This document shows, in pieces, positions 1 through 64,000 of a stretch of 64,000 nucleotides of DNA; the first letter of the stretch is position 1; every line of letters begins with the position of its first letter. This DNA is from Hyphomicrobiales bacterium (GTDB lineage Bacteria; Pseudomonadota; Alphaproteobacteria; Rhizobiales; Beijerinckiaceae), in the NCBI GenBank assembly GCA_027484605.1, contig JAIXSR010000089.1, positions 1 through 64,000 of the forward strand, given 5' to 3'. Made by a program: the position numbers and the translations under genes. A model generated the notes under the pieces. It was not told the origin of the DNA. It searched no databases and was given only the letters and a program-made list of their open reading frames with translations.

Positions 1-415
1 GCAAACTCAAAATAGCTTCTTCAATGTCCTTTTCGGCATTAAGGGCATCATCGATCTTCAAGTAATAATAGCGATCAACCTCGATGTTCTTTGTTGTCCT
101 TGTTCGCACAGGTTTTTGGCAAAATGTCGCCTGATAGAGCGAAGTCATGCGTTGCTGCCCATCGAGCAGCAACTCGTTTGGCTCGACACCCCGTGTTTCT
201 ACGCCTTCGAGACACCGCGGTTTGAAGCGAAGCGTGCCGCCCGCTTCCAGAGTGAGCAAAGCGCCGACGGGAAAGCCCTTAAGCACTGAAGCCAGCAAGC
301 TGCGAAGATCGGCGTCGTTCCAGACGTAACTTCTTTGGAACTCAGGCAGTTGGAGCTTGCCTTGATCTGCCTTTTTGAGGAGGTCCTTCAGATCTTCCTT
401 CGTTGCATCAAACAT
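1..415 (-). CDS. DUF262 (GmrS-like) protein, 3' part beyond window
   Basis: The first 138 residues are visible; the gene runs off the left edge. The N-terminus carries LPEFQRSYVW (about residues 23-32) and LLLDGQQRMTSLY (about 84-96), the two signatures of the DUF262 ParB/Srx-like nucleotide-binding fold found in GmrSD, BrxU and SspE anti-phage enzymes. The start ATG (413-415) has AAAGGA a few bases upstream and lies inside the last codons of the preceding helicase-nuclease gene (8-base overlap ATGTTTGA), so the two are translationally coupled. Whether a DUF1524 HNH nuclease domain follows cannot be seen. Membership of DUF262 is secure from the motifs; a role in phage defence is inferred from family and partner. 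Confidence 0.85.
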   Translation of the reverse strand, partial: MFDATKEDLKDLLKKADQGKLQLPEFQRSYVWNDADLRSLLASVLKGFPVGALLTLEAGGTLRFKPRCLEGVETRGVEPNELLLDGQQRMTSLYQATFCQKPVRTRTTKNIEVDRYYYLKIDDALNAEKDIEEAILSL

Positions 416-3400
416 TTTCGTGTCCTTTAGAGGTATAAATCGTACTGACCAACTTGTTGAAATCCGCCTCGATCTTGTAGACGGCAGTGAATTCCGCAAA
501 GGCCCAGCGTCCGAACTTGCCGAGATTATTCACGCCCGGCACCCAATAGGCGCGCATGGTGTTGGCCTTCACCGATGCATCCTCGCCGCGGAAACCCTTG
601 ATCTCGACGATGAGGTTCAGAGGGGTCGCCTGGCCATCATCCACCTGTACGATGAAATCCGGGATGTATTTCCGGGGCGTGGAACCCATCAGATACGGCA
701 CCTCGAGGCCGAGATTCTGGTTCTTCACATAGGCGCGCACCTTGGGATGCGCTTCGGCAACGCGGCAGAACTCCGCCTCCCAGTCGCTGTCGCAGACCAC
801 CCAGTTGACATGGCATTTCCGGGGATCGGTCTGCCAGCGGGTTTCCTTGGAGGTCGTGAAGTTCACATAGGCCGTCGAACCGGTGGGATTATAGGCATCG
901 AGGATTGCCTTGACTGGCCGGTCGCCGGCCAAGGTCTCTGTGATCGCGGCCTTGATCCGCTCCGCCGCCATATCGGCGATTTCCTTGTAGACCAGCTGTG
1001 CGGCAAACGTGCCGCCGGAGCATTTCAGATAGCCGCCATCGAGCCATTGCCGCGTGATGCGCTTCAGCTGCCCGAAAAGGTGCAGCTTCGGCTCCTCGCC
1101 GGGATCGCGGTACTTGTTGTAGAGCAGGTGCTTGGCGAGATGGAAAAGGATCGTCGACGACCGCATATCCTGAAGGTGCTCGATTGTCAGGTCGACCCCT
1201 TCACCGATAATGCCCTGGTTCTTGGTGACGGACGGCCCGACTAATTCCGGCGTCAGGTTCAACACATGATCCGGCCCGAAGGTTGCCTCAAGCCGCTCAT
1301 CAGGCAGCTCTACGCGATAGCCCTCAACGCGAGGATAGACGATCTCCAGCGGGTCGCGGTCCGGCTTGACGGCATGGACGCGAACCGTCTCGCGAGGTTT
1401 TGCCGGTGGGGAAACAACCGGCTTGGCAGCAAAGTCGAACGGGATGCCGAGAACATCCGCATATTCGACGTTGAACAGCCCATCATCGTTCAACTCGTAG
1501 GATTGACGGCGCAGACCGCGACCAACCACCTGCTCGCATAGAAGCTGGGTCCCAAAGGCGCGAACGCCGAGGATATGCGTGACGGTGTTCGCATCCCAGC
1601 CTTCGGTCAGCATCGAGACCGAGACAACGCAGCGGATCTGCTCGCCAAGCTTCCCCTTCTTGCCGACAGTGTTCATGACTTCGCGCAGCAGGGTGGCTTC
1701 GTCGATCGTTTCGCCAGCCCGGAAATCGCCCGTCCGCTCGACCATCTCCCGGCGGAACTGCTCGATCTCGTCCGCGGCCATTTCGCGGAAATCCTTGTCC
1801 AGCGCTTCACCGGATTCGAGCTGGGCGCTGTCGATCAGGATCGTGTTCGGACGCGGGAGGCGATTGCCAAAATCATCATAGTTGCGGAACAGCGCCAGCC
1901 GGCCATTCTCCAGCACCGTCGATCCGTCATCATTCTCACGATCAAATCCCGAGACGTATTTGTAGATCAGCTCGGATGTCGAGGTGTTGTTGCACACCAC
2001 GATGAAGACCGGCGGGACACCGATGCCTTCCTGCGCCCAGAGCTCGAAGGTCTTCACATAATGCCCGTAAAGGGCCTCCAAAGCCGTCAGCAATTCCGGA
2101 GGCAAGCTAAGCGGGTCAGGGGATTTGCCGGAACCGCCCCTCCCCTTCTTCGGTAGTTTCTTGCCGATATGGTCCCAGAGGTTGCGGAACTTGGGCGTAT
2201 CTCCGCCTGGCACATTGTCGGCAACGGGAACGCGAGGAAGTTTCACGATCCCGCATTCGATGGCGTCCATCAGCGAAAAATCGCTCATCGTCCAGGGGAA
2301 CAACGTTCCCTCGATATAGCCAGAGCCGCGCAGGAAGAACGGCGTTGCGGAGAGATCATAGACCAGCGCCACGCCCAGCTTGCGCTTGACGGCCTCGAGG
2401 CCGGAGATCCACATCCGTGCAGCCTCGTTGTTCTCCTTGGCTTCTTCCTTTTCCTCGCCTTTGAGATCGTCTTCGTTTTCACCAGCACCGTCTTTCACGC
2501 GCTCGCGATAACAGTGATGGGCCTCGTCATTCAGCACGACGATATTCTTCATGCCCATCAGTTCCGGCATCACGCGCTGCAGCATCTGACCCTCGGTTTC
2601 GAGGGTCTGCATCTTCTCGCCGCGCCACCCTTCAAGGGCCGTCCGGGTACCCTTGGCGAGTTCCATGCGCTCGCGGAGCTTGAAGGCGTGATAGTTCGTG
2701 ATCACGATCTTGGCCCGATCGATATCGGCCAGCATGTCGGGCGGGACGATTTCCCGATGGCGGTAATAGCTCTCGGGGTCGTTGGGGAGCAGGACCCTTA
2801 ATCGATCCCGGATCGTGATCCCCGGCGCGACCATCAGGAAGCCTCTGGAAAACTGCTTGCTGTTCGGATGCCGGACCGCATTGACCGTCTGCCAGGCGAT
2901 CAGCATCGCCATGACCGTCGTCTTCCCGGCCCCGGTCGCCAGCTTCAGCGCCAGGCGCAACAGTTCCGGATTGGCCTGCGCGTTGGCCCCCTTGATGTGC
3001 GCCCAGAACTTCGCAACCCTCGGCCCGAGTTTCGGCGCAACCTCGACGAGCCAGATGGCTGTCTCCACAGCCTCGATCTGGCAGAAGAAGGGGCGAATGC
3101 CCTCGAACTTGTGGTGCCGCCAGTGCTTCAGAAGCCGTGCGGTTTCCGGCGTGACGAGCCATTGATCCGGGTTGGGAAGGCTGCGCCAAGCCTCCACATA
3201 ACTCCGGATCTCGTTGATGATCGGCGTGGGATTGTATTCTTGATCCTCAGTCGAGATCTCGTCTTCCGCTCCGAGGAGCAGGGATCCCTGCTTGTTGCTC
3301 GCCCGTCGCTTCTTGGGCTTCGGCACCGGAGTGATCAGATCGGATCGCCGACGTGTCTCAAGGATCCGATTCGTCGGCTGCCCGTCGCCATCGAGCTCCC

Positions 3401-3464
3401 AATGCCGCCCGGGAAACGAATAGGGCGAATTCAGGATAGGTTTTTCGAAGAAATGCTCAGCCAT
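408..3464 (-). CDS. Type III restriction-like DEAD/DEAH helicase with C-terminal PD-(D/E)XK nuclease
   Basis: A 1018-residue superfamily II helicase-nuclease. Walker A ATGAGKTT is at about 176-183, DEAH at 313-316, SAT at 372-374, and motif VI (QVVGRGLRR) follows TEGWD in the second RecA domain. The C-terminus has a PD-(D/E)XK pattern: YIPDF (Asp936), then VEIKG (Glu954, Lys956). It resembles the Res subunit of type III restriction enzymes, of the group annotated as BPTD_3080-family endonucleases (recalled, not searched). No DNA methyltransferase gene is adjacent within the window; instead a DUF262 gene overlaps its 3' end by 8 bases. The likely role is cutting foreign or modified DNA with ATP-driven movement. 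No strong ribosome-binding site precedes the start. All key residues are present, so the enzyme appears intact. Confidence 0.9.
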   Translation of the reverse strand: MAEHFFEKPILNSPYSFPGRHWELDGDGQPTNRILETRRRSDLITPVPKPKKRRASNKQGSLLLGAEDEISTEDQEYNPTPIINEIRSYVEAWRSLPNPDQWLVTPETARLLKHWRHHKFEGIRPFFCQIEAVETAIWLVEVAPKLGPRVAKFWAHIKGANAQANPELLRLALKLATGAGKTTVMAMLIAWQTVNAVRHPNSKQFSRGFLMVAPGITIRDRLRVLLPNDPESYYRHREIVPPDMLADIDRAKIVITNYHAFKLRERMELAKGTRTALEGWRGEKMQTLETEGQMLQRVMPELMGMKNIVVLNDEAHHCYRERVKDGAGENEDDLKGEEKEEAKENNEAARMWISGLEAVKRKLGVALVYDLSATPFFLRGSGYIEGTLFPWTMSDFSLMDAIECGIVKLPRVPVADNVPGGDTPKFRNLWDHIGKKLPKKGRGGSGKSPDPLSLPPELLTALEALYGHYVKTFELWAQEGIGVPPVFIVVCNNTSTSELIYKYVSGFDRENDDGSTVLENGRLALFRNYDDFGNRLPRPNTILIDSAQLESGEALDKDFREMAADEIEQFRREMVERTGDFRAGETIDEATLLREVMNTVGKKGKLGEQIRCVVSVSMLTEGWDANTVTHILGVRAFGTQLLCEQVVGRGLRRQSYELNDDGLFNVEYADVLGIPFDFAAKPVVSPPAKPRETVRVHAVKPDRDPLEIVYPRVEGYRVELPDERLEATFGPDHVLNLTPELVGPSVTKNQGIIGEGVDLTIEHLQDMRSSTILFHLAKHLLYNKYRDPGEEPKLHLFGQLKRITRQWLDGGYLKCSGGTFAAQLVYKEIADMAAERIKAAITETLAGDRPVKAILDAYNPTGSTAYVNFTTSKETRWQTDPRKCHVNWVVCDSDWEAEFCRVAEAHPKVRAYVKNQNLGLEVPYLMGSTPRKYIPDFIVQVDDGQATPLNLIVEIKGFRGEDASVKANTMRAYWVPGVNNLGKFGRWAFAEFTAVYKIEADFNKLVSTIYTSKGHENV

Positions 3465-3793
3465 TCACGTCATCAATCAAGCCGCCCCAACAAGTCCGAT
3501 TGAAAGCTTGAAACGGGTACCGATACAATCAGATTTTCTCTGACACAGGCTATTTCCACCGGTCTTGCGCGGATCGAGACTATATAAAAGAATGATATGA
3601 TCCATCACTCACGAAAAACCATATGGAGACCACATTACGCCATCAGAAATGATGATAAGCTGGTTGCAAGACATGTGCCGCAGCACCCTTTGGAGGTTTC
3701 GACATGACCTGAATCTCCGCTCCGGCTACGGGACAATAGCCTTGGGATAGATCACCAATTCAAGTTCAGACGAACAGCACCGCCGAGCAAAAA
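3465..3793. other. Gene-free, AT-richer spacer
   Basis: This 329-base gap separates the divergently oriented helicase-nuclease gene and the UDG-like gene. It is clearly richer in A and T than the rest of the window (for example around 3580-3640) and probably holds the promoters of both genes. I see no convincing operator, RNA gene or reading frame in it. Confidence 0.5.
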
Positions 3794-4384
3794 ATGACGG
3801 ATCTTCAAAAAGGACCTGAGCCCTTCAGAAGCTGGATCGGGAGCGAGTTCCACCGGACGCGTTTCATGCTGCTTGCCGAGAGCACATACGATTGGGAAGA
3901 GGACGGACAGATGTACGTTCCGGACCTGGACCACTCAACCGGCATTGTAGAGCACGCGATTGGCAGCTTCGAAGAGGCCAGCCGCTCCATGATGACGCTG
4001 ACCAGGGCCCTGTGTGCAAATGCGGCACCGAGCCAGGAAGAGCGCGTTGCCGCCTGGGCCATGGTTGCCTTCAACAACTTCGTTCCAGGATCGATCGGGT
4101 TTGGAGCGCGGATCCGGCCATCGCGCGAAGCGTGGGATCACGCCCGGGTATCTTTCCTGCAAACCCTGCCATCACCGCGACCCACGCGGCTCTTGGTGCT
4201 CGGCAAGGCGAACTGGAACAACCTGCCTTGGGATCACTGGGACCAATCGACCCAGACCTACAGGCTGCCGGACGGCTCGTGCATCCTGGTCGACCATACA
4301 GCCCATCCGGCAGCGGTAGGGATGAGCTGGGCGAAATTGCACGAAGCGATCGAGAGGTTACGATCAGCGCCACTGCCCGATTGA
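3794..4384 (+). CDS. Uracil-DNA glycosylase-like hypothetical protein
   Basis: A 196-residue soluble protein with no signal peptide. I do not recognise a named family with certainty. Its layout resembles the uracil-DNA-glycosylase superfamily: FMLLAESTYDW near residue 24 (position of the LGE motif), a central FNNFVPG segment, RLLVLGKANWNNLPW at about 132-146 (the central vLGk-x-W strand), and VDHTAHPAAVGMSW near 168-181, where superfamily members carry their final HPS-like loop. It lies between the helicase-nuclease gene and the tRNA-like scar, so it probably belongs to the same mobile island. The start ATG has only a weak GAG upstream. A function in base excision or in sensing modified DNA is a guess from fold and context. 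Confidence 0.6.
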   Translation: MTDLQKGPEPFRSWIGSEFHRTRFMLLAESTYDWEEDGQMYVPDLDHSTGIVEHAIGSFEEASRSMMTLTRALCANAAPSQEERVAAWAMVAFNNFVPGSIGFGARIRPSREAWDHARVSFLQTLPSPRPTRLLVLGKANWNNLPWDHWDQSTQTYRLPDGSCILVDHTAHPAAVGMSWAKLHEAIERLRSAPLPD

Positions 4385-4450
4385 GCCCCCCGAATTCCCC
4401 ACCGGAATCCAATCGAATTTTTGCATTACTCCTTTTCCAGCCCAAATTTT

Positions 4451-4474
4451 GTTGGTCTTTTCGTTGGTCTTTCG
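4451..4474 (+). repeat. Two tandem copies of a 12-base repeat next to the att-like site
   Basis: GTTGGTCTTTTC is followed directly by GTTGGTCTTTCG, 10 of 12 positions equal. Tandem short repeats just inside an attachment site are typical arm-type integrase or excisionase binding sites; here that is inference from position only. Confidence 0.45.
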
Positions 4475-4524
4475 GAAAAATCGAATTGGTTAAGCTGTTG
4501 ATTATCAGACGCATATTCAGTTTA

Positions 4525-4544
4525 TTCGATTCCGGCCAGGACCA
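4525..4544 (+). other. tRNA 3'-end remnant, candidate attachment site (attR)
   Basis: The bases read as the 3' end of a tRNA: T-loop TTCGATT (4525-4531), 3' half of the T-stem CCGGC (4532-4536), 3' acceptor strand CAGGACC (4537-4543) and discriminator A (4544). The 5' half of the T-stem (GCCGG expected) is absent: the bases before it are AGTTTA. So this is a fragment, not a gene. Integrases that target tRNA genes leave such a duplicate at the far end of an element. The orientation predicts the intact tRNA, and probably an integrase, to the left of the window. Confidence 0.55.
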
Positions 4545-4867
4545 ACTCACCGGTTGATTTTGCGAACCACTGTCAGGCTGGCCATGGGCCGGATGATGAT
4601 TTCGCCCTGAAAACAAGAGACCGGAACGGGGCCGAAGACGGACTGGAAGCGAATGGATTCAAATCGGTGGGCGCCAACGGTCTTGAGGTCGTTACATCAT
4701 CCGGGCCCGTGCGCACCTTGGGATCGCTCCAGCCTCCTCTCGGCGCTCGATTTGATCATTTTGTCCGGCTGACATCCGGCGAGCATGACGCTGCGACGAG
4801 GCCACGCCGTCAGCTGTAAACCGACACGCGATTGAAAGCCCGAGGGATACGTGGAAAATGCATTCGA

Positions 4868-5095
4868 TCAATCATCAAGGCAGCTGACGGCCGCATCCAG
4901 AGCGTCATCGGCCATTTTCAGAAATCCACCCAGACATTGAACAACAATAGGATCGTCGTCGCGAACGACATTTATGTACTCAATAATATCGTGAGCGTCA
5001 TCAGCGCGTTCAAAACTTTGCTTTGACTCTTGATCCAGCTTTTTTTCGGGACGGCGATGAAGTATTCGCCTCATCTCATCTCGAGGGTCGCTCAT
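4868..5095 (-). CDS. Small hypothetical acidic protein (75 aa)
   Basis: I chose the ATG at 5093-5095 because AGGAG lies eight bases upstream, although the frame is open further up. The product (begins MSDPRDEMRRILHRRP) is hydrophilic and probably helical, without signal peptide or membrane segment. It has a charged first half and ends in a Cys-containing stretch (DALDAAVSCLDD). I know no family for it. It lies alone between the presumed island scar and the chemoreceptor gene. The good ribosome-binding site and non-random composition favour a real gene, but no homology could be tested. Confidence 0.5.
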   Translation of the reverse strand: MSDPRDEMRRILHRRPEKKLDQESKQSFERADDAHDIIEYINVVRDDDPIVVQCLGGFLKMADDALDAAVSCLDD

Positions 5096-5477
5096 GGAAC
5101 ACGCTCCTGTCCGGCATCTCTGGGCGCCATTTTTTGATGAGCGCTGAACCGAACACTCCTCCGTCATGACCCTGATTGTCAATTCCAGGATGCAAACATC
5201 AACACCAGCCAGTAAATCTGGAATGAAGGCTCAAGCGCCTCTGTGAAATGCTGGCTTTATTCGACCCGGCTTACCGCCAGCGCCGCCATTGGTTCGCGCT
5301 CCGCCATCGCTCGTCAGGCTGTTTCGAGGTTGGTGCGAATCGCCCCGGGAGCCCGACCTTCGATAGAGGCATTCTGCATAATGGATATAATCTGCCTATT
5401 TTTTAGACAGTTATTAAGCAGAATGCTCTAGCCCTGATCGAAGCAGTCGGGGGATGACTGTGCGACTGGGGGAGAGC
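5096..5477. other. Intergenic region upstream of the chemoreceptor
   Basis: This 382-base gap separates two divergent genes and holds no supported gene. It contains the interrupted palindrome at 5364-5431, within which TATAAT (5386-5391) could serve as a -10 box for the chemoreceptor gene. No clear -35 box was found. Confidence 0.4.
5364..5431. repeat. Long interrupted palindrome upstream of chemoreceptor gene
   Basis: GCATTCTGC (5369-5377) and GCAGAATGC (5418-5426) are perfect 9-base inverted repeats. Allowing one inserted base and one mismatch, the arms extend outward to TAGAG/CTCTA and inward through TAAT/ATTA. The 30-base centre has a second small hairpin (CTGCCTA, five T, TAGACAG). It could fold as a cruciform, bind a dimeric regulator, or be the joined ends of a small mobile element. 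Confidence 0.55.
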
Positions 5478-7721
5478 ATGCGCGCATTCAGGATCGGCAG
5501 TCTGAAAATCCAGTATGCCGCCGCCGCCGCGATTGTCTTCACTGTCGGTTTTGGGGTGGCCACGACAATTTCCACCTCGGTGGTCGACAGCTCGGCGCGA
5601 TCGGAGCATGCCGCGGAAGCGATGTCGGCCGCACGCGAAGCCAGACGCGCGATGGAGGCGATCCAGACCCGGTCGACGATCTATGCGGATCTGGTTTCAC
5701 GGAAGCGGGATTTCGCGGTCCTGATGCAGAAAGGCGAAGACAACGAGCGCCTCAATACCATCATCATGGAATATGAGGAGCTGAAGCGGCTGGATCCCGC
5801 AGTTTCCACCTTCGAGGTCACGAATGCTGCCGGGATCATCATCGGGCGGGGCCACAATCCGGGTGTGAAAGGGGACGACAAGGGCAAGCTCAAGGATATC
5901 CAGGCGGCGGTTGACGGGAAGCTCGTTTCCGGCCTTGTCGTCTCTCCGACATCGGGCGATGCCACGATCGGCGCCGTGGCGCCCGTCAAGACCGGATCAG
6001 GCGTCATCGGCACCCTGAGGGTGGGCTCGCGCCCGACCCAGGCGATTGTTGCCGAGGTCAAGGCTCGCACCGGGGCGGATATTGCCCTGTATTACAAGAG
6101 GAAGCCGACAGCTTCGACATTTGCCGACAACAAGGCGCCTCCCCTCTCGGAGCCGGATCTTGCGGGCGCCCTCGCCGGCAGTGAGGAGCCGGTCGCGATG
6201 GCCATCGACGGCAGGACGTATGTCTCGCGCCTGCACCATTTACCCAGTGATCTCGGGGAAGGCTTGGTGCTCGCGGTCTTTGTCGATGGTGCACGGTTTT
6301 CTGCCCGGACAGCGGCGTTTCGGCAGTCCATGTTGCTTTACGGGCTCATGGCCCTTCCGGGCGTGATCTTGCTCGGATTTCTGATGGGAAGCTGGTTTGC
6401 CCGGCCGCTGGTGAAGACGGCCGGCGCCATGGACAGCCTCACCGCAGGGCAGGATGCCACGCTCGCGTCTCTCGAGGGGCGCGGCGACGAGGTGGGCGAC
6501 ATTGCCAGGTCGTTCGGACTGCTCGCGGTCGAGGTGGAGAATGCCGTACGACTGCACCAGACCGTTGCGGGCATGCCGACGGGCCTCATGACCCTCCATC
6601 GCGGCAGGGGCTGGGCTATCGATTATGTGAACCCGGCTCTGGTCGGCGTGCTCTCGGACGTCCGCGATATCCTGCCCGCCGCTCCGGATCAGCTGGAGGG
6701 CCTGAAGGCCGACACTCTCTTTGAAGGCGTCGGCCTGACGGGCAACACCTTCGAGGCACTGCCCGATACCGGTTTGCGGCATCGCGCTCGCTTTGGTCAT
6801 CTGACCTTCCTGCTCACCCTGGCCACCATTCGCTCGAAGCAAGGCGAGAAGGTCGGTGTGATGGTGGCATGGGAGAACATGACCGATCGACAGGAGCTCG
6901 CTGCGAATTTCGAGCTCGCTGTGCTTTCCCTTGCCGATTCCGTCGAAAAGGCGTCGGTTTCCCTCGGCGCGCGCGTCGCTGATGTCCGCGCCAGTGCCAG
7001 CGCCACGCAAATGCAGGCAGAGGCTGTCGCGAGGGCCTCGGAAGAAAGCTCCGCTTCCGTGACCACCGTGGCTTCGGCCGCCGAGCAGCTCCGCATGTCG
7101 ATCGGAGAGATTCGCCAGCAGGTCGACGCCTCGTCAGCCACTGCAACCCAGGCGACCAGGGATTCCCAGCGCCTTGTCGGCGTGGTCCGGGAATTGTCAG
7201 CCGCTTCGGAGAATATCGGGGCCATCGTCCAGGTCATCGGCACGATCGCAAGCCAGACCAACCTCCTGGCTCTCAATGCCACGATCGAGGCAGCCCGCGC
7301 GGGTGAAGCCGGGCGCGGCTTTGCCGTTGTCGCCTCGGAAGTGAAGGCACTGGCCGGCCAGACGACACGTGCCGCCGAACAGGTGGTCGCGCAGATCGCG
7401 TCGATCCAGCAAAAGACCGGAGAAGCGGTTGGAGCCCTCCAGTCGGTTGCGTCAACCATCGAGGCCATTGGCGGCACCGCGGCCGGCATCGCGGCGGCAG
7501 TCGAGCAGCAGCGATCCGCCACCGAGGAAATCGCGATGAGTGCCAGCCAGACAGCCGCGAGCACAAACGAAGTGGCTGCCAGCATGACCGAGGTTTCCGA
7601 AGCGACAAGCAAGACGGAAGAGGCATCCGGGAGCATGCTGGCCCAGGCCGACTTGCTGAAGGCGGACATTGCCCGTTTGCGCCATGAAGTGGACAGTTTC
7701 CTCAAGGCGCTTGCGGCCTGA
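5478..7721 (+). CDS. Methyl-accepting chemotaxis protein with periplasmic Cache-type domain
   Basis: A transmembrane chemoreceptor of 747 residues that passes ligand signals to CheA/CheW. Segment 1 (about 12-30) is followed by a periplasmic part of about 250 residues with a Cache-like pattern ([38 protein letters not shown]). Segment 2 ([21 protein letters not shown]) leads into a HAMP domain, then a short insertion resembling a PAS fragment ([17 protein letters not shown]), then the signalling domain. The hairpin tip [29 protein letters not shown] is split over about residues 590-620. I prefer ATG 5478 because GGGGGAG precedes it by about five bases; an in-frame ATG at 5454 lies directly against a G-run. 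The ligand is unknown. Confidence 0.9.
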
Positions 7722-8031
7722 ACAGGTCCGATAGGCCGCCCCCCGTCAGGGATCCCCTGCCCTTGGAGAACAGGCTCCGGTTCCGGACAAGCACGCCATA
7801 TCCAGGATGCGCCAACCTGCAGCCCTGATCGCTGTCGCTCCGGTTGTCGGTCCCTGACGCCGGAACAGGTCGCTGTGCGGAATCCGGAAACCCTCGCGCA
7901 GCCGGGCCAGTGCCGTGAACCGGACAATCGCCTGGCACGGCAGACTGTGCGGCCAGCGTCATCGGTCTGTCGCCAAACGGCATTAGAGCTTGCCGGCCCG
8001 AAAATGCTGACGGGCGTCCAGGGGGGACCAT
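7722..8031. other. Gene-free spacer before importer operon
   Basis: This 310-base gap probably carries the promoter of the importer-phosphatase operon. A run of G (AGGGGGGACC) just before 8032 is the ribosome-binding site of the binding-protein gene. I found no riboswitch-like fold, RNA gene or clear terminator. Confidence 0.4.
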
Positions 8032-9060
8032 TTGATGTTGAAGCCGATCCTTGCCGCGACGATCGCGGCGCTCTTGCCGTTTGCGCCCGTGGGCGCCGAA
8101 GCCCAACAGCGCACGTTGACCGTGTATTCTTCGCTGGACGAGGATCAGGCCAAGGCCCTGATCAAGGGCTTTGAAGCCAAACACCCGCAGATCAAGGTCA
8201 ATGCCATCCTCGGCTCGACCGCTCCGATCATCGCGCGCGTCATCGCGGAAGCCGCATCGCCGCAGGCCGACATCATCATGGGCAACGCGGTTTCAGCCCT
8301 GATGGCGGCCGATGCCCGTGGTCTCCTCATCCCCTACAAGCCTGCCCATTTTGACAAGATTTCTCCTGTCATGCGCGACAGCCGGGCCGAGCCGGTCTGG
8401 GTGGGCATCGATGCCTGGGCCTCGTCGATCTGCTTCAACACGGTCGAGGCAGCCAAGAAGAACATTCCGGCGCCGAAGACCTGGGCCGATCTGGCCAACC
8501 CTGTCTACAAGGGTCACATCACCATGCCGTCGCCCCTGTCGTCAGGGACGGCCCTGCTCGCAGTCAATGGCTGGCTGACGATCTTCGGCGAGAAGGGCGG
8601 CTGGGACTTCATGGACAAGCTGCACGAGAATGTCTCGAAATACGGACATTCCGGTTCGGCTCCGTGCCGGCAGGCCGGTTCCGGCGAGACGATCATCGGC
8701 ATTTCCTACGCGACGCCGGGCGTCAAGGCGATCAACGAAGGGGCCCCGATCCAGATCATCCTCCCTTCCGAAGGTCTGGGCTGGGAGATCGAGGCTGCAG
8801 CCATCGTCAAGGGTGCCCGCAATCTGGCCGATGCCAAGGCGATGGCGGACTGGATTTCCTCACGCGAGGCGGCCGAGATCTCGGCAAAGTATCTGCCGAT
8901 CACGGCCTATGATGACATCCAGGTCCTGCCGAAGAACTATCCGGCCGATGAGAAGGCGAAACTCCTGAAGATGGATTTCGCCAAGCTCGCCAGCAGCCGC
9001 GATGCCGTCATGGCCGAGTGGCAGAAGCGCTACGGCGTCAAGGTTCCGCCGAAGAACTGA
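8032..9060 (+). CDS. ABC importer periplasmic binding protein, PhnS2/AfuA-like
   Basis: A 342-residue class II binding protein with a cleavable signal peptide (ends near VGAEAQQ). The mature part starts RTLTVYSSLDEDQAKALIKGF, as in the ferric-iron/2-aminoethylphosphonate/hexose-phosphate group. The stretch DKLHENVSKYGHSGSAPC and the later ISYATPGVKAINEGAPI match what I recall of the PhnS2 family. It delivers its ligand to the permease and ATPase encoded just downstream (two bases between stop and next ATG). The operon lacks phnW/X phosphonatase genes but contains a sugar/inositol-phosphatase-like gene. A phosphorylated sugar or polyol is therefore as likely a ligand as a phosphonate. Confidence 0.85.
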   Translation: MMLKPILAATIAALLPFAPVGAEAQQRTLTVYSSLDEDQAKALIKGFEAKHPQIKVNAILGSTAPIIARVIAEAASPQADIIMGNAVSALMAADARGLLIPYKPAHFDKISPVMRDSRAEPVWVGIDAWASSICFNTVEAAKKNIPAPKTWADLANPVYKGHITMPSPLSSGTALLAVNGWLTIFGEKGGWDFMDKLHENVSKYGHSGSAPCRQAGSGETIIGISYATPGVKAINEGAPIQIILPSEGLGWEIEAAAIVKGARNLADAKAMADWISSREAAEISAKYLPITAYDDIQVLPKNYPADEKAKLLKMDFAKLASSRDAVMAEWQKRYGVKVPPKN

Positions 9061-9062
9061 CG

Positions 9063-10199
9063 ATGGCCGGGCTTGCCGTCGCACGTTCAGTTGTTCCCGA
9101 GCCTGAGAAGACCGGGGCGGTGGCGAGCGCTGCCCCCTATCTCTCTCTTGTTGGCCTGACCAAGCGTTTTGGCAGCACCGTTGTTGTCAGGGATGTCAGC
9201 CTTGATGTGCCGCGGGGGGAATTGCTCTGCATCCTCGGGCCCTCGGGATGCGGCAAGACAACCCTCCTGCGGCTGATCGCCGGGTTCGAGGCCGCGGATG
9301 CCGGCTCGATCCGGCAGGCGGGGTCGGAAATCAGCGCCCTGCCGCCGGAAGCGCGGGATTTCGGCATCGTTTTCCAGTCCTATGCGCTGTTCCCGAACCG
9401 GAGCGCGGCAAGGAATATCGGCTTCGGCCTTGAAACGCTGTCGCTTTCCCGCGCGGAACGCGCGCGCCGGATCCATGAGCTCCTCGCCCTTGTCGGCCTC
9501 GAGGGGCATGCTGACAAGTTTCCCAGCCAGCTCTCCGGCGGACAGCAGCAGCGGGTCGCCCTCGCACGCGCGCTTGCCCTGTCACCGGGCCTGCTGCTGC
9601 TGGACGAGCCGCTTTCGGCCCTTGATGCCAATGTCCGGGCCAATCTGCGTGATGAGCTCCGCCAGCTGCAACGCCGGATCGGCATCACGAGCATCATGGT
9701 CACGCATGACCAGCAGGAAGCCCTTTCGATCGCCGATCGGGTTGTCGTGATGAATGCCGGCCGGATCGAGCAGATCGGAACACCGGCCGAATTGTACCAG
9801 CGCCCCGCCAATCTCTTCGTGGCACGGTTTCTCGGCGAGGTGAACGCTCTGCCTGTCACGGCGGTCTCGGGACATGTCGTGCAGGCCGGCGGGCTCGCGT
9901 TCCGGCTTGCCGGAATGCCGGCCCCGGGCGGGCCATCCGGCTATCTGTGCTTCCGCCCTTCGGCAGTCCGGATCGGCGTGGAAGCGGTCGGTGCTGCCGG
10001 CGGGACGCGGGGAAAGGTCTCCTCGATGGCTTTCCTGGGCGATCGGCTGCGCCTCGAGATCCAGCCGGAAATCCAGAATGGCGGACCCCTCGTGGCGGAA
10101 GTCCCGTTCCCGCGCTTCGGCAAGCCGCCCGGGCTCGGCGATCACGTGATGGTGTCGGTCGAGCCGGACCAACTCTTCCTTCTTGATGATCATGGCTGA
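9063..10199 (+). CDS. ABC importer ATP-binding protein (PhnT2/FbpC-like)
   Basis: A 378-residue ATPase. Walker A GPSGCGKTT lies near residue 60, the signature LSGGQQQRVALARAL near 155, Walker B LLLLDEPLSALD just after, and the H-loop as MVTHDQQEA. The C-terminal 130 residues form a TOBE-like regulatory domain, usual for the CUT1/iron/phosphonate importers. The first 25 residues before YLSLVGLTKRFG are variable. The start ATG is two bases after the binding-protein stop; the end overlaps the permease start, so the three genes are one operon. It powers import through the inner membrane. Confidence 0.9.
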   Translation: MAGLAVARSVVPEPEKTGAVASAAPYLSLVGLTKRFGSTVVVRDVSLDVPRGELLCILGPSGCGKTTLLRLIAGFEAADAGSIRQAGSEISALPPEARDFGIVFQSYALFPNRSAARNIGFGLETLSLSRAERARRIHELLALVGLEGHADKFPSQLSGGQQQRVALARALALSPGLLLLDEPLSALDANVRANLRDELRQLQRRIGITSIMVTHDQQEALSIADRVVVMNAGRIEQIGTPAELYQRPANLFVARFLGEVNALPVTAVSGHVVQAGGLAFRLAGMPAPGGPSGYLCFRPSAVRIGVEAVGAAGGTRGKVSSMAFLGDRLRLEIQPEIQNGGPLVAEVPFPRFGKPPGLGDHVMVSVEPDQLFLLDDHG

Positions 10200-11889
10200 T
10201 ACCAGCGCCTTTCCGGGAATGGCGACGCGGCAGGTCCGGCCAGATCCGACCGGTCAGCTCGTCCCGCCCGTCCTGCTGGTCCTGCTGGCCACGACGACCA
10301 TCCTTCCGATCGGAGCCCTGCTGGTCCGCGCCTTCCTCGGAAAGGACGGCGGATTCGTCGGAGTGGAAAACTTCCTGCGTTACGGTGCCGAACCCGGTCT
10401 TGTGATTGCCGCCTGGAACTCTGCAAGCCTGTCGGCCATTTCAACCCTGATCGCGATGGCCCTGGCCTTTCCCTTTGCCTATGTCCTTGTGCGCACGGCG
10501 ATTCCCGGGCGTGGCATCTTCCGGTTGATTGCCCTTCTGCCGCTGCTCGCGCCTTCGCTCCTGCCGGCTTTCGGGATGGTCTATCTCTTTGGCAACCAGG
10601 GCTGGCTCAAAGGATGGCTGCTCGGCGAAAGCCTCTACGGGCCCGTCGGAATCGTGCTCGCCAGCGTTTTCTATGTGTTTCCGCATGCGGTCCTGATCCT
10701 CTCCGCCGGTTTGTCGGCCGGCGACCAGCGCCATTATGAAGCGGCTCGGGCCCTGCGCGCCGGGCCATGGCGCCGGTTTGTCACGGTCACCCTGCCCTCC
10801 TGCCGCTATGCCGCCATCAGCGCGGCATCGATCGCGTTCATTCTCGTCTTCACGGATTTCGGCATCCCCAGTGTCGTCGGCGGCTCCACCAATGTGCTGG
10901 CAACCGACATCTACAAGCTGGTGATCGGCCGCTTTGACTTCGAGATGGGGGCCGTCGTCGGCGTGCTCCTGCTCCTTCCCGCCGTCGTGGCCTATGGAAT
11001 CGACTGGCTTGCCCGACGCAGCCAGCGCGCCATGATCACCGGAAAATCCGTGCCGATCCGCGCCGAGCGGCTGCCGCTGCGCGATGCCGTCCTGTTCCTC
11101 TTCGCAACGCTGGTGGCGATCGCAATCCTCGGGATCATCGGCATGGCGATCTTCGGTTCGCTGGTGAAATTCTGGCCCTACAATCTGTCGCTGGGTCTCC
11201 AGAACTATGAGCGACTCTTCACCGATGACGACGAGTTTCGTGCCTTGATGAACTCGCTCGTTCTCGCCATCGGGACGGCGATGGCGGGCACGGGGCTTGT
11301 TGCGCTGTCAGGATGGATGATTGCACGGAAGCTTGGCCACGGGCTGGTGCGGAACGGTTTGCAGGGCGTCGCCATGATGCCCGTTGCCGTGCCGGGCCTT
11401 GTCCTCGGCCTCGGCTATGTGTTCTTTTTCAACAATCCGGCCAATCCGCTGCACGCCTTGCAGGGGAGCCTGGCCCTGATCATCCTCTGCACCGTTGCGC
11501 ATTTCTACACCGTTCCGCATCTGATGGTCGTCAACGAGTTGCTGCGTCTCGACAGGGAGATCGATCTGGCGGCCCAGGCGCTCCGGATCGGCCCGGCGGG
11601 AACCGCCAGACGCATCCATGGCCCGGTCCTTCTGCCGACGCTGATCGATGTGGCGGGATACTTCTTCGTCAACGCCATGACGACCGTGTCGGCGCTCATC
11701 TTCCTCTTCACGGCCCAGACCCGCCCGGCATCGATCGCCGTGATCAATCTCGTCGAGGGCAGCCGGATCGGCCAGGCCTCTGCCTTTGCGGTGGTCATCA
11801 TGGTCCTGTCGATGTTCGCAGCCTGCATCCAGCTGACGTTGCGCCATCTCGTGATCCGCGCCCAGGGCTGGCGGAGACAGACCGCGTGA
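10192..11889 (+). CDS. ABC importer permease, duplicated two-domain type (PhnU2/FbpB-like)
   Basis: A 565-residue inner-membrane protein with about 12 membrane segments in two homologous halves. Each half has a binding-protein-dependent transport loop: YEAARALRAGPWRRFVTVTLP near 180-200, and DLAAQALRIGPAGTARRIHGP near 460-480. One chain thus replaces the usual permease dimer, as in FbpB and PhnU2. The ATG at 10192 is one of several candidates (10186 is also in frame) and overlaps the ATPase gene end. Its last base pairs overlap the GTG start of the phosphatase gene (GTGA). Confidence 0.88.
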   Translation: MADTSAFPGMATRQVRPDPTGQLVPPVLLVLLATTTILPIGALLVRAFLGKDGGFVGVENFLRYGAEPGLVIAAWNSASLSAISTLIAMALAFPFAYVLVRTAIPGRGIFRLIALLPLLAPSLLPAFGMVYLFGNQGWLKGWLLGESLYGPVGIVLASVFYVFPHAVLILSAGLSAGDQRHYEAARALRAGPWRRFVTVTLPSCRYAAISAASIAFILVFTDFGIPSVVGGSTNVLATDIYKLVIGRFDFEMGAVVGVLLLLPAVVAYGIDWLARRSQRAMITGKSVPIRAERLPLRDAVLFLFATLVAIAILGIIGMAIFGSLVKFWPYNLSLGLQNYERLFTDDDEFRALMNSLVLAIGTAMAGTGLVALSGWMIARKLGHGLVRNGLQGVAMMPVAVPGLVLGLGYVFFFNNPANPLHALQGSLALIILCTVAHFYTVPHLMVVNELLRLDREIDLAAQALRIGPAGTARRIHGPVLLPTLIDVAGYFFVNAMTTVSALIFLFTAQTRPASIAVINLVEGSRIGQASAFAVVIMVLSMFAACIQLTLRHLVIRAQGWRRQTA

Positions 11890-12704
11890 GCATCGGTTCC
11901 CACGAAGCCCTGGATCGCTTTGCCCATACCCTTGCGGATGCTGCCGGGGCGGCGATCCTGCCATGGTATCGCGCTTTGCCGGCCGTCGACGACAAGGGAT
12001 CGGCCCTCGGCTTCGACCCCGTGACTGCGGCCGACCGCGCGGGGGAGCGCGCGATCCGTGACCTGATCCAGGCCAATCACCCGGAGCACGGGATCATCGG
12101 CGAGGAATTCGGCCGGCTGAACGCGGATGCCGAGCATGTCTGGGTCATCGATCCGATCGACGGCACGAAATCATTCATTGCCGGGCAGCCGGTCTGGGGA
12201 ACGCTGATTGCCCGGCTCCACCACGGGCGGGCTGTCTTTGGCCTCAATGATCAGCCCTACCTGAAGGAGCGTTACTGGGGGGATGGTTCCCGTGCCTTCG
12301 GCAGCCGGGAGAACCAGGTGTTTCCGCTTTCGACCCGCCGCTGTGCGGATCTTGGCCAGGCCTCGGTCTGGGTCAGTTCGTCGATTGCGCGCGATCCGGC
12401 TTGCCATGCCGCCGTCGAACATCTGGCCCGCAATGTCCGCATGCTCGTCTATGGCGGGGATTGCTTCTCCCTGCCGATGCTCGCGGCCGGCCATATCGAC
12501 ATCGCCATCGGCTGGGGCGGCTTCGAGATCTACGATATCGCTGCGCATATTCCGATCGTCACCGGCGCCGGCGGGGTCGTCACCGCGCTCGACGGTACGG
12601 ATCCGCTGCATGCCGACGGAATGATTGCGCTCGGCGACCCCACCCTGCTGCCCGCAACGCTCGACCGGCTGCGTTGGCCGGAGCGGGTGCAACGCAAGGT
12701 CTAG
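11886..12704 (+). CDS. Inositol-monophosphatase-family phosphatase (HisN/SuhB-like)
   Basis: A 272-residue Mg2+-dependent sugar/inositol-phosphate phosphatase. The family motifs are complete: GEEFG (metal Glu, about residue 73), WVIDPIDGTKSFIAGQPVWGT (split; DPIDGT metal-binding motif about 87-92), and near the C-terminus WGGFEIYDIAAHIPIVTGAGG, where the usual WD-x-AA is replaced by YDIAA. The GTG start overlaps the permease stop codon (GTGA), so it is cotranslated with the importer. This family also includes histidinol-phosphatases (HisN), but the linkage suggests that it removes phosphate from the imported compound. The substrate is not determined by the sequence. Confidence 0.85.
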   Translation: MSIGSHEALDRFAHTLADAAGAAILPWYRALPAVDDKGSALGFDPVTAADRAGERAIRDLIQANHPEHGIIGEEFGRLNADAEHVWVIDPIDGTKSFIAGQPVWGTLIARLHHGRAVFGLNDQPYLKERYWGDGSRAFGSRENQVFPLSTRRCADLGQASVWVSSSIARDPACHAAVEHLARNVRMLVYGGDCFSLPMLAAGHIDIAIGWGGFEIYDIAAHIPIVTGAGGVVTALDGTDPLHADGMIALGDPTLLPATLDRLRWPERVQRKV

Positions 12705-12782
12705 TCGACGGGCCGGACCAGACCGGACAGCGCGAAGGCAATGGATTGCTTCCAGATCCGGCAGGCCGGGGGGCGGAAGCCC

Positions 12783-13688
12783 TCAGCGCCCCGCCGCGTC
12801 CATCCACCGCAGAAGCCCCTCGGCGAGGCCGTCGAACAGGGCCCGGATCGGGGCAGCATCCTTCTGGTCCTCGTGCACGGCGAGCCAGCATTCGAGCTCG
12901 ATCGCCACGCGGTCGGGCAGCACCGGCACAAGCGCGGTATCGGCTTTCGCCATGGCCTTCTGGATCATTCCGATGCCGAGGCCGGCGCGCAGGGCCATGA
13001 TCTGTGCCACGTCGGAATCGACCCGGAAGGAGAAGAGATCGCGCGAGATCGGCAAGGTTCCCGCTGCCACGGCACGGGCGGAATGATCGTCGCGGTCGAA
13101 GCCGATCACATGGTGGCGCGCGAGATCGTCGACGCGTTCGGGCAGCCCGTAGCGGTCGAGATAGGCGCGATGCGCGTAGAGGCCGAGCGGCACCATGCCG
13201 AGCCTGCGCGCGACAAGCCCGTCCTGCTTCGGCCGGGTCATCCGCACGGCGATATCGGCATCGCGGCGGAGGAGATCATCCGTGCGGTTGTTGAGCGCGA
13301 GTTCGAGGGTGATCCCGGGATAGCGGCCGCGCAACGCGGCCAGGACCGGCGGCAGCACGAAGGTGCCCATCACCTCGCTCGCCGCGATCCGCACGGTTCC
13401 GCGCGGGTTTCCCTCGTCCCCGCCGAGGGTCGCCGCGCGCTTGAGCGCCGCGAAGGCAATTTCCATGGCCTCGGCATGGGGCAGCAGCGAGCGCGCGCCC
13501 TGGGTCGGCAGCAACCCTCCCGGCGAGCGGGTGAACAGCGCGAGGCCGAGGCCGGCCTCGAGTTCGTCGATATGCCGGCCGATCGTCGGCTGTGTCAGGC
13601 CGGTCTCCCGCGCGGCGGCGGAGAGGCTACCCCGCCGCAGGACGGCCAGGAAGGAACGGAGCAGGGTCCAGTCCGTGAGATCGCTCAT
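12783..13688 (-). CDS. LysR-family transcriptional regulator
   Basis: A 301-residue LysR-type regulator. The N-terminal winged helix spans about 5-65 (LRSFLAVLRRGSLSAAARETGLTQPTIGRHIDELE), followed by an effector domain of the substrate-binding fold (PRGTVRIAASEVMG...). It is divergent from the epimerase gene, with 88 bases between starts and a palindrome typical of LysR sites there. This suggests that it controls the epimerase/DUF4386 pair and itself. The effector is unknown. It ends about 80 bases from the convergent phosphatase gene. Confidence 0.9.
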   Translation of the reverse strand: MSDLTDWTLLRSFLAVLRRGSLSAAARETGLTQPTIGRHIDELEAGLGLALFTRSPGGLLPTQGARSLLPHAEAMEIAFAALKRAATLGGDEGNPRGTVRIAASEVMGTFVLPPVLAALRGRYPGITLELALNNRTDDLLRRDADIAVRMTRPKQDGLVARRLGMVPLGLYAHRAYLDRYGLPERVDDLARHHVIGFDRDDHSARAVAAGTLPISRDLFSFRVDSDVAQIMALRAGLGIGMIQKAMAKADTALVPVLPDRVAIELECWLAVHEDQKDAAPIRALFDGLAEGLLRWMDAAGR

Positions 13689-13692
13689 ACAT

Positions 13693-13714
13693 TTTCTTAT
13701 AGCAATTCAAGAAA
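13693..13714. promoter_or_regulatory. LysR-type operator candidate
   Basis: TTTCTT and AAGAAA are perfect inverted 6-base arms separated by 10 bases. They lie a few bases from the LysR start codon in the shared divergent promoter, and the region contains a T-N11-A pattern. The assignment rests on symmetry and position. Confidence 0.5.
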
Positions 13715-13776
13715 CTTTCGCAATTTCCGTTTGATCAGGCCCGGGCGAACATGTCTCCGGCAACAGGAGACCGGCC

Positions 13777-14739
13777 ATGCCCCCGACCATATCCCAGATC
13801 GCTCTCATCCTCGGCCTGACCGGCGGCATCGGCCGGGCCATCGCCGAAAACCTGGCCCGCCGTGGCTGGGCGATCCGCGCGCTGACCCGCCGCCCGGCGG
13901 GGGAACGGCCCGCCCTCCCCTTCGCCGTGGACTGGCGGATGGGCGACGCGCTCGATGCCGATGCGATCCGTGCCGCGGCGGAAGGCGCCGGGCTGATCGT
14001 GCACGGCGTCAACCCGCCCGGCTACCGGCGCTGGCGCGAGGATGGCCTGCCCATGCTGGCGGGCAGCATCGCGGCGGCGAAGGCGAGCGGCGCGACCCTG
14101 CTTTTCCCGGCCAATGTCTATGTCTTCTCGAAGGCCTCGCCGGAACGGGTGGGCGAGGCAACGCCACGGGCGCCGGAAACCCGCAAGGGGCAGGTGCGGC
14201 TCGAGATGGAGAGGATGCTCGAGCGCGCTGCGAAGGAAGACGGCATCCGCGTGATCGCCCTGCGCGCCGGGGATTTCTTCGGCCCGGGCATCACCAGTTC
14301 CTGGTTCGCTCAGGCCCTTGCCAAAGGCGGGCGCTCGGCCAGGGTCATCCGGACGCTGACGCCCGCCGGAACAATCCATGCCTGGGCCTATGCGCCAGAT
14401 CTCGCCGAGGCTTTCGCGCGGCTGGTGGACCGGAGGGACACACTCCCCGCCTTCACGCTCGCGCATTTCCGCGGCCATGAGGATGCCACCGGCCGCCAGA
14501 TGGCCGAGGCCGTGCGCCGCGTCGTCGGCCGCCCCGAAACCCCGATCCGGCCCTTCCGCTGGATCCTGCTCTGGCTCGGCGCGCCTTTTGTGCCCTTCCT
14601 GCGCGAGGCGCTGGAAATGACCTGGCTCTGGCAGAAAAGCCTGGCGCTCGACAATACCCGGCTCCTCGGCCTGATCGGCGAAGAGCCGCACACCCCGCTC
14701 GACGAGGCCGTCCAGGCCGCTCTCGACACCCCCCGCTGA
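13777..14739 (+). CDS. NAD(P)-dependent epimerase/dehydratase-family protein
   Basis: A 320-residue extended short-chain dehydrogenase. The Rossmann start ALILGLTGGIGRAIAENLARRG (split) has the GxxGxxG nucleotide motif at about 13-19. The usual catalytic YxxxK is weak: VYVFSKASPERV at about 108-119 gives Tyr-x-x-x-Lys as YVFSK. The C-terminal 60 residues are hydrophobic (RWILLWLGAPFVPFLREALEM), as in the atypical NmrA/epimerase group. It is followed by the DUF4386 gene after 22 bases, an apparent operon controlled by the divergent LysR. The substrate is not recognisable. Confidence 0.8.
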   Translation: MPPTISQIALILGLTGGIGRAIAENLARRGWAIRALTRRPAGERPALPFAVDWRMGDALDADAIRAAAEGAGLIVHGVNPPGYRRWREDGLPMLAGSIAAAKASGATLLFPANVYVFSKASPERVGEATPRAPETRKGQVRLEMERMLERAAKEDGIRVIALRAGDFFGPGITSSWFAQALAKGGRSARVIRTLTPAGTIHAWAYAPDLAEAFARLVDRRDTLPAFTLAHFRGHEDATGRQMAEAVRRVVGRPETPIRPFRWILLWLGAPFVPFLREALEMTWLWQKSLALDNTRLLGLIGEEPHTPLDEAVQAALDTPR

Positions 14740-14761
14740 CCCCGACCTGAAGGATCCTCCC

Positions 14762-15469
14762 ATGACCCCCGCAATGCCTGCGGCGCCGATGACGCGCGCC
14801 GAAACCAACGCCCTCGTCCTGCTGACGCTCTCGCAGGTCGTCCTTTTCCTCGTCCCGCTGATCGTGCTCGGCCAGGCCATCGGCTGGCCCGCGAGCCTGC
14901 GCCTGCCGGCCGCAGAGGCGCTGCCGCTCGTTGCGGCCAAAACCATGGCCGTGCAGATCGGCTATTGGGGCTATCTTCTCACCGCCCTCGCCATGGTGCC
15001 CTTCGTGGTCGCCCTGCGCCGCTTCGCCATCGCCCAAGGCGCCGGCGGGATGCTCGCCGATATCATGGCCGCTTTCGGCATCGCGGCGGCCGTGCTCAAG
15101 ACCCTCGGCATTGTCCGCTGGCTCATCGCCATGCCGACGCTGGCGAGCCTGCATGCCGGCACGGCCGACCCCGCCCTCCGCGCCATGATCGAGATGAACT
15201 ATGTCACGCTCAACGCCTATGCCGGCAGCGTCGGCGAATTGCTCGGCGTGCAGCTCTTCTCCGGCTTCTGGCTCATCCTTCTCGGGCTGGTCCTGCACAA
15301 GGCAGGCCTGCGCATCAACGCCATCGCGAGTGTGGTGCTCGGCATCGGCTTCGCCCTGACGGCCCTGCGGACGATGGTCCCGGAGATGAACGTGCTGGGC
15401 GGCGTCCTCCCGCCCCTCGGCCTCGCCTGGCTCCTCGCGCTGGCGGTCACCTTCTGGCGCAGGGCGTGA
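14762..15469 (+). CDS. DUF4386-like integral membrane protein
   Basis: A 235-residue protein with six or seven hydrophobic segments (for example LVLLTLSQVVLFLVPLIVLG and GVQLFSGFWLILLGLVLHKA). The order of helices and the loop EMNYVTLNAYAGSVGELLG resemble DUF4386 proteins, whose role is unknown. It is preceded by GGATCCTCCC, a poor ribosome-binding site, and probably relies on coupling to the epimerase gene 22 bases upstream. A strong hairpin 35 bases after its stop probably ends the transcript. Confidence 0.7.
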   Translation: MTPAMPAAPMTRAETNALVLLTLSQVVLFLVPLIVLGQAIGWPASLRLPAAEALPLVAAKTMAVQIGYWGYLLTALAMVPFVVALRRFAIAQGAGGMLADIMAAFGIAAAVLKTLGIVRWLIAMPTLASLHAGTADPALRAMIEMNYVTLNAYAGSVGELLGVQLFSGFWLILLGLVLHKAGLRINAIASVVLGIGFALTALRTMVPEMNVLGGVLPPLGLAWLLALAVTFWRRA

Positions 15470-15503
15470 GGCGAGCAACGGCCTCGCGCACCGAAGGCGA
15501 AGA

Positions 15504-15533
15504 GGGTCCTCCTCCCCCGGGAGAGGAGGACCC
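15504..15533. terminator. Bidirectional terminator-like hairpin
   Basis: GGGTCCTCCTC and GAGGAGGACCC form an 11-base-pair perfect stem with an eight-base loop. It lies between the stops of the convergent DUF4386 and fasciclin genes. It lacks a T-run on either side, so it may act as a stem barrier more than as a classic intrinsic terminator. Confidence 0.65.
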
Positions 15534-15540
15534 GCATGCT

Positions 15541-16029
15541 TTAGAACGAAGGCAGCAGCACCTTGTCGATGACATGGATGATGCCGTTATCGGCCTTGAT
15601 ATCGGCCTTGATGACCCGGGCATTGTCCACGGTCACGCCACCGCCCTGACGACGGACGGCAACCGAACGATCACCGGCGGCCTTCAGGGTCCGGACCTGG
15701 GTGCGCTCGGTGGGGATCTTCGCGGCCGGGATGGCGCGGCCGACAACGTGATAGCTGAGGATGGCGACGAGCTTGTCCTTGTTCTCGGGGCGGAGCAGCG
15801 ACTCGACCGTGCCCGGCGGCAGCGCGGCAAAGGCGGCATCGGTCGGGGCAAAGACCGTGAGATGGCCCTTCGTGGCCAGGAGATCGGCCAGTCCGGCGGC
15901 CTTGGCAGCGGCGATCAGCGTCTTGAACGTGCCGGCATTGCTCGCCGTCTCGACGATGTTCGCGGCAAAGGCCGGCGCCGGGATGGCGAGGCCGGCAAGA
16001 ATGGCGGCAGCTTTGAGGGTGGTCTTCAT
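15541..16029 (-). CDS. Secreted fasciclin (FAS1) domain protein
   Basis: A 162-residue exported protein: signal peptide about 1-22 (ending PAPAFA), then one FAS1 domain. Its H1 box reads GHLTVFAPTDAAFAALPPGT and its H2 box NGIIHVIDKVLLP, with the central YHVVG between. FAS1 proteins act in adhesion at the cell surface or in the periplasm. Two adjacent ATG codons occur; I chose the second (16027-16029) because AAGGAG lies six bases before it. It lies 0.5 kb from an ECF sigma/RskA anti-sigma pair, the same association as mpt70/mpt83 with SigK-RskA in mycobacteria, so it is a likely target of that sigma factor. Confidence 0.9.
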   Translation of the reverse strand: MKTTLKAAAILAGLAIPAPAFAANIVETASNAGTFKTLIAAAKAAGLADLLATKGHLTVFAPTDAAFAALPPGTVESLLRPENKDKLVAILSYHVVGRAIPAAKIPTERTQVRTLKAAGDRSVAVRRQGGGVTVDNARVIKADIKADNGIIHVIDKVLLPSF

Positions 16030-16231
16030 CATGATCTCCTTCGTCCTCGCAAATGGTCGGGACAAGGAGGATACGGGGCGTTTCCCGGGAAGTTGCAGGC
16101 ATGGCGGCGCGCCAGGGGCAAACTTAATGTGAACGCGGCGGCATGATCCGCTATCGGCGACGGATCGTAGATCGGCGGGGAAATTTGTTCCCGGAAGCAG
16201 GCTCGGCCGCCGAACGGTCGTGGGAGGATGA

Positions 16232-16516
16232 ATGCGGATACTGAAATGGGGTGTTCTGCTGGCCACGATCCTGGCGCCGGCTCTGGCTCGGGCAGAGGAA
16301 ATTCCGCAATTCGATGCGCGCATCTTCTGCATCTCCACGGGGGATGCCGGCTGTGTGCAGGATGAGGCACGCCGGCGTGGCCAGCTTGCGGAACGCTGGA
16401 ACCTGTACCCCGCGCAGCGCAAGCATTTCTGCGTCCAGTCGGTGCGGTTCATGCGCGAGGATCGCCGCTCCTATCTGCGGCTGGCTTCCTGCCTCAATGA
16501 TCCCCTGATCAGCTGA
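16232..16516 (+). CDS. Small secreted cysteine-containing protein
   Basis: A 94-residue protein with a clear signal peptide (MRILKWGVLLATILAPALARA) and a mature part with four cysteines (FCIST, AGCVQ, FCVQS, ASCLN), which probably form two disulfides in the periplasm. GGGAGG precedes the ATG by about four bases. I do not recognise a family. It is divergent from the fasciclin gene and faces the anti-sigma gene tail to tail. It may belong to the same envelope-related regulon. Confidence 0.7.
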   Translation: MRILKWGVLLATILAPALARAEEIPQFDARIFCISTGDAGCVQDEARRRGQLAERWNLYPAQRKHFCVQSVRFMREDRRSYLRLASCLNDPLIS

Positions 16517-16558
16517 TCGGACAGGCGGGGCCTCTTCCCGCCCGACATTCCGGATTGC

Positions 16559-17299
16559 CTAGAACCCGCGAAGCTTGCCATGGGCGAGGACGTCGCCGCG
16601 CGCCTCGCGCAGGGGCGGCATCTCGCCGGGCTCGAGCGTGACCACCAGCCCCGAACCGGCCTTCATTCCCGGCGCAAGCGCGGCGTCGATGGCGATGATC
16701 GTTTCGCCCGCACGTCGCAGCGGGCCCAGATCAACCGGCTCGCCGACATCATCCGGAACCAACCAGAGCCTTGGCGTGCCGATGACCGGCATCGGCTCGG
16801 CCTGGGCGGAGACAACCAGCAATTGCCGGGACTGGGGATTGTACACGCCGAGATAGAGCGCCGCGCCCTCGCGCGGCAGGAGCGAGACGACGAGCGGCGG
16901 GGCGGAAATCTCCTGCGCCACAGCGGGAGGCCTTTCGGGGCGCATGTCCGGAGCCGGCGCGATGCTGCGCGGCAGCAGGAGCAGCGCAAGGCAGGCCGCG
17001 ACCGCCCCGCCCGCGAACAGCCGCCACAGGGCGAGGCTGTCGAAGAGCCGCCGGACGAGCGATGGCTTCGGCGCGATCTGGGTTCGCAGGGCATCCCAGA
17101 GCCGCGGATCGGGAGGCAGCGGCGGCAGGGTCTCGGCCAGCCCGGCGAGATCATTCTCCCAGGCCTCGATGGCCGCCCGCAACCCGGGATCGCCACGCAG
17201 CGCGGCGTCATAGGCCTCGCGGCCGTGCAGGCCGAGTGCAAGCTCTGCCGCAAGGATCGACGGGTCTCCGGAACGGGAGGGATTCGGATCAATCGTCAT
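16559..17299 (-). CDS. RskA-type anti-sigma factor
   Basis: A 246-residue single-pass membrane protein. The N-terminal 70 residues form an anti-sigma domain (SILAAELALGLHGREAYDAAL, then a WENDLAGLAETLP helix). A membrane segment lies at about 92-110 (LFAGGAVAACLALLLLP), and the periplasmic RskA C-terminal domain follows (ALYLGVYNPQSRQLLVVSA, LWLVPDDVGEPVDLG). Its ATG overlaps the sigma-factor stop (ATGA). It should hold the ECF sigma factor at the membrane and release it after regulated proteolysis, as known for mycobacterial RskA. Unlike ChrR-type anti-sigma factors it shows no zinc-binding HxxxCxxC. Confidence 0.85.
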   Translation of the reverse strand: MTIDPNPSRSGDPSILAAELALGLHGREAYDAALRGDPGLRAAIEAWENDLAGLAETLPPLPPDPRLWDALRTQIAPKPSLVRRLFDSLALWRLFAGGAVAACLALLLLPRSIAPAPDMRPERPPAVAQEISAPPLVVSLLPREGAALYLGVYNPQSRQLLVVSAQAEPMPVIGTPRLWLVPDDVGEPVDLGPLRRAGETIIAIDAALAPGMKAGSGLVVTLEPGEMPPLREARGDVLAHGKLRGF

Positions 17300-17877
17300 G
17301 GGCGTTGATCCAGGCAGTGACGAAGCCTGGCGAGGCCCCGGCGGATCCAGCTCTTCATCGTGCTCAGCGGCACGCCCAGCCGCCGGGCCAGTTCGTCATA
17401 GGTGAAGCCATCGTAGAACGCCGCCATGATCATGCCGCGCTGCCGCTCCTCCAGGGCTTCGATACAGGACTTCAAGGCCTGGCCCCTTTCGTGTTCGAGC
17501 ATGGCATCCAGCGGAAGAAGGCCGTGATCGGCAACGTCGATATCGTCGATCGGGGCGTGAACCGGGGCGGAGGTCCGGCTCAGGCGCAACCGGTCAATAG
17601 CACGGTTTCGGGCAATCGCGATCATCCAGGTCATCGGCTTGGCACGCCCGCTCGAATAGGATTCGCTGCGGTTCCAGATGGTCAGATAGACCTCCTGCAG
17701 CACATCCTCGGCCAATCGTTCATCCCTCAGGATGCGGGTGACGAGCGCGTTGAGGCGTGGTGCGGTCAGGCGGTAGAGCTGCAGGAAGGCCGCCCGGTCA
17801 CGCACGCCGGCCACCCGCGCCAGAAGCTCGGCAATTGTTTGCTGGAAAGGGTCCCAGTCCTGGCTTTCCGCGCTCAA
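17296..17877 (-). CDS. ECF RNA polymerase sigma factor (SigK-like)
   Basis: A 193-residue extracytoplasmic-function sigma factor. Region 2 spans about 30-95, with DERLAEDVLQEVYLTIWNRS, then MTWMIAIARNRAIDRLR. Region 4, about 130-190, has the helix-turn-helix YDELARRLGVPLSTMKSWIRRGLARL (split). There is a short linker with no extra domains. It is cotranslated with the downstream RskA-type anti-sigma gene (4-base overlap). This pairing and the nearby fasciclin gene recall mycobacterial SigK. No sequence resembling a shared autoregulatory promoter could be identified with confidence upstream. Confidence 0.9.
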   Translation of the reverse strand: MSAESQDWDPFQQTIAELLARVAGVRDRAAFLQLYRLTAPRLNALVTRILRDERLAEDVLQEVYLTIWNRSESYSSGRAKPMTWMIAIARNRAIDRLRLSRTSAPVHAPIDDIDVADHGLLPLDAMLEHERGQALKSCIEALEERQRGMIMAAFYDGFTYDELARRLGVPLSTMKSWIRRGLARLRHCLDQRP

Positions 17878-17911
17878 GGTTGATGTCCGGAAAAGGGTTC
17901 AGATCGATGCC

Positions 17912-17943
17912 GCAGGCCACGGATCACGGGATCCGTGGCCTGC
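17912..17943 (-). terminator. Strong hairpin after the outer-membrane protein gene
   Basis: GCAGGCCACGGATC and GATCCGTGGCCTGC are perfect 14-base inverted repeats around the loop ACGG. The hairpin lies 35 bases beyond the OMP stop and upstream of the sigma-factor start. It probably separates the two transcripts. There is no T-run on the minus strand. Confidence 0.7.
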
Positions 17944-17977
17944 TTCTGTCCGGCAGGCGGCTTCGTTGCCCGGAGGG

Positions 17978-18796
17978 TCAGAAGGCGTAGTTCAGGCCGG
18001 TCCGGATGATGTGGCCGGATGTCCGGATCCGCGCATCGTAGGCGACGCCCGGCACCGCCGCGGCGGCCGCGGCATTCGGCGTGGTCCGGACGGTCTGCCG
18101 CCCAAGGTCGTAATAGAGATATTCGCCCTTGATCGACCAATTCGTTGTCAGCCTGTATTCCGCGCCGGCGCCGAGCGCATAACCCGCCTTGACCTCGTTC
18201 CGCGCGCCATTCCAGCTGAGGGCCGGAGCCAGGACGCCATTGACCGAGGCCTGCGAGTCTATGCCACCATAGGCAAGACCGCCAGTGACGTAGAGCAGCA
18301 CCTTGTCCGTCGGAAGGAACCCGACCCTGCCGCGGAATGTACCGAGATAATCCAGCCGCGACCGTGCGGCGGTCGTGAGCGGGGTGCCGAGGACCGGGTT
18401 CCCGGTGAAGCTGGCGCTCTTGCCCGCATCAAGCAGCTGGATATCGGTCTCGAGGCCGAGAACGAAGCGACCGGTCTGGAAATTGTAGCCGGCCTGCACG
18501 CCTCCGGTCACGCCTTCACGCCGGAGCTTGAGCTGGCCGGGCACGATGCCGCCGGGGACGAGGCCGACGAAACCCGGGGTCCCGATGGTCCGGGCCGTAT
18601 CCGAGCCGCCCAACGCATAGCCGATCGTGCCGCCCAGATAAGCTCCGGACCAGTTGCTGACGGCAACAGGATTCCCGAAAACCTGTGCCGCAGGCCGCTC
18701 GCGCCGCAGATCGGCCGCCTCGACCGGCTTCCCGGCCGCGATGCCGAAGGCGACGAGCAGCCCGGCCAGCAGGATGCCTTTTCCATTCAATGTCAT
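17978..18796 (-). CDS. Outer-membrane beta-barrel protein (Omp25/Omp31-like)
   Basis: A 272-residue protein: signal peptide (MTLNGKGILLAGLLVAFGIAAG, ending near VEA), then NWSGAYLGGTIGYALGG, the classic opening of the Hyphomicrobiales Omp25/RopB/Omp31 barrel. The alternating strands end in HIIRTGLNYAF, with the C-terminal Phe required for barrel assembly. I chose ATG 18796 because AGGA lies seven bases upstream and the signal peptide begins there; an in-frame ATG at 18820 is possible. These proteins fix the envelope and act as surface antigens or small porins. It lies upstream of the ECF sigma operon in the same direction. Confidence 0.85.
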   Translation of the reverse strand: MTLNGKGILLAGLLVAFGIAAGKPVEAADLRRERPAAQVFGNPVAVSNWSGAYLGGTIGYALGGSDTARTIGTPGFVGLVPGGIVPGQLKLRREGVTGGVQAGYNFQTGRFVLGLETDIQLLDAGKSASFTGNPVLGTPLTTAARSRLDYLGTFRGRVGFLPTDKVLLYVTGGLAYGGIDSQASVNGVLAPALSWNGARNEVKAGYALGAGAEYRLTTNWSIKGEYLYYDLGRQTVRTTPNAAAAAAVPGVAYDARIRTSGHIIRTGLNYAF

Positions 18797-19111
18797 GAGC
18801 CATTCCTCATTTCTGGTCATGACGCACCACCCCTCTGCGGATGGGCGTCGATGACGATACGGAGCGGCTTGGGAAAAGACGCAGGGCAGGCGGGAAAGGC
18901 CAACCGGAAGGGCGGCTTGCGCTCCGGCTCGGCGAGGCGCCGGGAAGGCGGAAATCCTGGCAGTTCCGGCTTCAGGCCGCTCGGCGGGAGGGGAGGGTAG
19001 CGGCCAAAGGGTGCCGGTCTTCGGGGCGAATCCCACGGCCATCAGGCGCAGGAACGGCCTCGATTTTCCCGTTGCCGGGGCCTGCTGCCTGATCCTCGCC
19101 TTGCGCGCCGC
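18797..19111. other. Gene-free spacer
   Basis: This 315-base GC-rich gap between the OMP gene and the 111-residue gene probably contains the OMP promoter in its left part. I see no gene, clear terminator or operator in it. Confidence 0.4.
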
Positions 19112-19447
19112 TCACCCCTTGAGATGCAGCGTCACCAGCACGACCACCGAGGCGCCATCCGGCAGGGTCGCGGAGAGGCGCAGCCAGGTCCCGAAATGGG
19201 CGACCCGGGCGAAGGTCACCTCGTCGGCCCGGCGGGGCAGGTCGAGCACGGTGCCCTCCGGCACCCAGCGCATCCCGTCGGGCGAGAGCTCGACCCGGGC
19301 CTGCCCGGGCTCGCCCGTGGCATCGCGGAGCGCCCGGACGAAGAAGATCGCCTCGCGGGCCCAGCCGGCCTCGTGCGGTTCTGTGGCAACCGTGCCGGAC
19401 CACGTCTCGTTGCGGGCGATGACCGCCGCCTGACTTTGCACCAGCAT
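19112..19447 (-). CDS. Hypothetical protein (111 aa) coupled to DUF6772-like gene
   Basis: I chose ATG 19445-19447 because it overlaps the stop of the upstream gene (TGATG), the coupling seen throughout this operon. The product is soluble and likely all-beta (VELSPDGMRWVPEGTVLDLP; WLRLSATLPDGASVVVLVTL). It looks like a small carbohydrate-facing beta-sandwich, but I recognise no family. It is the last gene of the sugar/sugar-acid operon, so a role in handling or sensing that carbohydrate is inferred from position only. Confidence 0.65.
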   Translation of the reverse strand: MLVQSQAAVIARNETWSGTVATEPHEAGWAREAIFFVRALRDATGEPGQARVELSPDGMRWVPEGTVLDLPRRADEVTFARVAHFGTWLRLSATLPDGASVVVLVTLHLKG

Positions 19448-20349
19448 CAGAAGTCTCCCGAAATGCAGACGGAGTCGAGATAGAGATGGGCACGCTTGTC
19501 GACGTCGGTCTCGACGAAGAAGGCGAGGTTCAGCATGCACCAGAGATTGCGCATTGCGGGCATGCGGATCGGCGCGAAGCCGGCCATGTCGAAGACGCGG
19601 TCATTGCAGCGGAAACCTGTGGCCTGCATGGTCTCGAGATCGAAATCGAAACAGACATAGTGCCAGTTAATCTTGGTGGGGATCTCGTTGTAGCAGAGCT
19701 TCTGGCCACCGCCGGGCAGGTCTTCCCAGTCCTGCGGGGCAAGATGGTAATGTGAGATCGTCTTGTTCTCGGTCCCGATCGGCTTCACTTCCGTCGTATG
19801 CCGCTTGAACTGCCATTTCTGGACATGCTCGCCATCGAGCGCATTGAGAAAGCGCAGATGCGGCATGATGCGGGCGCCATCGCTGTCGCGGTCGCCCGTC
19901 TGCAGATCGTACAGGAAGCCGATCGAGCGGACATCCGCCTCGGAGAGCCGTAACGCCGTCGCCTCGGGCTTGAAGGTGAAGTAGAATTCGAGCCGCAGCG
20001 GGCCGCGCTTGCGGAAGGTCAGCCGCTTGACGGTGACATTCTGCGCACCCTTGCGCGGCTTCGAGGCCAGTTTCAGCGCATACGTCCCGTCAAAGGACCC
20101 ATGCGAGCCGAAATCCCATTGCGGCAGGGTGGAGAGCATCGCCATCGAATGCTGGGCATAGCCGGGCAGCATTGAATCGAGCGAATGCTCGTAATTGCCT
20201 ACGAGCTGCGTCCAGCCGCAGAAGCCCCGGTCGAAATCATCGAAGGTGATGATCCGGGGCAGCGGATCGAAGCGGGAGAGCTTCGGATCGCCCTGCCGCA
20301 GCGCCGCCAGCAGCGCCTGCCCTTCTCCCTGCGGATTGCCTGAAGCCAT
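19447..20349 (-). CDS. DUF6772-like protein in sugar operon
   Basis: A 300-residue cytoplasmic protein without signal peptide. It is rich in aromatic residues and predicted to be mostly beta (FDDFDRGFCGWTQLVG; DFGSHGSFDGTYALKLASKP; LRLEFYFTFKPEA), with the look of a concanavalin-like jelly roll. I recall this kind of protein as DUF6772, often beside carbohydrate importers; this was not searched. It lies 15 bases after the permease gene and overlaps the 111-residue gene. A glycoside-binding or isomerase role would fit, but no catalytic motif is visible. Confidence 0.65.
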   Translation of the reverse strand: MASGNPQGEGQALLAALRQGDPKLSRFDPLPRIITFDDFDRGFCGWTQLVGNYEHSLDSMLPGYAQHSMAMLSTLPQWDFGSHGSFDGTYALKLASKPRKGAQNVTVKRLTFRKRGPLRLEFYFTFKPEATALRLSEADVRSIGFLYDLQTGDRDSDGARIMPHLRFLNALDGEHVQKWQFKRHTTEVKPIGTENKTISHYHLAPQDWEDLPGGGQKLCYNEIPTKINWHYVCFDFDLETMQATGFRCNDRVFDMAGFAPIRMPAMRNLWCMLNLAFFVETDVDKRAHLYLDSVCISGDF

Positions 20350-20364
20350 GTCCGTTTCTCCCTG

Positions 20365-21216
20365 TCATCCCTTGGTGGCACCGGCGGTGAGGCCTTCGAT
20401 CAGATGGCGCTGGCACAGCACGACAAAGACGAGCACCGGCAGCAGATGCACGGTGGTTGCCGCGAAAAGGACGCCCCATTCGACGCCGTCCAGCGAACCG
20501 ATCATCTCCGACATCACCAGCGGCGCGGTCTTGGCCTGCTTGGTCGTGAAGATGAAGGCGAAGAGGAACTCGTTCCAGGCATAGACGATGACGAAGATCG
20601 CCACGGCGATCATCCCCTGCCCGCAAAGCGGCAGGACCACCCGCCGCAGGATCTGCAGGCTGGAGGCGCCGTCCATCATCGCCGCCTCGTCCAGCTCGCG
20701 CGGGATCTGGTCGATGAAGGTGCGCATCACCATCGTCCCCATCGAGACGAAGAAGGTGGCATAGAGCAGGATCAGCACGAGATAGGTATCGTTCAGCCCG
20801 AAGGCATTGACGATCGGGAAGAGCGGCAGGGTGGTGACGATCGGCGGCAGCAGCCGGAGCGCGATCATCGCGAAGGCCGAGCCGGCCAGGAAGCGGCTCT
20901 TCCAGCGCGAATACCCGAAACCGGCCAGCGTCGAGACGGCGACCGCCAGCAATGTGGCCCCGAGCGTGACGATGAGGCTGTTGGCGAGGCCGACGAAGAA
21001 ATCGCCCCATTTCGCCCAGAGCGACACGAAATTCTCGAGCGTCGGCTGCCAGTTGCCCCGGCGCGCCACCGAGAAGATCTCCTTCTCCGGCGTGAAGGCG
21101 GCCATGATGATGAGCGCAATCGGCCCGACCGACCAGAGCAGCACAAAGCCCAGGGCCACGGCGCGGCCGATACCGGCGAGGACCCGGCGCAGGGCGAGGG
21201 AGCGATCAGCTGTCAC
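20365..21216 (-). CDS. Carbohydrate ABC importer permease (MalG-like)
   Basis: A 283-residue inner-membrane protein with six hydrophobic segments. The EAA loop reads ELDEAAMMDGASSLQILRRVVLPL (split) at about 185-205, and the C-terminus (LIEGLTAGATKG) has the KG end typical of MalG/UgpE-type permeases. Its start overlaps the end of the partner permease gene. It forms the translocation channel together with that protein. No ATPase gene occurs in this locus, so the pair probably uses a shared MsmX-type ATPase encoded elsewhere. Confidence 0.9.
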   Translation of the reverse strand: MTADRSLALRRVLAGIGRAVALGFVLLWSVGPIALIIMAAFTPEKEIFSVARRGNWQPTLENFVSLWAKWGDFFVGLANSLIVTLGATLLAVAVSTLAGFGYSRWKSRFLAGSAFAMIALRLLPPIVTTLPLFPIVNAFGLNDTYLVLILLYATFFVSMGTMVMRTFIDQIPRELDEAAMMDGASSLQILRRVVLPLCGQGMIAVAIFVIVYAWNEFLFAFIFTTKQAKTAPLVMSEMIGSLDGVEWGVLFAATTVHLLPVLVFVVLCQRHLIEGLTAGATKG

Positions 21217-22096
21217 GGGCGAGCATCTCCCGGTAGAGCTTGCGCAGATAGACCAGGGCCAGTGCCAGCGATGTCAGCACCATCAGCCAGCCGGTTGCGG
21301 TGGCCGCGCCGAAATTGTTGTACCGGAAGGCCTCGAGATAGAGATAGATCGCGACAACCTCGGTCTGTCGTGCCGGGCCGCCCCCGGTGAGCAGCCAGAC
21401 CTCCGAGAAAAGCCGGTAGGCGAAGATGTAGCGGAACAGCATGGCGATGAGGATCGCCGGCATGAGCAGCGGCAGGGTGATCCGGCGGAAGCATTGCCAG
21501 GCCGTGGCCCCGTCGACCCGCGCCGCCTCGTAGAGATCCTTCGGAATGGACAGGCGGGCGGCATAGAGGATGATGAAGCTGAAGGGCAGGTGAAGCCAGA
21601 TGCTGAGCAGCGCCACCAGAAACAGGCCATGCATCGGCACGACCGACCATTCCAGCGGCGTCATGCCAAGGCCGGTCAGCCATCGGGTGACGAGCCCCGC
21701 CTCCGGATCGAACATCGTCCGCCACATCACGACGGCGCCGACCTCGCTGACCGCATAGGGCGCAAGGACGCAGGCGATCAGCAGCTTCCGGAAGGGCAGG
21801 CCATGCGCGAAGAGCAGCGCCACGCCCAGCCCCAGCAGCAGCTCGATATGGACGACGGCGAGGACAACGATGACGGTGTTCTTCAGCGCCCGCCAGAAAT
21901 AGGGATCCGCGAGGATTTTCGCGTAGTTCGCAAGTCCGACATAGACCGGCGACTGGCCGAAGCTCGAGGCATGGAAGGACAGCCAGAACACATAGATCCC
22001 GGGCAGCAGGATCACGGCGGCAAGCATGGCCAGCGCCGGAACCACATAGGGCAGCGCGATGCGCGGATTCCGGGAAGGGAGCATCGCGGCAGCCAT
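21206..22096 (-). CDS. Carbohydrate ABC importer permease (MalF/UgpA-like)
   Basis: A 296-residue CUT1-family permease with six membrane segments and the EAA loop DLYEAARVDGATAWQCFRRITLPLL (split), about 195-220. I chose ATG 22094-22096, which overlaps the stop of the dehydratase gene (TGATG); the frame extends upstream only inside that gene. It pairs with the MalG-like permease to form the channel for the binding protein encoded on the other side of the regulator. Confidence 0.9.
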   Translation of the reverse strand: MAAAMLPSRNPRIALPYVVPALAMLAAVILLPGIYVFWLSFHASSFGQSPVYVGLANYAKILADPYFWRALKNTVIVVLAVVHIELLLGLGVALLFAHGLPFRKLLIACVLAPYAVSEVGAVVMWRTMFDPEAGLVTRWLTGLGMTPLEWSVVPMHGLFLVALLSIWLHLPFSFIILYAARLSIPKDLYEAARVDGATAWQCFRRITLPLLMPAILIAMLFRYIFAYRLFSEVWLLTGGGPARQTEVVAIYLYLEAFRYNNFGAATATGWLMVLTSLALALVYLRKLYREMLARDS

Positions 22097-23271
22097 CAGA
22101 CGTCCGGATGGGTCATTGACCGGAGGGCCGCCATGTCGACCGTCACGCCCAGGCCGGGCCCGTCGGGGATGGGCAGCTTCCCGCCCGCAAGCTGGGACGC
22201 CTCGCCGACCGGCGTGACCAGCAGCGCGTCCCGCAGCGGATTGGCGAAGACCATGCATTCGAACGTGACGCAATTCTCCGCCGCCGCCGCCAGGTGCAGG
22301 CTGGCCGCGACGCAGAGCGCCCCGGACCAGCCGACATGCGGCGCATAGGCGATCGAATGGATGCGGGCGAGTTCGGCGATCCGCCAGGTCTCGGTGATCC
22401 CGCCGGCCCGGGCGACATCGGGCTGGATGATGCCGACGGCGCGATCCTCGACAAGGCTCAGCGCATCGCAGGCGGAAAAGTCGCTTTCGCCGGCCGCCAG
22501 ACGCACATCAAGCTTCGCGCGCAGCATCCGGTAGCCCTGCCGGTCCTCGGGGCGGATGGGTTCCTCGAACCACATATAATCGTTTTCCGCCAATGCCCGG
22601 CCGACCCGGACCGCCTCGTCGACATCGAAGGCCCAGTTCGCATCGACGCTGAGGCCGATCCCCGGCCCGGCCAGTCGCCGGACGAGGCGGATGCGGTCGA
22701 TCGCGGCGGAGGCCGGACCGCCGATCTTCACCTTGATCTGGGTGAAGCCCTGCGCCAGCGCAGCCGCGACCTCGCGCTCGACTGCCGCATCGTCGAACCA
22801 GTTGATCGAGGAGGCATAGGCCTGGATGGCACGGCGGCCCATCCCGCCGAGCATCTTGTGGACCGGCAGGCCGCAGGCCTTGCCGGCAAGGTCCCAGAGC
22901 GCGATGTCGACGCCGGCAATCGCCTCGATCAGCATGCCGCCCGTCCGCCCGGACAGGAGGCTGCGCATCGCGGCCCAGTGGCGGCGGCGATCCAGCGGGT
23001 CTTCCCCCACCAGCATCGGCGCGAACATCTGGTTGATGAAGCGGGCATAGGCACAGGCCCCCTTGCGGGCGAGGCATTCCCCGAATCCGACAAGGCCCTG
23101 GTCCGTCTCGATCTCGACAACGACGATCTCGATGAAGCTCCAGTCGCCCTGGCTGGTCCGCTGCAGGACCGGCAGCCGCGCGCGAAGCGGATGGGCCGTC
23201 ACCCGCACGATCCGGCCGGCGAACAGGCGGGGATCGGCGGGAGTCCCGGCATTCCTGGACGTGCGAGGCAT
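22096..23271 (-). CDS. Mandelate racemase/muconate lactonizing-family enzyme (sugar-acid dehydratase-like)
   Basis: A 391-residue enolase-superfamily enzyme. The general-base KxK is in FTQIKVKIGG (about 185). Metal ligands lie in LSVDANWAFD, WFEEPI and AAGESDF. The His-Asp dyad is formed by PDVARAGG and YAPHVGW. This set matches the mandelate racemase subgroup, in which many members dehydrate acid sugars. I chose ATG 23271 rather than a TTG two codons upstream. It is the first gene of an operon with two sugar permeases and is divergent from a GntR-family regulator. Substrate unknown; an aldonate or uronate is plausible. Confidence 0.85.
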   Translation of the reverse strand: MPRTSRNAGTPADPRLFAGRIVRVTAHPLRARLPVLQRTSQGDWSFIEIVVVEIETDQGLVGFGECLARKGACAYARFINQMFAPMLVGEDPLDRRRHWAAMRSLLSGRTGGMLIEAIAGVDIALWDLAGKACGLPVHKMLGGMGRRAIQAYASSINWFDDAAVEREVAAALAQGFTQIKVKIGGPASAAIDRIRLVRRLAGPGIGLSVDANWAFDVDEAVRVGRALAENDYMWFEEPIRPEDRQGYRMLRAKLDVRLAAGESDFSACDALSLVEDRAVGIIQPDVARAGGITETWRIAELARIHSIAYAPHVGWSGALCVAASLHLAAAAENCVTFECMVFANPLRDALLVTPVGEASQLAGGKLPIPDGPGLGVTVDMAALRSMTHPDV

Positions 23272-23297
23272 CGCCAACTCCGAAGACGAGGGTGCTA

Positions 23298-23324
23298 CAA
23301 CCTATCTGATAAGTTTCTATGTTG
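23298..23324. promoter_or_regulatory. Candidate GntR/FadR-type operator in divergent promoter
   Basis: A 27-base imperfect palindrome starts CAACCTA and ends TATGTTG (six of seven outer pairs match). It lies between the dehydratase start and the regulator start. A smaller perfect palindrome TATCTGATA (23303-23311) lies inside it. One regulator bound here could repress both directions. Confidence 0.45.
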
Positions 23325-23356
23325 CAAGGACGATGGCGCTGTGCCATGCTTCCGTC

Positions 23357-24172
23357 ATGCAGCGCGATGATGCCCTTGCCCGCTCCGCGGAACCCCGGCC
23401 GGAAGACCTGAGCGCGATCTTCGGTGGCGATGACATCGCGCCGAGCCGGCTCGGCGATGCCGTCATCGAGCGGCTGACCCAGGCGATCCTCGACGGGCGG
23501 CTCAAGCCGGGCGATGCCCTGCCTTCCGAGGGCCGGATCGCCGCACAATTCGGCATTTCCAAGCCCATCGCCCGGGAGGCCCTGCGCGAACTCGCTGCCA
23601 TGGGCGTCATCCAGGTCCAGCAGGGCAAGACGAGCCGCGTCCGCGCGATCGACAGCAGCCCCCTGTCCCGGTTCTACCGCTTCGCCATCGGCAATTCCCG
23701 CAAGGGCATGCTCGATGCGGTCGAGCTTCGCCGGATGCTGGAGCCGCAGATCGCGCGCGTCGCGGCGGAACGGCGGACCGAGGCCGACCTCGCCGAGTTC
23801 CGCGCCATTCTGGAGCGGATGAAGGCGGCGCTCGGGCAGATCCCCGCCTGGATGGAGGCCGACCTTGCCTTCCACAACCACCTCGCCCTGATGACGCATA
23901 ACGCGCTGATCATTCTCCAGAGCAAGGGCCTCGAACCCGTCGTCGCGCAGATGATGGAGCGCTTCAATGCCCGGGCCGCGCGCGAGAGGCCGGATTGGGA
24001 AGCGACATTCCGGCGTCATGCCCGGGTGGTCGACGCAATCATTGCCGGTGACGGCCCTTTGGCCGAGGCCGCGATGCGCGAGCATTTCGCGGCGGCCGAA
24101 GCGGCCATTGCCGAACTCTATGGATCCAATCCGGCATCAGACCGGGATCATCGGGAGGACCAACATGCCTAG
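23357..24172 (+). CDS. GntR-family (FadR subfamily) transcriptional regulator
   Basis: A 271-residue regulator. An N-terminal winged helix-turn-helix spans about 30-95 (ILDGRLKPGDALPSEGRIAA; GISKPIAREALRELAAMGVI). An all-helical FCD effector domain has conserved FHNHLALMTHN and RRHARVVDAI, likely metal ligands. ATG 23357 was chosen; another in-frame ATG at 23333 follows AAGGA too closely. It is divergent from the dehydratase-permease operon and its 3' end overlaps the binding-protein gene by eight bases. It therefore sits in one operon with that gene and probably senses the imported acid or its breakdown product. Confidence 0.88.
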   Translation: MQRDDALARSAEPRPEDLSAIFGGDDIAPSRLGDAVIERLTQAILDGRLKPGDALPSEGRIAAQFGISKPIAREALRELAAMGVIQVQQGKTSRVRAIDSSPLSRFYRFAIGNSRKGMLDAVELRRMLEPQIARVAAERRTEADLAEFRAILERMKAALGQIPAWMEADLAFHNHLALMTHNALIILQSKGLEPVVAQMMERFNARAARERPDWEATFRRHARVVDAIIAGDGPLAEAAMREHFAAAEAAIAELYGSNPASDRDHREDQHA

Positions 24173-25448
24173 GCTCGACAGACGTGCCGTGCTGGCTGGC
24201 GCAGGCGCCACGATACTCGCTTCCGCGACCCGTCCGGGCGCCCAGGAAAAACCGCTGCAGGTCTTTTCCCATCGGGTGCACCGGTCCGTCGCGGCCGGCG
24301 CGCAGGGCGATGCCACGGCGGCCTGGACCGCCGCGACGAAGACGCCGGTGGAATGGACGACCTTCGATACCGGCCCGCTTCAGGAGCGCCTGTTCCGCGA
24401 ACTGGCCCTGCCCGAAACCGGCGTGGATGTCGGGTTCATCGTGAATTTCCAGGCCGTGCCGCGGATCGCCGCCCTGTTCGAACCGCTCGGCCCCTATATG
24501 GCGAAGGACCCGATCGAAGCCGCCGGCGATGTGTTCCCCGGCCTGATGAAGGGCATGGAGATCGGCGGTAATCTCATCGCCATGCCGGTCCGCCATGCAT
24601 CCTCCGGCCTGCACTGGAATTCCGAGATCCTGGCCGAACGCGGCTTCTCGAAGCCGCCCGCGACGATCGAGGAACTGATCGAGGTGGCCAAGGCCTGCAC
24701 CTATCGCCGCGCCGATGGCACGCCCTGCGTCGGCCTGTGCATGCCCGGCGTGACCTATCCCAATGTCGTCGACATCGCGCGGGCCTGGGACGGGGATTTC
24801 ATCACGCCGGATTTCAAGGTCGTGACCGACCAGCCCGGCATGCTGAACGCGATCCGCACCCTGCGGCTCCTGTTCGAGCAGGGCGCCTTCCCGCGCAATT
24901 TCACCACCCTCCTTCAGGAGGAAGTGGTGACATGGATGCAGCAGGGCCGCGCCGCGATGGCGCTGCAGGGCATGGGCCGCAACCGCCTGTTCAACGACCC
25001 CGCCAAGAGCAAGTTCGCCGGCAAGATCATGACCGGGGCGGTGCCGGTCTCGGCAAGCCTGAAGGGCAAATATGCCGTCGCACCCGCCAAGGTGGAATTC
25101 TGGGGCATGGGCATCCCGAAAAATGCCCGGCGGAAGGATCTGTCCTGGAGCTTCATCAAGGCGATGCTGAGTCCGGCCGCCACGCTGACCATGGCCCTCA
25201 ACGGCAACGGCCCGGTGCGCAACGCCACCTATGACGATCCCGCCTTCCGCAAGACCGTCGACTATGCCGATGCCGAACGCGAGGTGCTCAAGGCGGCGCG
25301 CATCCCGATCCCGGCCTTCGACGAGGCCTCGCGCGCCGGCGATATCTTCAAGGAGGAAGCCGAGGCCGCAGTTCTTGGCATGAAGACGCCGGAAGCCGCG
25401 ATGGCGGCGGTTGTCGCGCGGGTGAAACCATTGCTCCCGCCATCCTGA
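24165..25448 (+). CDS. Carbohydrate ABC importer binding protein, Tat-type signal
   Basis: A 427-residue family-1 solute-binding protein. The N-terminus MPRLDRRAVLAGAGATILAS has a twin-arginine motif (RLDRRAVL), suggesting export in folded form. The mature part shows the MalE-type pattern (FQAVPRIAALFEPLGPY; RHASSGLHWNSEILAERGF; WMQQGRAAMALQGMG). GGGAGGAC lies about six bases before the ATG. The gene overlaps the regulator gene by eight bases and supplies the permeases encoded divergently. The ligand is unknown; the enzyme in the locus suggests a sugar acid. Confidence 0.87.
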   Translation: MPRLDRRAVLAGAGATILASATRPGAQEKPLQVFSHRVHRSVAAGAQGDATAAWTAATKTPVEWTTFDTGPLQERLFRELALPETGVDVGFIVNFQAVPRIAALFEPLGPYMAKDPIEAAGDVFPGLMKGMEIGGNLIAMPVRHASSGLHWNSEILAERGFSKPPATIEELIEVAKACTYRRADGTPCVGLCMPGVTYPNVVDIARAWDGDFITPDFKVVTDQPGMLNAIRTLRLLFEQGAFPRNFTTLLQEEVVTWMQQGRAAMALQGMGRNRLFNDPAKSKFAGKIMTGAVPVSASLKGKYAVAPAKVEFWGMGIPKNARRKDLSWSFIKAMLSPAATLTMALNGNGPVRNATYDDPAFRKTVDYADAEREVLKAARIPIPAFDEASRAGDIFKEEAEAAVLGMKTPEAAMAAVVARVKPLLPPS

Positions 25449-25455
25449 GGCGAGG

Positions 25456-25783
25456 TCAGGGCGAACCGGCCCCGATCCCCGCGAGGAAGTCGAAATCGCA
25501 GCCCGCCGGCGCCTGCTGTACGGTGCGGGCATAGAGCGCCTGATAGCCGCGCGCCGGCATCGGGCGCTTCGGCTGCGGTCTGCTGCGTGTTCCGGGCGAT
25601 TTCGCCGGTCGCGTTGCGTTGCTGGTCAACCGCCGTGGCGACACTCATCGACAGTTCCGAGACGGCATGTCCGCTGGCATTCGCAAGATCAGCCCGAACA
25701 GGGCCGCGGCCGCACATGCATATTGTGTCCTGACGCTCTTGATGCGCATGGCTGAATCCCCGATCCGCACAAAAAAGCATCAA
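25456..25783 (-). pseudogene. Relic of a methyl-accepting chemotaxis protein C-terminus
   Basis: Within a GC-rich 536-base gap, one minus-strand frame reads VSELSMSVATAVDQQRNATGEIARN (split) at about 25580-25660. This is the typical end of a chemoreceptor signalling domain, where full genes continue with further heptads. Here the reading frame departs from receptor-like sequence soon after, while an overlapping frame gives an unrelated tail ending at 25456. There is no start, membrane segment or receptor tip. I interpret it as a decayed fragment; the rest of 25449-25984 holds no supported gene. Confidence 0.5.
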
Positions 25784-25984
25784 TACTTCCTAGTGTAACG
25801 ATAACTCATGCAAGAAATCGCATACAATCTGCGGCCCACTCCGCTGGCCCCGCAGCCGCCCGCCACACCCGGCCCAGCCTGAGGAAACGGCCCGACCGGC
25901 TTGCAAAGCCAGCCGCATCGCCGAATGATGGGGCCGGTGCCCGCCGAGGGGTCATCCGGCGCGAGAATGGCAGGGGGAAAAATC

Positions 25985-26848
25985 ATGCGCGACATCTGGA
26001 ATCCGGCACTGCCGCTCTGGCAGCGCATTCTGCGCTTTCCCCTCACACGCCTCCTCCTGCTGGGTGGGATCATCCTCGTGATCATGGCGATCAGCGGGGA
26101 CAATCTCATCCGGCTGGCGGGCAGGCCCCTGTCCTCGATCGGTGTCACCATAGGACTGGCGTGCCTGGCCCTGGCGATCTATGCGGGCTATGCCCGGTTC
26201 ATCGAGGGCAAGCCGGCGCGCGAGCTCTCCCTCCCCGGGGCAGGCCGGGAATGGGCCACGGGCGCCATCGTCGGTGCCTGCCTCTATTCCCTCTCCGTGC
26301 TGGTCCTGATCGGGCTCGGCATGTACCGGATCGAGGGGCTGAACCCCTGGACCTATGTCATCCCGGCCATCGCTATGGCGCTGAGTTCGGGCATGTTCGA
26401 GGAATTGCTGTTCCGGGGCGTGCTGTTCCGCTCGGTCGAGGACATGTTCGGCAGCTGGATCGCGCTGATCGCCTCCTCCGCCGTGTTCGGCCTCGTGCAT
26501 CTGTTCAACGAGGCGGGAACGCTTGCCGGGGCGATCTATATCAGCATCGAGGCCGGTCTCCTGCTGGCCGCCTCCTTCATGCTGACCCGCCGCCTCTGGC
26601 TCGGCATCGGCTTCCACATGGCCTGGAACTACACCCAGTCGGCGATCTTTTCCGGCATCGTCTCCGGCAACAAGCCGGAACCGGGCCTGATCCGCTCCAA
26701 CATCAAGGGGCCCGACCTGCTGACCGGTGGCAGTTTCGGGCTTGAATCCTCGGTGATCGCCTTCTTCTTCTGCACCGCCACCGGCATCCTGCTGCTGGTC
26801 CTCGCCGTGCGGCGCGGAACCATGGTGCCGCCGGCCTGGAAGCGCTGA
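25985..26848 (+). CDS. CPBP-family intramembrane glutamic endopeptidase
   Basis: A 287-residue membrane protein with seven or eight hydrophobic segments. The ABI/CPBP motifs are present: EELLFRG (EExxxR, about 141-147), FGLVHLFN (FxxxH) and GFHMAWNYTQ (HxxxN-like). These residues form the glutamate/histidine active site shared with Rce1. The start ATG has AGGGGGA about eight bases upstream. It appears monocistronic and converges on the decarboxylase gene. Substrates of such bacterial CPBP proteases are mostly unknown. Confidence 0.88.
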   Translation: MRDIWNPALPLWQRILRFPLTRLLLLGGIILVIMAISGDNLIRLAGRPLSSIGVTIGLACLALAIYAGYARFIEGKPARELSLPGAGREWATGAIVGACLYSLSVLVLIGLGMYRIEGLNPWTYVIPAIAMALSSGMFEELLFRGVLFRSVEDMFGSWIALIASSAVFGLVHLFNEAGTLAGAIYISIEAGLLLAASFMLTRRLWLGIGFHMAWNYTQSAIFSGIVSGNKPEPGLIRSNIKGPDLLTGGSFGLESSVIAFFFCTATGILLLVLAVRRGTMVPPAWKR

Positions 26849-26886
26849 CCGAAGGAGCAGCGGCCCTGTCTCGCCAAGGGCGGGGC

Positions 26887-27282
26887 CTAGGCCTTTTCGG
26901 GCAGCGCGCCCTCGGCCTTCAGCACCTCATGGGCGGCCTTGAAGGCTTCGAGCCCGGCGGGAATGCCGGAATAGACCGTGGCATGGAGCAGGATTTCCTT
27001 GATCTCCTCCACCGTCACGCCATTGGCGAGCGCGCCCTTCACATGCAGCTTCAGTTCGGCCGGCTTGGACAGCGCGGTCAGCATGGCCAAGTTTAGCATC
27101 GAGCGCGTCTTGAGGTCGAGGCCCGGCCGCGTCCAGGCATAGCCCCAGCACCATTCGGTGGTGATCCGCTGGAAGGCCATCATGAAATCATCGGCCCTGG
27201 CGAGGGAGCCATCCACGTAATCGGCGCCGAGCACCTCGCGGCGGACCTTCAGGCCTTTTTCGAATTGGTCGCTCTCTGCCAT
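26887..27282 (-). CDS. 4-carboxymuconolactone decarboxylase-family protein
   Basis: A 131-residue PcaC/AhpD-like protein (FEKGLKVRREVLGADYVDGSLARADDFM; EWCWGYAWTRPGLDLKTRSMLNLAML; HVKGALANGVTVEEIKEILLHATVYSGIP). The length and the WCWGYAW segment match PcaC, which decarboxylates 4-carboxymuconolactone in the protocatechuate branch of the beta-ketoadipate pathway. The CxxC of AhpD peroxidases is absent. AGGAG lies six or seven bases before the ATG. No other pca genes are in the window; the next upstream gene is an old-yellow-enzyme on the same strand. The true substrate is therefore uncertain. Confidence 0.8.
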   Translation of the reverse strand: MAESDQFEKGLKVRREVLGADYVDGSLARADDFMMAFQRITTEWCWGYAWTRPGLDLKTRSMLNLAMLTALSKPAELKLHVKGALANGVTVEEIKEILLHATVYSGIPAGLEAFKAAHEVLKAEGALPEKA

Positions 27283-27346
27283 GGCTGTCTCCTGATCTGG
27301 CACGGAAAAGGGCCATGGGCCCGGAAAAGGGCGCGGGCGCAGCGTG

Positions 27347-28465
27347 TCACACCGGGCGGAAGAGATCGCGATGGCGCGAGGGCTGCGACCGCACATATTG
27401 CGGCGCCGCCGCGATGCGTGCACCGAGATGCGCCGCCGCATGCCAGGGCCAGCGCGGATCGAACAGGATCGTCCGGGCGAGGCCGACCATGTCGGCATCG
27501 CCGTTGGCGATGATGGCCTCGGCATGCTCGAATTCCGTGATGAGGCCCACGGCCACGACCGGCAGGCCGACAGCCTCGCGGATCTTCCGCGCCAGCGGCA
27601 CCTGATAGCCCGGGCCGATCGGAATCGATGCGCGCGGATCGATCCCGCCGCTCGAGACATTGATCGCCGCACAGCCGCGTTGCTTCAACGCCCGGGCGAA
27701 GGCAATCGTGCTGTCGATGTCCCAGCCGCCCTCCAGCCAGTCCGTCGCGGAAACGCGCAAACTGACCGGGCGTTCCGCGGGGAAGGCCGCGCGCACCGCA
27801 TCGAAGATTTCAAGCGGGAAGCGCATGCGGTTCTCGAGGCTGCCGCCATAGGCGTCCTCGCGGCGGTTGGAGATCGGCGACAGGAAACTGTGCAGGAGAT
27901 AGCCATGCGCGGCATGGACCTGCAGCCCGTCCAGGCCGAGCCGCGCCGCGCGCCGGGCCGCCGCCGCGAAAGCATCGCGGATCCGCTCCATGCCCGCCCG
28001 GTCGAGGATGGTGGAGGGGCGATCGCCCTCGATCATCGGATGGGCGCTGGGCGCGACGGACTGCCAGCCTTCGGCCGCGTCGGGCGGGATCTGCCGCCCG
28101 CCCCGCCAGGGCCGCTCCGACGAGGCCTTGCGTCCGGCATGCCCAAGTTGCAGCACGAGCGGGATGTCCGACCAGGCGCGGACACCCTCCAGCATCGCCT
28201 TCATCGCCGCTTCGGTCGCATCGTCGTAGAGCCCGACACAGGCCGGTGTGATGCGGCCGATCGGCTCGACCGCAGTCGCCTCGATGGTCAGCGCGCCGGC
28301 CCCGGACTGGGCAAGCATCCCGTAATGCTGGATATGCCAGGCATTCATGCAGCCATCGGCTGCGGAATACTGGCACATCGGGGAAATGACGATCCGGTTG
28401 CGGAGCTCGATGCCGCTGACATGCAGCGGCGTGAAGAGATGCGATGACGCCAAGGGGATGCTCAT
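27347..28465 (-). CDS. NADH:flavin oxidoreductase, old-yellow-enzyme family (YqjM-like)
   Basis: A 372-residue FMN-dependent ene-reductase with a TIM-barrel fold. Markers are SPMCQYSAADG (the Cys that tunes FMN in YqjM-type enzymes), LQLGHAGRKAS (His pair position), VHAAHGYLLHSFLSPISNRR and DAYGGSLENRMRF. It reduces activated C=C bonds with NAD(P)H. The start at 28465 is the ATG nearest the conserved LFTPL; an in-frame ATG at 28519 exists and neither has a good ribosome-binding site. It is divergent from the sigma-54-dependent Bug gene, and the enhancer-like palindromes lie about 110 bases from its start. Confidence 0.87.
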   Translation of the reverse strand: MSIPLASSHLFTPLHVSGIELRNRIVISPMCQYSAADGCMNAWHIQHYGMLAQSGAGALTIEATAVEPIGRITPACVGLYDDATEAAMKAMLEGVRAWSDIPLVLQLGHAGRKASSERPWRGGRQIPPDAAEGWQSVAPSAHPMIEGDRPSTILDRAGMERIRDAFAAAARRAARLGLDGLQVHAAHGYLLHSFLSPISNRREDAYGGSLENRMRFPLEIFDAVRAAFPAERPVSLRVSATDWLEGGWDIDSTIAFARALKQRGCAAINVSSGGIDPRASIPIGPGYQVPLARKIREAVGLPVVAVGLITEFEHAEAIIANGDADMVGLARTILFDPRWPWHAAAHLGARIAAAPQYVRSQPSRHRDLFRPV

Positions 28466-28571
28466 CCGTGCTGGGGGTGCGCCGGCAGGGTGGCGAAGGG
28501 CCGGCACCGCATTATGCATGGGGCATCGGGTGAGACAATCCGGGATTCCGCACCGGCCTCCGGGGCGCGGC

Positions 28572-28590
28572 CCGGCGGATTTCCGCCGGC
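28572..28590. promoter_or_regulatory. Enhancer-like palindrome 1 (candidate DctD-type activator site)
   Basis: CCGGCGGA-TT-TCCGCCGG (28572-28589) is a perfect 18-base palindrome. Its core recurs exactly 32 bases downstream. It lies about 125-140 bases before the predicted sigma-54 start point, the usual place for an NtrC/DctD upstream activating sequence. Confidence 0.55.
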
Positions 28591-28603
28591 CATGCCGGGC
28601 GTC

Positions 28604-28622
28604 GCGGCGGGTTTCCGCCGGC
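28604..28622. promoter_or_regulatory. Enhancer-like palindrome 2
   Basis: CGGCGGGTTTCCGCCGGCC (28605-28623) matches the first site in 18 of 19 positions. The 32-base spacing equals three helical turns, which would place two activator dimers on the same face of the DNA. Confidence 0.55.
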
Positions 28623-28685
28623 CCTGAAGGCCGGGCGCGCCGAAAAAGGGCCGTGGATCCGGGCGAAATGCCGGCCTTGCCGCTC

Positions 28686-28701
28686 TGGCACGATCCATGC
28701 T
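28686..28701 (+). promoter_or_regulatory. Sigma-54 promoter
   Basis: TGGCACG-ATCC-ATGCT matches the consensus TGGCACG-N4-TTGCW with one mismatch and correct GG to GC spacing (12 bases from G28688 to C28700). It predicts a transcript start near 28712, 47 bases before the Bug-protein ATG. A sigma-54 activator gene lies in the same cluster. Confidence 0.7.
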
Positions 28702-28758
28702 GGTCCAGAGGCGGAAATGCGCCGCATGACAAGGCGCATCCGCCAAGGGAGATGACCC

Positions 28759-29739
28759 ATGTTCAAGCCGATCCGCCTGCTCGCCGCCTCGATTCTGGCC
28801 CTGTTGCCGGCCAGTGCAGCCCTCGCCCAGGCCTATCCGTCCAAGCCCGTCACGCTGATCGGGCCTTTCGCGGCCGGCGGCCCGACCGACACCATCGCCC
28901 GGCTTTATGGCGAGCAGCTCTCGAAGGCGCTCGGCCAGCCCTTCCTTGTCGAGAATGTCGTCGGCGCCGGCGGGGTGACGGGCACCAACCGCGCGGTCAA
29001 GGCGACGGCCGATGGCTACACATTCCTGGTCCACAATGTCGCGCCGCATGTCGCCGGCCCGGCCCTCTATGCCGGCGCCACCTACAACCCGGTCGAGGAT
29101 TTCGAACCGGTCGCCTCGCTGGCGGAAGCCGCGATCTATGTTGTCGTGCGGAAGGACTTCCCCGCGAAGACGCTCAAGGAATTCCTCGATTACGGCAAGG
29201 CCAACCCGGGCAAGATCAGCTTTGCCTCGGCCGGTTCGGGCTCGGCCACGCATCTCGCCTGCGAGCTGCTGAAGCTCAGGGCCGGCATCGACATGCTGCA
29301 TGTGCCCTATCGCGGCACCGGCCCGGCCCTGAATGACCTGGTTTCCGGCAAGGTCGACATGATGTGCGACCAGGGGCTCAATGTCGGTGCCCAGCTCAAG
29401 GCAGACGCCGTCCGCGCCCTCGCCATCGCGCAGGACAGCCGCTCGGCCGCCTTCCCGGACGTGCCGACCACGCAGGAAGCCGGCCTCGCAGGCCTGACGG
29501 TCAATGCCTCGACCGCGATCTACGCGCCGAAGGGCACGCCGGCGCCGGTGATCAAGGCCCTGTCCGACGCGCTCGACCAGGCCGGCCGCTCCGAGCTGAT
29601 CAAGCAGCGGCTCGAGCAGCTGGTTTCCGAACGCCCCTCGGGCGACCGCATGACGCCGGCCGGCCTCAAGCGCTTCACGGCCGAGGAATTTGCCAAATGG
29701 ACAACCACCATCAAGTCCTCTGGCATCAAGGTCAACTGA
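28759..29739 (+). CDS. Bug-family tripartite tricarboxylate-type binding protein (TctC-like)
   Basis: A 326-residue periplasmic binding protein: signal peptide (ending near AALAQ), then YPSKPVTLIGPFAAGGPTDT, the standard Bug start. GTGPALNDLVSGKVDMMCDQ and the FPDVPTTQEAGL segment are further family signatures. These proteins bind carboxylates or related compounds. AAGGGAGATG lies just before the ATG. No tctA/tctB membrane genes are adjacent, so it is an orphan that either shares a transporter or serves as a sensor for the kinase encoded next. The sigma-54 promoter upstream implies induction by the downstream two-component system. Confidence 0.88.
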   Translation: MFKPIRLLAASILALLPASAALAQAYPSKPVTLIGPFAAGGPTDTIARLYGEQLSKALGQPFLVENVVGAGGVTGTNRAVKATADGYTFLVHNVAPHVAGPALYAGATYNPVEDFEPVASLAEAAIYVVVRKDFPAKTLKEFLDYGKANPGKISFASAGSGSATHLACELLKLRAGIDMLHVPYRGTGPALNDLVSGKVDMMCDQGLNVGAQLKADAVRALAIAQDSRSAAFPDVPTTQEAGLAGLTVNASTAIYAPKGTPAPVIKALSDALDQAGRSELIKQRLEQLVSERPSGDRMTPAGLKRFTAEEFAKWTTTIKSSGIKVN

Positions 29740-29788
29740 GGTCTATGTCAGCCCGGCGGGTCTTCCGGCCCGTGCGGGGTGATGGATC

Positions 29789-31573
29789 GTGCAGCGATCA
29801 CGTGGGCATCTGACGACCGGCATGGCATCCGCCCTGATGGCGGGTGCCGTGCTGCTTCTGGCAGTCGGCGCCTGGCTCTGGGCCTGGCGCTGGACCGGCC
29901 AGACCATCGTCGACGGCGCCCGTGACCGGCTGGCCCTGTATGAAACCTCGCTCGATGCCGCAGTCGAGCGCTTCCGCTACCTGCCCGAATTCATGGCCCT
30001 GACCGAGCCCGTCCGGGCCCTGCTCGATGCCCCGGCCGAGGAAGCCCGGGCAGCCGAGGCCAATGCCCATCTTCTCCGCATCGCCCGCTCGGCCGGCGCC
30101 GACGTGCTCTTCGTGATGAATGCAGACGGGCTGACCCTCGCAGCCAGCAATGCCGGCGAGCCCACCTCCTTCGTCGGCCAGAACTATGCCTTCCGGCCCT
30201 ATTATCGCTCGGCGATCGAAAGCGGGGCCGGCCGGTACTACGCAGTCGGCGCGACAACCGGGAAGCCCGGCTATTTCCTCGCCTCCCGGATCGACGGGCC
30301 GCTGGGCCCGCTTGGCGTGGCCGTGGTGAAGGTCGACCTTTCGCCCCTCGAGGCGGAATGGCGGCGCACGGCCGAGAAGGTGGCGCTGGTCGACCAGCAG
30401 GGCGTGGTCTTCCTCGCCACCGATCCGGCCTGGCTCTACCACCCTTTGGCGCCCCTGACGGCCGAGGCGCTGCATTACCTTGAGGAAACGCGGAAATACG
30501 GCTCGCCGCCGCAGCTCGGCCCGCCGCTGACGCAGGGCAGCAGCCGCCGCGCCGGGCTGGCGCTGGCCACGCTCGAACCGGCCCCGGGCCGTGCCGAGAC
30601 CCTGTTCGAACTGGCCCATCCCCTGCCTGGCCATGGCTGGCGGCTGATGCTGCTGGCCCCCGTGACGCGGGCAAACGAGATGGCCTCGCTGGCGGCATTC
30701 TCGGTGCTTGTCCTCGGCCTCGTCGCCTTCCTCGTCAGCACCATCCTCGGCCAGCGCCGGGCCCATGCCCGTGCGCGGGAACGCGCTCATGCCGAGCTGG
30801 AACAGCGGGTCGAGGAACGCACCCTCGCCCTGCGGCAGGCGCAGGACGGGCTGGTCCAGAGCGCGAAACTGGCCGGCCTCGGCCAGGGCCTTGCCGGCAT
30901 TGCGCATGAAATGGCGCAGCCGCTCGCGGCAATGCGCGTCTCGCTGGCCAGCCTCGCCCATTTCATCGGCGCGGGTGACAAGGCAAAGGCGCAGGGCACG
31001 GCCGAGGGGCTTGCCGCGATTGCCGACCGGGTGGAGAAGCTCGCCGCGCAGCTGCGCAACTTTGCCCGGCCGGATACCGAGACGCCACGGCAGGTCAGCC
31101 TGCAGGACCTTGCCCATGGCGCCCTCTCGCTGATCGAGCACCGCCTGAAGGCGCAGGAGATCCGGCTGGAGCGCCATTTTCCGGCCGAGCCTGTGCTGGT
31201 CGAGGCCCGGCCCAACCGGCTCGAACAGGTGATCGTCAATCTGCTCGCGAATGCGATCGATGCCAGCGAGGAGGCCGCACGCCACGCGCCGGGCGCGCGC
31301 CGCATCGATGTCGTCCTTGCCCTCGAAGGCGAAGAGGCCTGCCTCCGCGTCGAGGACGAGGGAAGCGGCCTCGGCGATCTGCCGCCGGACCGGCTGTTCG
31401 AGCCCTTCTTCTCCACCAAGGCGACCGGGCGCGGGCTGGGGCTTGGCTTGTCGATCTCGCGTGGCATCATGGCCGAGCATCGCGGCCAGCTTCGCCTCGC
31501 ATCGCGGGCCGGCGGCGGCGTCGCGGCCGAACTCCGCCTGCCGCGCCTGCACAGGGAGAATGCTGCCCGATGA
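29789..31573 (+). CDS. DctB-like sensor histidine kinase
   Basis: A 594-residue membrane kinase. The first membrane segment (about 12-30) is followed by a periplasmic double-Cache domain with the DctB hallmark NYAFRPYYRSAIESGAGRYY and TGKPGYFLASRI. Membrane segment 2 (about 290-312) and a coiled-coil (ARAHAELEQRVEERTLALRQ) follow. The kinase core has H-box AGIAHEMAQPLAAMR, N-box RLEQVIVNLLANAIDA, G1 VEDEGSGLG, F-box LFEPFFSTK and G2 GRGLGLGLSIS. It overlaps the response-regulator gene by four bases (ATGA). It probably senses a carboxylate, directly or through the Bug protein. Confidence 0.92.
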   Translation: MQRSRGHLTTGMASALMAGAVLLLAVGAWLWAWRWTGQTIVDGARDRLALYETSLDAAVERFRYLPEFMALTEPVRALLDAPAEEARAAEANAHLLRIARSAGADVLFVMNADGLTLAASNAGEPTSFVGQNYAFRPYYRSAIESGAGRYYAVGATTGKPGYFLASRIDGPLGPLGVAVVKVDLSPLEAEWRRTAEKVALVDQQGVVFLATDPAWLYHPLAPLTAEALHYLEETRKYGSPPQLGPPLTQGSSRRAGLALATLEPAPGRAETLFELAHPLPGHGWRLMLLAPVTRANEMASLAAFSVLVLGLVAFLVSTILGQRRAHARARERAHAELEQRVEERTLALRQAQDGLVQSAKLAGLGQGLAGIAHEMAQPLAAMRVSLASLAHFIGAGDKAKAQGTAEGLAAIADRVEKLAAQLRNFARPDTETPRQVSLQDLAHGALSLIEHRLKAQEIRLERHFPAEPVLVEARPNRLEQVIVNLLANAIDASEEAARHAPGARRIDVVLALEGEEACLRVEDEGSGLGDLPPDRLFEPFFSTKATGRGLGLGLSISRGIMAEHRGQLRLASRAGGGVAAELRLPRLHRENAAR

Positions 31574-32952
31574 GCCTGCCGCCCGCACCGCCCGCACCCG
31601 GCCGGATCCTCGTCGTCGAGGATGACCGCATGGTCCGCCATGCCCTGGTGGAATGGCTCGGCATTGCCGGCCACGACGTCACCGAGGCCGAGGATGCCGA
31701 GGCCGCCTTGGCGGAGATCCGGCGCGCGGAGCCGGAGCTCGTCCTGTCGGATATCCGTATGCCCGGCCTGTCGGGGCTCGACCTGCTCGAACGCATCCGC
31801 GCCCTCGATCCCGACCTTCCGGTGATCCTCGTCACCGGCCATGGCGATGTGCCGATGGCGGTCTCGGCCATGCAGCGGGGCGCCCATGACTTCGTCAGCA
31901 AACCCTATGATCCCGGCCATCTCGCCGCGATCATCGCGCGCGGCCTGGCCTTGCGCCGCATGCGGGCCGAACTGGCCAGCCTGCGCGGCGGCGGCCCGGG
32001 AACCGGCCCGATCGAGGCCAGGCTGATCGGGCCGTCCCGGGTTATGGAGATCGTCAGGCGGCAGGCGCTGAAGCTCGCGCCCCTCCCGGTCGATGTGTTG
32101 CTGGTCGGCGAGACCGGCACAGGCAAGGATGTGCTGGCAGAAGCACTCCATGCCGCCAGCCCGAGGGCGCGCGGCCCCTTCGTGGCGCTGAACTGCGCCG
32201 CGATCCCCGCCGATCTCGCGGAGAGCGAGCTGTTCGGCCATGAGGAAGGCGCCTTCACCGGCACACGGGGCGCCCGGGCCGGCAAGTTCGAGGCGGCACA
32301 GGGCGGCACGATCTTCCTCGACGAGATCGAGAGCATGCCGTTGGCGCTGCAGGCCAAGGTCCTGCGCGTCCTGCAGGACCGGCAGGTCGAGCGGCTTGGT
32401 TCGAACCGGCCGCGCCCGCTCGATCTCCGCATCATCGCCGCGACAAAGGCCGATCTCCGCGCTTCAGGCGAGGCGGGGCAGTTCCGGGCCGACCTGTTCT
32501 ACCGGCTCGCGGGCGCGGAACTGCACCTGCCCCCCCTCCGCACGCGGGAGCAGGATGCCCTGCTGCTCTTCGAGCTTTTCGCCAGCCGCGCCGCCCGCAG
32601 CCAGAACCTGCCGACGCCGCAGATCGGCCTCGCCGACCGCGATGCGATCCTTTCCCATGCCTGGCCCGGCAATGTCCGCGAACTCAAAAGCGTCGCCGAG
32701 CGCTTCGCCTATGGCCTGATCGAGGCCCCGGACGGGCTGGCGCGGCTCCTCCTCGGCGCCCGGGCACCGGAGGGCGCGGCGCTCGGCCTGATCCCGCGGC
32801 TTGAGGAATTCGAGCGCATGCTTATCGGAGCCGCTCTGGCGGAAACCGGCGGCACCGTCTCTGCAGCCGCCGAGCGTCTGGGCCTGCCGCGCCGGACGCT
32901 CAGCGACCGCATGGCCCGGCTGGGCATGGCCCCACGGGAAACCGGCGGCTGA
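31570..32952 (+). CDS. DctD-like sigma-54-dependent response regulator
   Basis: A 460-residue NtrC-family activator. The receiver domain (about 10-130) has acidic pocket VVEDD, phospho-acceptor Asp in LVLSDIRMPG and Lys in VSKPYD. The AAA+ domain has Walker A GETGTGKD, sigma-54 contact loop GAFTGTRG (last residue differs from the usual GAFTGA) and Walker B GGTIFLDEI. The C-terminal Fis-like helix-turn-helix is GTVSAAAERLGLPRRTLSDRM (split). It should act on the sigma-54 promoter ahead of the Bug gene, where two phased palindromes lie upstream. Cotranslated with the kinase. Confidence 0.92.
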   Translation: MSLPPAPPAPGRILVVEDDRMVRHALVEWLGIAGHDVTEAEDAEAALAEIRRAEPELVLSDIRMPGLSGLDLLERIRALDPDLPVILVTGHGDVPMAVSAMQRGAHDFVSKPYDPGHLAAIIARGLALRRMRAELASLRGGGPGTGPIEARLIGPSRVMEIVRRQALKLAPLPVDVLLVGETGTGKDVLAEALHAASPRARGPFVALNCAAIPADLAESELFGHEEGAFTGTRGARAGKFEAAQGGTIFLDEIESMPLALQAKVLRVLQDRQVERLGSNRPRPLDLRIIAATKADLRASGEAGQFRADLFYRLAGAELHLPPLRTREQDALLLFELFASRAARSQNLPTPQIGLADRDAILSHAWPGNVRELKSVAERFAYGLIEAPDGLARLLLGARAPEGAALGLIPRLEEFERMLIGAALAETGGTVSAAAERLGLPRRTLSDRMARLGMAPRETGG

Positions 32953-32967
32953 GCGGAGCCGGGCTGG

Positions 32968-33690
32968 TCACCCCGCCTGGAGCCGCGCCGTCAGGCGGGA
33001 GGCAGAGGCAAGGACGAGAGCCGTGAGCCCCGGCATATCCGCCACGTCGAACCGGGTGATCGGGCCGGACAGGCCAACGGCGCCCATGAGCCGCCCTCCC
33101 TCGCCGAAGACGGGCGCGGCAACGGCCGCACTGTCCGGGTCGCGCTCGCCCCGCGACACGGCATGGCCCGCCGCCCGGATCTCGGCCGCGCGCGGATGCC
33201 CGGTGCCGGACCAGGCCGCCAGCACATGGCCGCTCGCGCCGATGCCGAGTGGCAGGAGGCTGCCTTCCTCGAGATGGGAGCGCAGCGCGCGCGGGCCATT
33301 GACACGGTAGAGGCAAAGCCGTGCCTCGCCCTCGCGGATGTAGAAGGCTGCCGTCTCGCCGGATTCCCGGGAGAGATGCTGCAATTCGGGCCGGATCACC
33401 CCCTCGAGCGGAAAGCCGAGCCGGTAGATCCGTGCCATGGGCAGCACCGCCGGGCCGAGCCGGAACCGGCCATCGGCCTCGCGCCGGAGAAAGCCGAACC
33501 GCTCCAGCGATCCGGATAGCCGGAGGACCGTGCTGGGATATTGCCCCGCCGCCCCGGCCAGTTCCTTGAGGGTGAGATGCGTGCGCCCCTCGCCGAAACA
33601 GGCAAGCAGCGCCAGCGCGCGCTCCACCGCCTCGACGCGCGGCAATTCCGACACATCCCCTTTCCGAAGCTTGGGCGGTCGCCCGGCCAT
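32968..33690 (-). CDS. IclR-family transcriptional regulator
   Basis: A 240-residue regulator with an N-terminal winged helix (VEAVERALALLACFGEGRTHLTLKELAGAAGQYPSTVLRLSGSLE, split) and a GAF-like effector domain (YIREGEARLCLYRVNGPRALRSHLEEGSLLPLGIGASGHVLAAW). It is divergent from the HMG-CoA-lyase-like gene, with a perfect palindrome in the 84-base gap. It probably represses the lyase/CoA-transferase operon until a pathway acid binds. The GGGG run before ATG 33690 serves as ribosome-binding site. Confidence 0.9.
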   Translation of the reverse strand: MAGRPPKLRKGDVSELPRVEAVERALALLACFGEGRTHLTLKELAGAAGQYPSTVLRLSGSLERFGFLRREADGRFRLGPAVLPMARIYRLGFPLEGVIRPELQHLSRESGETAAFYIREGEARLCLYRVNGPRALRSHLEEGSLLPLGIGASGHVLAAWSGTGHPRAAEIRAAGHAVSRGERDPDSAAVAAPVFGEGGRLMGAVGLSGPITRFDVADMPGLTALVLASASRLTARLQAG

Positions 33691-33742
33691 GATCTCCCCC
33701 TCGCCGCGCTTGACGGCAGCCTGATGATGGTATTTTCTAAAA

Positions 33743-33760
33743 ACAGAATAATAATTCTGT
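33743..33760. promoter_or_regulatory. IclR-type operator
   Basis: ACAGAAT-AATA-ATTCTGT is a perfect palindrome with 7-base arms, close in form to known IclR-family sites (GGAAATnATTTCC-like). A second partial inverted repeat (AATTCT...AGAATT, 33753-33771) overlaps it. It lies 14 bases before the lyase start codon. Confidence 0.6.
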
Positions 33761-33774
33761 CCAGAAGAATTTTG

Positions 33775-34713
33775 ATGCATCATCCCGGAATCATCATCAG
33801 CGAGGTCGGCCCGCGCGACGGGCTGCAAAGCATCGCCCGCACCATGCCGACCGAGGCGAAGCAGCTCTGGATCCGCGCCCTCGCCGCGGCCGGCCTGCGG
33901 GAAATCGAGGTCGGCTCCTTCGTCAACCCGAAGCGCCTGCCACAGATGGCGGATACCGCCGCCATCGTGGCCGATGCCATCACCCTGCCCGGCCTGTCGG
34001 TGATCGCGCTCGTGCCGAACCTCGTCGGCGCGGAACGGGCCTTCGCCGCCGGCGCGCACCGGGTCTCGATGCCGGTCTCCGTCTCGGAATCGCATTCGCG
34101 CCAGAACATCAACCGCAGCCCCGAGGAAGCGATTGCCCAAGTGCAGGCGGTGGCTGCCTTGCGGCGCAGCCTGCCGGATGCGGCGGATCGCGGCGTCGAG
34201 GTCGGGCTGTCGACGGCCTTCGGCTGCACGATCGAGGGCCCGGTCGCGGAGGACCGCGTGATCCGGCTGGCCGTGCTGGCGGCGGAAGCGGGCGCGGATT
34301 CCGTGGGCCTGTCCGACACAACCGGCATGGGCAATCCGGCGCAGGTCCGGCGGCTCTTCACCCGGCTCCGCGCCGAACTGGGCAGCAAGGCCGGCGGCGC
34401 GCATCTCCACAATACGCGCGGCCAGGGCCTCGCCAATGTCGTCGCGGCTCTGGAAGCCGGCGTGACCACCTTCGATTCCTCGCTGGCGGGCCTCGGCGGC
34501 TGTCCCTATGCCCCGGGCGCGACGGGCAACATCGTGACGGAGGATCTCGTCTTCATGCTGGAATCCTCGGGTCTGACCACCGGAATCGATATCGACGGCC
34601 TCGTCGCAGCGCGCGCCATCCTGGCCGAGGCGCTGCCGGGCGAGCCGCTTTACGGCCATGTGGCCGAGGCTGGCCTGCCCAAGGGCTTCCAATATGCCGG
34701 AGACCGGGCATGA
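33775..34713 (+). CDS. Hydroxymethylglutaryl-CoA lyase-like enzyme
   Basis: A 312-residue HMGL-like TIM-barrel lyase. The sequence has IISEVGPRDGLQ (catalytic Arg and metal Asp), HLHNTRGQGL (HxH metal ligands) and GLGGCPYAPGATGN (catalytic-loop Cys). Such enzymes split 3-hydroxy-3-methylglutaryl-CoA or related branched 3-hydroxyacyl-CoA esters (for example citramalyl-CoA). Its end overlaps the CoA-transferase start by four bases, so the pair probably activates and then cleaves a dicarboxylic hydroxy acid. ATG 33775 was chosen as the only Met before the conserved start. Confidence 0.87.
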   Translation: MHHPGIIISEVGPRDGLQSIARTMPTEAKQLWIRALAAAGLREIEVGSFVNPKRLPQMADTAAIVADAITLPGLSVIALVPNLVGAERAFAAGAHRVSMPVSVSESHSRQNINRSPEEAIAQVQAVAALRRSLPDAADRGVEVGLSTAFGCTIEGPVAEDRVIRLAVLAAEAGADSVGLSDTTGMGNPAQVRRLFTRLRAELGSKAGGAHLHNTRGQGLANVVAALEAGVTTFDSSLAGLGGCPYAPGATGNIVTEDLVFMLESSGLTTGIDIDGLVAARAILAEALPGEPLYGHVAEAGLPKGFQYAGDRA

Positions 34714-35918
34714 CCGTGATCGCGCCGCTTGCCGGGATCCGGGTCGTCGAATTCTCCCACATGGTCATGGGGCCGAGCTGCGGGCTGGTCCTCGCCGATC
34801 TCGGCGCAGATGTGATCAAGGTCGAACCGGCCGGTGCCGGCGACAATACCCGCCGCCTCGCCGGATCGGGCGCGGGCTTCTTCGTCAGCTTCAACCGCAA
34901 CAAGCGCTCGATCGCGATTGACCTGAAGACGCCGCGCGGCCTCGCCCTGGTCCGCCGCTTCATCGCCTCGGCGGATGTGATGACCGAGAATTTCCGTCCC
35001 GGCGCGCTGGAAGCACTCGGCCTCGGATACGAGGCGCTCAGGGCCGGAAACCCCCGGCTGATCCATTGCTCGCTCAAGGGTTTCCTCACCGGGCCCTACG
35101 AGCATCGCGCCGCCCTCGACGAGGTGGTGCAGATGCTCGGCGGCCTCGCCTACATGACCGGCCCGCCCGGCCGGCCACTCCGGGCCGGCGCCTCGGTCAA
35201 CGACATCATGGGCGGCATGTTCGCCGCGATCGGCATCCTCGCCGCGCTCAACGAGCGGCATGCCACGGGGCGGGGCCGCTCGGTCAGGGCGGGCCTGTTC
35301 GAGAACTGCATCTACCTGATGTCGACCCACATGATGCAGTTCGCCGTCACCGGAAAGCCGGCCGCGCCGATGCCGAACCGGCTCGCGGCCTGGGCGGTGT
35401 ATGACGTGTTCGACATGGCCGATGGCAGCCAGGTCTTCATTGGCGTGGTCTCGGATACGCAATGGTCGGCCTTCTGCGCGGCCTTCGGGCTGGCGGACCT
35501 GCTGTCCGACCCCGCCCTTGCCACCAACCGGGACCGCGTTCTGGCGCGCGAGCGTTTCATGCCCCGCCTGCATGCCCTGTTCGCCAGCCGCCCGCGCGCG
35601 GAAATCCTGGCCGAATGCGAGCGGATCGGCCTGCCCTTCGCGCCGATCAACCGCCCCGAGGACATGTTCGACGATCCCCATCTCAACCATCCCGGCGCGA
35701 TGGTGCCGGTGACGATCCCCGGCGGCGCCTCCGCGCGGGTGCCGGCCCTGCCGCTCGAATTCGACGGCGAAAGGCCCGGCCTCCGGCACGACATCCCGCG
35801 GGCGGGGGAGCAGGGCGCCGAGCTCTGCCGCGAACTCGGCCTCGGCGAGGCCGAGATCAGCGAGCTGATCGCCGCCGGGATTCTCACGGTCGAGGGCGCG
35901 GCGACCCCACCGACCTGA
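34710..35918 (+). CDS. Class III CoA-transferase (CaiB/BaiF family)
   Basis: A 402-residue CoA-transferase. The N-terminus LAGIRVVEFSHMVMGPSCGLVLADLGADVIKVE is typical. The catalytic Asp is Asp165 in ASVNDIMGGM. The middle repeats (YDVFDMADGSQVFIGVVSD) and GLPFAPINRPEDMFDDPHLNH complete the family pattern. It forms interlocked dimers and moves CoA from a donor such as succinyl-CoA to a carboxylic acid. Overlap with the lyase gene (ATGA) suggests that it supplies the CoA ester that the lyase cleaves. Ten bases separate its stop from the convergent AA_synth gene. Confidence 0.9.
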   Translation: MTVIAPLAGIRVVEFSHMVMGPSCGLVLADLGADVIKVEPAGAGDNTRRLAGSGAGFFVSFNRNKRSIAIDLKTPRGLALVRRFIASADVMTENFRPGALEALGLGYEALRAGNPRLIHCSLKGFLTGPYEHRAALDEVVQMLGGLAYMTGPPGRPLRAGASVNDIMGGMFAAIGILAALNERHATGRGRSVRAGLFENCIYLMSTHMMQFAVTGKPAAPMPNRLAAWAVYDVFDMADGSQVFIGVVSDTQWSAFCAAFGLADLLSDPALATNRDRVLARERFMPRLHALFASRPRAEILAECERIGLPFAPINRPEDMFDDPHLNHPGAMVPVTIPGGASARVPALPLEFDGERPGLRHDIPRAGEQGAELCRELGLGEAEISELIAAGILTVEGAATPPT

Positions 35919-35927
35919 TGGCCCGCC

Positions 35928-36518
35928 CTAGCGCAGGCCGTCCCATTTGCTGATCTCGGATTGCTGCAATCCGCCCATGCGCGCATGCGGGCGGCCGCCG
36001 GTCGTCATGGCCAGCACGAACATCAGCTCGTCCGCACGCGGCGAATCCGGCACCACCACGGTCACGCCATCGAAATGCGAACGCACGTAGGCGGCATTGC
36101 GGTGATGGATCGGCACATCGAGCGGGGTGCCGATGGCACCGATCTTCGTCATCGAGGGCACGATGGCAAGCGCCTTGCCCAGCAATTCGCGCATCGCATA
36201 GCCGCCGGGCACATGCCAGAGCGCGCCATGCTCGATCTCGCCATTGGATCCGATCAATGAACCCTTGCCATAGGCCTCGACCTCGGCGGGCTTGATGCCC
36301 ATGGCCGCACAAAGGCGCATCGAGCATTCGAGCCCGAGCGGCTTCAGCAGGTCCATGAAGGGCTGCAGCTCCGGATGATAGGCGCCGGCGAAAGGATTGC
36401 GGAGGATGCAGGCCACCCATCCATGCCGGATCGGCCTGTCGAGGACCGGCCCGCCATCATGGCGCACTTCCTCGACGAAAACCGCGATCTTGCGGACATT
36501 CACGGTGAGATCGACCAT
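35928..36518 (-). CDS. AA_synth (DUF1185) family protein
   Basis: A 196-residue soluble protein matching the AA_synth/DUF1185 family as I recall it: VRKIAVFVEEVRHDGGPVLDRP at the start, AVACILRNPFAGAY-like WVACILRNPFAGAYHPEL, and SNGEIEHGALWHVPGGYAMRELLG. Its enzymatic activity is not known. GGAGG lies seven bases before the ATG, inside the end of the UPF0280 gene (19-base overlap). It is the last gene of the eight-gene operon with the molybdenum hydroxylase and 6-hydroxynicotinate-reductase homologue, so a late step on a ring-opened product is likely. Confidence 0.82.
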   Translation of the reverse strand: MVDLTVNVRKIAVFVEEVRHDGGPVLDRPIRHGWVACILRNPFAGAYHPELQPFMDLLKPLGLECSMRLCAAMGIKPAEVEAYGKGSLIGSNGEIEHGALWHVPGGYAMRELLGKALAIVPSMTKIGAIGTPLDVPIHHRNAAYVRSHFDGVTVVVPDSPRADELMFVLAMTTGGRPHARMGGLQQSEISKWDGLR

Positions 36519-37441
36519 GGTATTTCCTCCCGGCCCGTGGCGGGCATGCTGATGGTGAGTGTCGAATCGGAGTGTGACAGGGCATGGCCCGCGCCGGCCT
36601 GCGGGCCGACAAGCCGATGCTCGCCCTGAAGGCTGAGGGCGGCGGCGCGGATCAGGCCACGCCCGATCAGGGCCCCGGCGAGGGCGGCGCCGGCGGCCAG
36701 CGCCTGCCGCGCAGCTTCGGCCCCCAGCGGCGGAACCGCCACCGTGACCGGCCTGTCGCCGAGATCGCTGTCCGGATCAAGGGCGATGGCCGGCGCCCGC
36801 CGGATTGCCGGATGGCCGGGCAAATCGACGGCATTGGCCACGAGCGTGGCCGCGGCATCCGCCTCGGCGGCCGAGCCAGCAAGCACGGTGACACTGTCGG
36901 CAATGCCCAGCGAGAAGGATCGCCCCTGCGCACCGGATGTCGCGATGCCGCCGATCCCGTCCGCTTCCCTCAGGCGGATCGCGCCGTCCAGCGCCGGCAC
37001 CGGACCACGCGAGAAATCGGCGGCCACACCGATGGCGAGGGTCTCGCCCGGCGCGAGATGCAGGGCAATATCCCCCCCATTGTTCACGAACGCCCGCCGG
37101 AGCGATGCCGCACCGGTCATGGCGGCGAGAACCTCGTCGGCCACCGCGCCGGCAACCGCCGCCATCGGCGTCAGGAAAGCCGGCCGGTGCACCAGGCAGG
37201 CGGTGAGCATCCGCCCGGCGACCGGCCCCCGGAAGCGGCGCGCCGCTGTCGCGGCTTGGCGCAGTTCCGGCAATTCCGCCACCAATTCGCCGAGGATCGA
37301 CCCGAAGCGCCGGATAGCCGCCGCCTCGGCCGCCGCGACAGCCCCGGCCGTGCCCCAGGCCTTGAGGACAAGGTCGATCGGCCCATGCTGGAGATGCAGC
37401 CGCTCGCCGGTCAGGCGCTGGATCCGGGGCGGCTCCATCAT
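36500..37441 (-). CDS. UPF0280 family protein (ApbE superfamily)
   Basis: A 313-residue protein of the UPF0280 group (COG2122 as recalled), distantly related to the FMN transferase ApbE. Markers are LTPMAAVAGAVADEVLAAM, AFVNNGGDIALHL and GGIATSGAQGRSFSLGIADSVTVLA. The NNGGD motif corresponds to the ApbE nucleotide/metal site. It starts three bases after the MarR stop and overlaps the AA_synth gene. A role in attaching or handling flavin for the reductase of this operon is an inference; direct catalysis on a pathway intermediate is the alternative. Confidence 0.8.
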   Translation of the reverse strand: MMEPPRIQRLTGERLHLQHGPIDLVLKAWGTAGAVAAAEAAAIRRFGSILGELVAELPELRQAATAARRFRGPVAGRMLTACLVHRPAFLTPMAAVAGAVADEVLAAMTGAASLRRAFVNNGGDIALHLAPGETLAIGVAADFSRGPVPALDGAIRLREADGIGGIATSGAQGRSFSLGIADSVTVLAGSAAEADAAATLVANAVDLPGHPAIRRAPAIALDPDSDLGDRPVTVAVPPLGAEAARQALAAGAALAGALIGRGLIRAAALSLQGEHRLVGPQAGAGHALSHSDSTLTISMPATGREEIPWSISP

Positions 37442-37444
37442 GGT

Positions 37445-37918
37445 TCAGCCCAGCTTCTCGAGCAGGCGCACGATCTCGCGCTGCTCGCGTTCCGTCAGCG
37501 GCTCGAGCGTGCGCGCGGTGACCGTGGCCCCCTCGGCCTTCATCGCCAGGGTCAGGGCCCGGCCCTGCGGCGAGAGTTCGAGGATGACGAGCCGGGCATC
37601 ATTCGGATCGATGGCCTGCGTGAGCAGGCCGCGCTTCACCAGCCGTGCCGCGATGCCGAACATCGTGGCCGGATCGGCACCGACCGAGCGGCCGAGCTGG
37701 TTCTGCGAGGTCGGACCGAAATCATGCAGCTTGGCCAGGACCGCGAACTGGACCGGCGTCACCTCGAAATCACCCATCACCTGCTCGAAGATCGCACTGG
37801 CACGCTGATGGGCGCGGCGGATCAGATAGCCGATCTGCCGTTCGAGCACGTAATCCGCCACCGCATCCTCGGTGACCGCGGGAATGGGCTTCTCGATCTT
37901 GACGCGCCGCGCTTTCAT
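37445..37918 (-). CDS. MarR-family transcriptional regulator
   Basis: A 157-residue MarR-type repressor. A winged helix-turn-helix lies at about 50-115 (VTPVQFAVLAKLHDFGPTSQNQLGRSVGADPATMFGIAARLVKRGLL), with the wing motif DPNDARLVILELSPQG (DxRxxxxxLT-like). Dimerisation helices lie at both ends. It is cotranslated with the reductase gene (ATGA) inside the catabolic operon, so autoregulation is expected. Three palindromes with core TTCGTAGACGAA at the heads of the three nearby transcription units are its most likely targets. Confidence 0.9.
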   Translation of the reverse strand: MKARRVKIEKPIPAVTEDAVADYVLERQIGYLIRRAHQRASAIFEQVMGDFEVTPVQFAVLAKLHDFGPTSQNQLGRSVGADPATMFGIAARLVKRGLLTQAIDPNDARLVILELSPQGRALTLAMKAEGATVTARTLEPLTEREQREIVRLLEKLG

Positions 37919-39423
37919 CCGCCTCTCCCGAAGGGCCAGGGATTGTCATCCTGCCAGGGCTCGATTCGCGCCTCCGGTGCAATCTCCCGCAGGATATCGC
38001 CGATCGGGACGATATCGCCGGCATGCCCGCCAAGTTTCGCATAGAGATCGCGCGGGAGGGTGAACTCGATCGGCGCCACGATGGCAGGCGTCGGCACATA
38101 GCCGAAGGACCGGCCCGGCATCCGGGTGACATCGGCCATGACGGTGATGCCGCCGCCGGGCCAGAGATAGGCCGGCGCGCCGCCGAGGGTGACGCGCGTT
38201 TCCCCGCGCGCCACGGAGCGGGTCAGCAGGACCGGGTTCTCGGTCACCCCGGCCCGCAGGCTCCCGCCGGCCCCGGCCATGAACACCACCGAGCAGAGCG
38301 AGGGCTCGCAATTCTCCCCGATCCGGTCGACGACGGCCGCCACCGCCGCCGGCATCGGCGCCGGGACGGGCACGAGATTCTCGTCGAGAATGCAATAGAG
38401 CGCATCCTCGCCGGTGGTCGAGGTCAGCAGCAGCCTCAGGCCGGGCCAGGCCTGCGCCGGATCGATCTTCTGGATGATCGAGAGCGGATCGGAAATATCC
38501 GTCCCGCCCCAGCCAAGGCCCGGATTGGCAACCTGGAAATACCGGCCCGGCGTGGATTTCCGCCCGCGCACGCGAATGCCGGCCAGCCGCATGTCCAGGA
38601 CCTTGCCGGCCTGGTGCTCGGTGAGGACGCCGGTAATGTGATCATCGACGACGATCACCTCGTCGACATGGCCGAGCCATTGCCGGGCGAAGATCCCCAC
38701 CGTGGCCGAACCGCAGCCGACGCGCATCCGTTCCTCGGGCCGGCCATCGACGACGGGCGCCTTTCCGGCCTGGACGACGACCCCGTGGCCGCCATCGATC
38801 GTGAGCGTGACGGCCTCGCCCGAGCAGAGCCGGAGCATGGCATCGCAGGTGACATTGCCTTCCTTCTTCGAGCCGCCCGTGAGATGGCGCACCCCGCCGA
38901 TGGAGAGCATCTGCGAGCCGTATTCGGCGGTCGTCACATGGCCGACCTGCTCGCCATCGACCCGGATCGGCGCGGCCTCGGGGCCGAGATGGCGGTCGGT
39001 ATCGATCTTCACCTTCACGCCGCAATAGCTGAAGATCCCCTCCGTCACGACAGTGACCGTATCGACGCCGTCATGTTCGGCCGAGACGATGAAGGGCGCT
39101 GGCTTGTAATCCGGATAGGTCGTGCCCGCGCCGACGCCGCTCACGAAGGTGCGCGCCGGATCGAGCAGCGCGCCATCCCATTCGTTGCGGCCGAACTCGA
39201 CCAGCGGATTGCCGGCTTCGAGCGCCCGCTCGAGCAGGACCACCGGATCGGTGCGCACGAGCTTGCCATCCTCGTTCGCATAGCGCGAACACGCCCCGGA
39301 GCGCCCGGGCCGGATGCGGCAGAGCACGGGGCAGGCATCGCATCGCACGATGCCCTCCTCGCCTTCCGCCGCGCCGAATTTCTTCGACCGGGCCTCGCGC
39401 GAAAGCTGATCGACCGTGCTCAT
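37915..39423 (-). CDS. hnr: 6-hydroxynicotinate reductase homologue
   Basis: A 502-residue iron-sulfur protein matching what I know of 6-hydroxynicotinate reductase. The N-terminal Cys set is C28-x2-C31-x3-C35-x9-C45 (VRCDACPVLCRIRPG, then GACSRYANEDG), followed by TTYPDYKPAPF, ITGGSKKEGN-like LTGGSKKEGNVTCDAM, and VGCGSATVGIFA. In anaerobic nicotinate breakdown this enzyme reduces 6-hydroxynicotinate to 1,4,5,6-tetrahydro-6-oxonicotinate with reduced ferredoxin. Here it lies directly after the molybdenum hydroxylase gene (ATGA overlap) and before marR. A ferredoxin-NADP reductase gene under a similar operator could recharge ferredoxin. The true substrate may be another N-heterocycle. Confidence 0.8.
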   Translation of the reverse strand: MSTVDQLSREARSKKFGAAEGEEGIVRCDACPVLCRIRPGRSGACSRYANEDGKLVRTDPVVLLERALEAGNPLVEFGRNEWDGALLDPARTFVSGVGAGTTYPDYKPAPFIVSAEHDGVDTVTVVTEGIFSYCGVKVKIDTDRHLGPEAAPIRVDGEQVGHVTTAEYGSQMLSIGGVRHLTGGSKKEGNVTCDAMLRLCSGEAVTLTIDGGHGVVVQAGKAPVVDGRPEERMRVGCGSATVGIFARQWLGHVDEVIVVDDHITGVLTEHQAGKVLDMRLAGIRVRGRKSTPGRYFQVANPGLGWGGTDISDPLSIIQKIDPAQAWPGLRLLLTSTTGEDALYCILDENLVPVPAPMPAAVAAVVDRIGENCEPSLCSVVFMAGAGGSLRAGVTENPVLLTRSVARGETRVTLGGAPAYLWPGGGITVMADVTRMPGRSFGYVPTPAIVAPIEFTLPRDLYAKLGGHAGDIVPIGDILREIAPEARIEPWQDDNPWPFGRGG

Positions 39424-42173
39424 GACCGGGCTCCCTTCGCCTGAAGCGCCTCGAAGAGCCGGTGCGGCAGGACTGGCACGCGGCAGATCCGCGCGCCAGT
39501 CGCATGCCGGATCGCCGAGAGGATAGCCGGCGCCGTCGCGACAAGGGCCGGCTCGCCGACGCCCTTTGCGCCGAAGGGTCCTTCCGGCTCCGGATCCTCG
39601 ATGAGATGGATCGTGATCTCCGGCATGTCGCCCACGGTCGGGATCAGGTAATCGTGGAGGTTCTCGGTCCGGCCGGGGATGAATTCCTCCATCAGCGCGA
39701 GGCCGAGACCCTGCGCGATCCCGCCATGGATCTGTCCTTCGGTCAGGGTCGGGTTCACGGCCCGCCCGACATCATGCGCGGCCACGATCCGCCGGACCTT
39801 CACCGTGCCGAGCAGCATGTCCACCTCGACCTCGGCCACCTGGGCCGCAAAGCCATAGGTGGCATAGGGCACGCCCTGCCCCCTCGCATCCAGCCCGGTC
39901 GTCGGCGGGTCATAGGTGCCCCGTCCGACCAGCACGAAGCCTTCGTCATCGCGCGGCAGCGCCGCGAGATCGACCCGGCGGCTGGCCTCGCCGTCGCGGA
40001 TCAGCAGCGTGGCGCCCTCCAGCGCCAGCCGGGCCTCCGGCCCGGCATTGCCCAGCGCGAGAATGGCCCGGCGCAGGTCGAGCCCGGCCAGCCTTGCGGC
40101 ATTGCCGGAAACGAAGGTCTGGCGCGAGGCGGAAGTCTTGCCGGCATCCTCGGTGAGATCGGTATCGCCGATCACCGACTCGAAGGCGGCCGGCGGCAGG
40201 CCCAGCGCCTCGGCGGCGATCTGCAGCAGGACGGTGGTCGAGCCCTGCCCGATATCGACGGCCCCGTTGAAGAAGACCAGACGCCCGTCCGGCAGCAGCG
40301 CGATCCGCATCGTCGAGGGGTTCGACATCGAGGTATTGCCGCAGCCATACCACATGCAGGCCACGCCCGCGCCGCGCCGGAACCGCGTGGCCCCGGCATT
40401 GAAGGCCTCGGCTTCGGCCTCGAATGTCCGGAAGGCGTCCTCCACGGCATCGAGGCATTCCGGCAGGCCGGCCGAGGCATGCAGCACCTGCCCGCTCGGC
40501 GTCCGGTCACCATGGCCCAGCGCATTGCGCCGGCGGATGGCCCAGCGCGACAGGCCGAGCTGCAGGGCCAGGTCGTCCAGCAGGGTCTCGTTGGCAATGG
40601 CGGCCTGCGGCACGCCGAAGCCGCGGAAAGCCCCGGCCGGCGTCTCGTTGGTATAGACCGCCCGCGTCCGGTTGCGGACATGGGGCACCTTGTAGGGCCC
40701 GGTCGCGTGGATCGGCACGCGGTTGGCCACGGTCGGCCCCCAGGAGGCATAGGCGCCGGTATTGAAATCGCCGGTCATCTCATAGGCGAGAAGATGGCCC
40801 TCGGCATCGGCGGAGGCCCGCGCCCGGATCGAGGCGGGATGGCGCTTCGTCGTCGAGGCCATGCTTTCCGGCCGCGTATAGATGATGCGCACCGGCCGGC
40901 CGAGCTGCCAGGCCGCCACGGCAAGCAGCGGCTGCACCGAGACATCGAGCTTGCCGCCGAAGCCGCCGCCGCAGGCCGTCGGGCGGATCCGCACGGCGGC
41001 CTTGGGAATCCCCAGAACCCGGGCCACCTCTTCCTGGTCCATCACCGGGGCCTGCGTGCAGGCGCTGATCTCGATCCGGTCGCCCAGGCGCACGGCAAAG
41101 CCGGCTTCCGGCTCGATATAGGCATGCTCGACGAACGCCGTCTCGAAGGCGCCTTCCGCCGTGACCGCCGCTGCGGCATGGCCGGCCTCGACATCCCCGC
41201 ATTCGAGATAGCCGCGGGTCAGCACATTGTCCGGCACCTTGGCATGCAGCACCGGCGCCCCGGGCGCGAGCCCCATGCCGACACCGATCACCGCCTCTTC
41301 CGGATGCCATTCGATCGGCAGGTCGGCATCCCGCACCGCCTCGACAGCCTCGCGCGTGCCGGCCAGGGCCAGCACCGCCTCGCCGCGGAAGCGGACAAAG
41401 CCATCAGCAAGGACCGGCTGGTCCTTGATGGTCGGGAAGATCCCGAAACTGTTCTCCCCTGGCACGTCTTTCGCGGTGAGGATCGCCACGAGGCCCGGTA
41501 CCCGGTCGAGGACGGGCCGGCAATCGCCGAGGGTGAAGCGCGCGCTGGCATGCGGCGAGCGCAGGATCCGGAGGTACAGCGCATCCCCGGGCGCGGAATC
41601 GGCGCCGAAAAGATCGATGCCCTCCACTTTCGGCCGCCCGTCGACACGGGCGATCCGGGCGCCGAACGCGCCTTCCGGATCCTGCACCGGCAGGCCGCCG
41701 CCGCGGGCGACATCGAGAATGGCCTCGACGATCTTCACATAGCCGGTGCAGCGGCAGAGCACCCCGCCCAGTGCGTCCTCGATGGCGGCGCGCCCGGCCT
41801 GCGGATCCTTCATCAGGCAATCCGCCGCGGCCATGATCATCCCCGGCGTGCAGATGCCGCATTGCGCGGCGCCATGGGCGAGGAACGCCTCCTTGAGGCG
41901 CCGGATCAGCCCGTCTCCATCCTCGCCCTCGATGGTGAGGACCGGAACATCCTCGGCCTGGGCCACCGGAATCAGGCAGGAACAGGCCTGCACGCCATCC
42001 ACGAGCACCGTGCAGGCCCCGCAATCGCCGGCCTCGCAGCCGATCTTGGTGCCGGTCAGGCCGAGATGGTCGCGCAGCACCTCCGAGAGCGGCGTGAACG
42101 GGTCGGCCGTCACTGCATGCGGCTGGTTGTTGACGATCAGGCGCAGGGGCCGCGTCTTGGATCGGTCAAGCAT
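39420..42173 (-). CDS. Molybdenum hydroxylase: fused [2Fe-2S] and Mo-cofactor subunits
   Basis: A 917-residue xanthine-dehydrogenase-family chain. The N-terminal ferredoxin domain has C46, C51, C54 and C66; the helical second cluster domain has C105, C108, C140 and C142 (CGIC and CRC). From about 170 the Mo-cofactor part follows: GGGFGGKLD, AFRGFGVPQA, and near the C-terminus GAKGVGEPAL with the base Glu. Small and large subunits, usually separate in bacteria, are fused here as in aldehyde oxidoreductase; the FAD subunit is encoded by the next gene upstream (TGATG overlap). Such enzymes hydroxylate N-heterocycles beside the ring nitrogen using water. Neighbouring genes favour a nicotinate-like or pyrimidine-like substrate. 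Confidence 0.9.
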   Translation of the reverse strand: MLDRSKTRPLRLIVNNQPHAVTADPFTPLSEVLRDHLGLTGTKIGCEAGDCGACTVLVDGVQACSCLIPVAQAEDVPVLTIEGEDGDGLIRRLKEAFLAHGAAQCGICTPGMIMAAADCLMKDPQAGRAAIEDALGGVLCRCTGYVKIVEAILDVARGGGLPVQDPEGAFGARIARVDGRPKVEGIDLFGADSAPGDALYLRILRSPHASARFTLGDCRPVLDRVPGLVAILTAKDVPGENSFGIFPTIKDQPVLADGFVRFRGEAVLALAGTREAVEAVRDADLPIEWHPEEAVIGVGMGLAPGAPVLHAKVPDNVLTRGYLECGDVEAGHAAAAVTAEGAFETAFVEHAYIEPEAGFAVRLGDRIEISACTQAPVMDQEEVARVLGIPKAAVRIRPTACGGGFGGKLDVSVQPLLAVAAWQLGRPVRIIYTRPESMASTTKRHPASIRARASADAEGHLLAYEMTGDFNTGAYASWGPTVANRVPIHATGPYKVPHVRNRTRAVYTNETPAGAFRGFGVPQAAIANETLLDDLALQLGLSRWAIRRRNALGHGDRTPSGQVLHASAGLPECLDAVEDAFRTFEAEAEAFNAGATRFRRGAGVACMWYGCGNTSMSNPSTMRIALLPDGRLVFFNGAVDIGQGSTTVLLQIAAEALGLPPAAFESVIGDTDLTEDAGKTSASRQTFVSGNAARLAGLDLRRAILALGNAGPEARLALEGATLLIRDGEASRRVDLAALPRDDEGFVLVGRGTYDPPTTGLDARGQGVPYATYGFAAQVAEVEVDMLLGTVKVRRIVAAHDVGRAVNPTLTEGQIHGGIAQGLGLALMEEFIPGRTENLHDYLIPTVGDMPEITIHLIEDPEPEGPFGAKGVGEPALVATAPAILSAIRHATGARICRVPVLPHRLFEALQAKGARS

Positions 42174-43036
42174 CAGGCAGCCCTCCTGGCGGTTTCCTGG
42201 TGGATCCGGGCCAGGGCGTCGCGCACGAGATGCAGCGCCACTTCGCGGCGATACTCGGCACTGGCCCGGACATCGGAAATGGGAACGAGATGCGCGAGAT
42301 GCGCGGCCTCGACACGCCGGGGCGCCGTGGCGAGCCGCTCGCCGGCCAGGGCCGCCTCGAGGCCCGGCAGCCGCAGCGCGACCGGCGAACAGGCGCCGAT
42401 CGCGATGCGCGCCGCGGCAATCCGGTCCTGCGCGTCGAGTTCGACAATCGCCGCCACCATGGCGATGGAGATGACGAGCGAATGGCGCGCGCCCAGCTTG
42501 ACGAAGGCCGCGCGGGCGGGCGGGCCCTTCGGCACGACGAGCGCGGTGACGATCTCGTCGGGACGGAGGGCGATCTGCCGGTAACCGGTCAGGAAATCGG
42601 CAACCGGCAGAAGGCGCCGGCCGGCCTGCGAGGACAGCTCGACCCCGGCATCGAGCGCCATCAGGTTGGGAATGCCATCGCCTGCCGGCGAGGCAGTGCA
42701 GAGATTCCCCGCCAGCGTTCCGCGATTCTGCACCTGCTGTCCGCCGACATGGCGCGAGGCTTCCTTCAGCCCGTCGAAAAGCAGCGGCAGCGGGGCATCG
42801 GCCAGCGCCGCCCAGGTCACCATGGACCCGATCCGCCAGCCCGCCTCGTCTTCCGTGATCGCATCGAGGCCCGGCAGGGCGGAAAGGTCGAGGATATCCG
42901 CCCTCGAGGCATCACCCCAGGCCTTGCGCTGCGCGAAGGCGGGGTAGATATCCGTGCCGCCCGCCATCAGGATGACGCGGCGTTCGGCGCGGATGGCCAA
43001 GGCCTCCGCAAGATCGGTCGGTCGGTCATACCGCAT
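42173..43036 (-). CDS. Molybdenum hydroxylase FAD-binding subunit (XdhB/CoxM-like)
   Basis: A 287-residue subunit with the PCMH-type FAD fold. ILMAGGTDIYPAF at about 22-34 binds the FAD pyrophosphate, GGQQVQNRGTLAGNLCTASPAGD at about 98-120 is the second FAD motif, and a CO-dehydrogenase flavoprotein C-terminal domain follows (LGARHSLVISIAMVAAIVEL). It passes electrons from the 2Fe-2S clusters of the fused partner to NAD+ or another acceptor. It overlaps hyuB before it and the large subunit after it by single-base-step TGATG junctions, which supports fixed stoichiometry. Confidence 0.9.
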   Translation of the reverse strand: MRYDRPTDLAEALAIRAERRVILMAGGTDIYPAFAQRKAWGDASRADILDLSALPGLDAITEDEAGWRIGSMVTWAALADAPLPLLFDGLKEASRHVGGQQVQNRGTLAGNLCTASPAGDGIPNLMALDAGVELSSQAGRRLLPVADFLTGYRQIALRPDEIVTALVVPKGPPARAAFVKLGARHSLVISIAMVAAIVELDAQDRIAAARIAIGACSPVALRLPGLEAALAGERLATAPRRVEAAHLAHLVPISDVRASAEYRREVALHLVRDALARIHQETARRAA

Positions 43037-44703
43037 CAGGCCTCTCCTCTTTCCGGGTAGTAACCCCGCCGGTGGTCCCTCTCGGTCAGCGCCGGATCCC
43101 GCTCCGTGGCCGGCCCGTACCCGCCGCCGCCCGGCGTCATCACCTCGACGCGATCGCCGGCGCGGATCAGCAGGCCCTGATCCTTGGAGAGATGCTCGGG
43201 GATGATCGTCTCGCCGCCGCGATGGATCCGCACGATATTGGGCGCGCCGGCCTCGCCGCCGAGCACGCCCGGCGGGCCGAACCGGCCGTGATCCATCACG
43301 AAGGAGGCCCGCGCCTCCCCGCGCAGCAGCTCAACCTCGTAATGCACCCCGAAACCGCCGCGATGCCGGCCGAGCCCGCCCGAGCCTTCCCGCAGCGCGA
43401 AGCGCCGGAACAGGACCGGGTAATATTGCTCCATCACCTCGACCGGGGCCGTCTTCGAGATGCCGATCGTCGAGCAGCCATTGGTGAGCCCGTCATGCTC
43501 GGCATTGCCGCCATAGCCGCCGCCGGTGATCTGGTACATCACATAGCCGGCATTCTTCTCCGGATCGAAGCCGCCAAGCGCGAAATTGCCCGAGGTTCCG
43601 GCCGGCGCGGCCGTCACCTTGTCGGGAATGGCCTGCACAAGCGCCAGGAACACCGCCTCGGCAATGCGCTGCGAAACCTCGGCCGCACAGCCGGAAACCG
43701 GGCGCGGATAGCGCGCATCGAGGAAGGTGCCCTCGGCGCCGGTCACGGTCAGCGGCTCGAATGTCCCGGCATTGATCGGCACATCCGGGAAGACATGCTT
43801 GACCGCGAGATAGACCGCCGAGAGCGTGGTCGCGAGCACCGAATTCATCGGCCCGCGACAGGGCAGCGAGGAGCCGGCAAAGTCGAAATGCAAACGGTCT
43901 CCGCTCTTGGTCACCGCCAGCGCGATCCGTAGCGGTTCGTTCACCACCCCGTCGGAATCGACAAAGGCCTCCGCGCGATAGAGGCCATCCGGCATCTGCG
44001 CGATCTCGGCCCGCATCCGCGCGGCCGAGCGCGCCCGGATCTCGGCAATGGCCTGCTCGAGCGTGGCCTGGCCATAGCGCGCCAGCATGTCCATCAGGCG
44101 GCTCTCGCCCACCGCCAGGGCCGCCGCCTGGGCCTTGATATCGCCGATGCGCTGGCTCGCGACGCGGATATTCGACATGATGATGGAGAAGATCTCGCGG
44201 TCCATCTCGCCGCGCTTGAACAGCTTCACGGGGGGCAGGCGCAGGCCCTCCTGCTCCACCTCGGTGGCATGGGCCGAGAAGCCGCCCGGCACCATGCCGC
44301 CGATATCCGGCCAATGCCCGGTATTCTGCAGCCAGCAGAACAGCTGGCCCTCGACGAAGACCGGGCGGACGAAACGCACATCCATCAGATGCGTGCCGCC
44401 GAGATAGGGATCGTTGACGATATAGACATCGCCCGGCTCCGGCGGGGCCACCTGGCCTTCGCGGATCAGCCGGATCAACTCGCCGGTGGAATACTGCATC
44501 GTGCCGACGAAGACCGGCAGCCCGAACTCGCCCTGCGCGATCAGCGCACCGGTCTCGCGGTCATAGATCCCGTCGGAACGGTCATCCGCCTCGGCAATGA
44601 CCGGCGAGAAGGCCGCCCGCGTGAAGGAGAGGTCCATCTCGTTGCAGACCTGCTGCAGGCCCGCCTGGATCACGGCGAGGGTAAGCGGATCGATCGGGCT
44701 CAT
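43036..44703 (-). CDS. hyuB: Hydantoinase/oxoprolinase B subunit
   Basis: A 555-residue HyuB-family subunit: VIQAGLQQVCNEMDLSFTRAAFSPVIAEADDRSDGI at the start, VYIVNDPYLGGTHLMDVRFVRPVF, NTGHWPDIGGMVPGGF, and the C-terminal GGGGYGPATERDP. The start ATG 44701-44703 overlaps the hyuA stop (ATGA). With HyuA it forms an ATP-dependent amidohydrolase that opens cyclic amides (5-oxoproline, N-methylhydantoin) or carboxylates small molecules. In this operon, after a ring hydroxylase and ring reductase, opening a six-membered lactam is the attractive role, in place of the enamidase of the anaerobic pathway. Confidence 0.88.
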   Translation of the reverse strand: MSPIDPLTLAVIQAGLQQVCNEMDLSFTRAAFSPVIAEADDRSDGIYDRETGALIAQGEFGLPVFVGTMQYSTGELIRLIREGQVAPPEPGDVYIVNDPYLGGTHLMDVRFVRPVFVEGQLFCWLQNTGHWPDIGGMVPGGFSAHATEVEQEGLRLPPVKLFKRGEMDREIFSIIMSNIRVASQRIGDIKAQAAALAVGESRLMDMLARYGQATLEQAIAEIRARSAARMRAEIAQMPDGLYRAEAFVDSDGVVNEPLRIALAVTKSGDRLHFDFAGSSLPCRGPMNSVLATTLSAVYLAVKHVFPDVPINAGTFEPLTVTGAEGTFLDARYPRPVSGCAAEVSQRIAEAVFLALVQAIPDKVTAAPAGTSGNFALGGFDPEKNAGYVMYQITGGGYGGNAEHDGLTNGCSTIGISKTAPVEVMEQYYPVLFRRFALREGSGGLGRHRGGFGVHYEVELLRGEARASFVMDHGRFGPPGVLGGEAGAPNIVRIHRGGETIIPEHLSKDQGLLIRAGDRVEVMTPGGGGYGPATERDPALTERDHRRGYYPERGEA

Positions 44704-46739
44704 GCGCGGATCCTCAGATTGCCGATCGCGTCGATCCGGGCGCGGGCTCCCGGCTCGATCACGGTGGTCGCGTCGACCTGCTGGATGATGGCCGGGCCGG
44801 CAATCTCGGCATTGGCCGGCAGCGCCTCGCGCGCATAGATCGCCGCCTCGTGCCAGGCCCCCTCGGCATGGATCGGGCGGGTGCCGATCCGGGCTTCCTC
44901 GAGCCGGGTGCGCCGGGCACCGGCCGGCAGCAGCTTGGCAAGGTCGATCCGCCGCCGCCGCCCGATCACCGAGGTCATCACATTCACCACCACCGCCCGG
45001 ATCTCGGGCAGGCGCAACTGGAACCGGGCGAAATAGGCCGCCTCGAACAGGGCCTGCAACGCCTCGCGGCTGATCTCGGCCTGCGGAATCGCAACGCGGA
45101 TCAGGTGGGTCTGGCCGCTGAACTGCATCTCGGCCGCATGCAGTACCTGCCGCTCCTCGATTTCCGCCGCCTCGCCGGCCAGCGCCGCCTCGGCGCTCTG
45201 CCTCTGGGCCAGCCACGTGTCGCGCAGCAGCGCCATGTCGAGCCCGTCCAGGCGCCGGTTGAGCGTGTTGACCCGGTCCTGCCGGAGGTCGGCGACCAGG
45301 CAGCCCAGCGCATTGGTCAGGCCCGGCCGCGCCGGGACCAGCACTTCGGGAATGCCCAGCTCCCGGGCCAGCGCGACGGCATGGAGCGGCCCTGCACCCC
45401 CGAAGGCGAAGAGCACGAAATGGCGCGGATCATGCCCGCGCGACAGCGAGACCATCCGGATCGCCCCGCTCATATGGACATTGCCGAGCCGGATCACCGC
45501 CGCGGCTGCCTCTTCGACGCTCAGACCCAGCGGGCCGGCGAGCTGCTCGTCGAAGATCGCGCGGATGGTCGAGAGCGCGACCGGCGTCTCGACCGCATTC
45601 AGCCGCTCCGGATCGAGCCGCCCGAGGATGAGATTGGCATCGGTGATGGTCGGCCGCCGCCCGCCCCGCCCGTAGCCGATCGGCCCCGGCATCGAACCGG
45701 CGCTTTCCGGCCCCACCTGCAGCATGCCCGCACGGTTGACGAAGGTGATGGACCCGCCACCCGCGCCGACGGTCCGGACATCGACCATCGGCAGATGGAT
45801 CGGCAGGCCGTAATCGATGGTCAGTTCGGCCGAAACCTCCGGCACGCCGTCATGGATCAGGGCCACATCGGTGGAGGTGCCGCCCATATCATAGGTGATG
45901 GCCTGGGCCAGCCCGGCCTGCCGCAAGGTCGCGGCCGCCGCCATAACGCCGGAAGCCGGGCCGGACATCACCGTCTTCGCCGCCTCCTCGGCCACCGCAC
46001 CGGCCGCAACCGTGCCGCCATTGCCATTCATCACCAGCAGCTCGCGCGAGAAGCCGCCGCCGCGAAGCTCTTCCGCCAGCCGGCGGATATAGCGGTCGAG
46101 GATCGGTTGCACGGCGGCATTCACGCTCGCCGTCGTGCCGCGCTCGTATTCGCGGAATTCCGAGAGGAGGCCATGGCCCAGCGTGACATAGGCATTGGGC
46201 CACATCTCCCGGGCGATTTCCCCGGCCCGGATCTCGTGGGCGGGATTGGCATAGGAATGCAGGAAATGGATCACCAGCGCCTCGCATCCCGCCGCGATCA
46301 GCGCCCCGATTTCCCGCCGCACCGCCAGCTCGTCGAGCGGGATGCGCACCTTGCCGCTGGCCTCGACGCGCTCGGGCACCTCGCGCCGGTGCTCCCGGGC
46401 GATCAAGGGCTCGAACGTGCCGAACAGGCCATAGGGCTTCGGCCGGGTCCGCCGGCCGAGTTCCAGCACGTCGCGGAAACCCTCGGTCGTGATGAGGCCG
46501 ACCCGGGCGACCTTGCGCTCGAGCACCGCATTGGTGGTCGCCGTCGTGCCATGGATGATCAGGTCGAGCGCGCCGGGCGTGACACCGGCCGCCGCGATGG
46601 CACGGATCACGCCCTCGGCCTGGTTGGCGGGCGTGGTCGGCACCTTGGCCAGATGGATCACCATGCCGGCGCCCTCGCCCTCCGTCATCAGGAGGTCGGT
46701 GAAGGTTCCCCCGACATCTATGCCCGCCACGCGTCTCAC
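44700..46739 (-). CDS. hyuA: Hydantoinase/oxoprolinase A subunit
   Basis: A 679-residue HyuA-family subunit with an actin-like ATPase core. DVGGTFTDLLM at 8-18 is phosphate loop 1, HGTTATTNAVLERK near 64-77 follows, then YDMGGTSTDVALI, VRTVGAGGGSI and GGAGPLHAVALA. It starts with GTG (46737-46739), chosen because GGAG lies six bases upstream, and there is no nearby ATG. The operator palindrome GTTCGTAGACGAAC (minus strand) ends directly at this ribosome-binding site, so a bound repressor would block both transcription and translation start. First gene of the eight-gene catabolic operon. Confidence 0.9.
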   Translation of the reverse strand: MRRVAGIDVGGTFTDLLMTEGEGAGMVIHLAKVPTTPANQAEGVIRAIAAAGVTPGALDLIIHGTTATTNAVLERKVARVGLITTEGFRDVLELGRRTRPKPYGLFGTFEPLIAREHRREVPERVEASGKVRIPLDELAVRREIGALIAAGCEALVIHFLHSYANPAHEIRAGEIAREMWPNAYVTLGHGLLSEFREYERGTTASVNAAVQPILDRYIRRLAEELRGGGFSRELLVMNGNGGTVAAGAVAEEAAKTVMSGPASGVMAAAATLRQAGLAQAITYDMGGTSTDVALIHDGVPEVSAELTIDYGLPIHLPMVDVRTVGAGGGSITFVNRAGMLQVGPESAGSMPGPIGYGRGGRRPTITDANLILGRLDPERLNAVETPVALSTIRAIFDEQLAGPLGLSVEEAAAAVIRLGNVHMSGAIRMVSLSRGHDPRHFVLFAFGGAGPLHAVALARELGIPEVLVPARPGLTNALGCLVADLRQDRVNTLNRRLDGLDMALLRDTWLAQRQSAEAALAGEAAEIEERQVLHAAEMQFSGQTHLIRVAIPQAEISREALQALFEAAYFARFQLRLPEIRAVVVNVMTSVIGRRRRIDLAKLLPAGARRTRLEEARIGTRPIHAEGAWHEAAIYAREALPANAEIAGPAIIQQVDATTVIEPGARARIDAIGNLRIRA

Positions 46740-46749
46740 AGCGTTCTCC

Positions 46750-46763
46750 GTTCGTCTACGAAC
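46750..46763 (-). promoter_or_regulatory. Regulon operator 1 (hyuA operon)
   Basis: Minus strand GTTCGT-AG-ACGAAC, a perfect palindrome with core TTCGTAGACGAA. It lies between the livF stop and the hyuA GTG and abuts the hyuA ribosome-binding site. The same core lies ahead of the binding-protein operon. Confidence 0.75.
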
Positions 46764-46799
46764 AAGGTGCGGAAGGAGGGAGGACGGACACGGAGCCCG

Positions 46800-47534
46800 T
46801 CACACCGTCAGATAGGCTTCCCGCACCGATTCATCAGCCTCGAGCGCCGCCATGCTGCCTGCATAGCGGATGACGCCCTTCTCGATCACATAGGCCCGGT
46901 CCGACACGGCCCCGGCGAAAAACAGGTTCTGCTCCGAGAGCAGCACCGCGATGCCTTCGTCCTTCATGCGGAGCACGGCCTCGGCCATCTCCTCGACGAT
47001 CACCGGCGCCAGCCCCTCGGAGGGCTCGTCCAGCAGCACCGCCCGGGGATTGCCCATCAGCGTGCGGGCAATGGTCAGCATCTGCTGCTCGCCGCCCGAC
47101 ATGGCGGAGGCCTGCCGGCCACGCATCTCGGCGAGGTTGGGGAAGATCGCGAAGAGCCGCTCGGGCGTCCAGGCCTGCCGGCCCGCCGGCGCCGCACGCC
47201 GCCCGACCTCGAGATTCTCCGCCACCGTGAGATCGGTGAAGATCCGCCGCTCCTCCGGCACATAGCCCAGCCCGCCCCGCGCGATCTCGAAAGGCGAAAG
47301 CCGGGTGATGTCGCGGCCATCGAACCGGATCTCGCCGGTACTGGCCGTGATCAGGCCCATGATGGTCTTGAACGTCGTCGACTTGCCCGCGCCGTTGCGC
47401 CCCATCAGGGCCACCACCTCGCCCGGTGCCAGCGCGAGATCGACGCCGAACAGCACCTGCGCATGGCCATAGCGCGCGGTGATCCCCGAGACGGTGAGGA
47501 TCGGCGCGGGATGGGTGGAACCGCCCGTGCTCAT
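46800..47534 (-). CDS. Branched-chain-type ABC importer ATPase 2 (LivF-like)
   Basis: A 244-residue ATPase: Walker A GRNGAGKST, signature AMSGGEQQMLTIARTLM, Walker B AVLLDEPSEGLAPVI. The LivF marker TRLSPFEIARGGLGYVPEERRIF is present. It starts by a 4-base overlap with the livG-like gene and is the last gene of the importer operon, followed after 60 bases by the hyuA operator and start. Together with LivG it powers uptake of the ligand bound by the LivK-like protein. Confidence 0.92.
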   Translation of the reverse strand: MSTGGSTHPAPILTVSGITARYGHAQVLFGVDLALAPGEVVALMGRNGAGKSTTFKTIMGLITASTGEIRFDGRDITRLSPFEIARGGLGYVPEERRIFTDLTVAENLEVGRRAAPAGRQAWTPERLFAIFPNLAEMRGRQASAMSGGEQQMLTIARTLMGNPRAVLLDEPSEGLAPVIVEEMAEAVLRMKDEGIAVLLSEQNLFFAGAVSDRAYVIEKGVIRYAGSMAALEADESVREAYLTV

Positions 47535-48325
47535 GCCAGCCCCGCTTCATGCTTCTGGCGGCGTGCCGCCAGCGCGGCCTTGACGCCGCTCTCGCCCAGA
47601 TAGACCCGCTTCACATCCGGATTGGCGCGCACCGCCTCGGGCGTGCCGGCGGCGATGATCCGCCCGCGCACCAGCACGAGAATGCGGTTCGCATGGGCAA
47701 AGACCGCATCCATGTCATGCTCGGTGAAGAGCACGCCGATCTGCTCCCGCCGCGCCACATCGGCCGTCAGCTGCATCAGCGCCGCGCGCTCCTTCGGCGC
47801 CATGCCGGCCGTGGGCTCGTCCATCAGCAGCAGGCGCGGCTTCGAGGCCAGCGCGATGGCCAGCTCGACCCGCTTCACATCGCCATAGGCGAGTTCGCTG
47901 ACGGGGCGCCCGGCAAGGTCGGCCATGCCGACGCTGTCGAGCAGGGCCAGGGCCTCGTCGCGGTGAAGGGCGCTGGCCCGGGAAAACAGCGAACGCGTCT
48001 GCCCGCGCAGCGAGATCAGCGCCATCTGGACATTCTCGACGACATTCATCGACATGAAGGTCTGGGCGATCTGGAAGGTCCGGCCCACGCCCTTGCGCCA
48101 GATCACCCGGGGCGGCTCGCCCGCAATATCCTCGCCGCCGAGCAGCACCTGCCCGGAATCCGGCCTGAGCTGCCCGCCCACCATGTTGAAGGTGGTGGAT
48201 TTTCCGGCCCCGTTCGGGCCGATGATGGCCAGCATCTCGCCGCTCTCCAGCGAGAAGGTGACGGAATCGGCCGCGAGCACGCCGCCGAACCTCTTGGTGA
48301 TGCCCTTGACCTCGAGCAGCGTCAT
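47531..48325 (-). CDS. Branched-chain-type ABC importer ATPase 1 (LivG-like)
   Basis: A 264-residue ATPase: ITKRFGGVLAADSVTF, Walker A GPNGAGKST, signature region VSELAYGDVKRVELAIALA (the usual LSxG is replaced by LAYGD, as in many LivG/BraF proteins), Walker B LLLMDEPTAGMAPKE, and the LivG loop GVGRTFQIAQTFMSMNVVENV. Start ATG 48323-48325 overlaps the permease stop. It partners LivF in the hetero-ATPase dimer of this importer. Confidence 0.92.
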   Translation of the reverse strand: MTLLEVKGITKRFGGVLAADSVTFSLESGEMLAIIGPNGAGKSTTFNMVGGQLRPDSGQVLLGGEDIAGEPPRVIWRKGVGRTFQIAQTFMSMNVVENVQMALISLRGQTRSLFSRASALHRDEALALLDSVGMADLAGRPVSELAYGDVKRVELAIALASKPRLLLMDEPTAGMAPKERAALMQLTADVARREQIGVLFTEHDMDAVFAHANRILVLVRGRIIAAGTPEAVRANPDVKRVYLGESGVKAALAARRQKHEAGLA

Positions 48326-50205
48326 GGCCGGCCCTCCGTCCTGCGGCGCGAGCGCCAGGCCTCCAGCGTGCCCACGATGCCGCGCGGGAAGACCAGCACC
48401 ATCCCGATGATCGTCAGCCCCAGGAAGAAGCGCCAGAAATCGGTGAGCGGCATGAAGAAGTCCTTCACCGAATGGAAGGCCGCCGCCCCGACCAGCGGGC
48501 CCGTCACGGTCTGGATGCCGCCGAGCAGGACCATGACCAGGAAATCGACCGACATGGCGATCGAGATCATGGTCGGGTCGATCGAGCCTTTCGAGAAGGC
48601 ATAGAGCCCGCCGGCCAGCCCCGCCGCCGCGCCGGCGATGATGAAGGCCAGCCAGCGATGCCGGCGGATATCGATGCCGATCGCATCGGCCCGGTTGGCG
48701 GAATCGCGCGCCGCCCGGAGGATCGCGCCGAACGGGGCGTAATAGATGTGCCGCAGCAGCAGGATCGCCGGGATTGCGAGAGCCGCGACAACGTAGAAAT
48801 AGACCTCGCGGGCACCGGCCCAGCGCGAGGGCCAGACGCCGACAATGCCATTGTCGCCCCCCGTCACCTCGACCCACTGGAAGAAGATCGCATAGGTGAT
48901 CTGCGCGAAAGCCAGCGTCAGCATGGCGAGATAGATGCCGGAAAGCCGGACGATGAAATAGCCGAACAGCGCCGCCGCCAGCCCCGCCGCCACCGGCGCC
49001 GCCACGAGCGCGGCCTCCATCGGCAGTTTCAGCGGGCCGGTCACCAGCAGGCCGGCCGCATAGGCGCCGATGCCGAAATAGGCGGCATGGCCGAAGGAGA
49101 CGAGCCCGCCATTGCCGATGAGGAAATTGAGCGAGAAGGCCGCGAGCGCGAGGACGAGGATCTCGATCCCGACCTTGATCTTGTAGGAATCGCCCAGGAC
49201 CGGCACCGCCAGCAGGGCCAGCACGAAGCCGGCGCTGACCAGGATCTCGCGGCGGCCGAACCGCTTGAGGTCGATGATGCCCTCCGGCAGCACCGCCCGC
49301 CCGGCCGCAGGATCGGGGCGGCCCAGCAGCCCCCAGGGCTTCACGACCAGCACCACGGCCATCAGCAGGAAGACGAGGACGAGCGTGATCTTCGGAAAGA
49401 TCAGGATGCCGAAGGCCTGGAGCAGCCCGATGATCACGGCCGCGATGAAGGCGCCGGGCACCGAGCCCATGCCCCCGATCACGGTGACGACGAAGGCCTC
49501 GGAAATGATGGTCAGGTCCATATGGCTGTTGGCCGGCAGCCGCGGGATCTGCAGCGCACCGCCGAGCCCCGCCAGGAAGGCGCCGAGAAACAGCGTCCCG
49601 GTGAACAGCATGGCCTGGTTGACGCCGAGCGCGCCCACCATTTCCCGGTCCTGCGTTGCAGCCCGGATGAGAATGCCGAACCGCGTCCGGTGCATGAGCA
49701 GCCAGAGCAGGCCGAGCAGGCAGGGCCCGACGGCGATGAGGAACAGCTCGTAGGCCGGAAAGCGCTGGCCGAAAATCTCGACCGCATGCCGCAGGCCCGG
49801 CGCCCGCGGGCCGGGAATATCGACCGGCCCCCAGAGATGGAGCACGGCATCCTGCACGATCAGCACGACGCCGAATGTCGCCAGAAGCTGGAAGAGTTCC
49901 GGCACCCGGTAGATGCGCCGGAGCAGCAGCACCTCCATCACCACGCCGAACAGCCCGACCGCAAGGGCCGAGGCCAGGACGCCGGCAAAGAACAGCAGCG
50001 GCGAGCGCTCGAATTCGAGCAGCCAGGGCACGATCGTCACCGCGAGATACGCGCCGAGCATGTAGAAGGAGCCATGCGCGAAATTCACGATCCGCGTCAC
50101 GCCGAAGACGATCGTCAGCCCGGAGGCGATGACGAAGAGCGACGAGGCGCTGGCAAGGCCTGAAAGGGCCTGGGTGGCAAGAAGGGCGAGATCCATGCCG
50201 CGCAC
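48322..50205 (-). CDS. Fused LivH-LivM permease
   Basis: A 627-residue double permease. The first half (about 1-295) is LivH-like (GLTIVFGVTRIVNFAHGSFYMLGAY; GVNQAMLFTGTLFLGAFLAGLGGAL). The second half (about 320-627) is LivM-like (LIGNGGLVSFGHAAYFGIGAYAAG; RAARDSANRADAIGIDIRRHRWLAF). In most genomes these are two genes. GTG 50205 has AGGG about six bases upstream; ATG 50196 is the alternative. It forms the channel for the LivK-like protein encoded 115 bases upstream and overlaps the livG-like gene by four bases. Confidence 0.9.
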   Translation of the reverse strand: MRGMDLALLATQALSGLASASSLFVIASGLTIVFGVTRIVNFAHGSFYMLGAYLAVTIVPWLLEFERSPLLFFAGVLASALAVGLFGVVMEVLLLRRIYRVPELFQLLATFGVVLIVQDAVLHLWGPVDIPGPRAPGLRHAVEIFGQRFPAYELFLIAVGPCLLGLLWLLMHRTRFGILIRAATQDREMVGALGVNQAMLFTGTLFLGAFLAGLGGALQIPRLPANSHMDLTIISEAFVVTVIGGMGSVPGAFIAAVIIGLLQAFGILIFPKITLVLVFLLMAVVLVVKPWGLLGRPDPAAGRAVLPEGIIDLKRFGRREILVSAGFVLALLAVPVLGDSYKIKVGIEILVLALAAFSLNFLIGNGGLVSFGHAAYFGIGAYAAGLLVTGPLKLPMEAALVAAPVAAGLAAALFGYFIVRLSGIYLAMLTLAFAQITYAIFFQWVEVTGGDNGIVGVWPSRWAGAREVYFYVVAALAIPAILLLRHIYYAPFGAILRAARDSANRADAIGIDIRRHRWLAFIIAGAAAGLAGGLYAFSKGSIDPTMISIAMSVDFLVMVLLGGIQTVTGPLVGAAAFHSVKDFFMPLTDFWRFFLGLTIIGMVLVFPRGIVGTLEAWRSRRRTEGRP

Positions 50206-50320
50206 TCAGGCCCTGTGATGGGAGGAAGGGATGGCGAAGGCCCGGGACCCGCCCCGCCCGGCAACAGCCCCGGAAGGGGAGGAAAGCGGGAAGGGAAGGT
50301 CCTGGACCATGGCCGTGCGC

Positions 50321-51562
50321 TCAGCCTTTCCGGGCAGCTTTCACTTCGGCCTCGGGGTGGAGATAGGCCGTGCCATCGACATATTTCCAGTTCTTCATCG
50401 CCCCGGCCTTGCCCTTCAGGGTGGTCTCGCCGACCCAGGCGCCAAGGGTGGATTGATGGTCGAGGCCGCGCATCGTCACCGGGCCGCTGATCGTCGTGAA
50501 CTTCATGTCCTTCAGCGTGGCGACGAGCTTCGGCGTCTCGGTCGAGGCCGCCTTCTCGAGCAGCTGGGCGATCATCTCGACCACGACATAGCCGAGCAGC
50601 GAACCCAGCCGCGGCGTGTCATTGAACTTCGCGCGATAGGCGGTGACGAAGGCCTTGTGCTCCGGCGTCTCGATCTGATCCCACGGATAGCCCGTGGTGA
50701 TCCAGCCTTCGGGCGTCTCCTCGCCCAGCGGGATCATGTATTCCGGCTCGCCCGTCAGCAGGCTGACGACGAGGCGCTTCTCGAACAGGCCGCGCGTGTT
50801 CCCCTCGCGGACGAAGGCCGTGAGATCGGCCCCGAACAGCACGTTGAAGATGCCGTCCGGCCGCGACTGGCTCAGCGCGCCGACCGTGGCGCCGGCATCG
50901 ATGCGGCCGAGGGCCGGGAATTGCTCGCCCACCACCTCGAAGCCCGGCACGGCTTCGGCCATCAGCTTCTTGAAATTGGCGGCAGCGGACTGGCCATATT
51001 CATAGTTCGGCGCCACGATCGCCCAGCGCTTGACGCCCTTGGCCTTGGCCGCATCGACCAGCATCTTGGTCTGCATGTAGGTGTTCGGCCGGACGCGGAA
51101 GGTGAAGGGGTTGCCCTGCGCCATCGTGATCGCGTCGGTCAGCGGCTCGGTCGCGAGGAACAGAACCTTGCGCTGGTTGGCGAAATCCGCCACCGCAAGA
51201 CCGACATTCGACAGGAAGGTCCCGGCCAGGAAGGACACGTTCTCGCGCGTCAGCAATTCCTCGGCCACGCGGACTGCATCGCCCGGCGTCGAGCCATCAT
51301 CCCGGAAGACGAATTCCAGCGGCCGGCCACCGAGCGCCTTGATGCCCCCGGCCTTGTTGACCGATTCCTGCGCCAGCTGCATCGCGTTGCGATAGGGCAC
51401 CGCGAAGGCGGCCATGCGCCCGTAGGAATTGAGCTCGCCGATCCGGATCGGCGCGGCCTGCGCCCGGACGCCGCCAGCCCCGAGGACCAGCGAGCCGGCC
51501 GCGATGCCGCCCACCACACCGCGGCGGGAAGGATGATTACGGGAAGTCCTGTTCTCGGTCAT
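50321..51562 (-). CDS. ABC importer binding protein, LivK/Peripla_BP_6 type, Tat-like signal
   Basis: A 413-residue binding protein. The N-terminus has a twin-arginine signal (SRRGVVGGIAAGSLVLGAGG) ending near VRAQA, then PIRIGELNSYGRMAAFAVPYRNAMQLA. Typical family segments are FVFRDDGSTPGDAVRVAEELLTRENV and IVAPNYEYGQSAAANFKKLM. The group binds amino acids, amides, urea and aromatic acids. An operator with core TTCGTAGACGAA lies 62 bases upstream, matching that of the catabolic operon, so the ligand is probably the N-heterocycle degraded there. Confidence 0.88.
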   Translation of the reverse strand: MTENRTSRNHPSRRGVVGGIAAGSLVLGAGGVRAQAAPIRIGELNSYGRMAAFAVPYRNAMQLAQESVNKAGGIKALGGRPLEFVFRDDGSTPGDAVRVAEELLTRENVSFLAGTFLSNVGLAVADFANQRKVLFLATEPLTDAITMAQGNPFTFRVRPNTYMQTKMLVDAAKAKGVKRWAIVAPNYEYGQSAAANFKKLMAEAVPGFEVVGEQFPALGRIDAGATVGALSQSRPDGIFNVLFGADLTAFVREGNTRGLFEKRLVVSLLTGEPEYMIPLGEETPEGWITTGYPWDQIETPEHKAFVTAYRAKFNDTPRLGSLLGYVVVEMIAQLLEKAASTETPKLVATLKDMKFTTISGPVTMRGLDHQSTLGAWVGETTLKGKAGAMKNWKYVDGTAYLHPEAEVKAARKG

Positions 51563-51623
51563 ATCCAGTCTCCTCTTGCGGCGAAGCGCCCGCGAAAGCC
51601 GGCATCGCCCCTCGGATGCAGGT

Positions 51624-51639
51624 CATTCGTAGACGAATG
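51624..51639. promoter_or_regulatory. Regulon operator 2 (importer operon)
   Basis: CATTCGT-AG-ACGAATG is a perfect 16-base palindrome upstream of the binding-protein gene. Its 12-base core is identical to the site ahead of hyuA. Confidence 0.75.
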
Positions 51640-51682
51640 GTATCGGTTTTCATGCGGCTGGCAAGGCCCTCCGGGCAGCATG

Positions 51683-52456
51683 TCAGCGCTCGACGAAAGC
51701 GCGCTCGACGACGTAATGGCCCGGCCGGCTGACGGCCCCTTCCGTGAAGCCGCGGGGCTCGAGCAGGCCGACCATGTCCTGCAGCATGGCGGGCGAACCG
51801 CAGATCATCACGCGGTCCTCTTCCGGCGAAAGCGCAGGCAGGCCGAACGCGGACGGGATGGTGCCCTGCTCGAGCAACGTCGTCAGGCGGCCATTATGCT
51901 CGAACGGCTCCCGCGTCACGGTCGGGTAGTAGAGCAGCTTCTCCCGCACCAGCTCGCCGAGATAGGGATCCTCCGGCAGGATAGTGCGGATATAGTCCGT
52001 ATAGGCGAGTTCATTGGCATGGCGCGTGCCATGGATGAGGATGATCCGCTCGAACCGCTCATAGGCCTCCGGATCCTTGATCACGCTCAGGAACGGCGCA
52101 AGCCCGGTTCCCGTGGCGCAGAGATAGAGCCGCCGCCCGGGCAGCAGGCTGTCCTGGACGAGGGTGCCGGTCGGCTTGCGTCCGACGAGAACCGCATCGC
52201 CGATATCGACCGATTGCAGCCGCGAGGTCAGCGGCCCACCCGCCACCTTGATCGAGAAGAATTCCAGCTCCTCCTCGTGATTGGCACTGGCCATGGAATA
52301 GGCGCGGAGCAGCGGCTTGCCCTCGATATCGAGGCCGATCATCGTGAACTGGCCATTCCGGAACCGGAAAGCCGGGTCCCGCGTGGTCCGGAACGAGAAG
52401 AGCCGGTCCGTGTGATGGCGGACGGCCGTGACACGCTCGACATTGAGACTGGACAT
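51683..52456 (-). CDS. fpr: Ferredoxin--NADP+ reductase
   Basis: A 257-residue flavoprotein. FAD motif RAYSMAS is near residue 51-57, NADP motif ATGTGLAPFLSVI near 109-121, and MICGSPAMLQD near the C-terminus. The size and pattern match the bacterial Fpr subclass I. It exchanges electrons between NADPH and ferredoxin or flavodoxin. It lies directly upstream of the importer operon on the same strand and begins behind a third copy of the regulon palindrome. A dedicated supply of reduced ferredoxin for the 6-hydroxynicotinate-reductase homologue is the simplest reading; a general redox role cannot be excluded. Confidence 0.88.
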   Translation of the reverse strand: MSSLNVERVTAVRHHTDRLFSFRTTRDPAFRFRNGQFTMIGLDIEGKPLLRAYSMASANHEEELEFFSIKVAGGPLTSRLQSVDIGDAVLVGRKPTGTLVQDSLLPGRRLYLCATGTGLAPFLSVIKDPEAYERFERIILIHGTRHANELAYTDYIRTILPEDPYLGELVREKLLYYPTVTREPFEHNGRLTTLLEQGTIPSAFGLPALSPEEDRVMICGSPAMLQDMVGLLEPRGFTEGAVSRPGHYVVERAFVER

Positions 52457-52477
52457 CGCCGATCCACCTCCGGTTCG

Positions 52478-52489
52478 TTAGTGTACGAA
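52478..52489 (-). promoter_or_regulatory. Regulon operator 3 (ferredoxin reductase gene), imperfect
   Basis: The minus strand reads TTCGTACACTAA, 10 of 12 bases equal to the core TTCGTAGACGAA, with a further ACGAA just after. It lies 22 bases before the fpr start codon, about the distance seen for the hyuA site. Confidence 0.55.
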
Positions 52490-52537
52490 TGAATGTACCG
52501 GAGTTTTGGCCTTTGGCAAGCGGGTCTTGCAGGCAAG

Positions 52538-52573
52538 GGCAAAGGCAAGGGAAAGGGCAAAGGCAAGGGAAAG
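52538..52573 (+). repeat. Two tandem 18-base purine-rich repeats
   Basis: GGCAAAGGCAAGGGAAAG occurs twice in perfect tandem, flanked by further partial units (GGCAAG before, GGAACGGGG after). It lies between katG and fpr. The strand bias (only G and A apart from C in GGC) suggests slippage expansion; a regulatory role is unproven. Confidence 0.7.
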
Positions 52574-52594
52574 GGAACGGGGCCCGAACGCAGA

Positions 52595-52615
52595 CAGCCG
52601 GCGCGAGGCCGGCTG
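52595..52615 (-). terminator. Hairpin after katG
   Basis: CAGCCGGC and GCCGGCTG form a perfect 8-base-pair stem with a 5-base loop, 27 bases beyond the katG stop. There is no T-run. It is probably the katG transcript end. Confidence 0.55.
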
Positions 52616-52641
52616 TCCCGAAGTCAGGGCTGGCGGTTGCC

Positions 52642-54903
<2,262 letters not shown>

Positions 54904-54988
54904 CTACCGGCGGGAAGTGACGGAATTTCGTCGCGACACGGCGGAGGCCCGGAAAGCTGGAACGCTTCTAGCAAGCTGCGACGATTAG

Positions 54989-55027
54989 GATAAGTTTTAT
55001 TTTCTGATCACTGCGATAAGATTTTCT
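54989..55027. promoter_or_regulatory. Candidate OxyR-binding region between katG and oxyR
   Basis: An AT-rich stretch contains GATAAGTTTT at 54989 and GATAAGATTTTCTAT at 55015, both with ATA...TAT-like half sites, just before the oxyR start. The match to the ATAG-type OxyR consensus is partial. Confidence 0.4.
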
Positions 55028-55924
55028 ATGCTCAATATCACCCTTCGCCAGCTCCGCTATTTCGAGGCCCTTGCCCGCCAGGGCCATTTCGGCCGCGCAG
55101 CCGAGGCCTGCTCGATCTCCCAGCCGGCCCTTTCGATGCAGATCCGCGAATTCGAGGAGGCCCTCGGCACCGGCCTGTTCGAACGCAGCGCCAGGCAGGT
55201 CCGGCTCACGGCGTTCGGCGAGGAAGTCGCGCTCCGTGTCCGGGATATCCTGCGCGCGGTGGATGAACTCGGCGATCTCGCCCGCGGTGCGCAGGAACAG
55301 CTCACCGGCCGGTTGCGCATCGGCGTGATCCCCACCGTCGCGCCCTATCTGCTGCCGCGGATCATCGCCGACCTCACGCGCGCCCATCCGGCGCTCGACC
55401 TGCATGTCCGCGAGACCGTGACGCCCAAGCTGATCGAGGAACTCCGTTCGGGCCGGCTCGATACCGCGCTCGTGGCGCTGCCGGTCTCGGAAGCCGCGCT
55501 CGAGGAGGTCGCGCTCTTTTCGGAGGCCTTCGTGCTGGTCCGCCCCGGCGACCAGGCGGGGATGCCGGTTCCGGACCGGCGGCAATTGCCGGAAATGCGG
55601 CTGCTGCTGCTCGAGGAAGGCCATTGCTTCCGCGATCAGGCTTTGTCCTTCTGCCACATGCCGTCCTCCCGCCCGCGCGAATGGCTGGACGGTTCCTCGC
55701 TCTCGACCCTGGTGCAGATGGTCGGGGCCGGGATCGGCATCACGCTGATCCCGGAAATGGCGCTGGCGGTCGAGACGCGTTCCGCCCCGGTTTCCGTCGT
55801 GCGGTTCGAGGGCGAGCAGCCCTCGCGCACGATCGGCATGGTCTGGCGCCGGACGAACCCGCTTGCGCAGCGGCTGGCCCAGATCGCAGCTCTGGTGAAG
55901 GAATCGGCGGCCGGCCGTTCCTGA
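55028..55924 (+). CDS. oxyR: Peroxide-sensing LysR-family activator OxyR
   Basis: A 298-residue LysR-type regulator. The winged helix is ITLRQLRYFEALARQGHFGRAAEACSISQPALSMQI (split). The peroxide switch cysteines are C200 and C209 in GHCFRDQALSFC, equivalent to C199/C208 of E. coli OxyR with the same spacing. Oxidation to a disulfide should activate katG, which is divergently transcribed. The gene stands alone, followed by a convergent chemoreceptor gene. Confidence 0.95.
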   Translation: MLNITLRQLRYFEALARQGHFGRAAEACSISQPALSMQIREFEEALGTGLFERSARQVRLTAFGEEVALRVRDILRAVDELGDLARGAQEQLTGRLRIGVIPTVAPYLLPRIIADLTRAHPALDLHVRETVTPKLIEELRSGRLDTALVALPVSEAALEEVALFSEAFVLVRPGDQAGMPVPDRRQLPEMRLLLLEEGHCFRDQALSFCHMPSSRPREWLDGSSLSTLVQMVGAGIGITLIPEMALAVETRSAPVSVVRFEGEQPSRTIGMVWRRTNPLAQRLAQIAALVKESAAGRS

Positions 55925-55936
55925 CGGGCCGGGCCG

Positions 55937-57433
55937 TCAGCCCGCCCGCGCCACGCCGATGAAGCGCTCGACTTCCTGCTGGACGATGCCGGAACTGCTC
56001 GCCACGCGCTCGGCGCTCTCACGCACCTGCCGCGTCACATGTTCCACCTTGCTCATCTTGTCCTGGAGCGAACCGAGCGAGGCCGTCACGCCGGCAGCAT
56101 TCGAGGCCGCATCCTGCATCGTGCCGGAAATCTGCTGCGTCGTGGCATCCTGCTCCTCGATGGCCGCGGCGATCGAGGTCATGAACTGGTCGATCTCGAC
56201 CACCCGGCCGACAATCACGTCGATCCCGCCGGCCGAGGCCTTGGTCGCGCTCTGCACGGCCTGGATCTGCTGGCGGATTTCCTCCGTGGCCGCGGCCGTC
56301 TGCGCAGCGAGGGTCTTCACCTCCTGTGCCACCACGGCGAAGCCGCGCCCGGCCTCGCCGGCACGGGCCGCCTCGATCGTCGCGTTGAGCGCGAGAAGGT
56401 TGGTCTGCGAGGCGAGGCTCTCGATCAGCGTGATCACATCGCCGATCCGAAGGCTCGCCCCGGTCAGCTCGGCCATGCTTGCCCGCGAACCCTCGCCGGA
56501 CTGGCGGACGGCGCCGAGCGCCTCGCTGGTGCTCTGCACCTGGTTGGCGATCTCGCCGATCGAACGCGACAATTCGCTGATCGACAGCGCGAGATGCGAG
56601 ACATTCTCCGCCGCATCGCTGGCCGAACGCGCCGCTTCCTCCATGCCCTGATGTGCGGCATCGGCAATGCCCGACAGCCCCTCGGCGGCCTGGCGCATGT
56701 CCTTCGACTGCATGCCGGCCTCGTCCAGCGTCCGGCGGATCGCCGGTTCGAAACCGTGGATGGCCTGCTCGAGCGCCTGGCGGCGGGTGCCTTCTTCCTG
56801 CTGCCGGCGGGCAACATCCTCGCCGAGCGCCTGCGCCTGGCGGCTGGCTTCGAGCACGGCCTCCATCGACGCCTTGCTGACGGCCGAGGCCTTTTCCAGC
56901 ATCATGACCAGCAGGATCAGGGCGCCGGCCTCCACAAGCAGGATCACGGCATGGACAATGACACGGAGGAAATCCGCCCCGGCATTGAAGACGGCGGCCG
57001 GGAGCAGAAAGTTCAGCCCGAGGTGATGGACCGCGACGACCAGCGTGGCGGCGACGATGCTCGGCCAGCAGCACAGCCCGGCGACAAGGCCGAGGGCCGC
57101 GAAGAACGCCATATGGATGTCCATCTGGTAGGCATGGCCCGCCAGCACGCCCAGCAGCAGCATCACCTGCCCCATCAGCGTCGTCGCCAGCAGGTTGCGC
57201 GTCCAGGGCGCCTCGGGATTCATGCGCAGGGTCAGGGCAGCGCCGGCGATCATGATCATGCTGGCCAGACCCGGCAGCATGCCGAAATCGCGCCCGAACC
57301 CGATGCTGCCGACCAGAACCAGCAGGACGGCCTGCGCACCGAGGATATAGGCCGAGGAAATGCGGCGGATGCCGTCAATGTCGAGAGCCGGAGCGGTCGG
57401 CCCGGCGGGAGTTTTCATGGTCACGGGCTGCAT
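55937..57433 (-). CDS. Methyl-accepting chemotaxis protein with multi-pass membrane sensor
   Basis: A 498-residue receptor. About six hydrophobic segments fill residues 25-180 (for example [20 protein letters not shown] and [20 protein letters not shown]), with no sizeable periplasmic domain and no HAMP. The cytoplasmic signalling domain follows, with tip [20 protein letters not shown] and [14 protein letters not shown]. Such receptors probably sense membrane or energy state. The ATG at 57433 lies inside the end of a 100-residue exported-protein gene (13-base overlap), so they are coupled. A second ATG (57418) is possible. Confidence 0.88.
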
Positions 57434-57723
57434 CCTGTAAACAAATCGCCGTTGAGAACGAGGAACGCGCCGGCGGCATAGAGCCGGCGCACGAGATCGG
57501 GGCCATCGGGTGCCACAAGCAGCGTGCTGTCGAACCGGCCGCGGGACAGCAGGCGCGCATCGGCGGCAGCCAGGATCCGCATGGCCTGCGCCTCGCCGCG
57601 CCAGGGCGGGCCGACCACCAGGACAGGGCTGGCCGCACGGGGCATCGTCGCCAGGCCGAGCGGCAGGACAAGCGCGATCAGGGCGCTGGCAAGAATCGAC
57701 CGGAACCGGAACACGAGGGCCAT
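57421..57723 (-). CDS. Small exported protein coupled to chemoreceptor
   Basis: A 100-residue protein: signal peptide or anchor ([19 protein letters not shown]), then [31 protein letters not shown] (split) and [18 protein letters not shown]. The mature part is only about 70 residues, with one C-terminal Cys. Its stop lies inside the first codons of the chemoreceptor gene. I recall similar short proteins beside sensors in alphaproteobacteria, but no defined family. It may be a periplasmic or membrane partner of the receptor, which lacks its own periplasmic domain. Confidence 0.65.
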
Positions 57724-57915
57724 GAATCAGGTCTAGGCGAGAATGGTTAATCCCCGCTCACCATGATGGTGATTCCGGATCACCGAAGCGTCTTTTCCGG
57801 GTCTCAGGCTCAGGGGCACGACAAGGCGACGCAGCGGCCTCTCCGCATCGGGGAGATCGGGAATGGTCCCGCCCGGCCGGCAGGTTCACGGTGCAATGCC
57901 AACGGCATGCGCTGC

Positions 57916-60900
57916 TCAGCCATGCGGTGGCGGGGTCATGCCGTTCGCGCGGCAGAAGCCCTCGAGCCGCCGGTACGCCGCCTCCTTGACCGGGCCATAG
58001 CCGCGCAGGTCCATCGGCGCCTCGGCCAGCGGGACAAGCGCCGCGACACCGCGCTCCGGCAGGTCGCGGATCCATTCGGCGATCCGCGTCTCGTACCAGC
58101 CGACCAGCGCGCGTTCCATCCGACGCTCGCGGGTATGGCCAAACGGATCGAAAGGCGTGCCGCGCAGGCGCTTCATCGGCGCGAGCAGGCGGAAGGCGCC
58201 AAGCATCCAGCCCCCGAAAGCCCGCTTGCGCGGCCGCCCGCGGGCATCCGGCGCCCCCGGCAGGAGCGGCGGCGCGAGATGGTAGCGCAGGGTGTATTCG
58301 CCCTCGAAATCGCGGGCGATCTGCTCGGCGAAGGCGCTCTTCGCATGGAGCCGCGCCACCTCGTATTCGTCCTTGTAGGCCATCAGCCTGAACAGGCTGC
58401 GCGCCACGGCCTCGGTCAGAAGGGTGGAACCGAAGGGCGCTTCGGCCTGCCGCATCGCCTCGACCTGCCGGGCGAAACGGGCGGCATAGGCCGCATCCTG
58501 GTAGGCGGTGAGGAAGTCCACACGGCGCGAGACGAGCGATGCGAGCGTTTCCGGCGCGGCTTCGGCCGGCATGTCCAGCCGCTCCGGGCAGGCCATCGCC
58601 ATGCGGCCGAGCGTGAAGGCCTGGCGGTTCTGCGCCACCGCGATGCCGTTGAGGGCAATGGCCCGCTCGATCGCCGTCAGCGAAAGCGGCAGCAGGCCCT
58701 GCTGCCAGGCCGCTCCGAACAGGATCATGTTGGCGAAGACCGCATCGCCCAGCCATTGCTCGGCCAGCCGGTTGGCATCGAAGGCCTCGATCATCCGCTC
58801 ACCGGCGACGCGGGTGATCGCCGCCAGCCGGGTCGGAACGGCGAGATCGGCATCCCGGCGGCGCACGACATCGCCCGTTGGCATCTCGGCGAGATTGACC
58901 ACGCCGCGCATCCCCGCGCGATAGGTTTCGGAGGCTTTCGGCGAGGAGGAGACCACGATATCGCCGCCGATCAGCGCATCCGCCGCACCCTGGTCGATCC
59001 GCACCTGCCGGAGATCCTCCGGCCGCGGCGCCAGCCGCAGGAAGCTGAGCACCGGCCCGAATTTCTGGGCAAAGCCCGTGAAATCGAGCACCGAAACGCC
59101 CCGCCCCTCGAGATGGGCGGCCATCGCGGCCACCGCCCCGATCGTGATGACGCCCGTGCCCCCGACCCCGGTGATCAGCACATCCCAGCCCTGCGCGAGA
59201 TCCGGCAGGACCGGCACCGGCAGGCTGCCCGCCTCGGGCAGGGCCCGACCCGCCGGCTTGCGCCGCTGCCCGCCTTCCACCGTGACGAAGCTCGGGCAGA
59301 ACCCGTCAAGGCAGGAGAAATCCTTGTTGCAATTGGAAAGGTTGATCTGCCGCTTGCGGCCGAACGGCGTCTCCTTCGGCTCGACGGAGAGGCAGTTCGA
59401 CTGCACCGAGCAATCGCCGCAGCCCTCGCAGACGAGATCGTTGATCACCACGAACCGCGCCGGATCCGGCATCTCCCCGCGCTTGCGGCGGCGGCGCTTC
59501 TCGGTGGCGCAGGTCTGGGCATAGATCAGCACGCTGGTGCCGGGCACCTCGCGCAATTCACGCTGCAGCGCATCCATCGCCTCGCGCGGATGGAGGGTCG
59601 TGCCGGCGGGGAAGGCGCCGGGCGCGAACGCCTCCGGCGTATCGGACACCACGGCGATGCGCTGCACGCCCTCCGCCCGGACGGAATGGGCGATGCCTTC
59701 AACCGAGATCGGCCCGTCCACCGGCTGGCCGCCGGTCATCGCCACGGCATCGTTGAACAGGATCTTGTAGGTGATGTTCACGCCGGCCGCGATCGCCTGC
59801 CGGATCGCCATCGAGCCGGAATGATACCAGGTGCCCTCGCCGAGATTCTGGAAGACATGGTTGTTGCCGGTGAAGCGCGACGAGGCGGCCCAGTTCACGC
59901 CCTCCCCGCCCATCTGGATCAGCGAGGCGGTTTCACGCTCCATCCAGCTGGCCATGAAATGGCAGCCGATCCCGGCCAGGGCCTTCGAGCCCTCGGGGAC
60001 CTTGGTCGAGCTGTTATGCGGGCAGCCCGAGCAGAAATACGGCGTGCGCGTCGCCCCTGCGATCTCGAGCAGGCGCCCGGTTTCCGGCTGAAGCGCCTCG
60101 GCCCGAGCCGGCAGGCCCAGCTCCGGGAAGAACCGGTCGAGCCGGCCGGCGACGATCGGCGCCAGCTGGCGCGGCGAGAGTTCACCCGTCCAGGGGATCA
60201 GGCGATGGCCATGTTCGTCATGCTTCCCGACCATCCGCTCGGGCTTGGCGGCAGGAGCGTCGTAGAAACACTCCTTGAACTGGCTCTCGATGATGCCGCG
60301 CTTCTCCTCGACGACGAGGATCTCCTGCTTGCCGGTCACGAAGGCGAGCGCGTCATGCAGCGGCAGCGGCCAGACCATGCCCACCTTGTAGATATCGATG
60401 CCCAGCCGCCGGCATTCCCCCTCGCCGAGCCCGAGCAGGCGGAGCGCCTCCATCAGGTCGAGATGGGCCTTGCCGGTGGTGACAATGCCGAACCGTGCCC
60501 CGGGAATGTCATAGATCCGCCTGTCGATCGGGTTGGCGCGGGCAAAAGCATAGACCGCATGCTTCTTCGCCTCCATCCGCGCCTCGATCTGCGGGCCCGG
60601 CAGGTCCGGCCAGCGATAATGCAGGCCGCCCGGCGGGGCCGTGAATTCCGGCGCCACGAAAACCCGCTCGGGCGGCAGGTTCACGCTGGCGCCGCTCTCC
60701 ACGGTTTCCGAAATCGCCTTGAACCCCACCCACATCCCCGAAAAGCGGCTGAGCGCATAGCCATAGGCGCCGAATTCCAGATATTCCGCCACCGAGGCGG
60801 GATGCAGCGTCGGCATGAAGAAACTCATGAAGGCGACATCGCTCTGATGCGGCATCGAGGAAGAGACGCAGCCATGGTCATCCCCCGCCACCACCAGCAC

Positions 60901-61341
60901 CCCGCCATGCGGCGAGGCGCCATAGGCATTGCCATGCTTGAGCGCATCGCCCGCCCGGTCTACCCCCGGCCCCTTGCCATACCAGAGGCCGAACACGCCC
61001 TGTACGCGCTTGCCCGGCTGCGTCTCGACCTGCTGCGATCCCAGCACCGCCGTCGCGGCGAGATCCTCGTTCACCGCCGGCAGGAAGGTGATGCCATGCG
61101 CGGCAACGAGATCCTTCGCGCGCCAGAGTTCCTGGTCGACCGCGCCGAGCGGCGAGCCGCGATAGCCCGAGACGAACCCGGCCGTGTCGAGCCCGGCTGC
61201 CCGGTCGCGCCGGGCCTGGTCGAGCAGGATCCGCACGAGGGCCTGCATGCCGGTCAGGAAGACCCGGCCCTCGCGGGCCGAATAGCGATCTTCCAGCCGA
61301 TAGGCCTCCGGCCCGAATTCCTGCCGCGTGTGATGCTGCAT
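57916..61341 (-). CDS. Indolepyruvate ferredoxin oxidoreductase family protein, fused
   Basis: A 1141-residue fused 2-oxoacid:ferredoxin oxidoreductase. The N-terminal pyrimidine-like domain begins near GFVSGYRGSPLGAVDQELW. The TPP-binding region includes FCSGCPHNSSTKVPEGSKALAGIGCHFMA and FNDAVAMTGGQP. A cysteine cluster DLVCEGCGDCSVQSNC (plus NCNKDFSCLDGFC) carries Fe-S. The gamma domain starts at VLITGVGGTGVITIG. It converts arylpyruvates to arylacetyl-CoA and CO2. ATG 61341 was chosen because GGGAG lies eight bases upstream. It is divergent from an Lrp-type regulator, and a phenylacetate-CoA ligase gene lies nearby, which fits aromatic amino-acid breakdown. Confidence 0.92.
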   Translation of the reverse strand: MQHHTRQEFGPEAYRLEDRYSAREGRVFLTGMQALVRILLDQARRDRAAGLDTAGFVSGYRGSPLGAVDQELWRAKDLVAAHGITFLPAVNEDLAATAVLGSQQVETQPGKRVQGVFGLWYGKGPGVDRAGDALKHGNAYGASPHGGVLVVAGDDHGCVSSSMPHQSDVAFMSFFMPTLHPASVAEYLEFGAYGYALSRFSGMWVGFKAISETVESGASVNLPPERVFVAPEFTAPPGGLHYRWPDLPGPQIEARMEAKKHAVYAFARANPIDRRIYDIPGARFGIVTTGKAHLDLMEALRLLGLGEGECRRLGIDIYKVGMVWPLPLHDALAFVTGKQEILVVEEKRGIIESQFKECFYDAPAAKPERMVGKHDEHGHRLIPWTGELSPRQLAPIVAGRLDRFFPELGLPARAEALQPETGRLLEIAGATRTPYFCSGCPHNSSTKVPEGSKALAGIGCHFMASWMERETASLIQMGGEGVNWAASSRFTGNNHVFQNLGEGTWYHSGSMAIRQAIAAGVNITYKILFNDAVAMTGGQPVDGPISVEGIAHSVRAEGVQRIAVVSDTPEAFAPGAFPAGTTLHPREAMDALQRELREVPGTSVLIYAQTCATEKRRRRKRGEMPDPARFVVINDLVCEGCGDCSVQSNCLSVEPKETPFGRKRQINLSNCNKDFSCLDGFCPSFVTVEGGQRRKPAGRALPEAGSLPVPVLPDLAQGWDVLITGVGGTGVITIGAVAAMAAHLEGRGVSVLDFTGFAQKFGPVLSFLRLAPRPEDLRQVRIDQGAADALIGGDIVVSSSPKASETYRAGMRGVVNLAEMPTGDVVRRRDADLAVPTRLAAITRVAGERMIEAFDANRLAEQWLGDAVFANMILFGAAWQQGLLPLSLTAIERAIALNGIAVAQNRQAFTLGRMAMACPERLDMPAEAAPETLASLVSRRVDFLTAYQDAAYAARFARQVEAMRQAEAPFGSTLLTEAVARSLFRLMAYKDEYEVARLHAKSAFAEQIARDFEGEYTLRYHLAPPLLPGAPDARGRPRKRAFGGWMLGAFRLLAPMKRLRGTPFDPFGHTRERRMERALVGWYETRIAEWIRDLPERGVAALVPLAEAPMDLRGYGPVKEAAYRRLEGFCRANGMTPPPHG

Positions 61342-61365
61342 GGCGTTGCTCCCGTTTGGGGGAGA

Positions 61366-61468
61366 ATCATGCCGCATTTGCCGGAAAGATCATGCCGGAT
61401 TTCGCGTCCGGCTTCCCAGAATCGAAAAATCCTGCCAGTATTGTTACCTCACTAGGAATATCCTGCCA
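61366..61468. promoter_or_regulatory. Four-copy repeat operator, probable Lrp-type sites
   Basis: ATCATGCCG occurs at 61366 and 61389; the variant ATCCTGCCA occurs at 61429 and 61460 (consensus ATCMTGCCR). All four are on the same strand within the divergent promoter of the oxidoreductase and lrp genes. Multiple loosely spaced sites are usual for Lrp/AsnC octamers. Confidence 0.5.
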
Positions 61469-61932
61469 TGCCCCTGAACCTCTCCGACAGCGATCTCCGC
61501 CTGCTCCGCCTGCTCCAGCGTGACGGGCGCATCTCCAACCAGGATCTGGCCGAGGCTGCCGGCATGTCGGCCTCGGCCTGCTGGCGCCGCGTCAAGGCGC
61601 TGGAAGAGGCCGGCCTGATCACCGGCTATGCCGCGATCCTCGCACCCGAACCGGCCGGCTTCACCTTCTCGGCCATCGTCCATGTCACGCTCGCCCGGCA
61701 CGAGCGCGCGCCCGTGGATCATTTCATCGAGGCCGTGTCGCGCCGGCCGGAAGTGCTGGAATGTTTCGCCACGACCGGCGAGGCCGATTACCACCTGCGC
61801 GTCGTCTCGCCGGACAAGGACAGCTACAACCGCTTCCTCGACGAATTCCTTTTCCGCCTGCCCGGCATCGCGCATGTCCGCACCAATGTGGTGCTGAAGG
61901 ATGTGAAGCTGACCACGGCCCTGCCCTTGTGA
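61468..61932 (+). CDS. Lrp/AsnC-family transcriptional regulator
   Basis: A 154-residue regulator with an N-terminal helix-turn-helix (DLRLLRLLQRDGRISNQDLAEAAGMSASACWRRVKALEEAGLI, split) and a RAM ligand domain (VLECFATTGEADYHLRVVSPDKDSYNRFLDEFL). It is divergent from the indolepyruvate-oxidoreductase-type gene, and its start overlaps one of the repeated operator motifs. It probably responds to an aromatic amino acid and controls that gene. Confidence 0.92.
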   Translation: MPLNLSDSDLRLLRLLQRDGRISNQDLAEAAGMSASACWRRVKALEEAGLITGYAAILAPEPAGFTFSAIVHVTLARHERAPVDHFIEAVSRRPEVLECFATTGEADYHLRVVSPDKDSYNRFLDEFLFRLPGIAHVRTNVVLKDVKLTTALPL

Positions 61933-61933
61933 G

Positions 61934-62111
61934 CCCCTCACCCGGTCTCGGGCTTCGCCCTCGACCACCCTCTCCCCGCAAGCGGCGTGAGGGGAAGCGC
62001 ACCGCCGTTTCCGCCTCATCATCTGAAACGCTTCGCGGTGCTTTCCCGCCAGCCTCCCGCCTCTCCCCCTCGGGGAGAGGCCGACGATGCGCAGCATCGG
62101 CGGGTGAGGGG
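61934..62111. repeat. Palindromic repeat element (REP/RIME-like), 178 bp
   Basis: CCCCTCACCCG (61934-61944) and CGGGTGAGGGG (62101-62111) are perfect 11-base inverted termini. Inside, CCTCTCCCC-CTC-GGGGAGAGG (62060-62080) and CGATGC-GCA-GCATCG (62085-62099) form hairpins. The composition is that of the short dispersed repeats common between genes in alphaproteobacteria. It fills most of the gap between lrp and tetR. Confidence 0.7.
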
Positions 62112-62174
62112 TATCGCGGCGACAGTGGGGTGAGGGACCGACAACGACCAGGCGAAGCGCCGGGTGGAGGGGCG

Positions 62175-62822
62175 CTAACCCTGCACCACGCGGATGCGCG
62201 GGCCGCCGCCCGGCGCCGGTGAAAGCCCCCGCGCCACTTCACGCGCACCGGCCTCGATCATCGTCATCACGAGATCGGCGAAGGCCTCGTGGCTGACGGG
62301 GCCGTTCTCCCGGAACCACATGAATTTCCAGTTCATCATGCCGAAGAGGTTCATGGTCAGCGGCGTCAGCGCGGCGCGGTGCCCGGCAAGAGCCGGTTCG
62401 AGGGCGGCGATCGCGCCCGCGAAGCGGCGCACCAGCACCCGCTCGCGCTCGATCAACTCGGCCTTCTTGTCCTCGGGCAGGCGCTTCATGTCGCTGATCT
62501 GGATCTGGTGTTCCTCGTCGGCATGGCGATAGGCCTCGAGCAGGGCCGCGATCATCACCCGCAACGTCTCGGACGGCGTCAGCCCGGACGGCACCGCTTC
62601 CGCTGCCGCGACGAGATCGTCGAGATGCGCCTGGATGATGTCGAACAGGAGCTGCTCCTTGTTCGTGTAGTAATGGTAGAGCAGCGCCTTCGAGACCCCG
62701 CAGGAAGCGGCGATCTCGTTCACCGAGGTCCGGTCGAAGCCGTTCCGCGCGAACATCGCCGCCGCGGCCTTGAGGATGGCCCGGCGCTTGTCGTCATGAT
62801 CGGCCGCGATGGGGCGTGCCAT
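62175..62822 (-). CDS. TetR-family transcriptional regulator (PaaR-like by context)
   Basis: A 215-residue TetR regulator. The DNA-binding domain is ILKAAAAMFARNGFDRTSVNEIAASCGVSKALLYHYYTNKEQLLFDII (split), at about 15-62. The C-terminal domain has a hydrophobic ligand pocket (LTMNLFGMMNWKFMWF). It starts three bases after the stop of the phenylacetate-CoA ligase gene, so both are one operon. TetR regulators that respond to phenylacetyl-CoA are often linked to paaK; that role is inferred. Confidence 0.88.
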   Translation of the reverse strand: MARPIAADHDDKRRAILKAAAAMFARNGFDRTSVNEIAASCGVSKALLYHYYTNKEQLLFDIIQAHLDDLVAAAEAVPSGLTPSETLRVMIAALLEAYRHADEEHQIQISDMKRLPEDKKAELIERERVLVRRFAGAIAALEPALAGHRAALTPLTMNLFGMMNWKFMWFRENGPVSHEAFADLVMTMIEAGAREVARGLSPAPGGGPRIRVVQG

Positions 62823-62825
62823 ATC

Positions 62826-64000
62826 TTATCCTTTCGGCCTCTGGTCGACGATCCGGCGGGCCTTGCCGGCGGAACGCTCGATTCCGTCCGGCGGCAGCAC
62901 GTCAATCCGGGCCGAAATCCCGATCTTGTCCTTGATGCGCTGGCCAAGCAATTTTCCGGCCGCCGACGCCGCCTCGCCCGCACCGGGCCGCGCCTCGACC
63001 TTCACCGCCATCTCGTCCATGCGCCCCTCGCGGGTGAGCACGATCTGGTAATGCGCCGAAAGGGCGTCCAGCGTCAGCAGCATCTCCTCGATCTGGGTGG
63101 GGAAAACATTGACGCCGCGCACGATCATCATGTCGTCCGAGCGGCCGGTCACCTTCTCCATCCGCCGCATCGAGCGCGCGGTGCCTGGCAGGAGCCGCGT
63201 CAGGTCGCGCGTGCGGTAGCGGATGATCGGCATCGCCTCCTTGGTCAAGGCGGTGAAGACCAGCTCGCCCTTTTCGCCATCGGGCAGCACCGCGCCCGTC
63301 TCGGGATCGATGATTTCCGGGTAGAAATGATCCTCCCAGATATGGAGCCCGTCCTTGGTCTCCACGCATTCATTGGCGACACCCGGGCCGATCACCTCGG
63401 ACAGGCCGTAAATGTCGACGGCATGCATGTCGAAGCTCTGCTCGATCTCGCCGCGCATCGCATTCGTCCACGGCTCGGCACCGAAAATGCCGATCTGCAG
63501 CGAGGAACCCCGCGGGTCGAAACCGGCCTTCCGGAACTCGTCGAGGATCGCCAGCATGTAGCTCGGCGTGACCATGATGATGTCCGGCCGGAAATCCTGG
63601 ATGAGCTGGACCTGCCTTTCGGTCATCCCGCCGGAAATCGGAATGACCGTGCAGCCCAGCTTTTCGGCGCCGTAATGCGCGCCGAGCCCGCCGGTGAAGA
63701 GGCCATAGCCATAGGCGACATGGGCGATCATGCCCGGCCTTGCGCCGGAGGCACGAAGCGACCGCGCCACGACATCGGCCCAGATCTGGATATCACCGGC
63801 CGTATAGCCCACCACGGTCGGCTTGCCGGTCGTGCCGGAGGAACCATGGATCCGCACCACCTGCTCGCGCGGCACGGCGAACATGCCGAACGGGTAATTG
63901 TCGCGCAGGTCCGCCTTGGTGGTGAACGGGAATTTCGCGAGATCCGCGAGGCTCCTCAGATCATCCGGATGCACGCCGGCCGCGTCGAACTTGGCCCGGT
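62826..64000 (-). CDS. paaK: Phenylacetate--CoA ligase, 5' end beyond window
   Basis: At least 391 residues are visible; the start lies outside the right edge (about 40 residues missing compared with the usual 430-440). AMP-binding signature HGSSGTTGKPTVVGYT, then YGYGLFTGGLG, IFGAEPWTNAMR, DIYGLSEVIGPGVA, and the PaaK-type C-terminal domain VRGVNVFPTQIEEMLL. It activates phenylacetate with ATP and CoA. The product is also what a phenylpyruvate-using ferredoxin oxidoreductase would make, linking it to the gene at 57.9-61.3 kb. The paa epoxidase genes are not in the window. Confidence 0.95.
   Translation of the reverse strand, partial: RAKFDAAGVHPDDLRSLADLAKFPFTTKADLRDNYPFGMFAVPREQVVRIHGSSGTTGKPTVVGYTAGDIQIWADVVARSLRASGARPGMIAHVAYGYGLFTGGLGAHYGAEKLGCTVIPISGGMTERQVQLIQDFRPDIIMVTPSYMLAILDEFRKAGFDPRGSSLQIGIFGAEPWTNAMRGEIEQSFDMHAVDIYGLSEVIGPGVANECVETKDGLHIWEDHFYPEIIDPETGAVLPDGEKGELVFTALTKEAMPIIRYRTRDLTRLLPGTARSMRRMEKVTGRSDDMMIVRGVNVFPTQIEEMLLTLDALSAHYQIVLTREGRMDEMAVKVEARPGAGEAASAAGKLLGQRIKDKIGISARIDVLPPDGIERSAGKARRIVDQRPKG

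Follow-up and report, generated by a model that had tools for sequence, protein, structure and literature searches.

A candidate MarR-controlled reductive nicotinate pathway with a HyuAB-type lactam opener in the place of enamidase

Introduction

Which ring is opened when a homologue of 6-hydroxynicotinate reductase (Hnr) is encoded in one operon with an ATP-dependent lactam opener? This question is raised by a gene set at positions 35928-52489 of the window, the 64,000-nt stretch of DNA analysed here (Hyphomicrobiales bacterium, GCA_027484605.1, contig JAIXSR010000089.1, positions 1-64,000). The nicotinate fermentation of Eubacterium barkeri, reportedly the subject of work by Alhapel in 2006, resembles the pathway proposed below in that 6-hydroxynicotinate is reduced to a cyclic enamide, although E. 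barkeri is an anaerobe with a bifunctional enamidase, whereas the window's organism probably lives aerobically (the set is adjoined by a gene of the catalase-peroxidase type and by a LysR regulator). This fermentation has been reviewed (PMC9304392), and the reductive nicotinate route has also been described in aerobes, namely Azorhizobium and the Bradyrhizobiaceae. That description reports a conserved cluster in Azorhizobium, Bradyrhizobium, Rhodopseudomonas and strain SG-6C, comprising a hydroxylase, hnr, an importer and two unknown proteins; we read its third step as an enamidase homologue, a word absent from the passages considered, whereas the window carries HyuAB and no enamidase was found in its genome (PMC3511419).

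The initial annotation had proposed a regulon for an N-heterocycle with a different ring-opening step and knew of no characterised pathway with exactly these genes. We uphold a single, apparently co-regulated unit in which import and molybdenum hydroxylation are joined by ferredoxin-linked reduction and by lactam opening through an enzyme other than enamidase, but the novelty as written has to be given up in view of the aerobic route already described (PMC3511419) and of the enamidase sister clusters that we found. What is new is comparative: the identical genome sets of hnr and UPF0280, the exclusion between HyuA and enamidase, and repeated switching of the opener.

Gene content of the locus

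The initial annotation recognised an eight-gene minus-strand operon whose first six genes overlap, together with a Liv-type importer operon and a reductase gene; family assignments and the junctions, read directly, agree with it. The genes are as follows.

44700..46739, minus strand: hyuA, ATP-binding subunit of an oxoprolinase/hydantoinase-type lactam opener (GTG start; Pfam Hydant_A_N, Hydantoinase_A, Hydant_A_C)
43036..44703, minus strand: hyuB, partner subunit of HyuA in the lactam opener (Pfam Hydantoinase_B, 1.7e-162)
42173..43036, minus strand: FAD subunit of a xanthine-dehydrogenase-family molybdenum hydroxylase (Pfam FAD_binding_5, CO_deh_flav_C)
39420..42173, minus strand: fused 2Fe-2S/molybdopterin subunit of the hydroxylase (Pfam Fer2, Fer2_2, MoCoBD_1, MoCoBD_2)
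37915..39423, minus strand: hnr, 6-hydroxynicotinate reductase homologue
37445..37918, minus strand: regulator of the MarR family that may read the palindrome (Pfam MarR, 4.6e-13)
36500..37441, minus strand: UPF0280 (COG2122-type), ApbE-like predicted fold (AlphaFold model and Foldseek; NCBIfam NF003322, 367 bits against a cut-off of 290)
35928..36518, minus strand: AA_synth/DUF1185, chorismate-mutase-like fold (Pfam PF06684, 1.4e-66; PDB 3BYQ, 2QTP)
46800..47534, minus strand: LivF-like ATPase of a Liv-type ABC transporter (profile matches)
47531..48325, minus strand: LivG-like ATPase of the transporter (Pfam ABC_tran, BCA_ABC_TP_C; start picked from sequence)
48322..50205, minus strand: fused Liv-type permease (Pfam BPD_transp_2)
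50321..51562, minus strand: periplasmic substrate-binding protein (Pfam Peripla_BP_6, 1.8e-69)
51683..52456, minus strand: ferredoxin-NADP reductase that probably supplies Hnr with electrons (Pfam FAD_binding_6, NAD_binding_1)

The overlap is ATGA at hyuA/hyuB, Mo subunit/hnr and hnr/marR, and TGATG at hyuB/FAD subunit and FAD subunit/Mo subunit; a gap of a few bases separates marR from UPF0280, which overlaps AA_synth. The importer operon (binding protein, fused permease and two ATPases) lies on the same strand as the eight-gene operon and the reductase gene. The start of hyuB was corrected to 44703, the long open reading frame having been over-extended.

The N-terminal, middle and C-terminal domains of HyuA, as well as HyuB, all score above their Pfam cut-offs, and the PDB relatives of HyuA include N-methylhydantoinase (1.2e-134) and 5-oxoprolinase (3.7e-104). 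The domain make-up is that of the oxoprolinase/hydantoinase/caprolactamase family, but the NCBIfam cut-offs for caprolactamase (CapA/CapB) were missed (481 of 1000 bits for HyuA, and 311 of 1000 bits). We know of no characterised member of this family that acts on tetrahydro-oxonicotinate. The molybdenum hydroxylase was assigned to the xanthine dehydrogenase family from its domains; its Mo subunit has 57 PDB matches, among them, though not at the top, nicotinate dehydrogenase 3HRD, and it scores against the xanthine-dehydrogenase models of NCBIfam but reaches none of their cut-offs. For the reductase gene the top NCBIfam model is ferredoxin--NADP(+) reductase (155.8 bits against a cut-off of 390).

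Because Hnr reached no Pfam or NCBIfam cut-off, its name rests on public product names; we infer its identity from a 62-67% match to plasmid-record proteins bearing the 6-hydroxynicotinate reductase product name. Neither by sequence nor by fold did Hnr match a PDB entry at E 0.001, the best structure match being 0.086 (model pLDDT 79.6). A weak match to the C-terminal domain of glycine-cleavage T-protein was seen in 57 of 57 Hnr members.

Downstream steps were sought among the neighbours, a CoA-transferase gene (34710-35918) and an HMG-CoA-lyase-like gene (33541-34713). Their assignment as glutarate steps was not retained, the best model, succinate--glutarate CoA-transferase, giving 267 bits against a cut-off of 750, and they are kept as a lead only. 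The CoA-transferases of seven other loci likewise scored below cut-off, with the succinate--glutarate model best in five and another in two.

A palindrome ahead of each transcript

The MarR gene lies inside the operon, and one palindrome type precedes each of the three transcripts, as the initial annotation had noted, with one mismatch in the copy at the reductase gene.

46751..46762: operator-like palindrome TTCGTCTACGAA before hyuA, exact copy
51626..51637: operator-like palindrome TTCGTAGACGAA before the binding-protein gene, exact copy
52478..52489, minus-strand reading: palindrome TTCGTACACTAA before the reductase gene, one mismatch, beginning 33 bases before the start

The 4.01-Mb genome holds five exact copies of TTCGTNNACGAA and none of a reversed-pattern control. 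The remaining three exact copies were rejected as regulon sites, as all are within open frames. The palindrome is commoner than chance would allow: the loci read, 2.31 Mb in all, contain seven exact copies where base composition predicts 0.67, and six of these seven lie at most 70 bases from the start of a mapped pathway gene. We also counted palindromes with at most one mismatch in the 160 bases before each gene, using shuffles that preserve base composition only; the counts take in the window, near-copies of one genus, the duplicate pair L031/L099 and non-first operon genes. On this basis the palindrome precedes 10 of 51 hyuA genes (shuffled mean 0.05), 25 of 104 FAD genes (0.2), 5 of 55 binding-protein genes (0.15), 2 of 7 reductase genes (0), 3 of 59 marR genes (0.25) and 2 of 127 hnr genes (0.25), and none of 27 amidohydrolase genes (0.1). 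MarR would control the three transcripts by binding to TTCGTNNACGAA.

Co-occurrence of hnr with UPF0280 and with one of two ring openers

A lack of co-occurrence across genomes had been named beforehand as a result that would refute the proposal; instead, the set turned out to be conserved in many genomes. Falsiroseomonas algicola, an environmental relative that can be cultured, carries the operon in full. In a census of 289 genomes, sampled evenly across the window's class (Alphaproteobacteria), hnr and UPF0280 occupy an identical set of 44, so that UPF0280, taken at first, like AA_synth, for an extra, is the tightest-linked partner of hnr.

In the window's genome enamidase gave no match at 1e-5, and HyuAB stands in the operon instead, a departure from the known reductive pathway; in 18 other genomes a nearly identical enamidase query found proteins of 66-75% identity. 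Enamidase does accompany hnr elsewhere. The hnr-linked amidohydrolase of locus L006 matches the E. barkeri enamidase 2VUN at 2.4e-111, and its counterparts in 27 other loci share 52-76% identity with the L006 protein. Scored genome-wide on the top 4-6 candidates per genome, the 44 hnr genomes comprise 26 with a HyuA of the operon's kind, 17 with a close enamidase, none with both and one, 70% complete, with neither. Given the margins, the probability of zero overlap is 2.6e-11, kinship ignored. The close-enamidase class spans 66-75% identity with a gap beneath it, the next protein being at 42%; the HyuA cut of 54% identity was set after the list was seen, and the exclusivity concerns close HyuA only, the enamidase genomes' HyuA relatives under this line falling outside the candidates listed. 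With E-values alone, HyuA at 1e-180 marks 34 genomes (26 with hnr and 8 without), including none of the 17 close-enamidase hnr genomes, and enamidase at 1e-50 also matches two HyuA genomes, G064 and G104, through proteins only 37-40% identical.

Reading the stretch around 124 different hnr loci gave hyuA or hyuB in 52, enamidase in 28, both in none and neither in 44. Linkage is imperfect: among 43 census loci read in this way, 16 had HyuAB, 11 enamidase and 16 neither, and the genome-wide search cuts the last class from 16 of 43 loci to 1 of 44 genomes. In genomes G105, G135 and G236 HyuA lies 55-77 kb away from hnr. A third opener in the loci with neither was rejected, as none of the top 22 clusters of other open reading frames recurs in over three of these loci, and no amidase-type protein emerged when representatives of seven clusters were scanned with Pfam. 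Four Methylobacterium loci are without linked FAD/Mo genes; the Mo enzyme near hnr in one Methylobacterium locus (L016) scored above the cut-off for a PaoC-like aldehyde oxidoreductase and was therefore rejected as the nicotinate hydroxylase of the pathway.

UPF0280 as a probable maturation partner of Hnr

The predicted UPF0280 model (pLDDT 91) matches the flavin transferases FmnB (9.7e-6) and ApbE (from 2.1e-4) in a Foldseek search, with TM-scores of 0.28-0.46 on the model, and its top match by both sequence profile and fold is DVU1097 (PDB 2O34). The ATSG segment of ApbE is kept, as is the ADAxAT segment, which we take to be the metal site of ApbE (A194 and D195 invariant across all 65 rows, T199 kept in 62 of them). 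By contrast, the SHTxDPxTG loop, whose His is presumably catalytic in ApbE, is absent from the UPF0280 alignment columns and present in four ApbE proteins of relatives, and the score against Pfam ApbE (17.4 bits) falls under the cut-off of 25.6, with 32 of 61 members giving a match when E-values as high as 1 are allowed. We regard UPF0280 as a probable partner of Hnr in cofactor maturation.

To our knowledge the family, presumably the same as COG2122, has no other known role than a puzzling one in homocysteine synthesis. In Desulfovibrio and methanogens COG2122 acts in this synthesis with DUF39 as its partner (PMC5764234). UPF0280 belongs to the same protein family by profile and fold. It could be a protein of sulphur (persulphide) transfer, a function suggested for COG2122 in making homocysteine, or else an unrelated pathway enzyme. 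The missing His-bearing segment and the modest TM-scores favour such a non-maturation role, while the significant fold match to FmnB/ApbE and the retained segments speak against it; moreover DUF39 is absent from all 44 hnr genomes and therefore the homocysteine role does not explain the presence of UPF0280. We regard this alternative as a serious but lesser contender.

Switching of the opener and the identity of the substrate

Quick trees labelled by opener require at least 10 label changes for hnr (78 rows; shuffled mean 23), at least 5 for the Mo subunit (60 rows; mean 18) and at least 4 for the binding protein (34 rows; mean 10), of which the starred branches alone force 5, 3 and 3. A single HyuAB clade was rejected for hnr (p-AU 3e-57) and for the Mo subunit (p-AU 7e-6). 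The labels are nevertheless clustered on all three trees, with fewer changes than when shuffled, and therefore the substrate may in part not be the same for the lineages with HyuAB and those with enamidase.

It is conceivable, though we think it rather unlikely, that the HyuAB version serves a different pyridine carboxylate altogether (picolinate, isonicotinate, an N-methylated betaine such as homarine or trigonelline, or a pyridone) by the same hydroxylase, Hnr and UPF0280 logic; in the case of picolinate, lactam opening would yield 2-oxoadipate. The clustering on the Mo-subunit and binding-protein trees fits this possibility, as does a second AA_synth gene that follows enamidase (28 of 28 enamidase loci against 2 of 52 HyuAB loci), a hint that HyuAB and enamidase are not a simple one-for-one swap. 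Twelve of 124 hnr loci also carry a Rieske oxygenase that may be a demethylase, which points the same way, but this gene accompanies either opener, in 8 of 28 loci with enamidase and 2 of 52 with HyuAB, besides 2 of 44 with neither in view. Against a different substrate, the openers alternate repeatedly on the hydroxylase, Hnr and binding-protein trees, and no sampled hnr genome has both at close identity. A limited literature search for homarine yielded no catabolic operon for comparison, and it stays among these candidates. A function of the set in degrading a purine, hydantoin or lactam, with a secondary or different role for hnr, is improbable: the Mo subunit's scores against xanthine-dehydrogenase models and the hydantoinase and oxoprolinase relatives of HyuA lend it some colour, but every one of those model cut-offs was missed, hnr is the one constant member of the set, and a close enamidase replacing HyuA in 17 of 44 hnr genomes fits a cyclic enamide, not a purine.

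Proposed pathway

On balance we favour a MarR-controlled pathway for nicotinate or 6-hydroxynicotinate, in which we infer the substrate, step order, products, action of HyuAB on the same intermediate, role of UPF0280 and MarR binding. The Liv-type importer would take up nicotinate or a close pyridine carboxylate, which the FAD and FeS/Mo enzyme would hydroxylate next to the ring nitrogen. Hnr, with UPF0280 as its dedicated maturation partner, would then reduce the pyridone with electrons passing from NADPH through the reductase gene product to ferredoxin. HyuAB would open the cyclic enamide (1,4,5,6-tetrahydro-6-oxonicotinate if the substrate is nicotinate) at the expense of ATP, thus occupying enamidase's place in the known reductive route, and an enamine or formylglutarate-level product would proceed towards glutarate. 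A more specific joint reading is put forward tentatively, with less confidence than the pathway itself: Hnr would be a reductase with a fold absent from solved structures, its cofactor installed by UPF0280, a divergent ApbE-superfamily protein that would lack the canonical His loop and serve Hnr alone; HyuAB would be an ATP-driven enamidase replacement swapped in or out several times; and AA_synth, with its chorismate-mutase-like fold, would handle the enamine product.

The analysis brings UPF0280, AA_synth/DUF1185 and a HyuAB subgroup together in one testable pathway, found in 44 of the 289 sampled genomes of the class. If HyuAB does open the ring that enamidase opens, nature would open a single cyclic enamide by two unrelated routes, one of which costs ATP; and if UPF0280 matures Hnr, its family would gain a clean two-gene test system.

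The gene unit and its surroundings

In agreement with the initial annotation, an eight-gene operon, a Liv-type importer operon and a ferredoxin-NADP reductase gene are all present on the minus strand, and direct reading of the eight-gene operon confirmed five junctions with ATGA or TGATG overlaps.

Features of the unit and its neighbourhood in the window
52456 down to 35928, minus strand: ferredoxin-NADP reductase gene, Liv-type importer operon and the eight-gene operon, in the order hyuA, hyuB, FAD, FeS/Mo, hnr, marR, UPF0280, AA_synth
33541-34713, plus strand: HMG-CoA-lyase-like gene, convergent with the operon
34710-35918, plus strand: CaiB-type CoA-transferase gene, convergent; best model succinate--glutarate CoA-transferase, below cut-off
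57919-61377, minus strand: large POR- and DUF6537-domain protein
28759-32949, plus strand: tripartite tricarboxylate transporter receptor beside a sensor kinase and a sigma-54 response regulator

Pairs similar to the HMG-CoA-lyase-like and CoA-transferase genes lie near hnr, the 6-hydroxynicotinate reductase homologue, in loci L006, L049 and L052. The POR/DUF6537 protein, which we take to resemble indolepyruvate ferredoxin oxidoreductase, is a second possible user of ferredoxin close to the unit. A catalase-peroxidase-type gene (Pfam peroxidase) and a LysR-type regulator gene adjoin the unit; they are consistent with the aerobic host suggested earlier.

The proposal that one palindrome type precedes all three transcription units held, with one mismatch at one of the sites. 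Of five exact occurrences of the palindrome TTCGTNNACGAA in the genome (4.01 Mb), two precede hyuA and the binding-protein gene, and three lie within open frames. A further copy, with one mismatch, starts 33 bases ahead of the reductase gene. Across loci, copies with at most one mismatch were found upstream of 10 of 51 hyuA, 25 of 104 FAD subunit, 5 of 55 binding-protein and 2 of 7 reductase genes. MarR probably recognises this palindrome.

Conservation of the hnr neighbourhood

Contigs were scanned with a five-protein hnr alignment, which gave at least 558 confirmed relatives. The best 80 of these, four plasmid loci, 43 loci from a 289-genome even sample of the class and the window made up 128 loci, mapped by tblastn with the proteins of the window and of two sister loci. 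The class was taken as Alphaproteobacteria, to which the nearest named records belong. An hnr frame of 400-600 residues was present in 127, and 124 were different. The gene set singled out by the initial annotation recurs: the order FAD-Mo-hnr is kept in 98 of the 124 loci (109 have the Mo subunit and 101 the FAD subunit), HyuA or HyuB is found in 52, and UPF0280 in 121, always directly 3' of hnr or of hnr plus marR. Within the even sample UPF0280 adjoins hnr in 41 of 43 loci, the two exceptions having hnr near a contig end.

Among the matches listed, Phreatobacter is closest by hnr (83-84%) and has the HyuAB operon order of the window; in Methylobacterium (81%) HyuAB is present without FAD or Mo genes at the locus; marR was not mapped in Falsiroseomonas (77-80%); and Bosea (79%) carries the enamidase version. 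These matches also include L088, recorded as Solirubrobacterales bacterium 70-9 (hnr 69% identical), reflecting either transfer or contamination. In L008, L015, L016, L017 and L020 (four Methylobacterium and one Acetobacteraceae MAG) hyuB immediately precedes hnr, with no FAD/Mo genes between; here the substrate may be an already-hydroxylated pyridine, or the hydroxylase may be unlinked. At L141, in the one-contig genome G028, two frames share a split hnr. A Rieske oxygenase gene occurs in 12 of 124 loci (15570-16640 in L005, and 11 others), with enamidase in view in 8; it is possibly an N-demethylase acting on methylated pyridine acids.

Two ring openers on one backbone

In sister loci an amidohydrolase occupies the place of HyuAB. 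That of L006 matches the E. barkeri enamidase (2VUN) at 2.4e-111, and those of 27 other loci are 52-76% identical to it. Within the stretch read, HyuA or HyuB was found in 52 of 124 loci, enamidase in 28, both in none and neither in 44; for the 81 loci flanked on both sides by 9 kb or more, the counts were 39, 24, 0 and 18. Most of the doubt that this leaves was cleared up by whole-genome searches of the even sample, which found hnr in 44 of 289 genomes, with window-type HyuA in 26, a close enamidase in 17, both in none and neither only in G226, which is 70% complete. Given the margins, and ignoring shared ancestry, zero overlap has P = 2.6e-11. The opener can be distant from hnr: in three genomes (G105, G135, G236) HyuA shares the contig with hnr at a distance of 55-77 kb, and in G197 enamidase is about 370 kb away. 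Near the latter (L162, 7274-15849) are genes for an amidase and a family III CoA-transferase.

Among the 245 genomes without hnr, a close enamidase occurs in one (G082) and HyuA at 54% identity or more in three: in G217 and G114 it adjoins a different Mo enzyme, and in G127 it lies at a contig end, adjoining the same Liv transporter set. Two loci from genomes without hnr (L156, 5617-11626; L157, 7163-13031) place hyuAB relatives (56-65% identical) by a different Mo enzyme (27-28% identical).

The opener label needs a minimum of 10 changes on a quick hnr tree, 5 on that of the Mo subunit and 4 on that of the binding protein; high-support branches by themselves force 5, 3 and 3 changes, and a tree including L141 gave 11 and 4. 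A single HyuAB clade was rejected for hnr and for the Mo subunit. One backbone therefore bore each opener several times, and this is the chief argument for the view that HyuAB and enamidase open the same kind of ring. Two observations speak against a simple exchange: opener labels are more clustered than shuffled labels in all the trees, and 28 of 28 enamidase loci carry a second AA_synth gene, versus 2 of 52 HyuAB loci.

UPF0280 and Hnr

UPF0280 (E ≤ 1e-20) was found in 44 of the 289 genomes, the identical 44 that carry hnr. A canonical ApbE is present in 22 of these and absent from 22, and none was found in the window's genome. The AlphaFold model (61 sequences, pLDDT 91) best matches DVU1097 (2O34), then the flavin transferases FmnB and ApbE at 1e-5 to 1e-3; TM-scores on the model are modest, at 0.28-0.46. 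In a profile comparison the ATSG and ADAxAT segments of UPF0280 align with four ApbE proteins encoded in related genomes (hhalign probability only 46%, E 2e-4), whereas the ApbE loop SHTxDPxTG is missing. The E. barkeri Hnr is said, by Alhapel in 2006, to have covalently bound flavin. Co-occurrence, model, profile alignment and this reported flavin together make a role for UPF0280 in maturation of Hnr likely; flavin transfer proper is possible. Alternatively, UPF0280 may have a sulphur or iron-sulphur role. The role in homocysteine synthesis ascribed to COG2122 in PMC5764234 does not apply here, because DUF39 was found in none of the 44 hnr genomes; it was recovered in the controls, M. jannaschii and M. 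acetivorans among them.

In Hnr itself, seven cysteines (28, 31, 35, 45, 134, 237, 372) are kept wherever the position is aligned (60 rows). Neither the sequence nor the fold gave a PDB match at E 0.001, and any statement on the fold is tentative since the model has pLDDT 79.6. In 57 of 57 Hnr proteins, residues 135-170 (gene 37915-39423) weakly match the C-terminal barrel domain of the glycine cleavage T-protein.

A proposed pathway and its origin

In the pathway we propose, the substrate would be taken up and hydroxylated beside the ring nitrogen by the Mo enzyme. Hnr would then reduce the pyridone, drawing electrons from NADPH by way of the product of the reductase gene and a ferredoxin, for which no gene was identified within the unit. 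HyuAB would open the enamide in an ATP-dependent step, and deamination and glutarate metabolism would follow as in Azorhizobium (PMC3511419; PMC9304392). Our guess is that AA_synth, whose fold is described in PMC2954203 as chorismate-mutase-like, might hydrolyse the enamine product.

The genus's 16 other genomes all lack hnr, and 6 of 20 from the family have it; the unit is thus patchily distributed, and transfer may have brought it in. The initial annotation knew of no characterised pathway with this exact set. That needs narrowing, since the reductive nicotinate route and a conserved cluster in aerobes are already described in PMC3511419; in the open-licence literature searched, no publication linking HyuAB to this route, or UPF0280 to Hnr, was found. 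What is new here is thus a variant of a known pathway, together with an unusually clean co-occurrence of UPF0280 with hnr.
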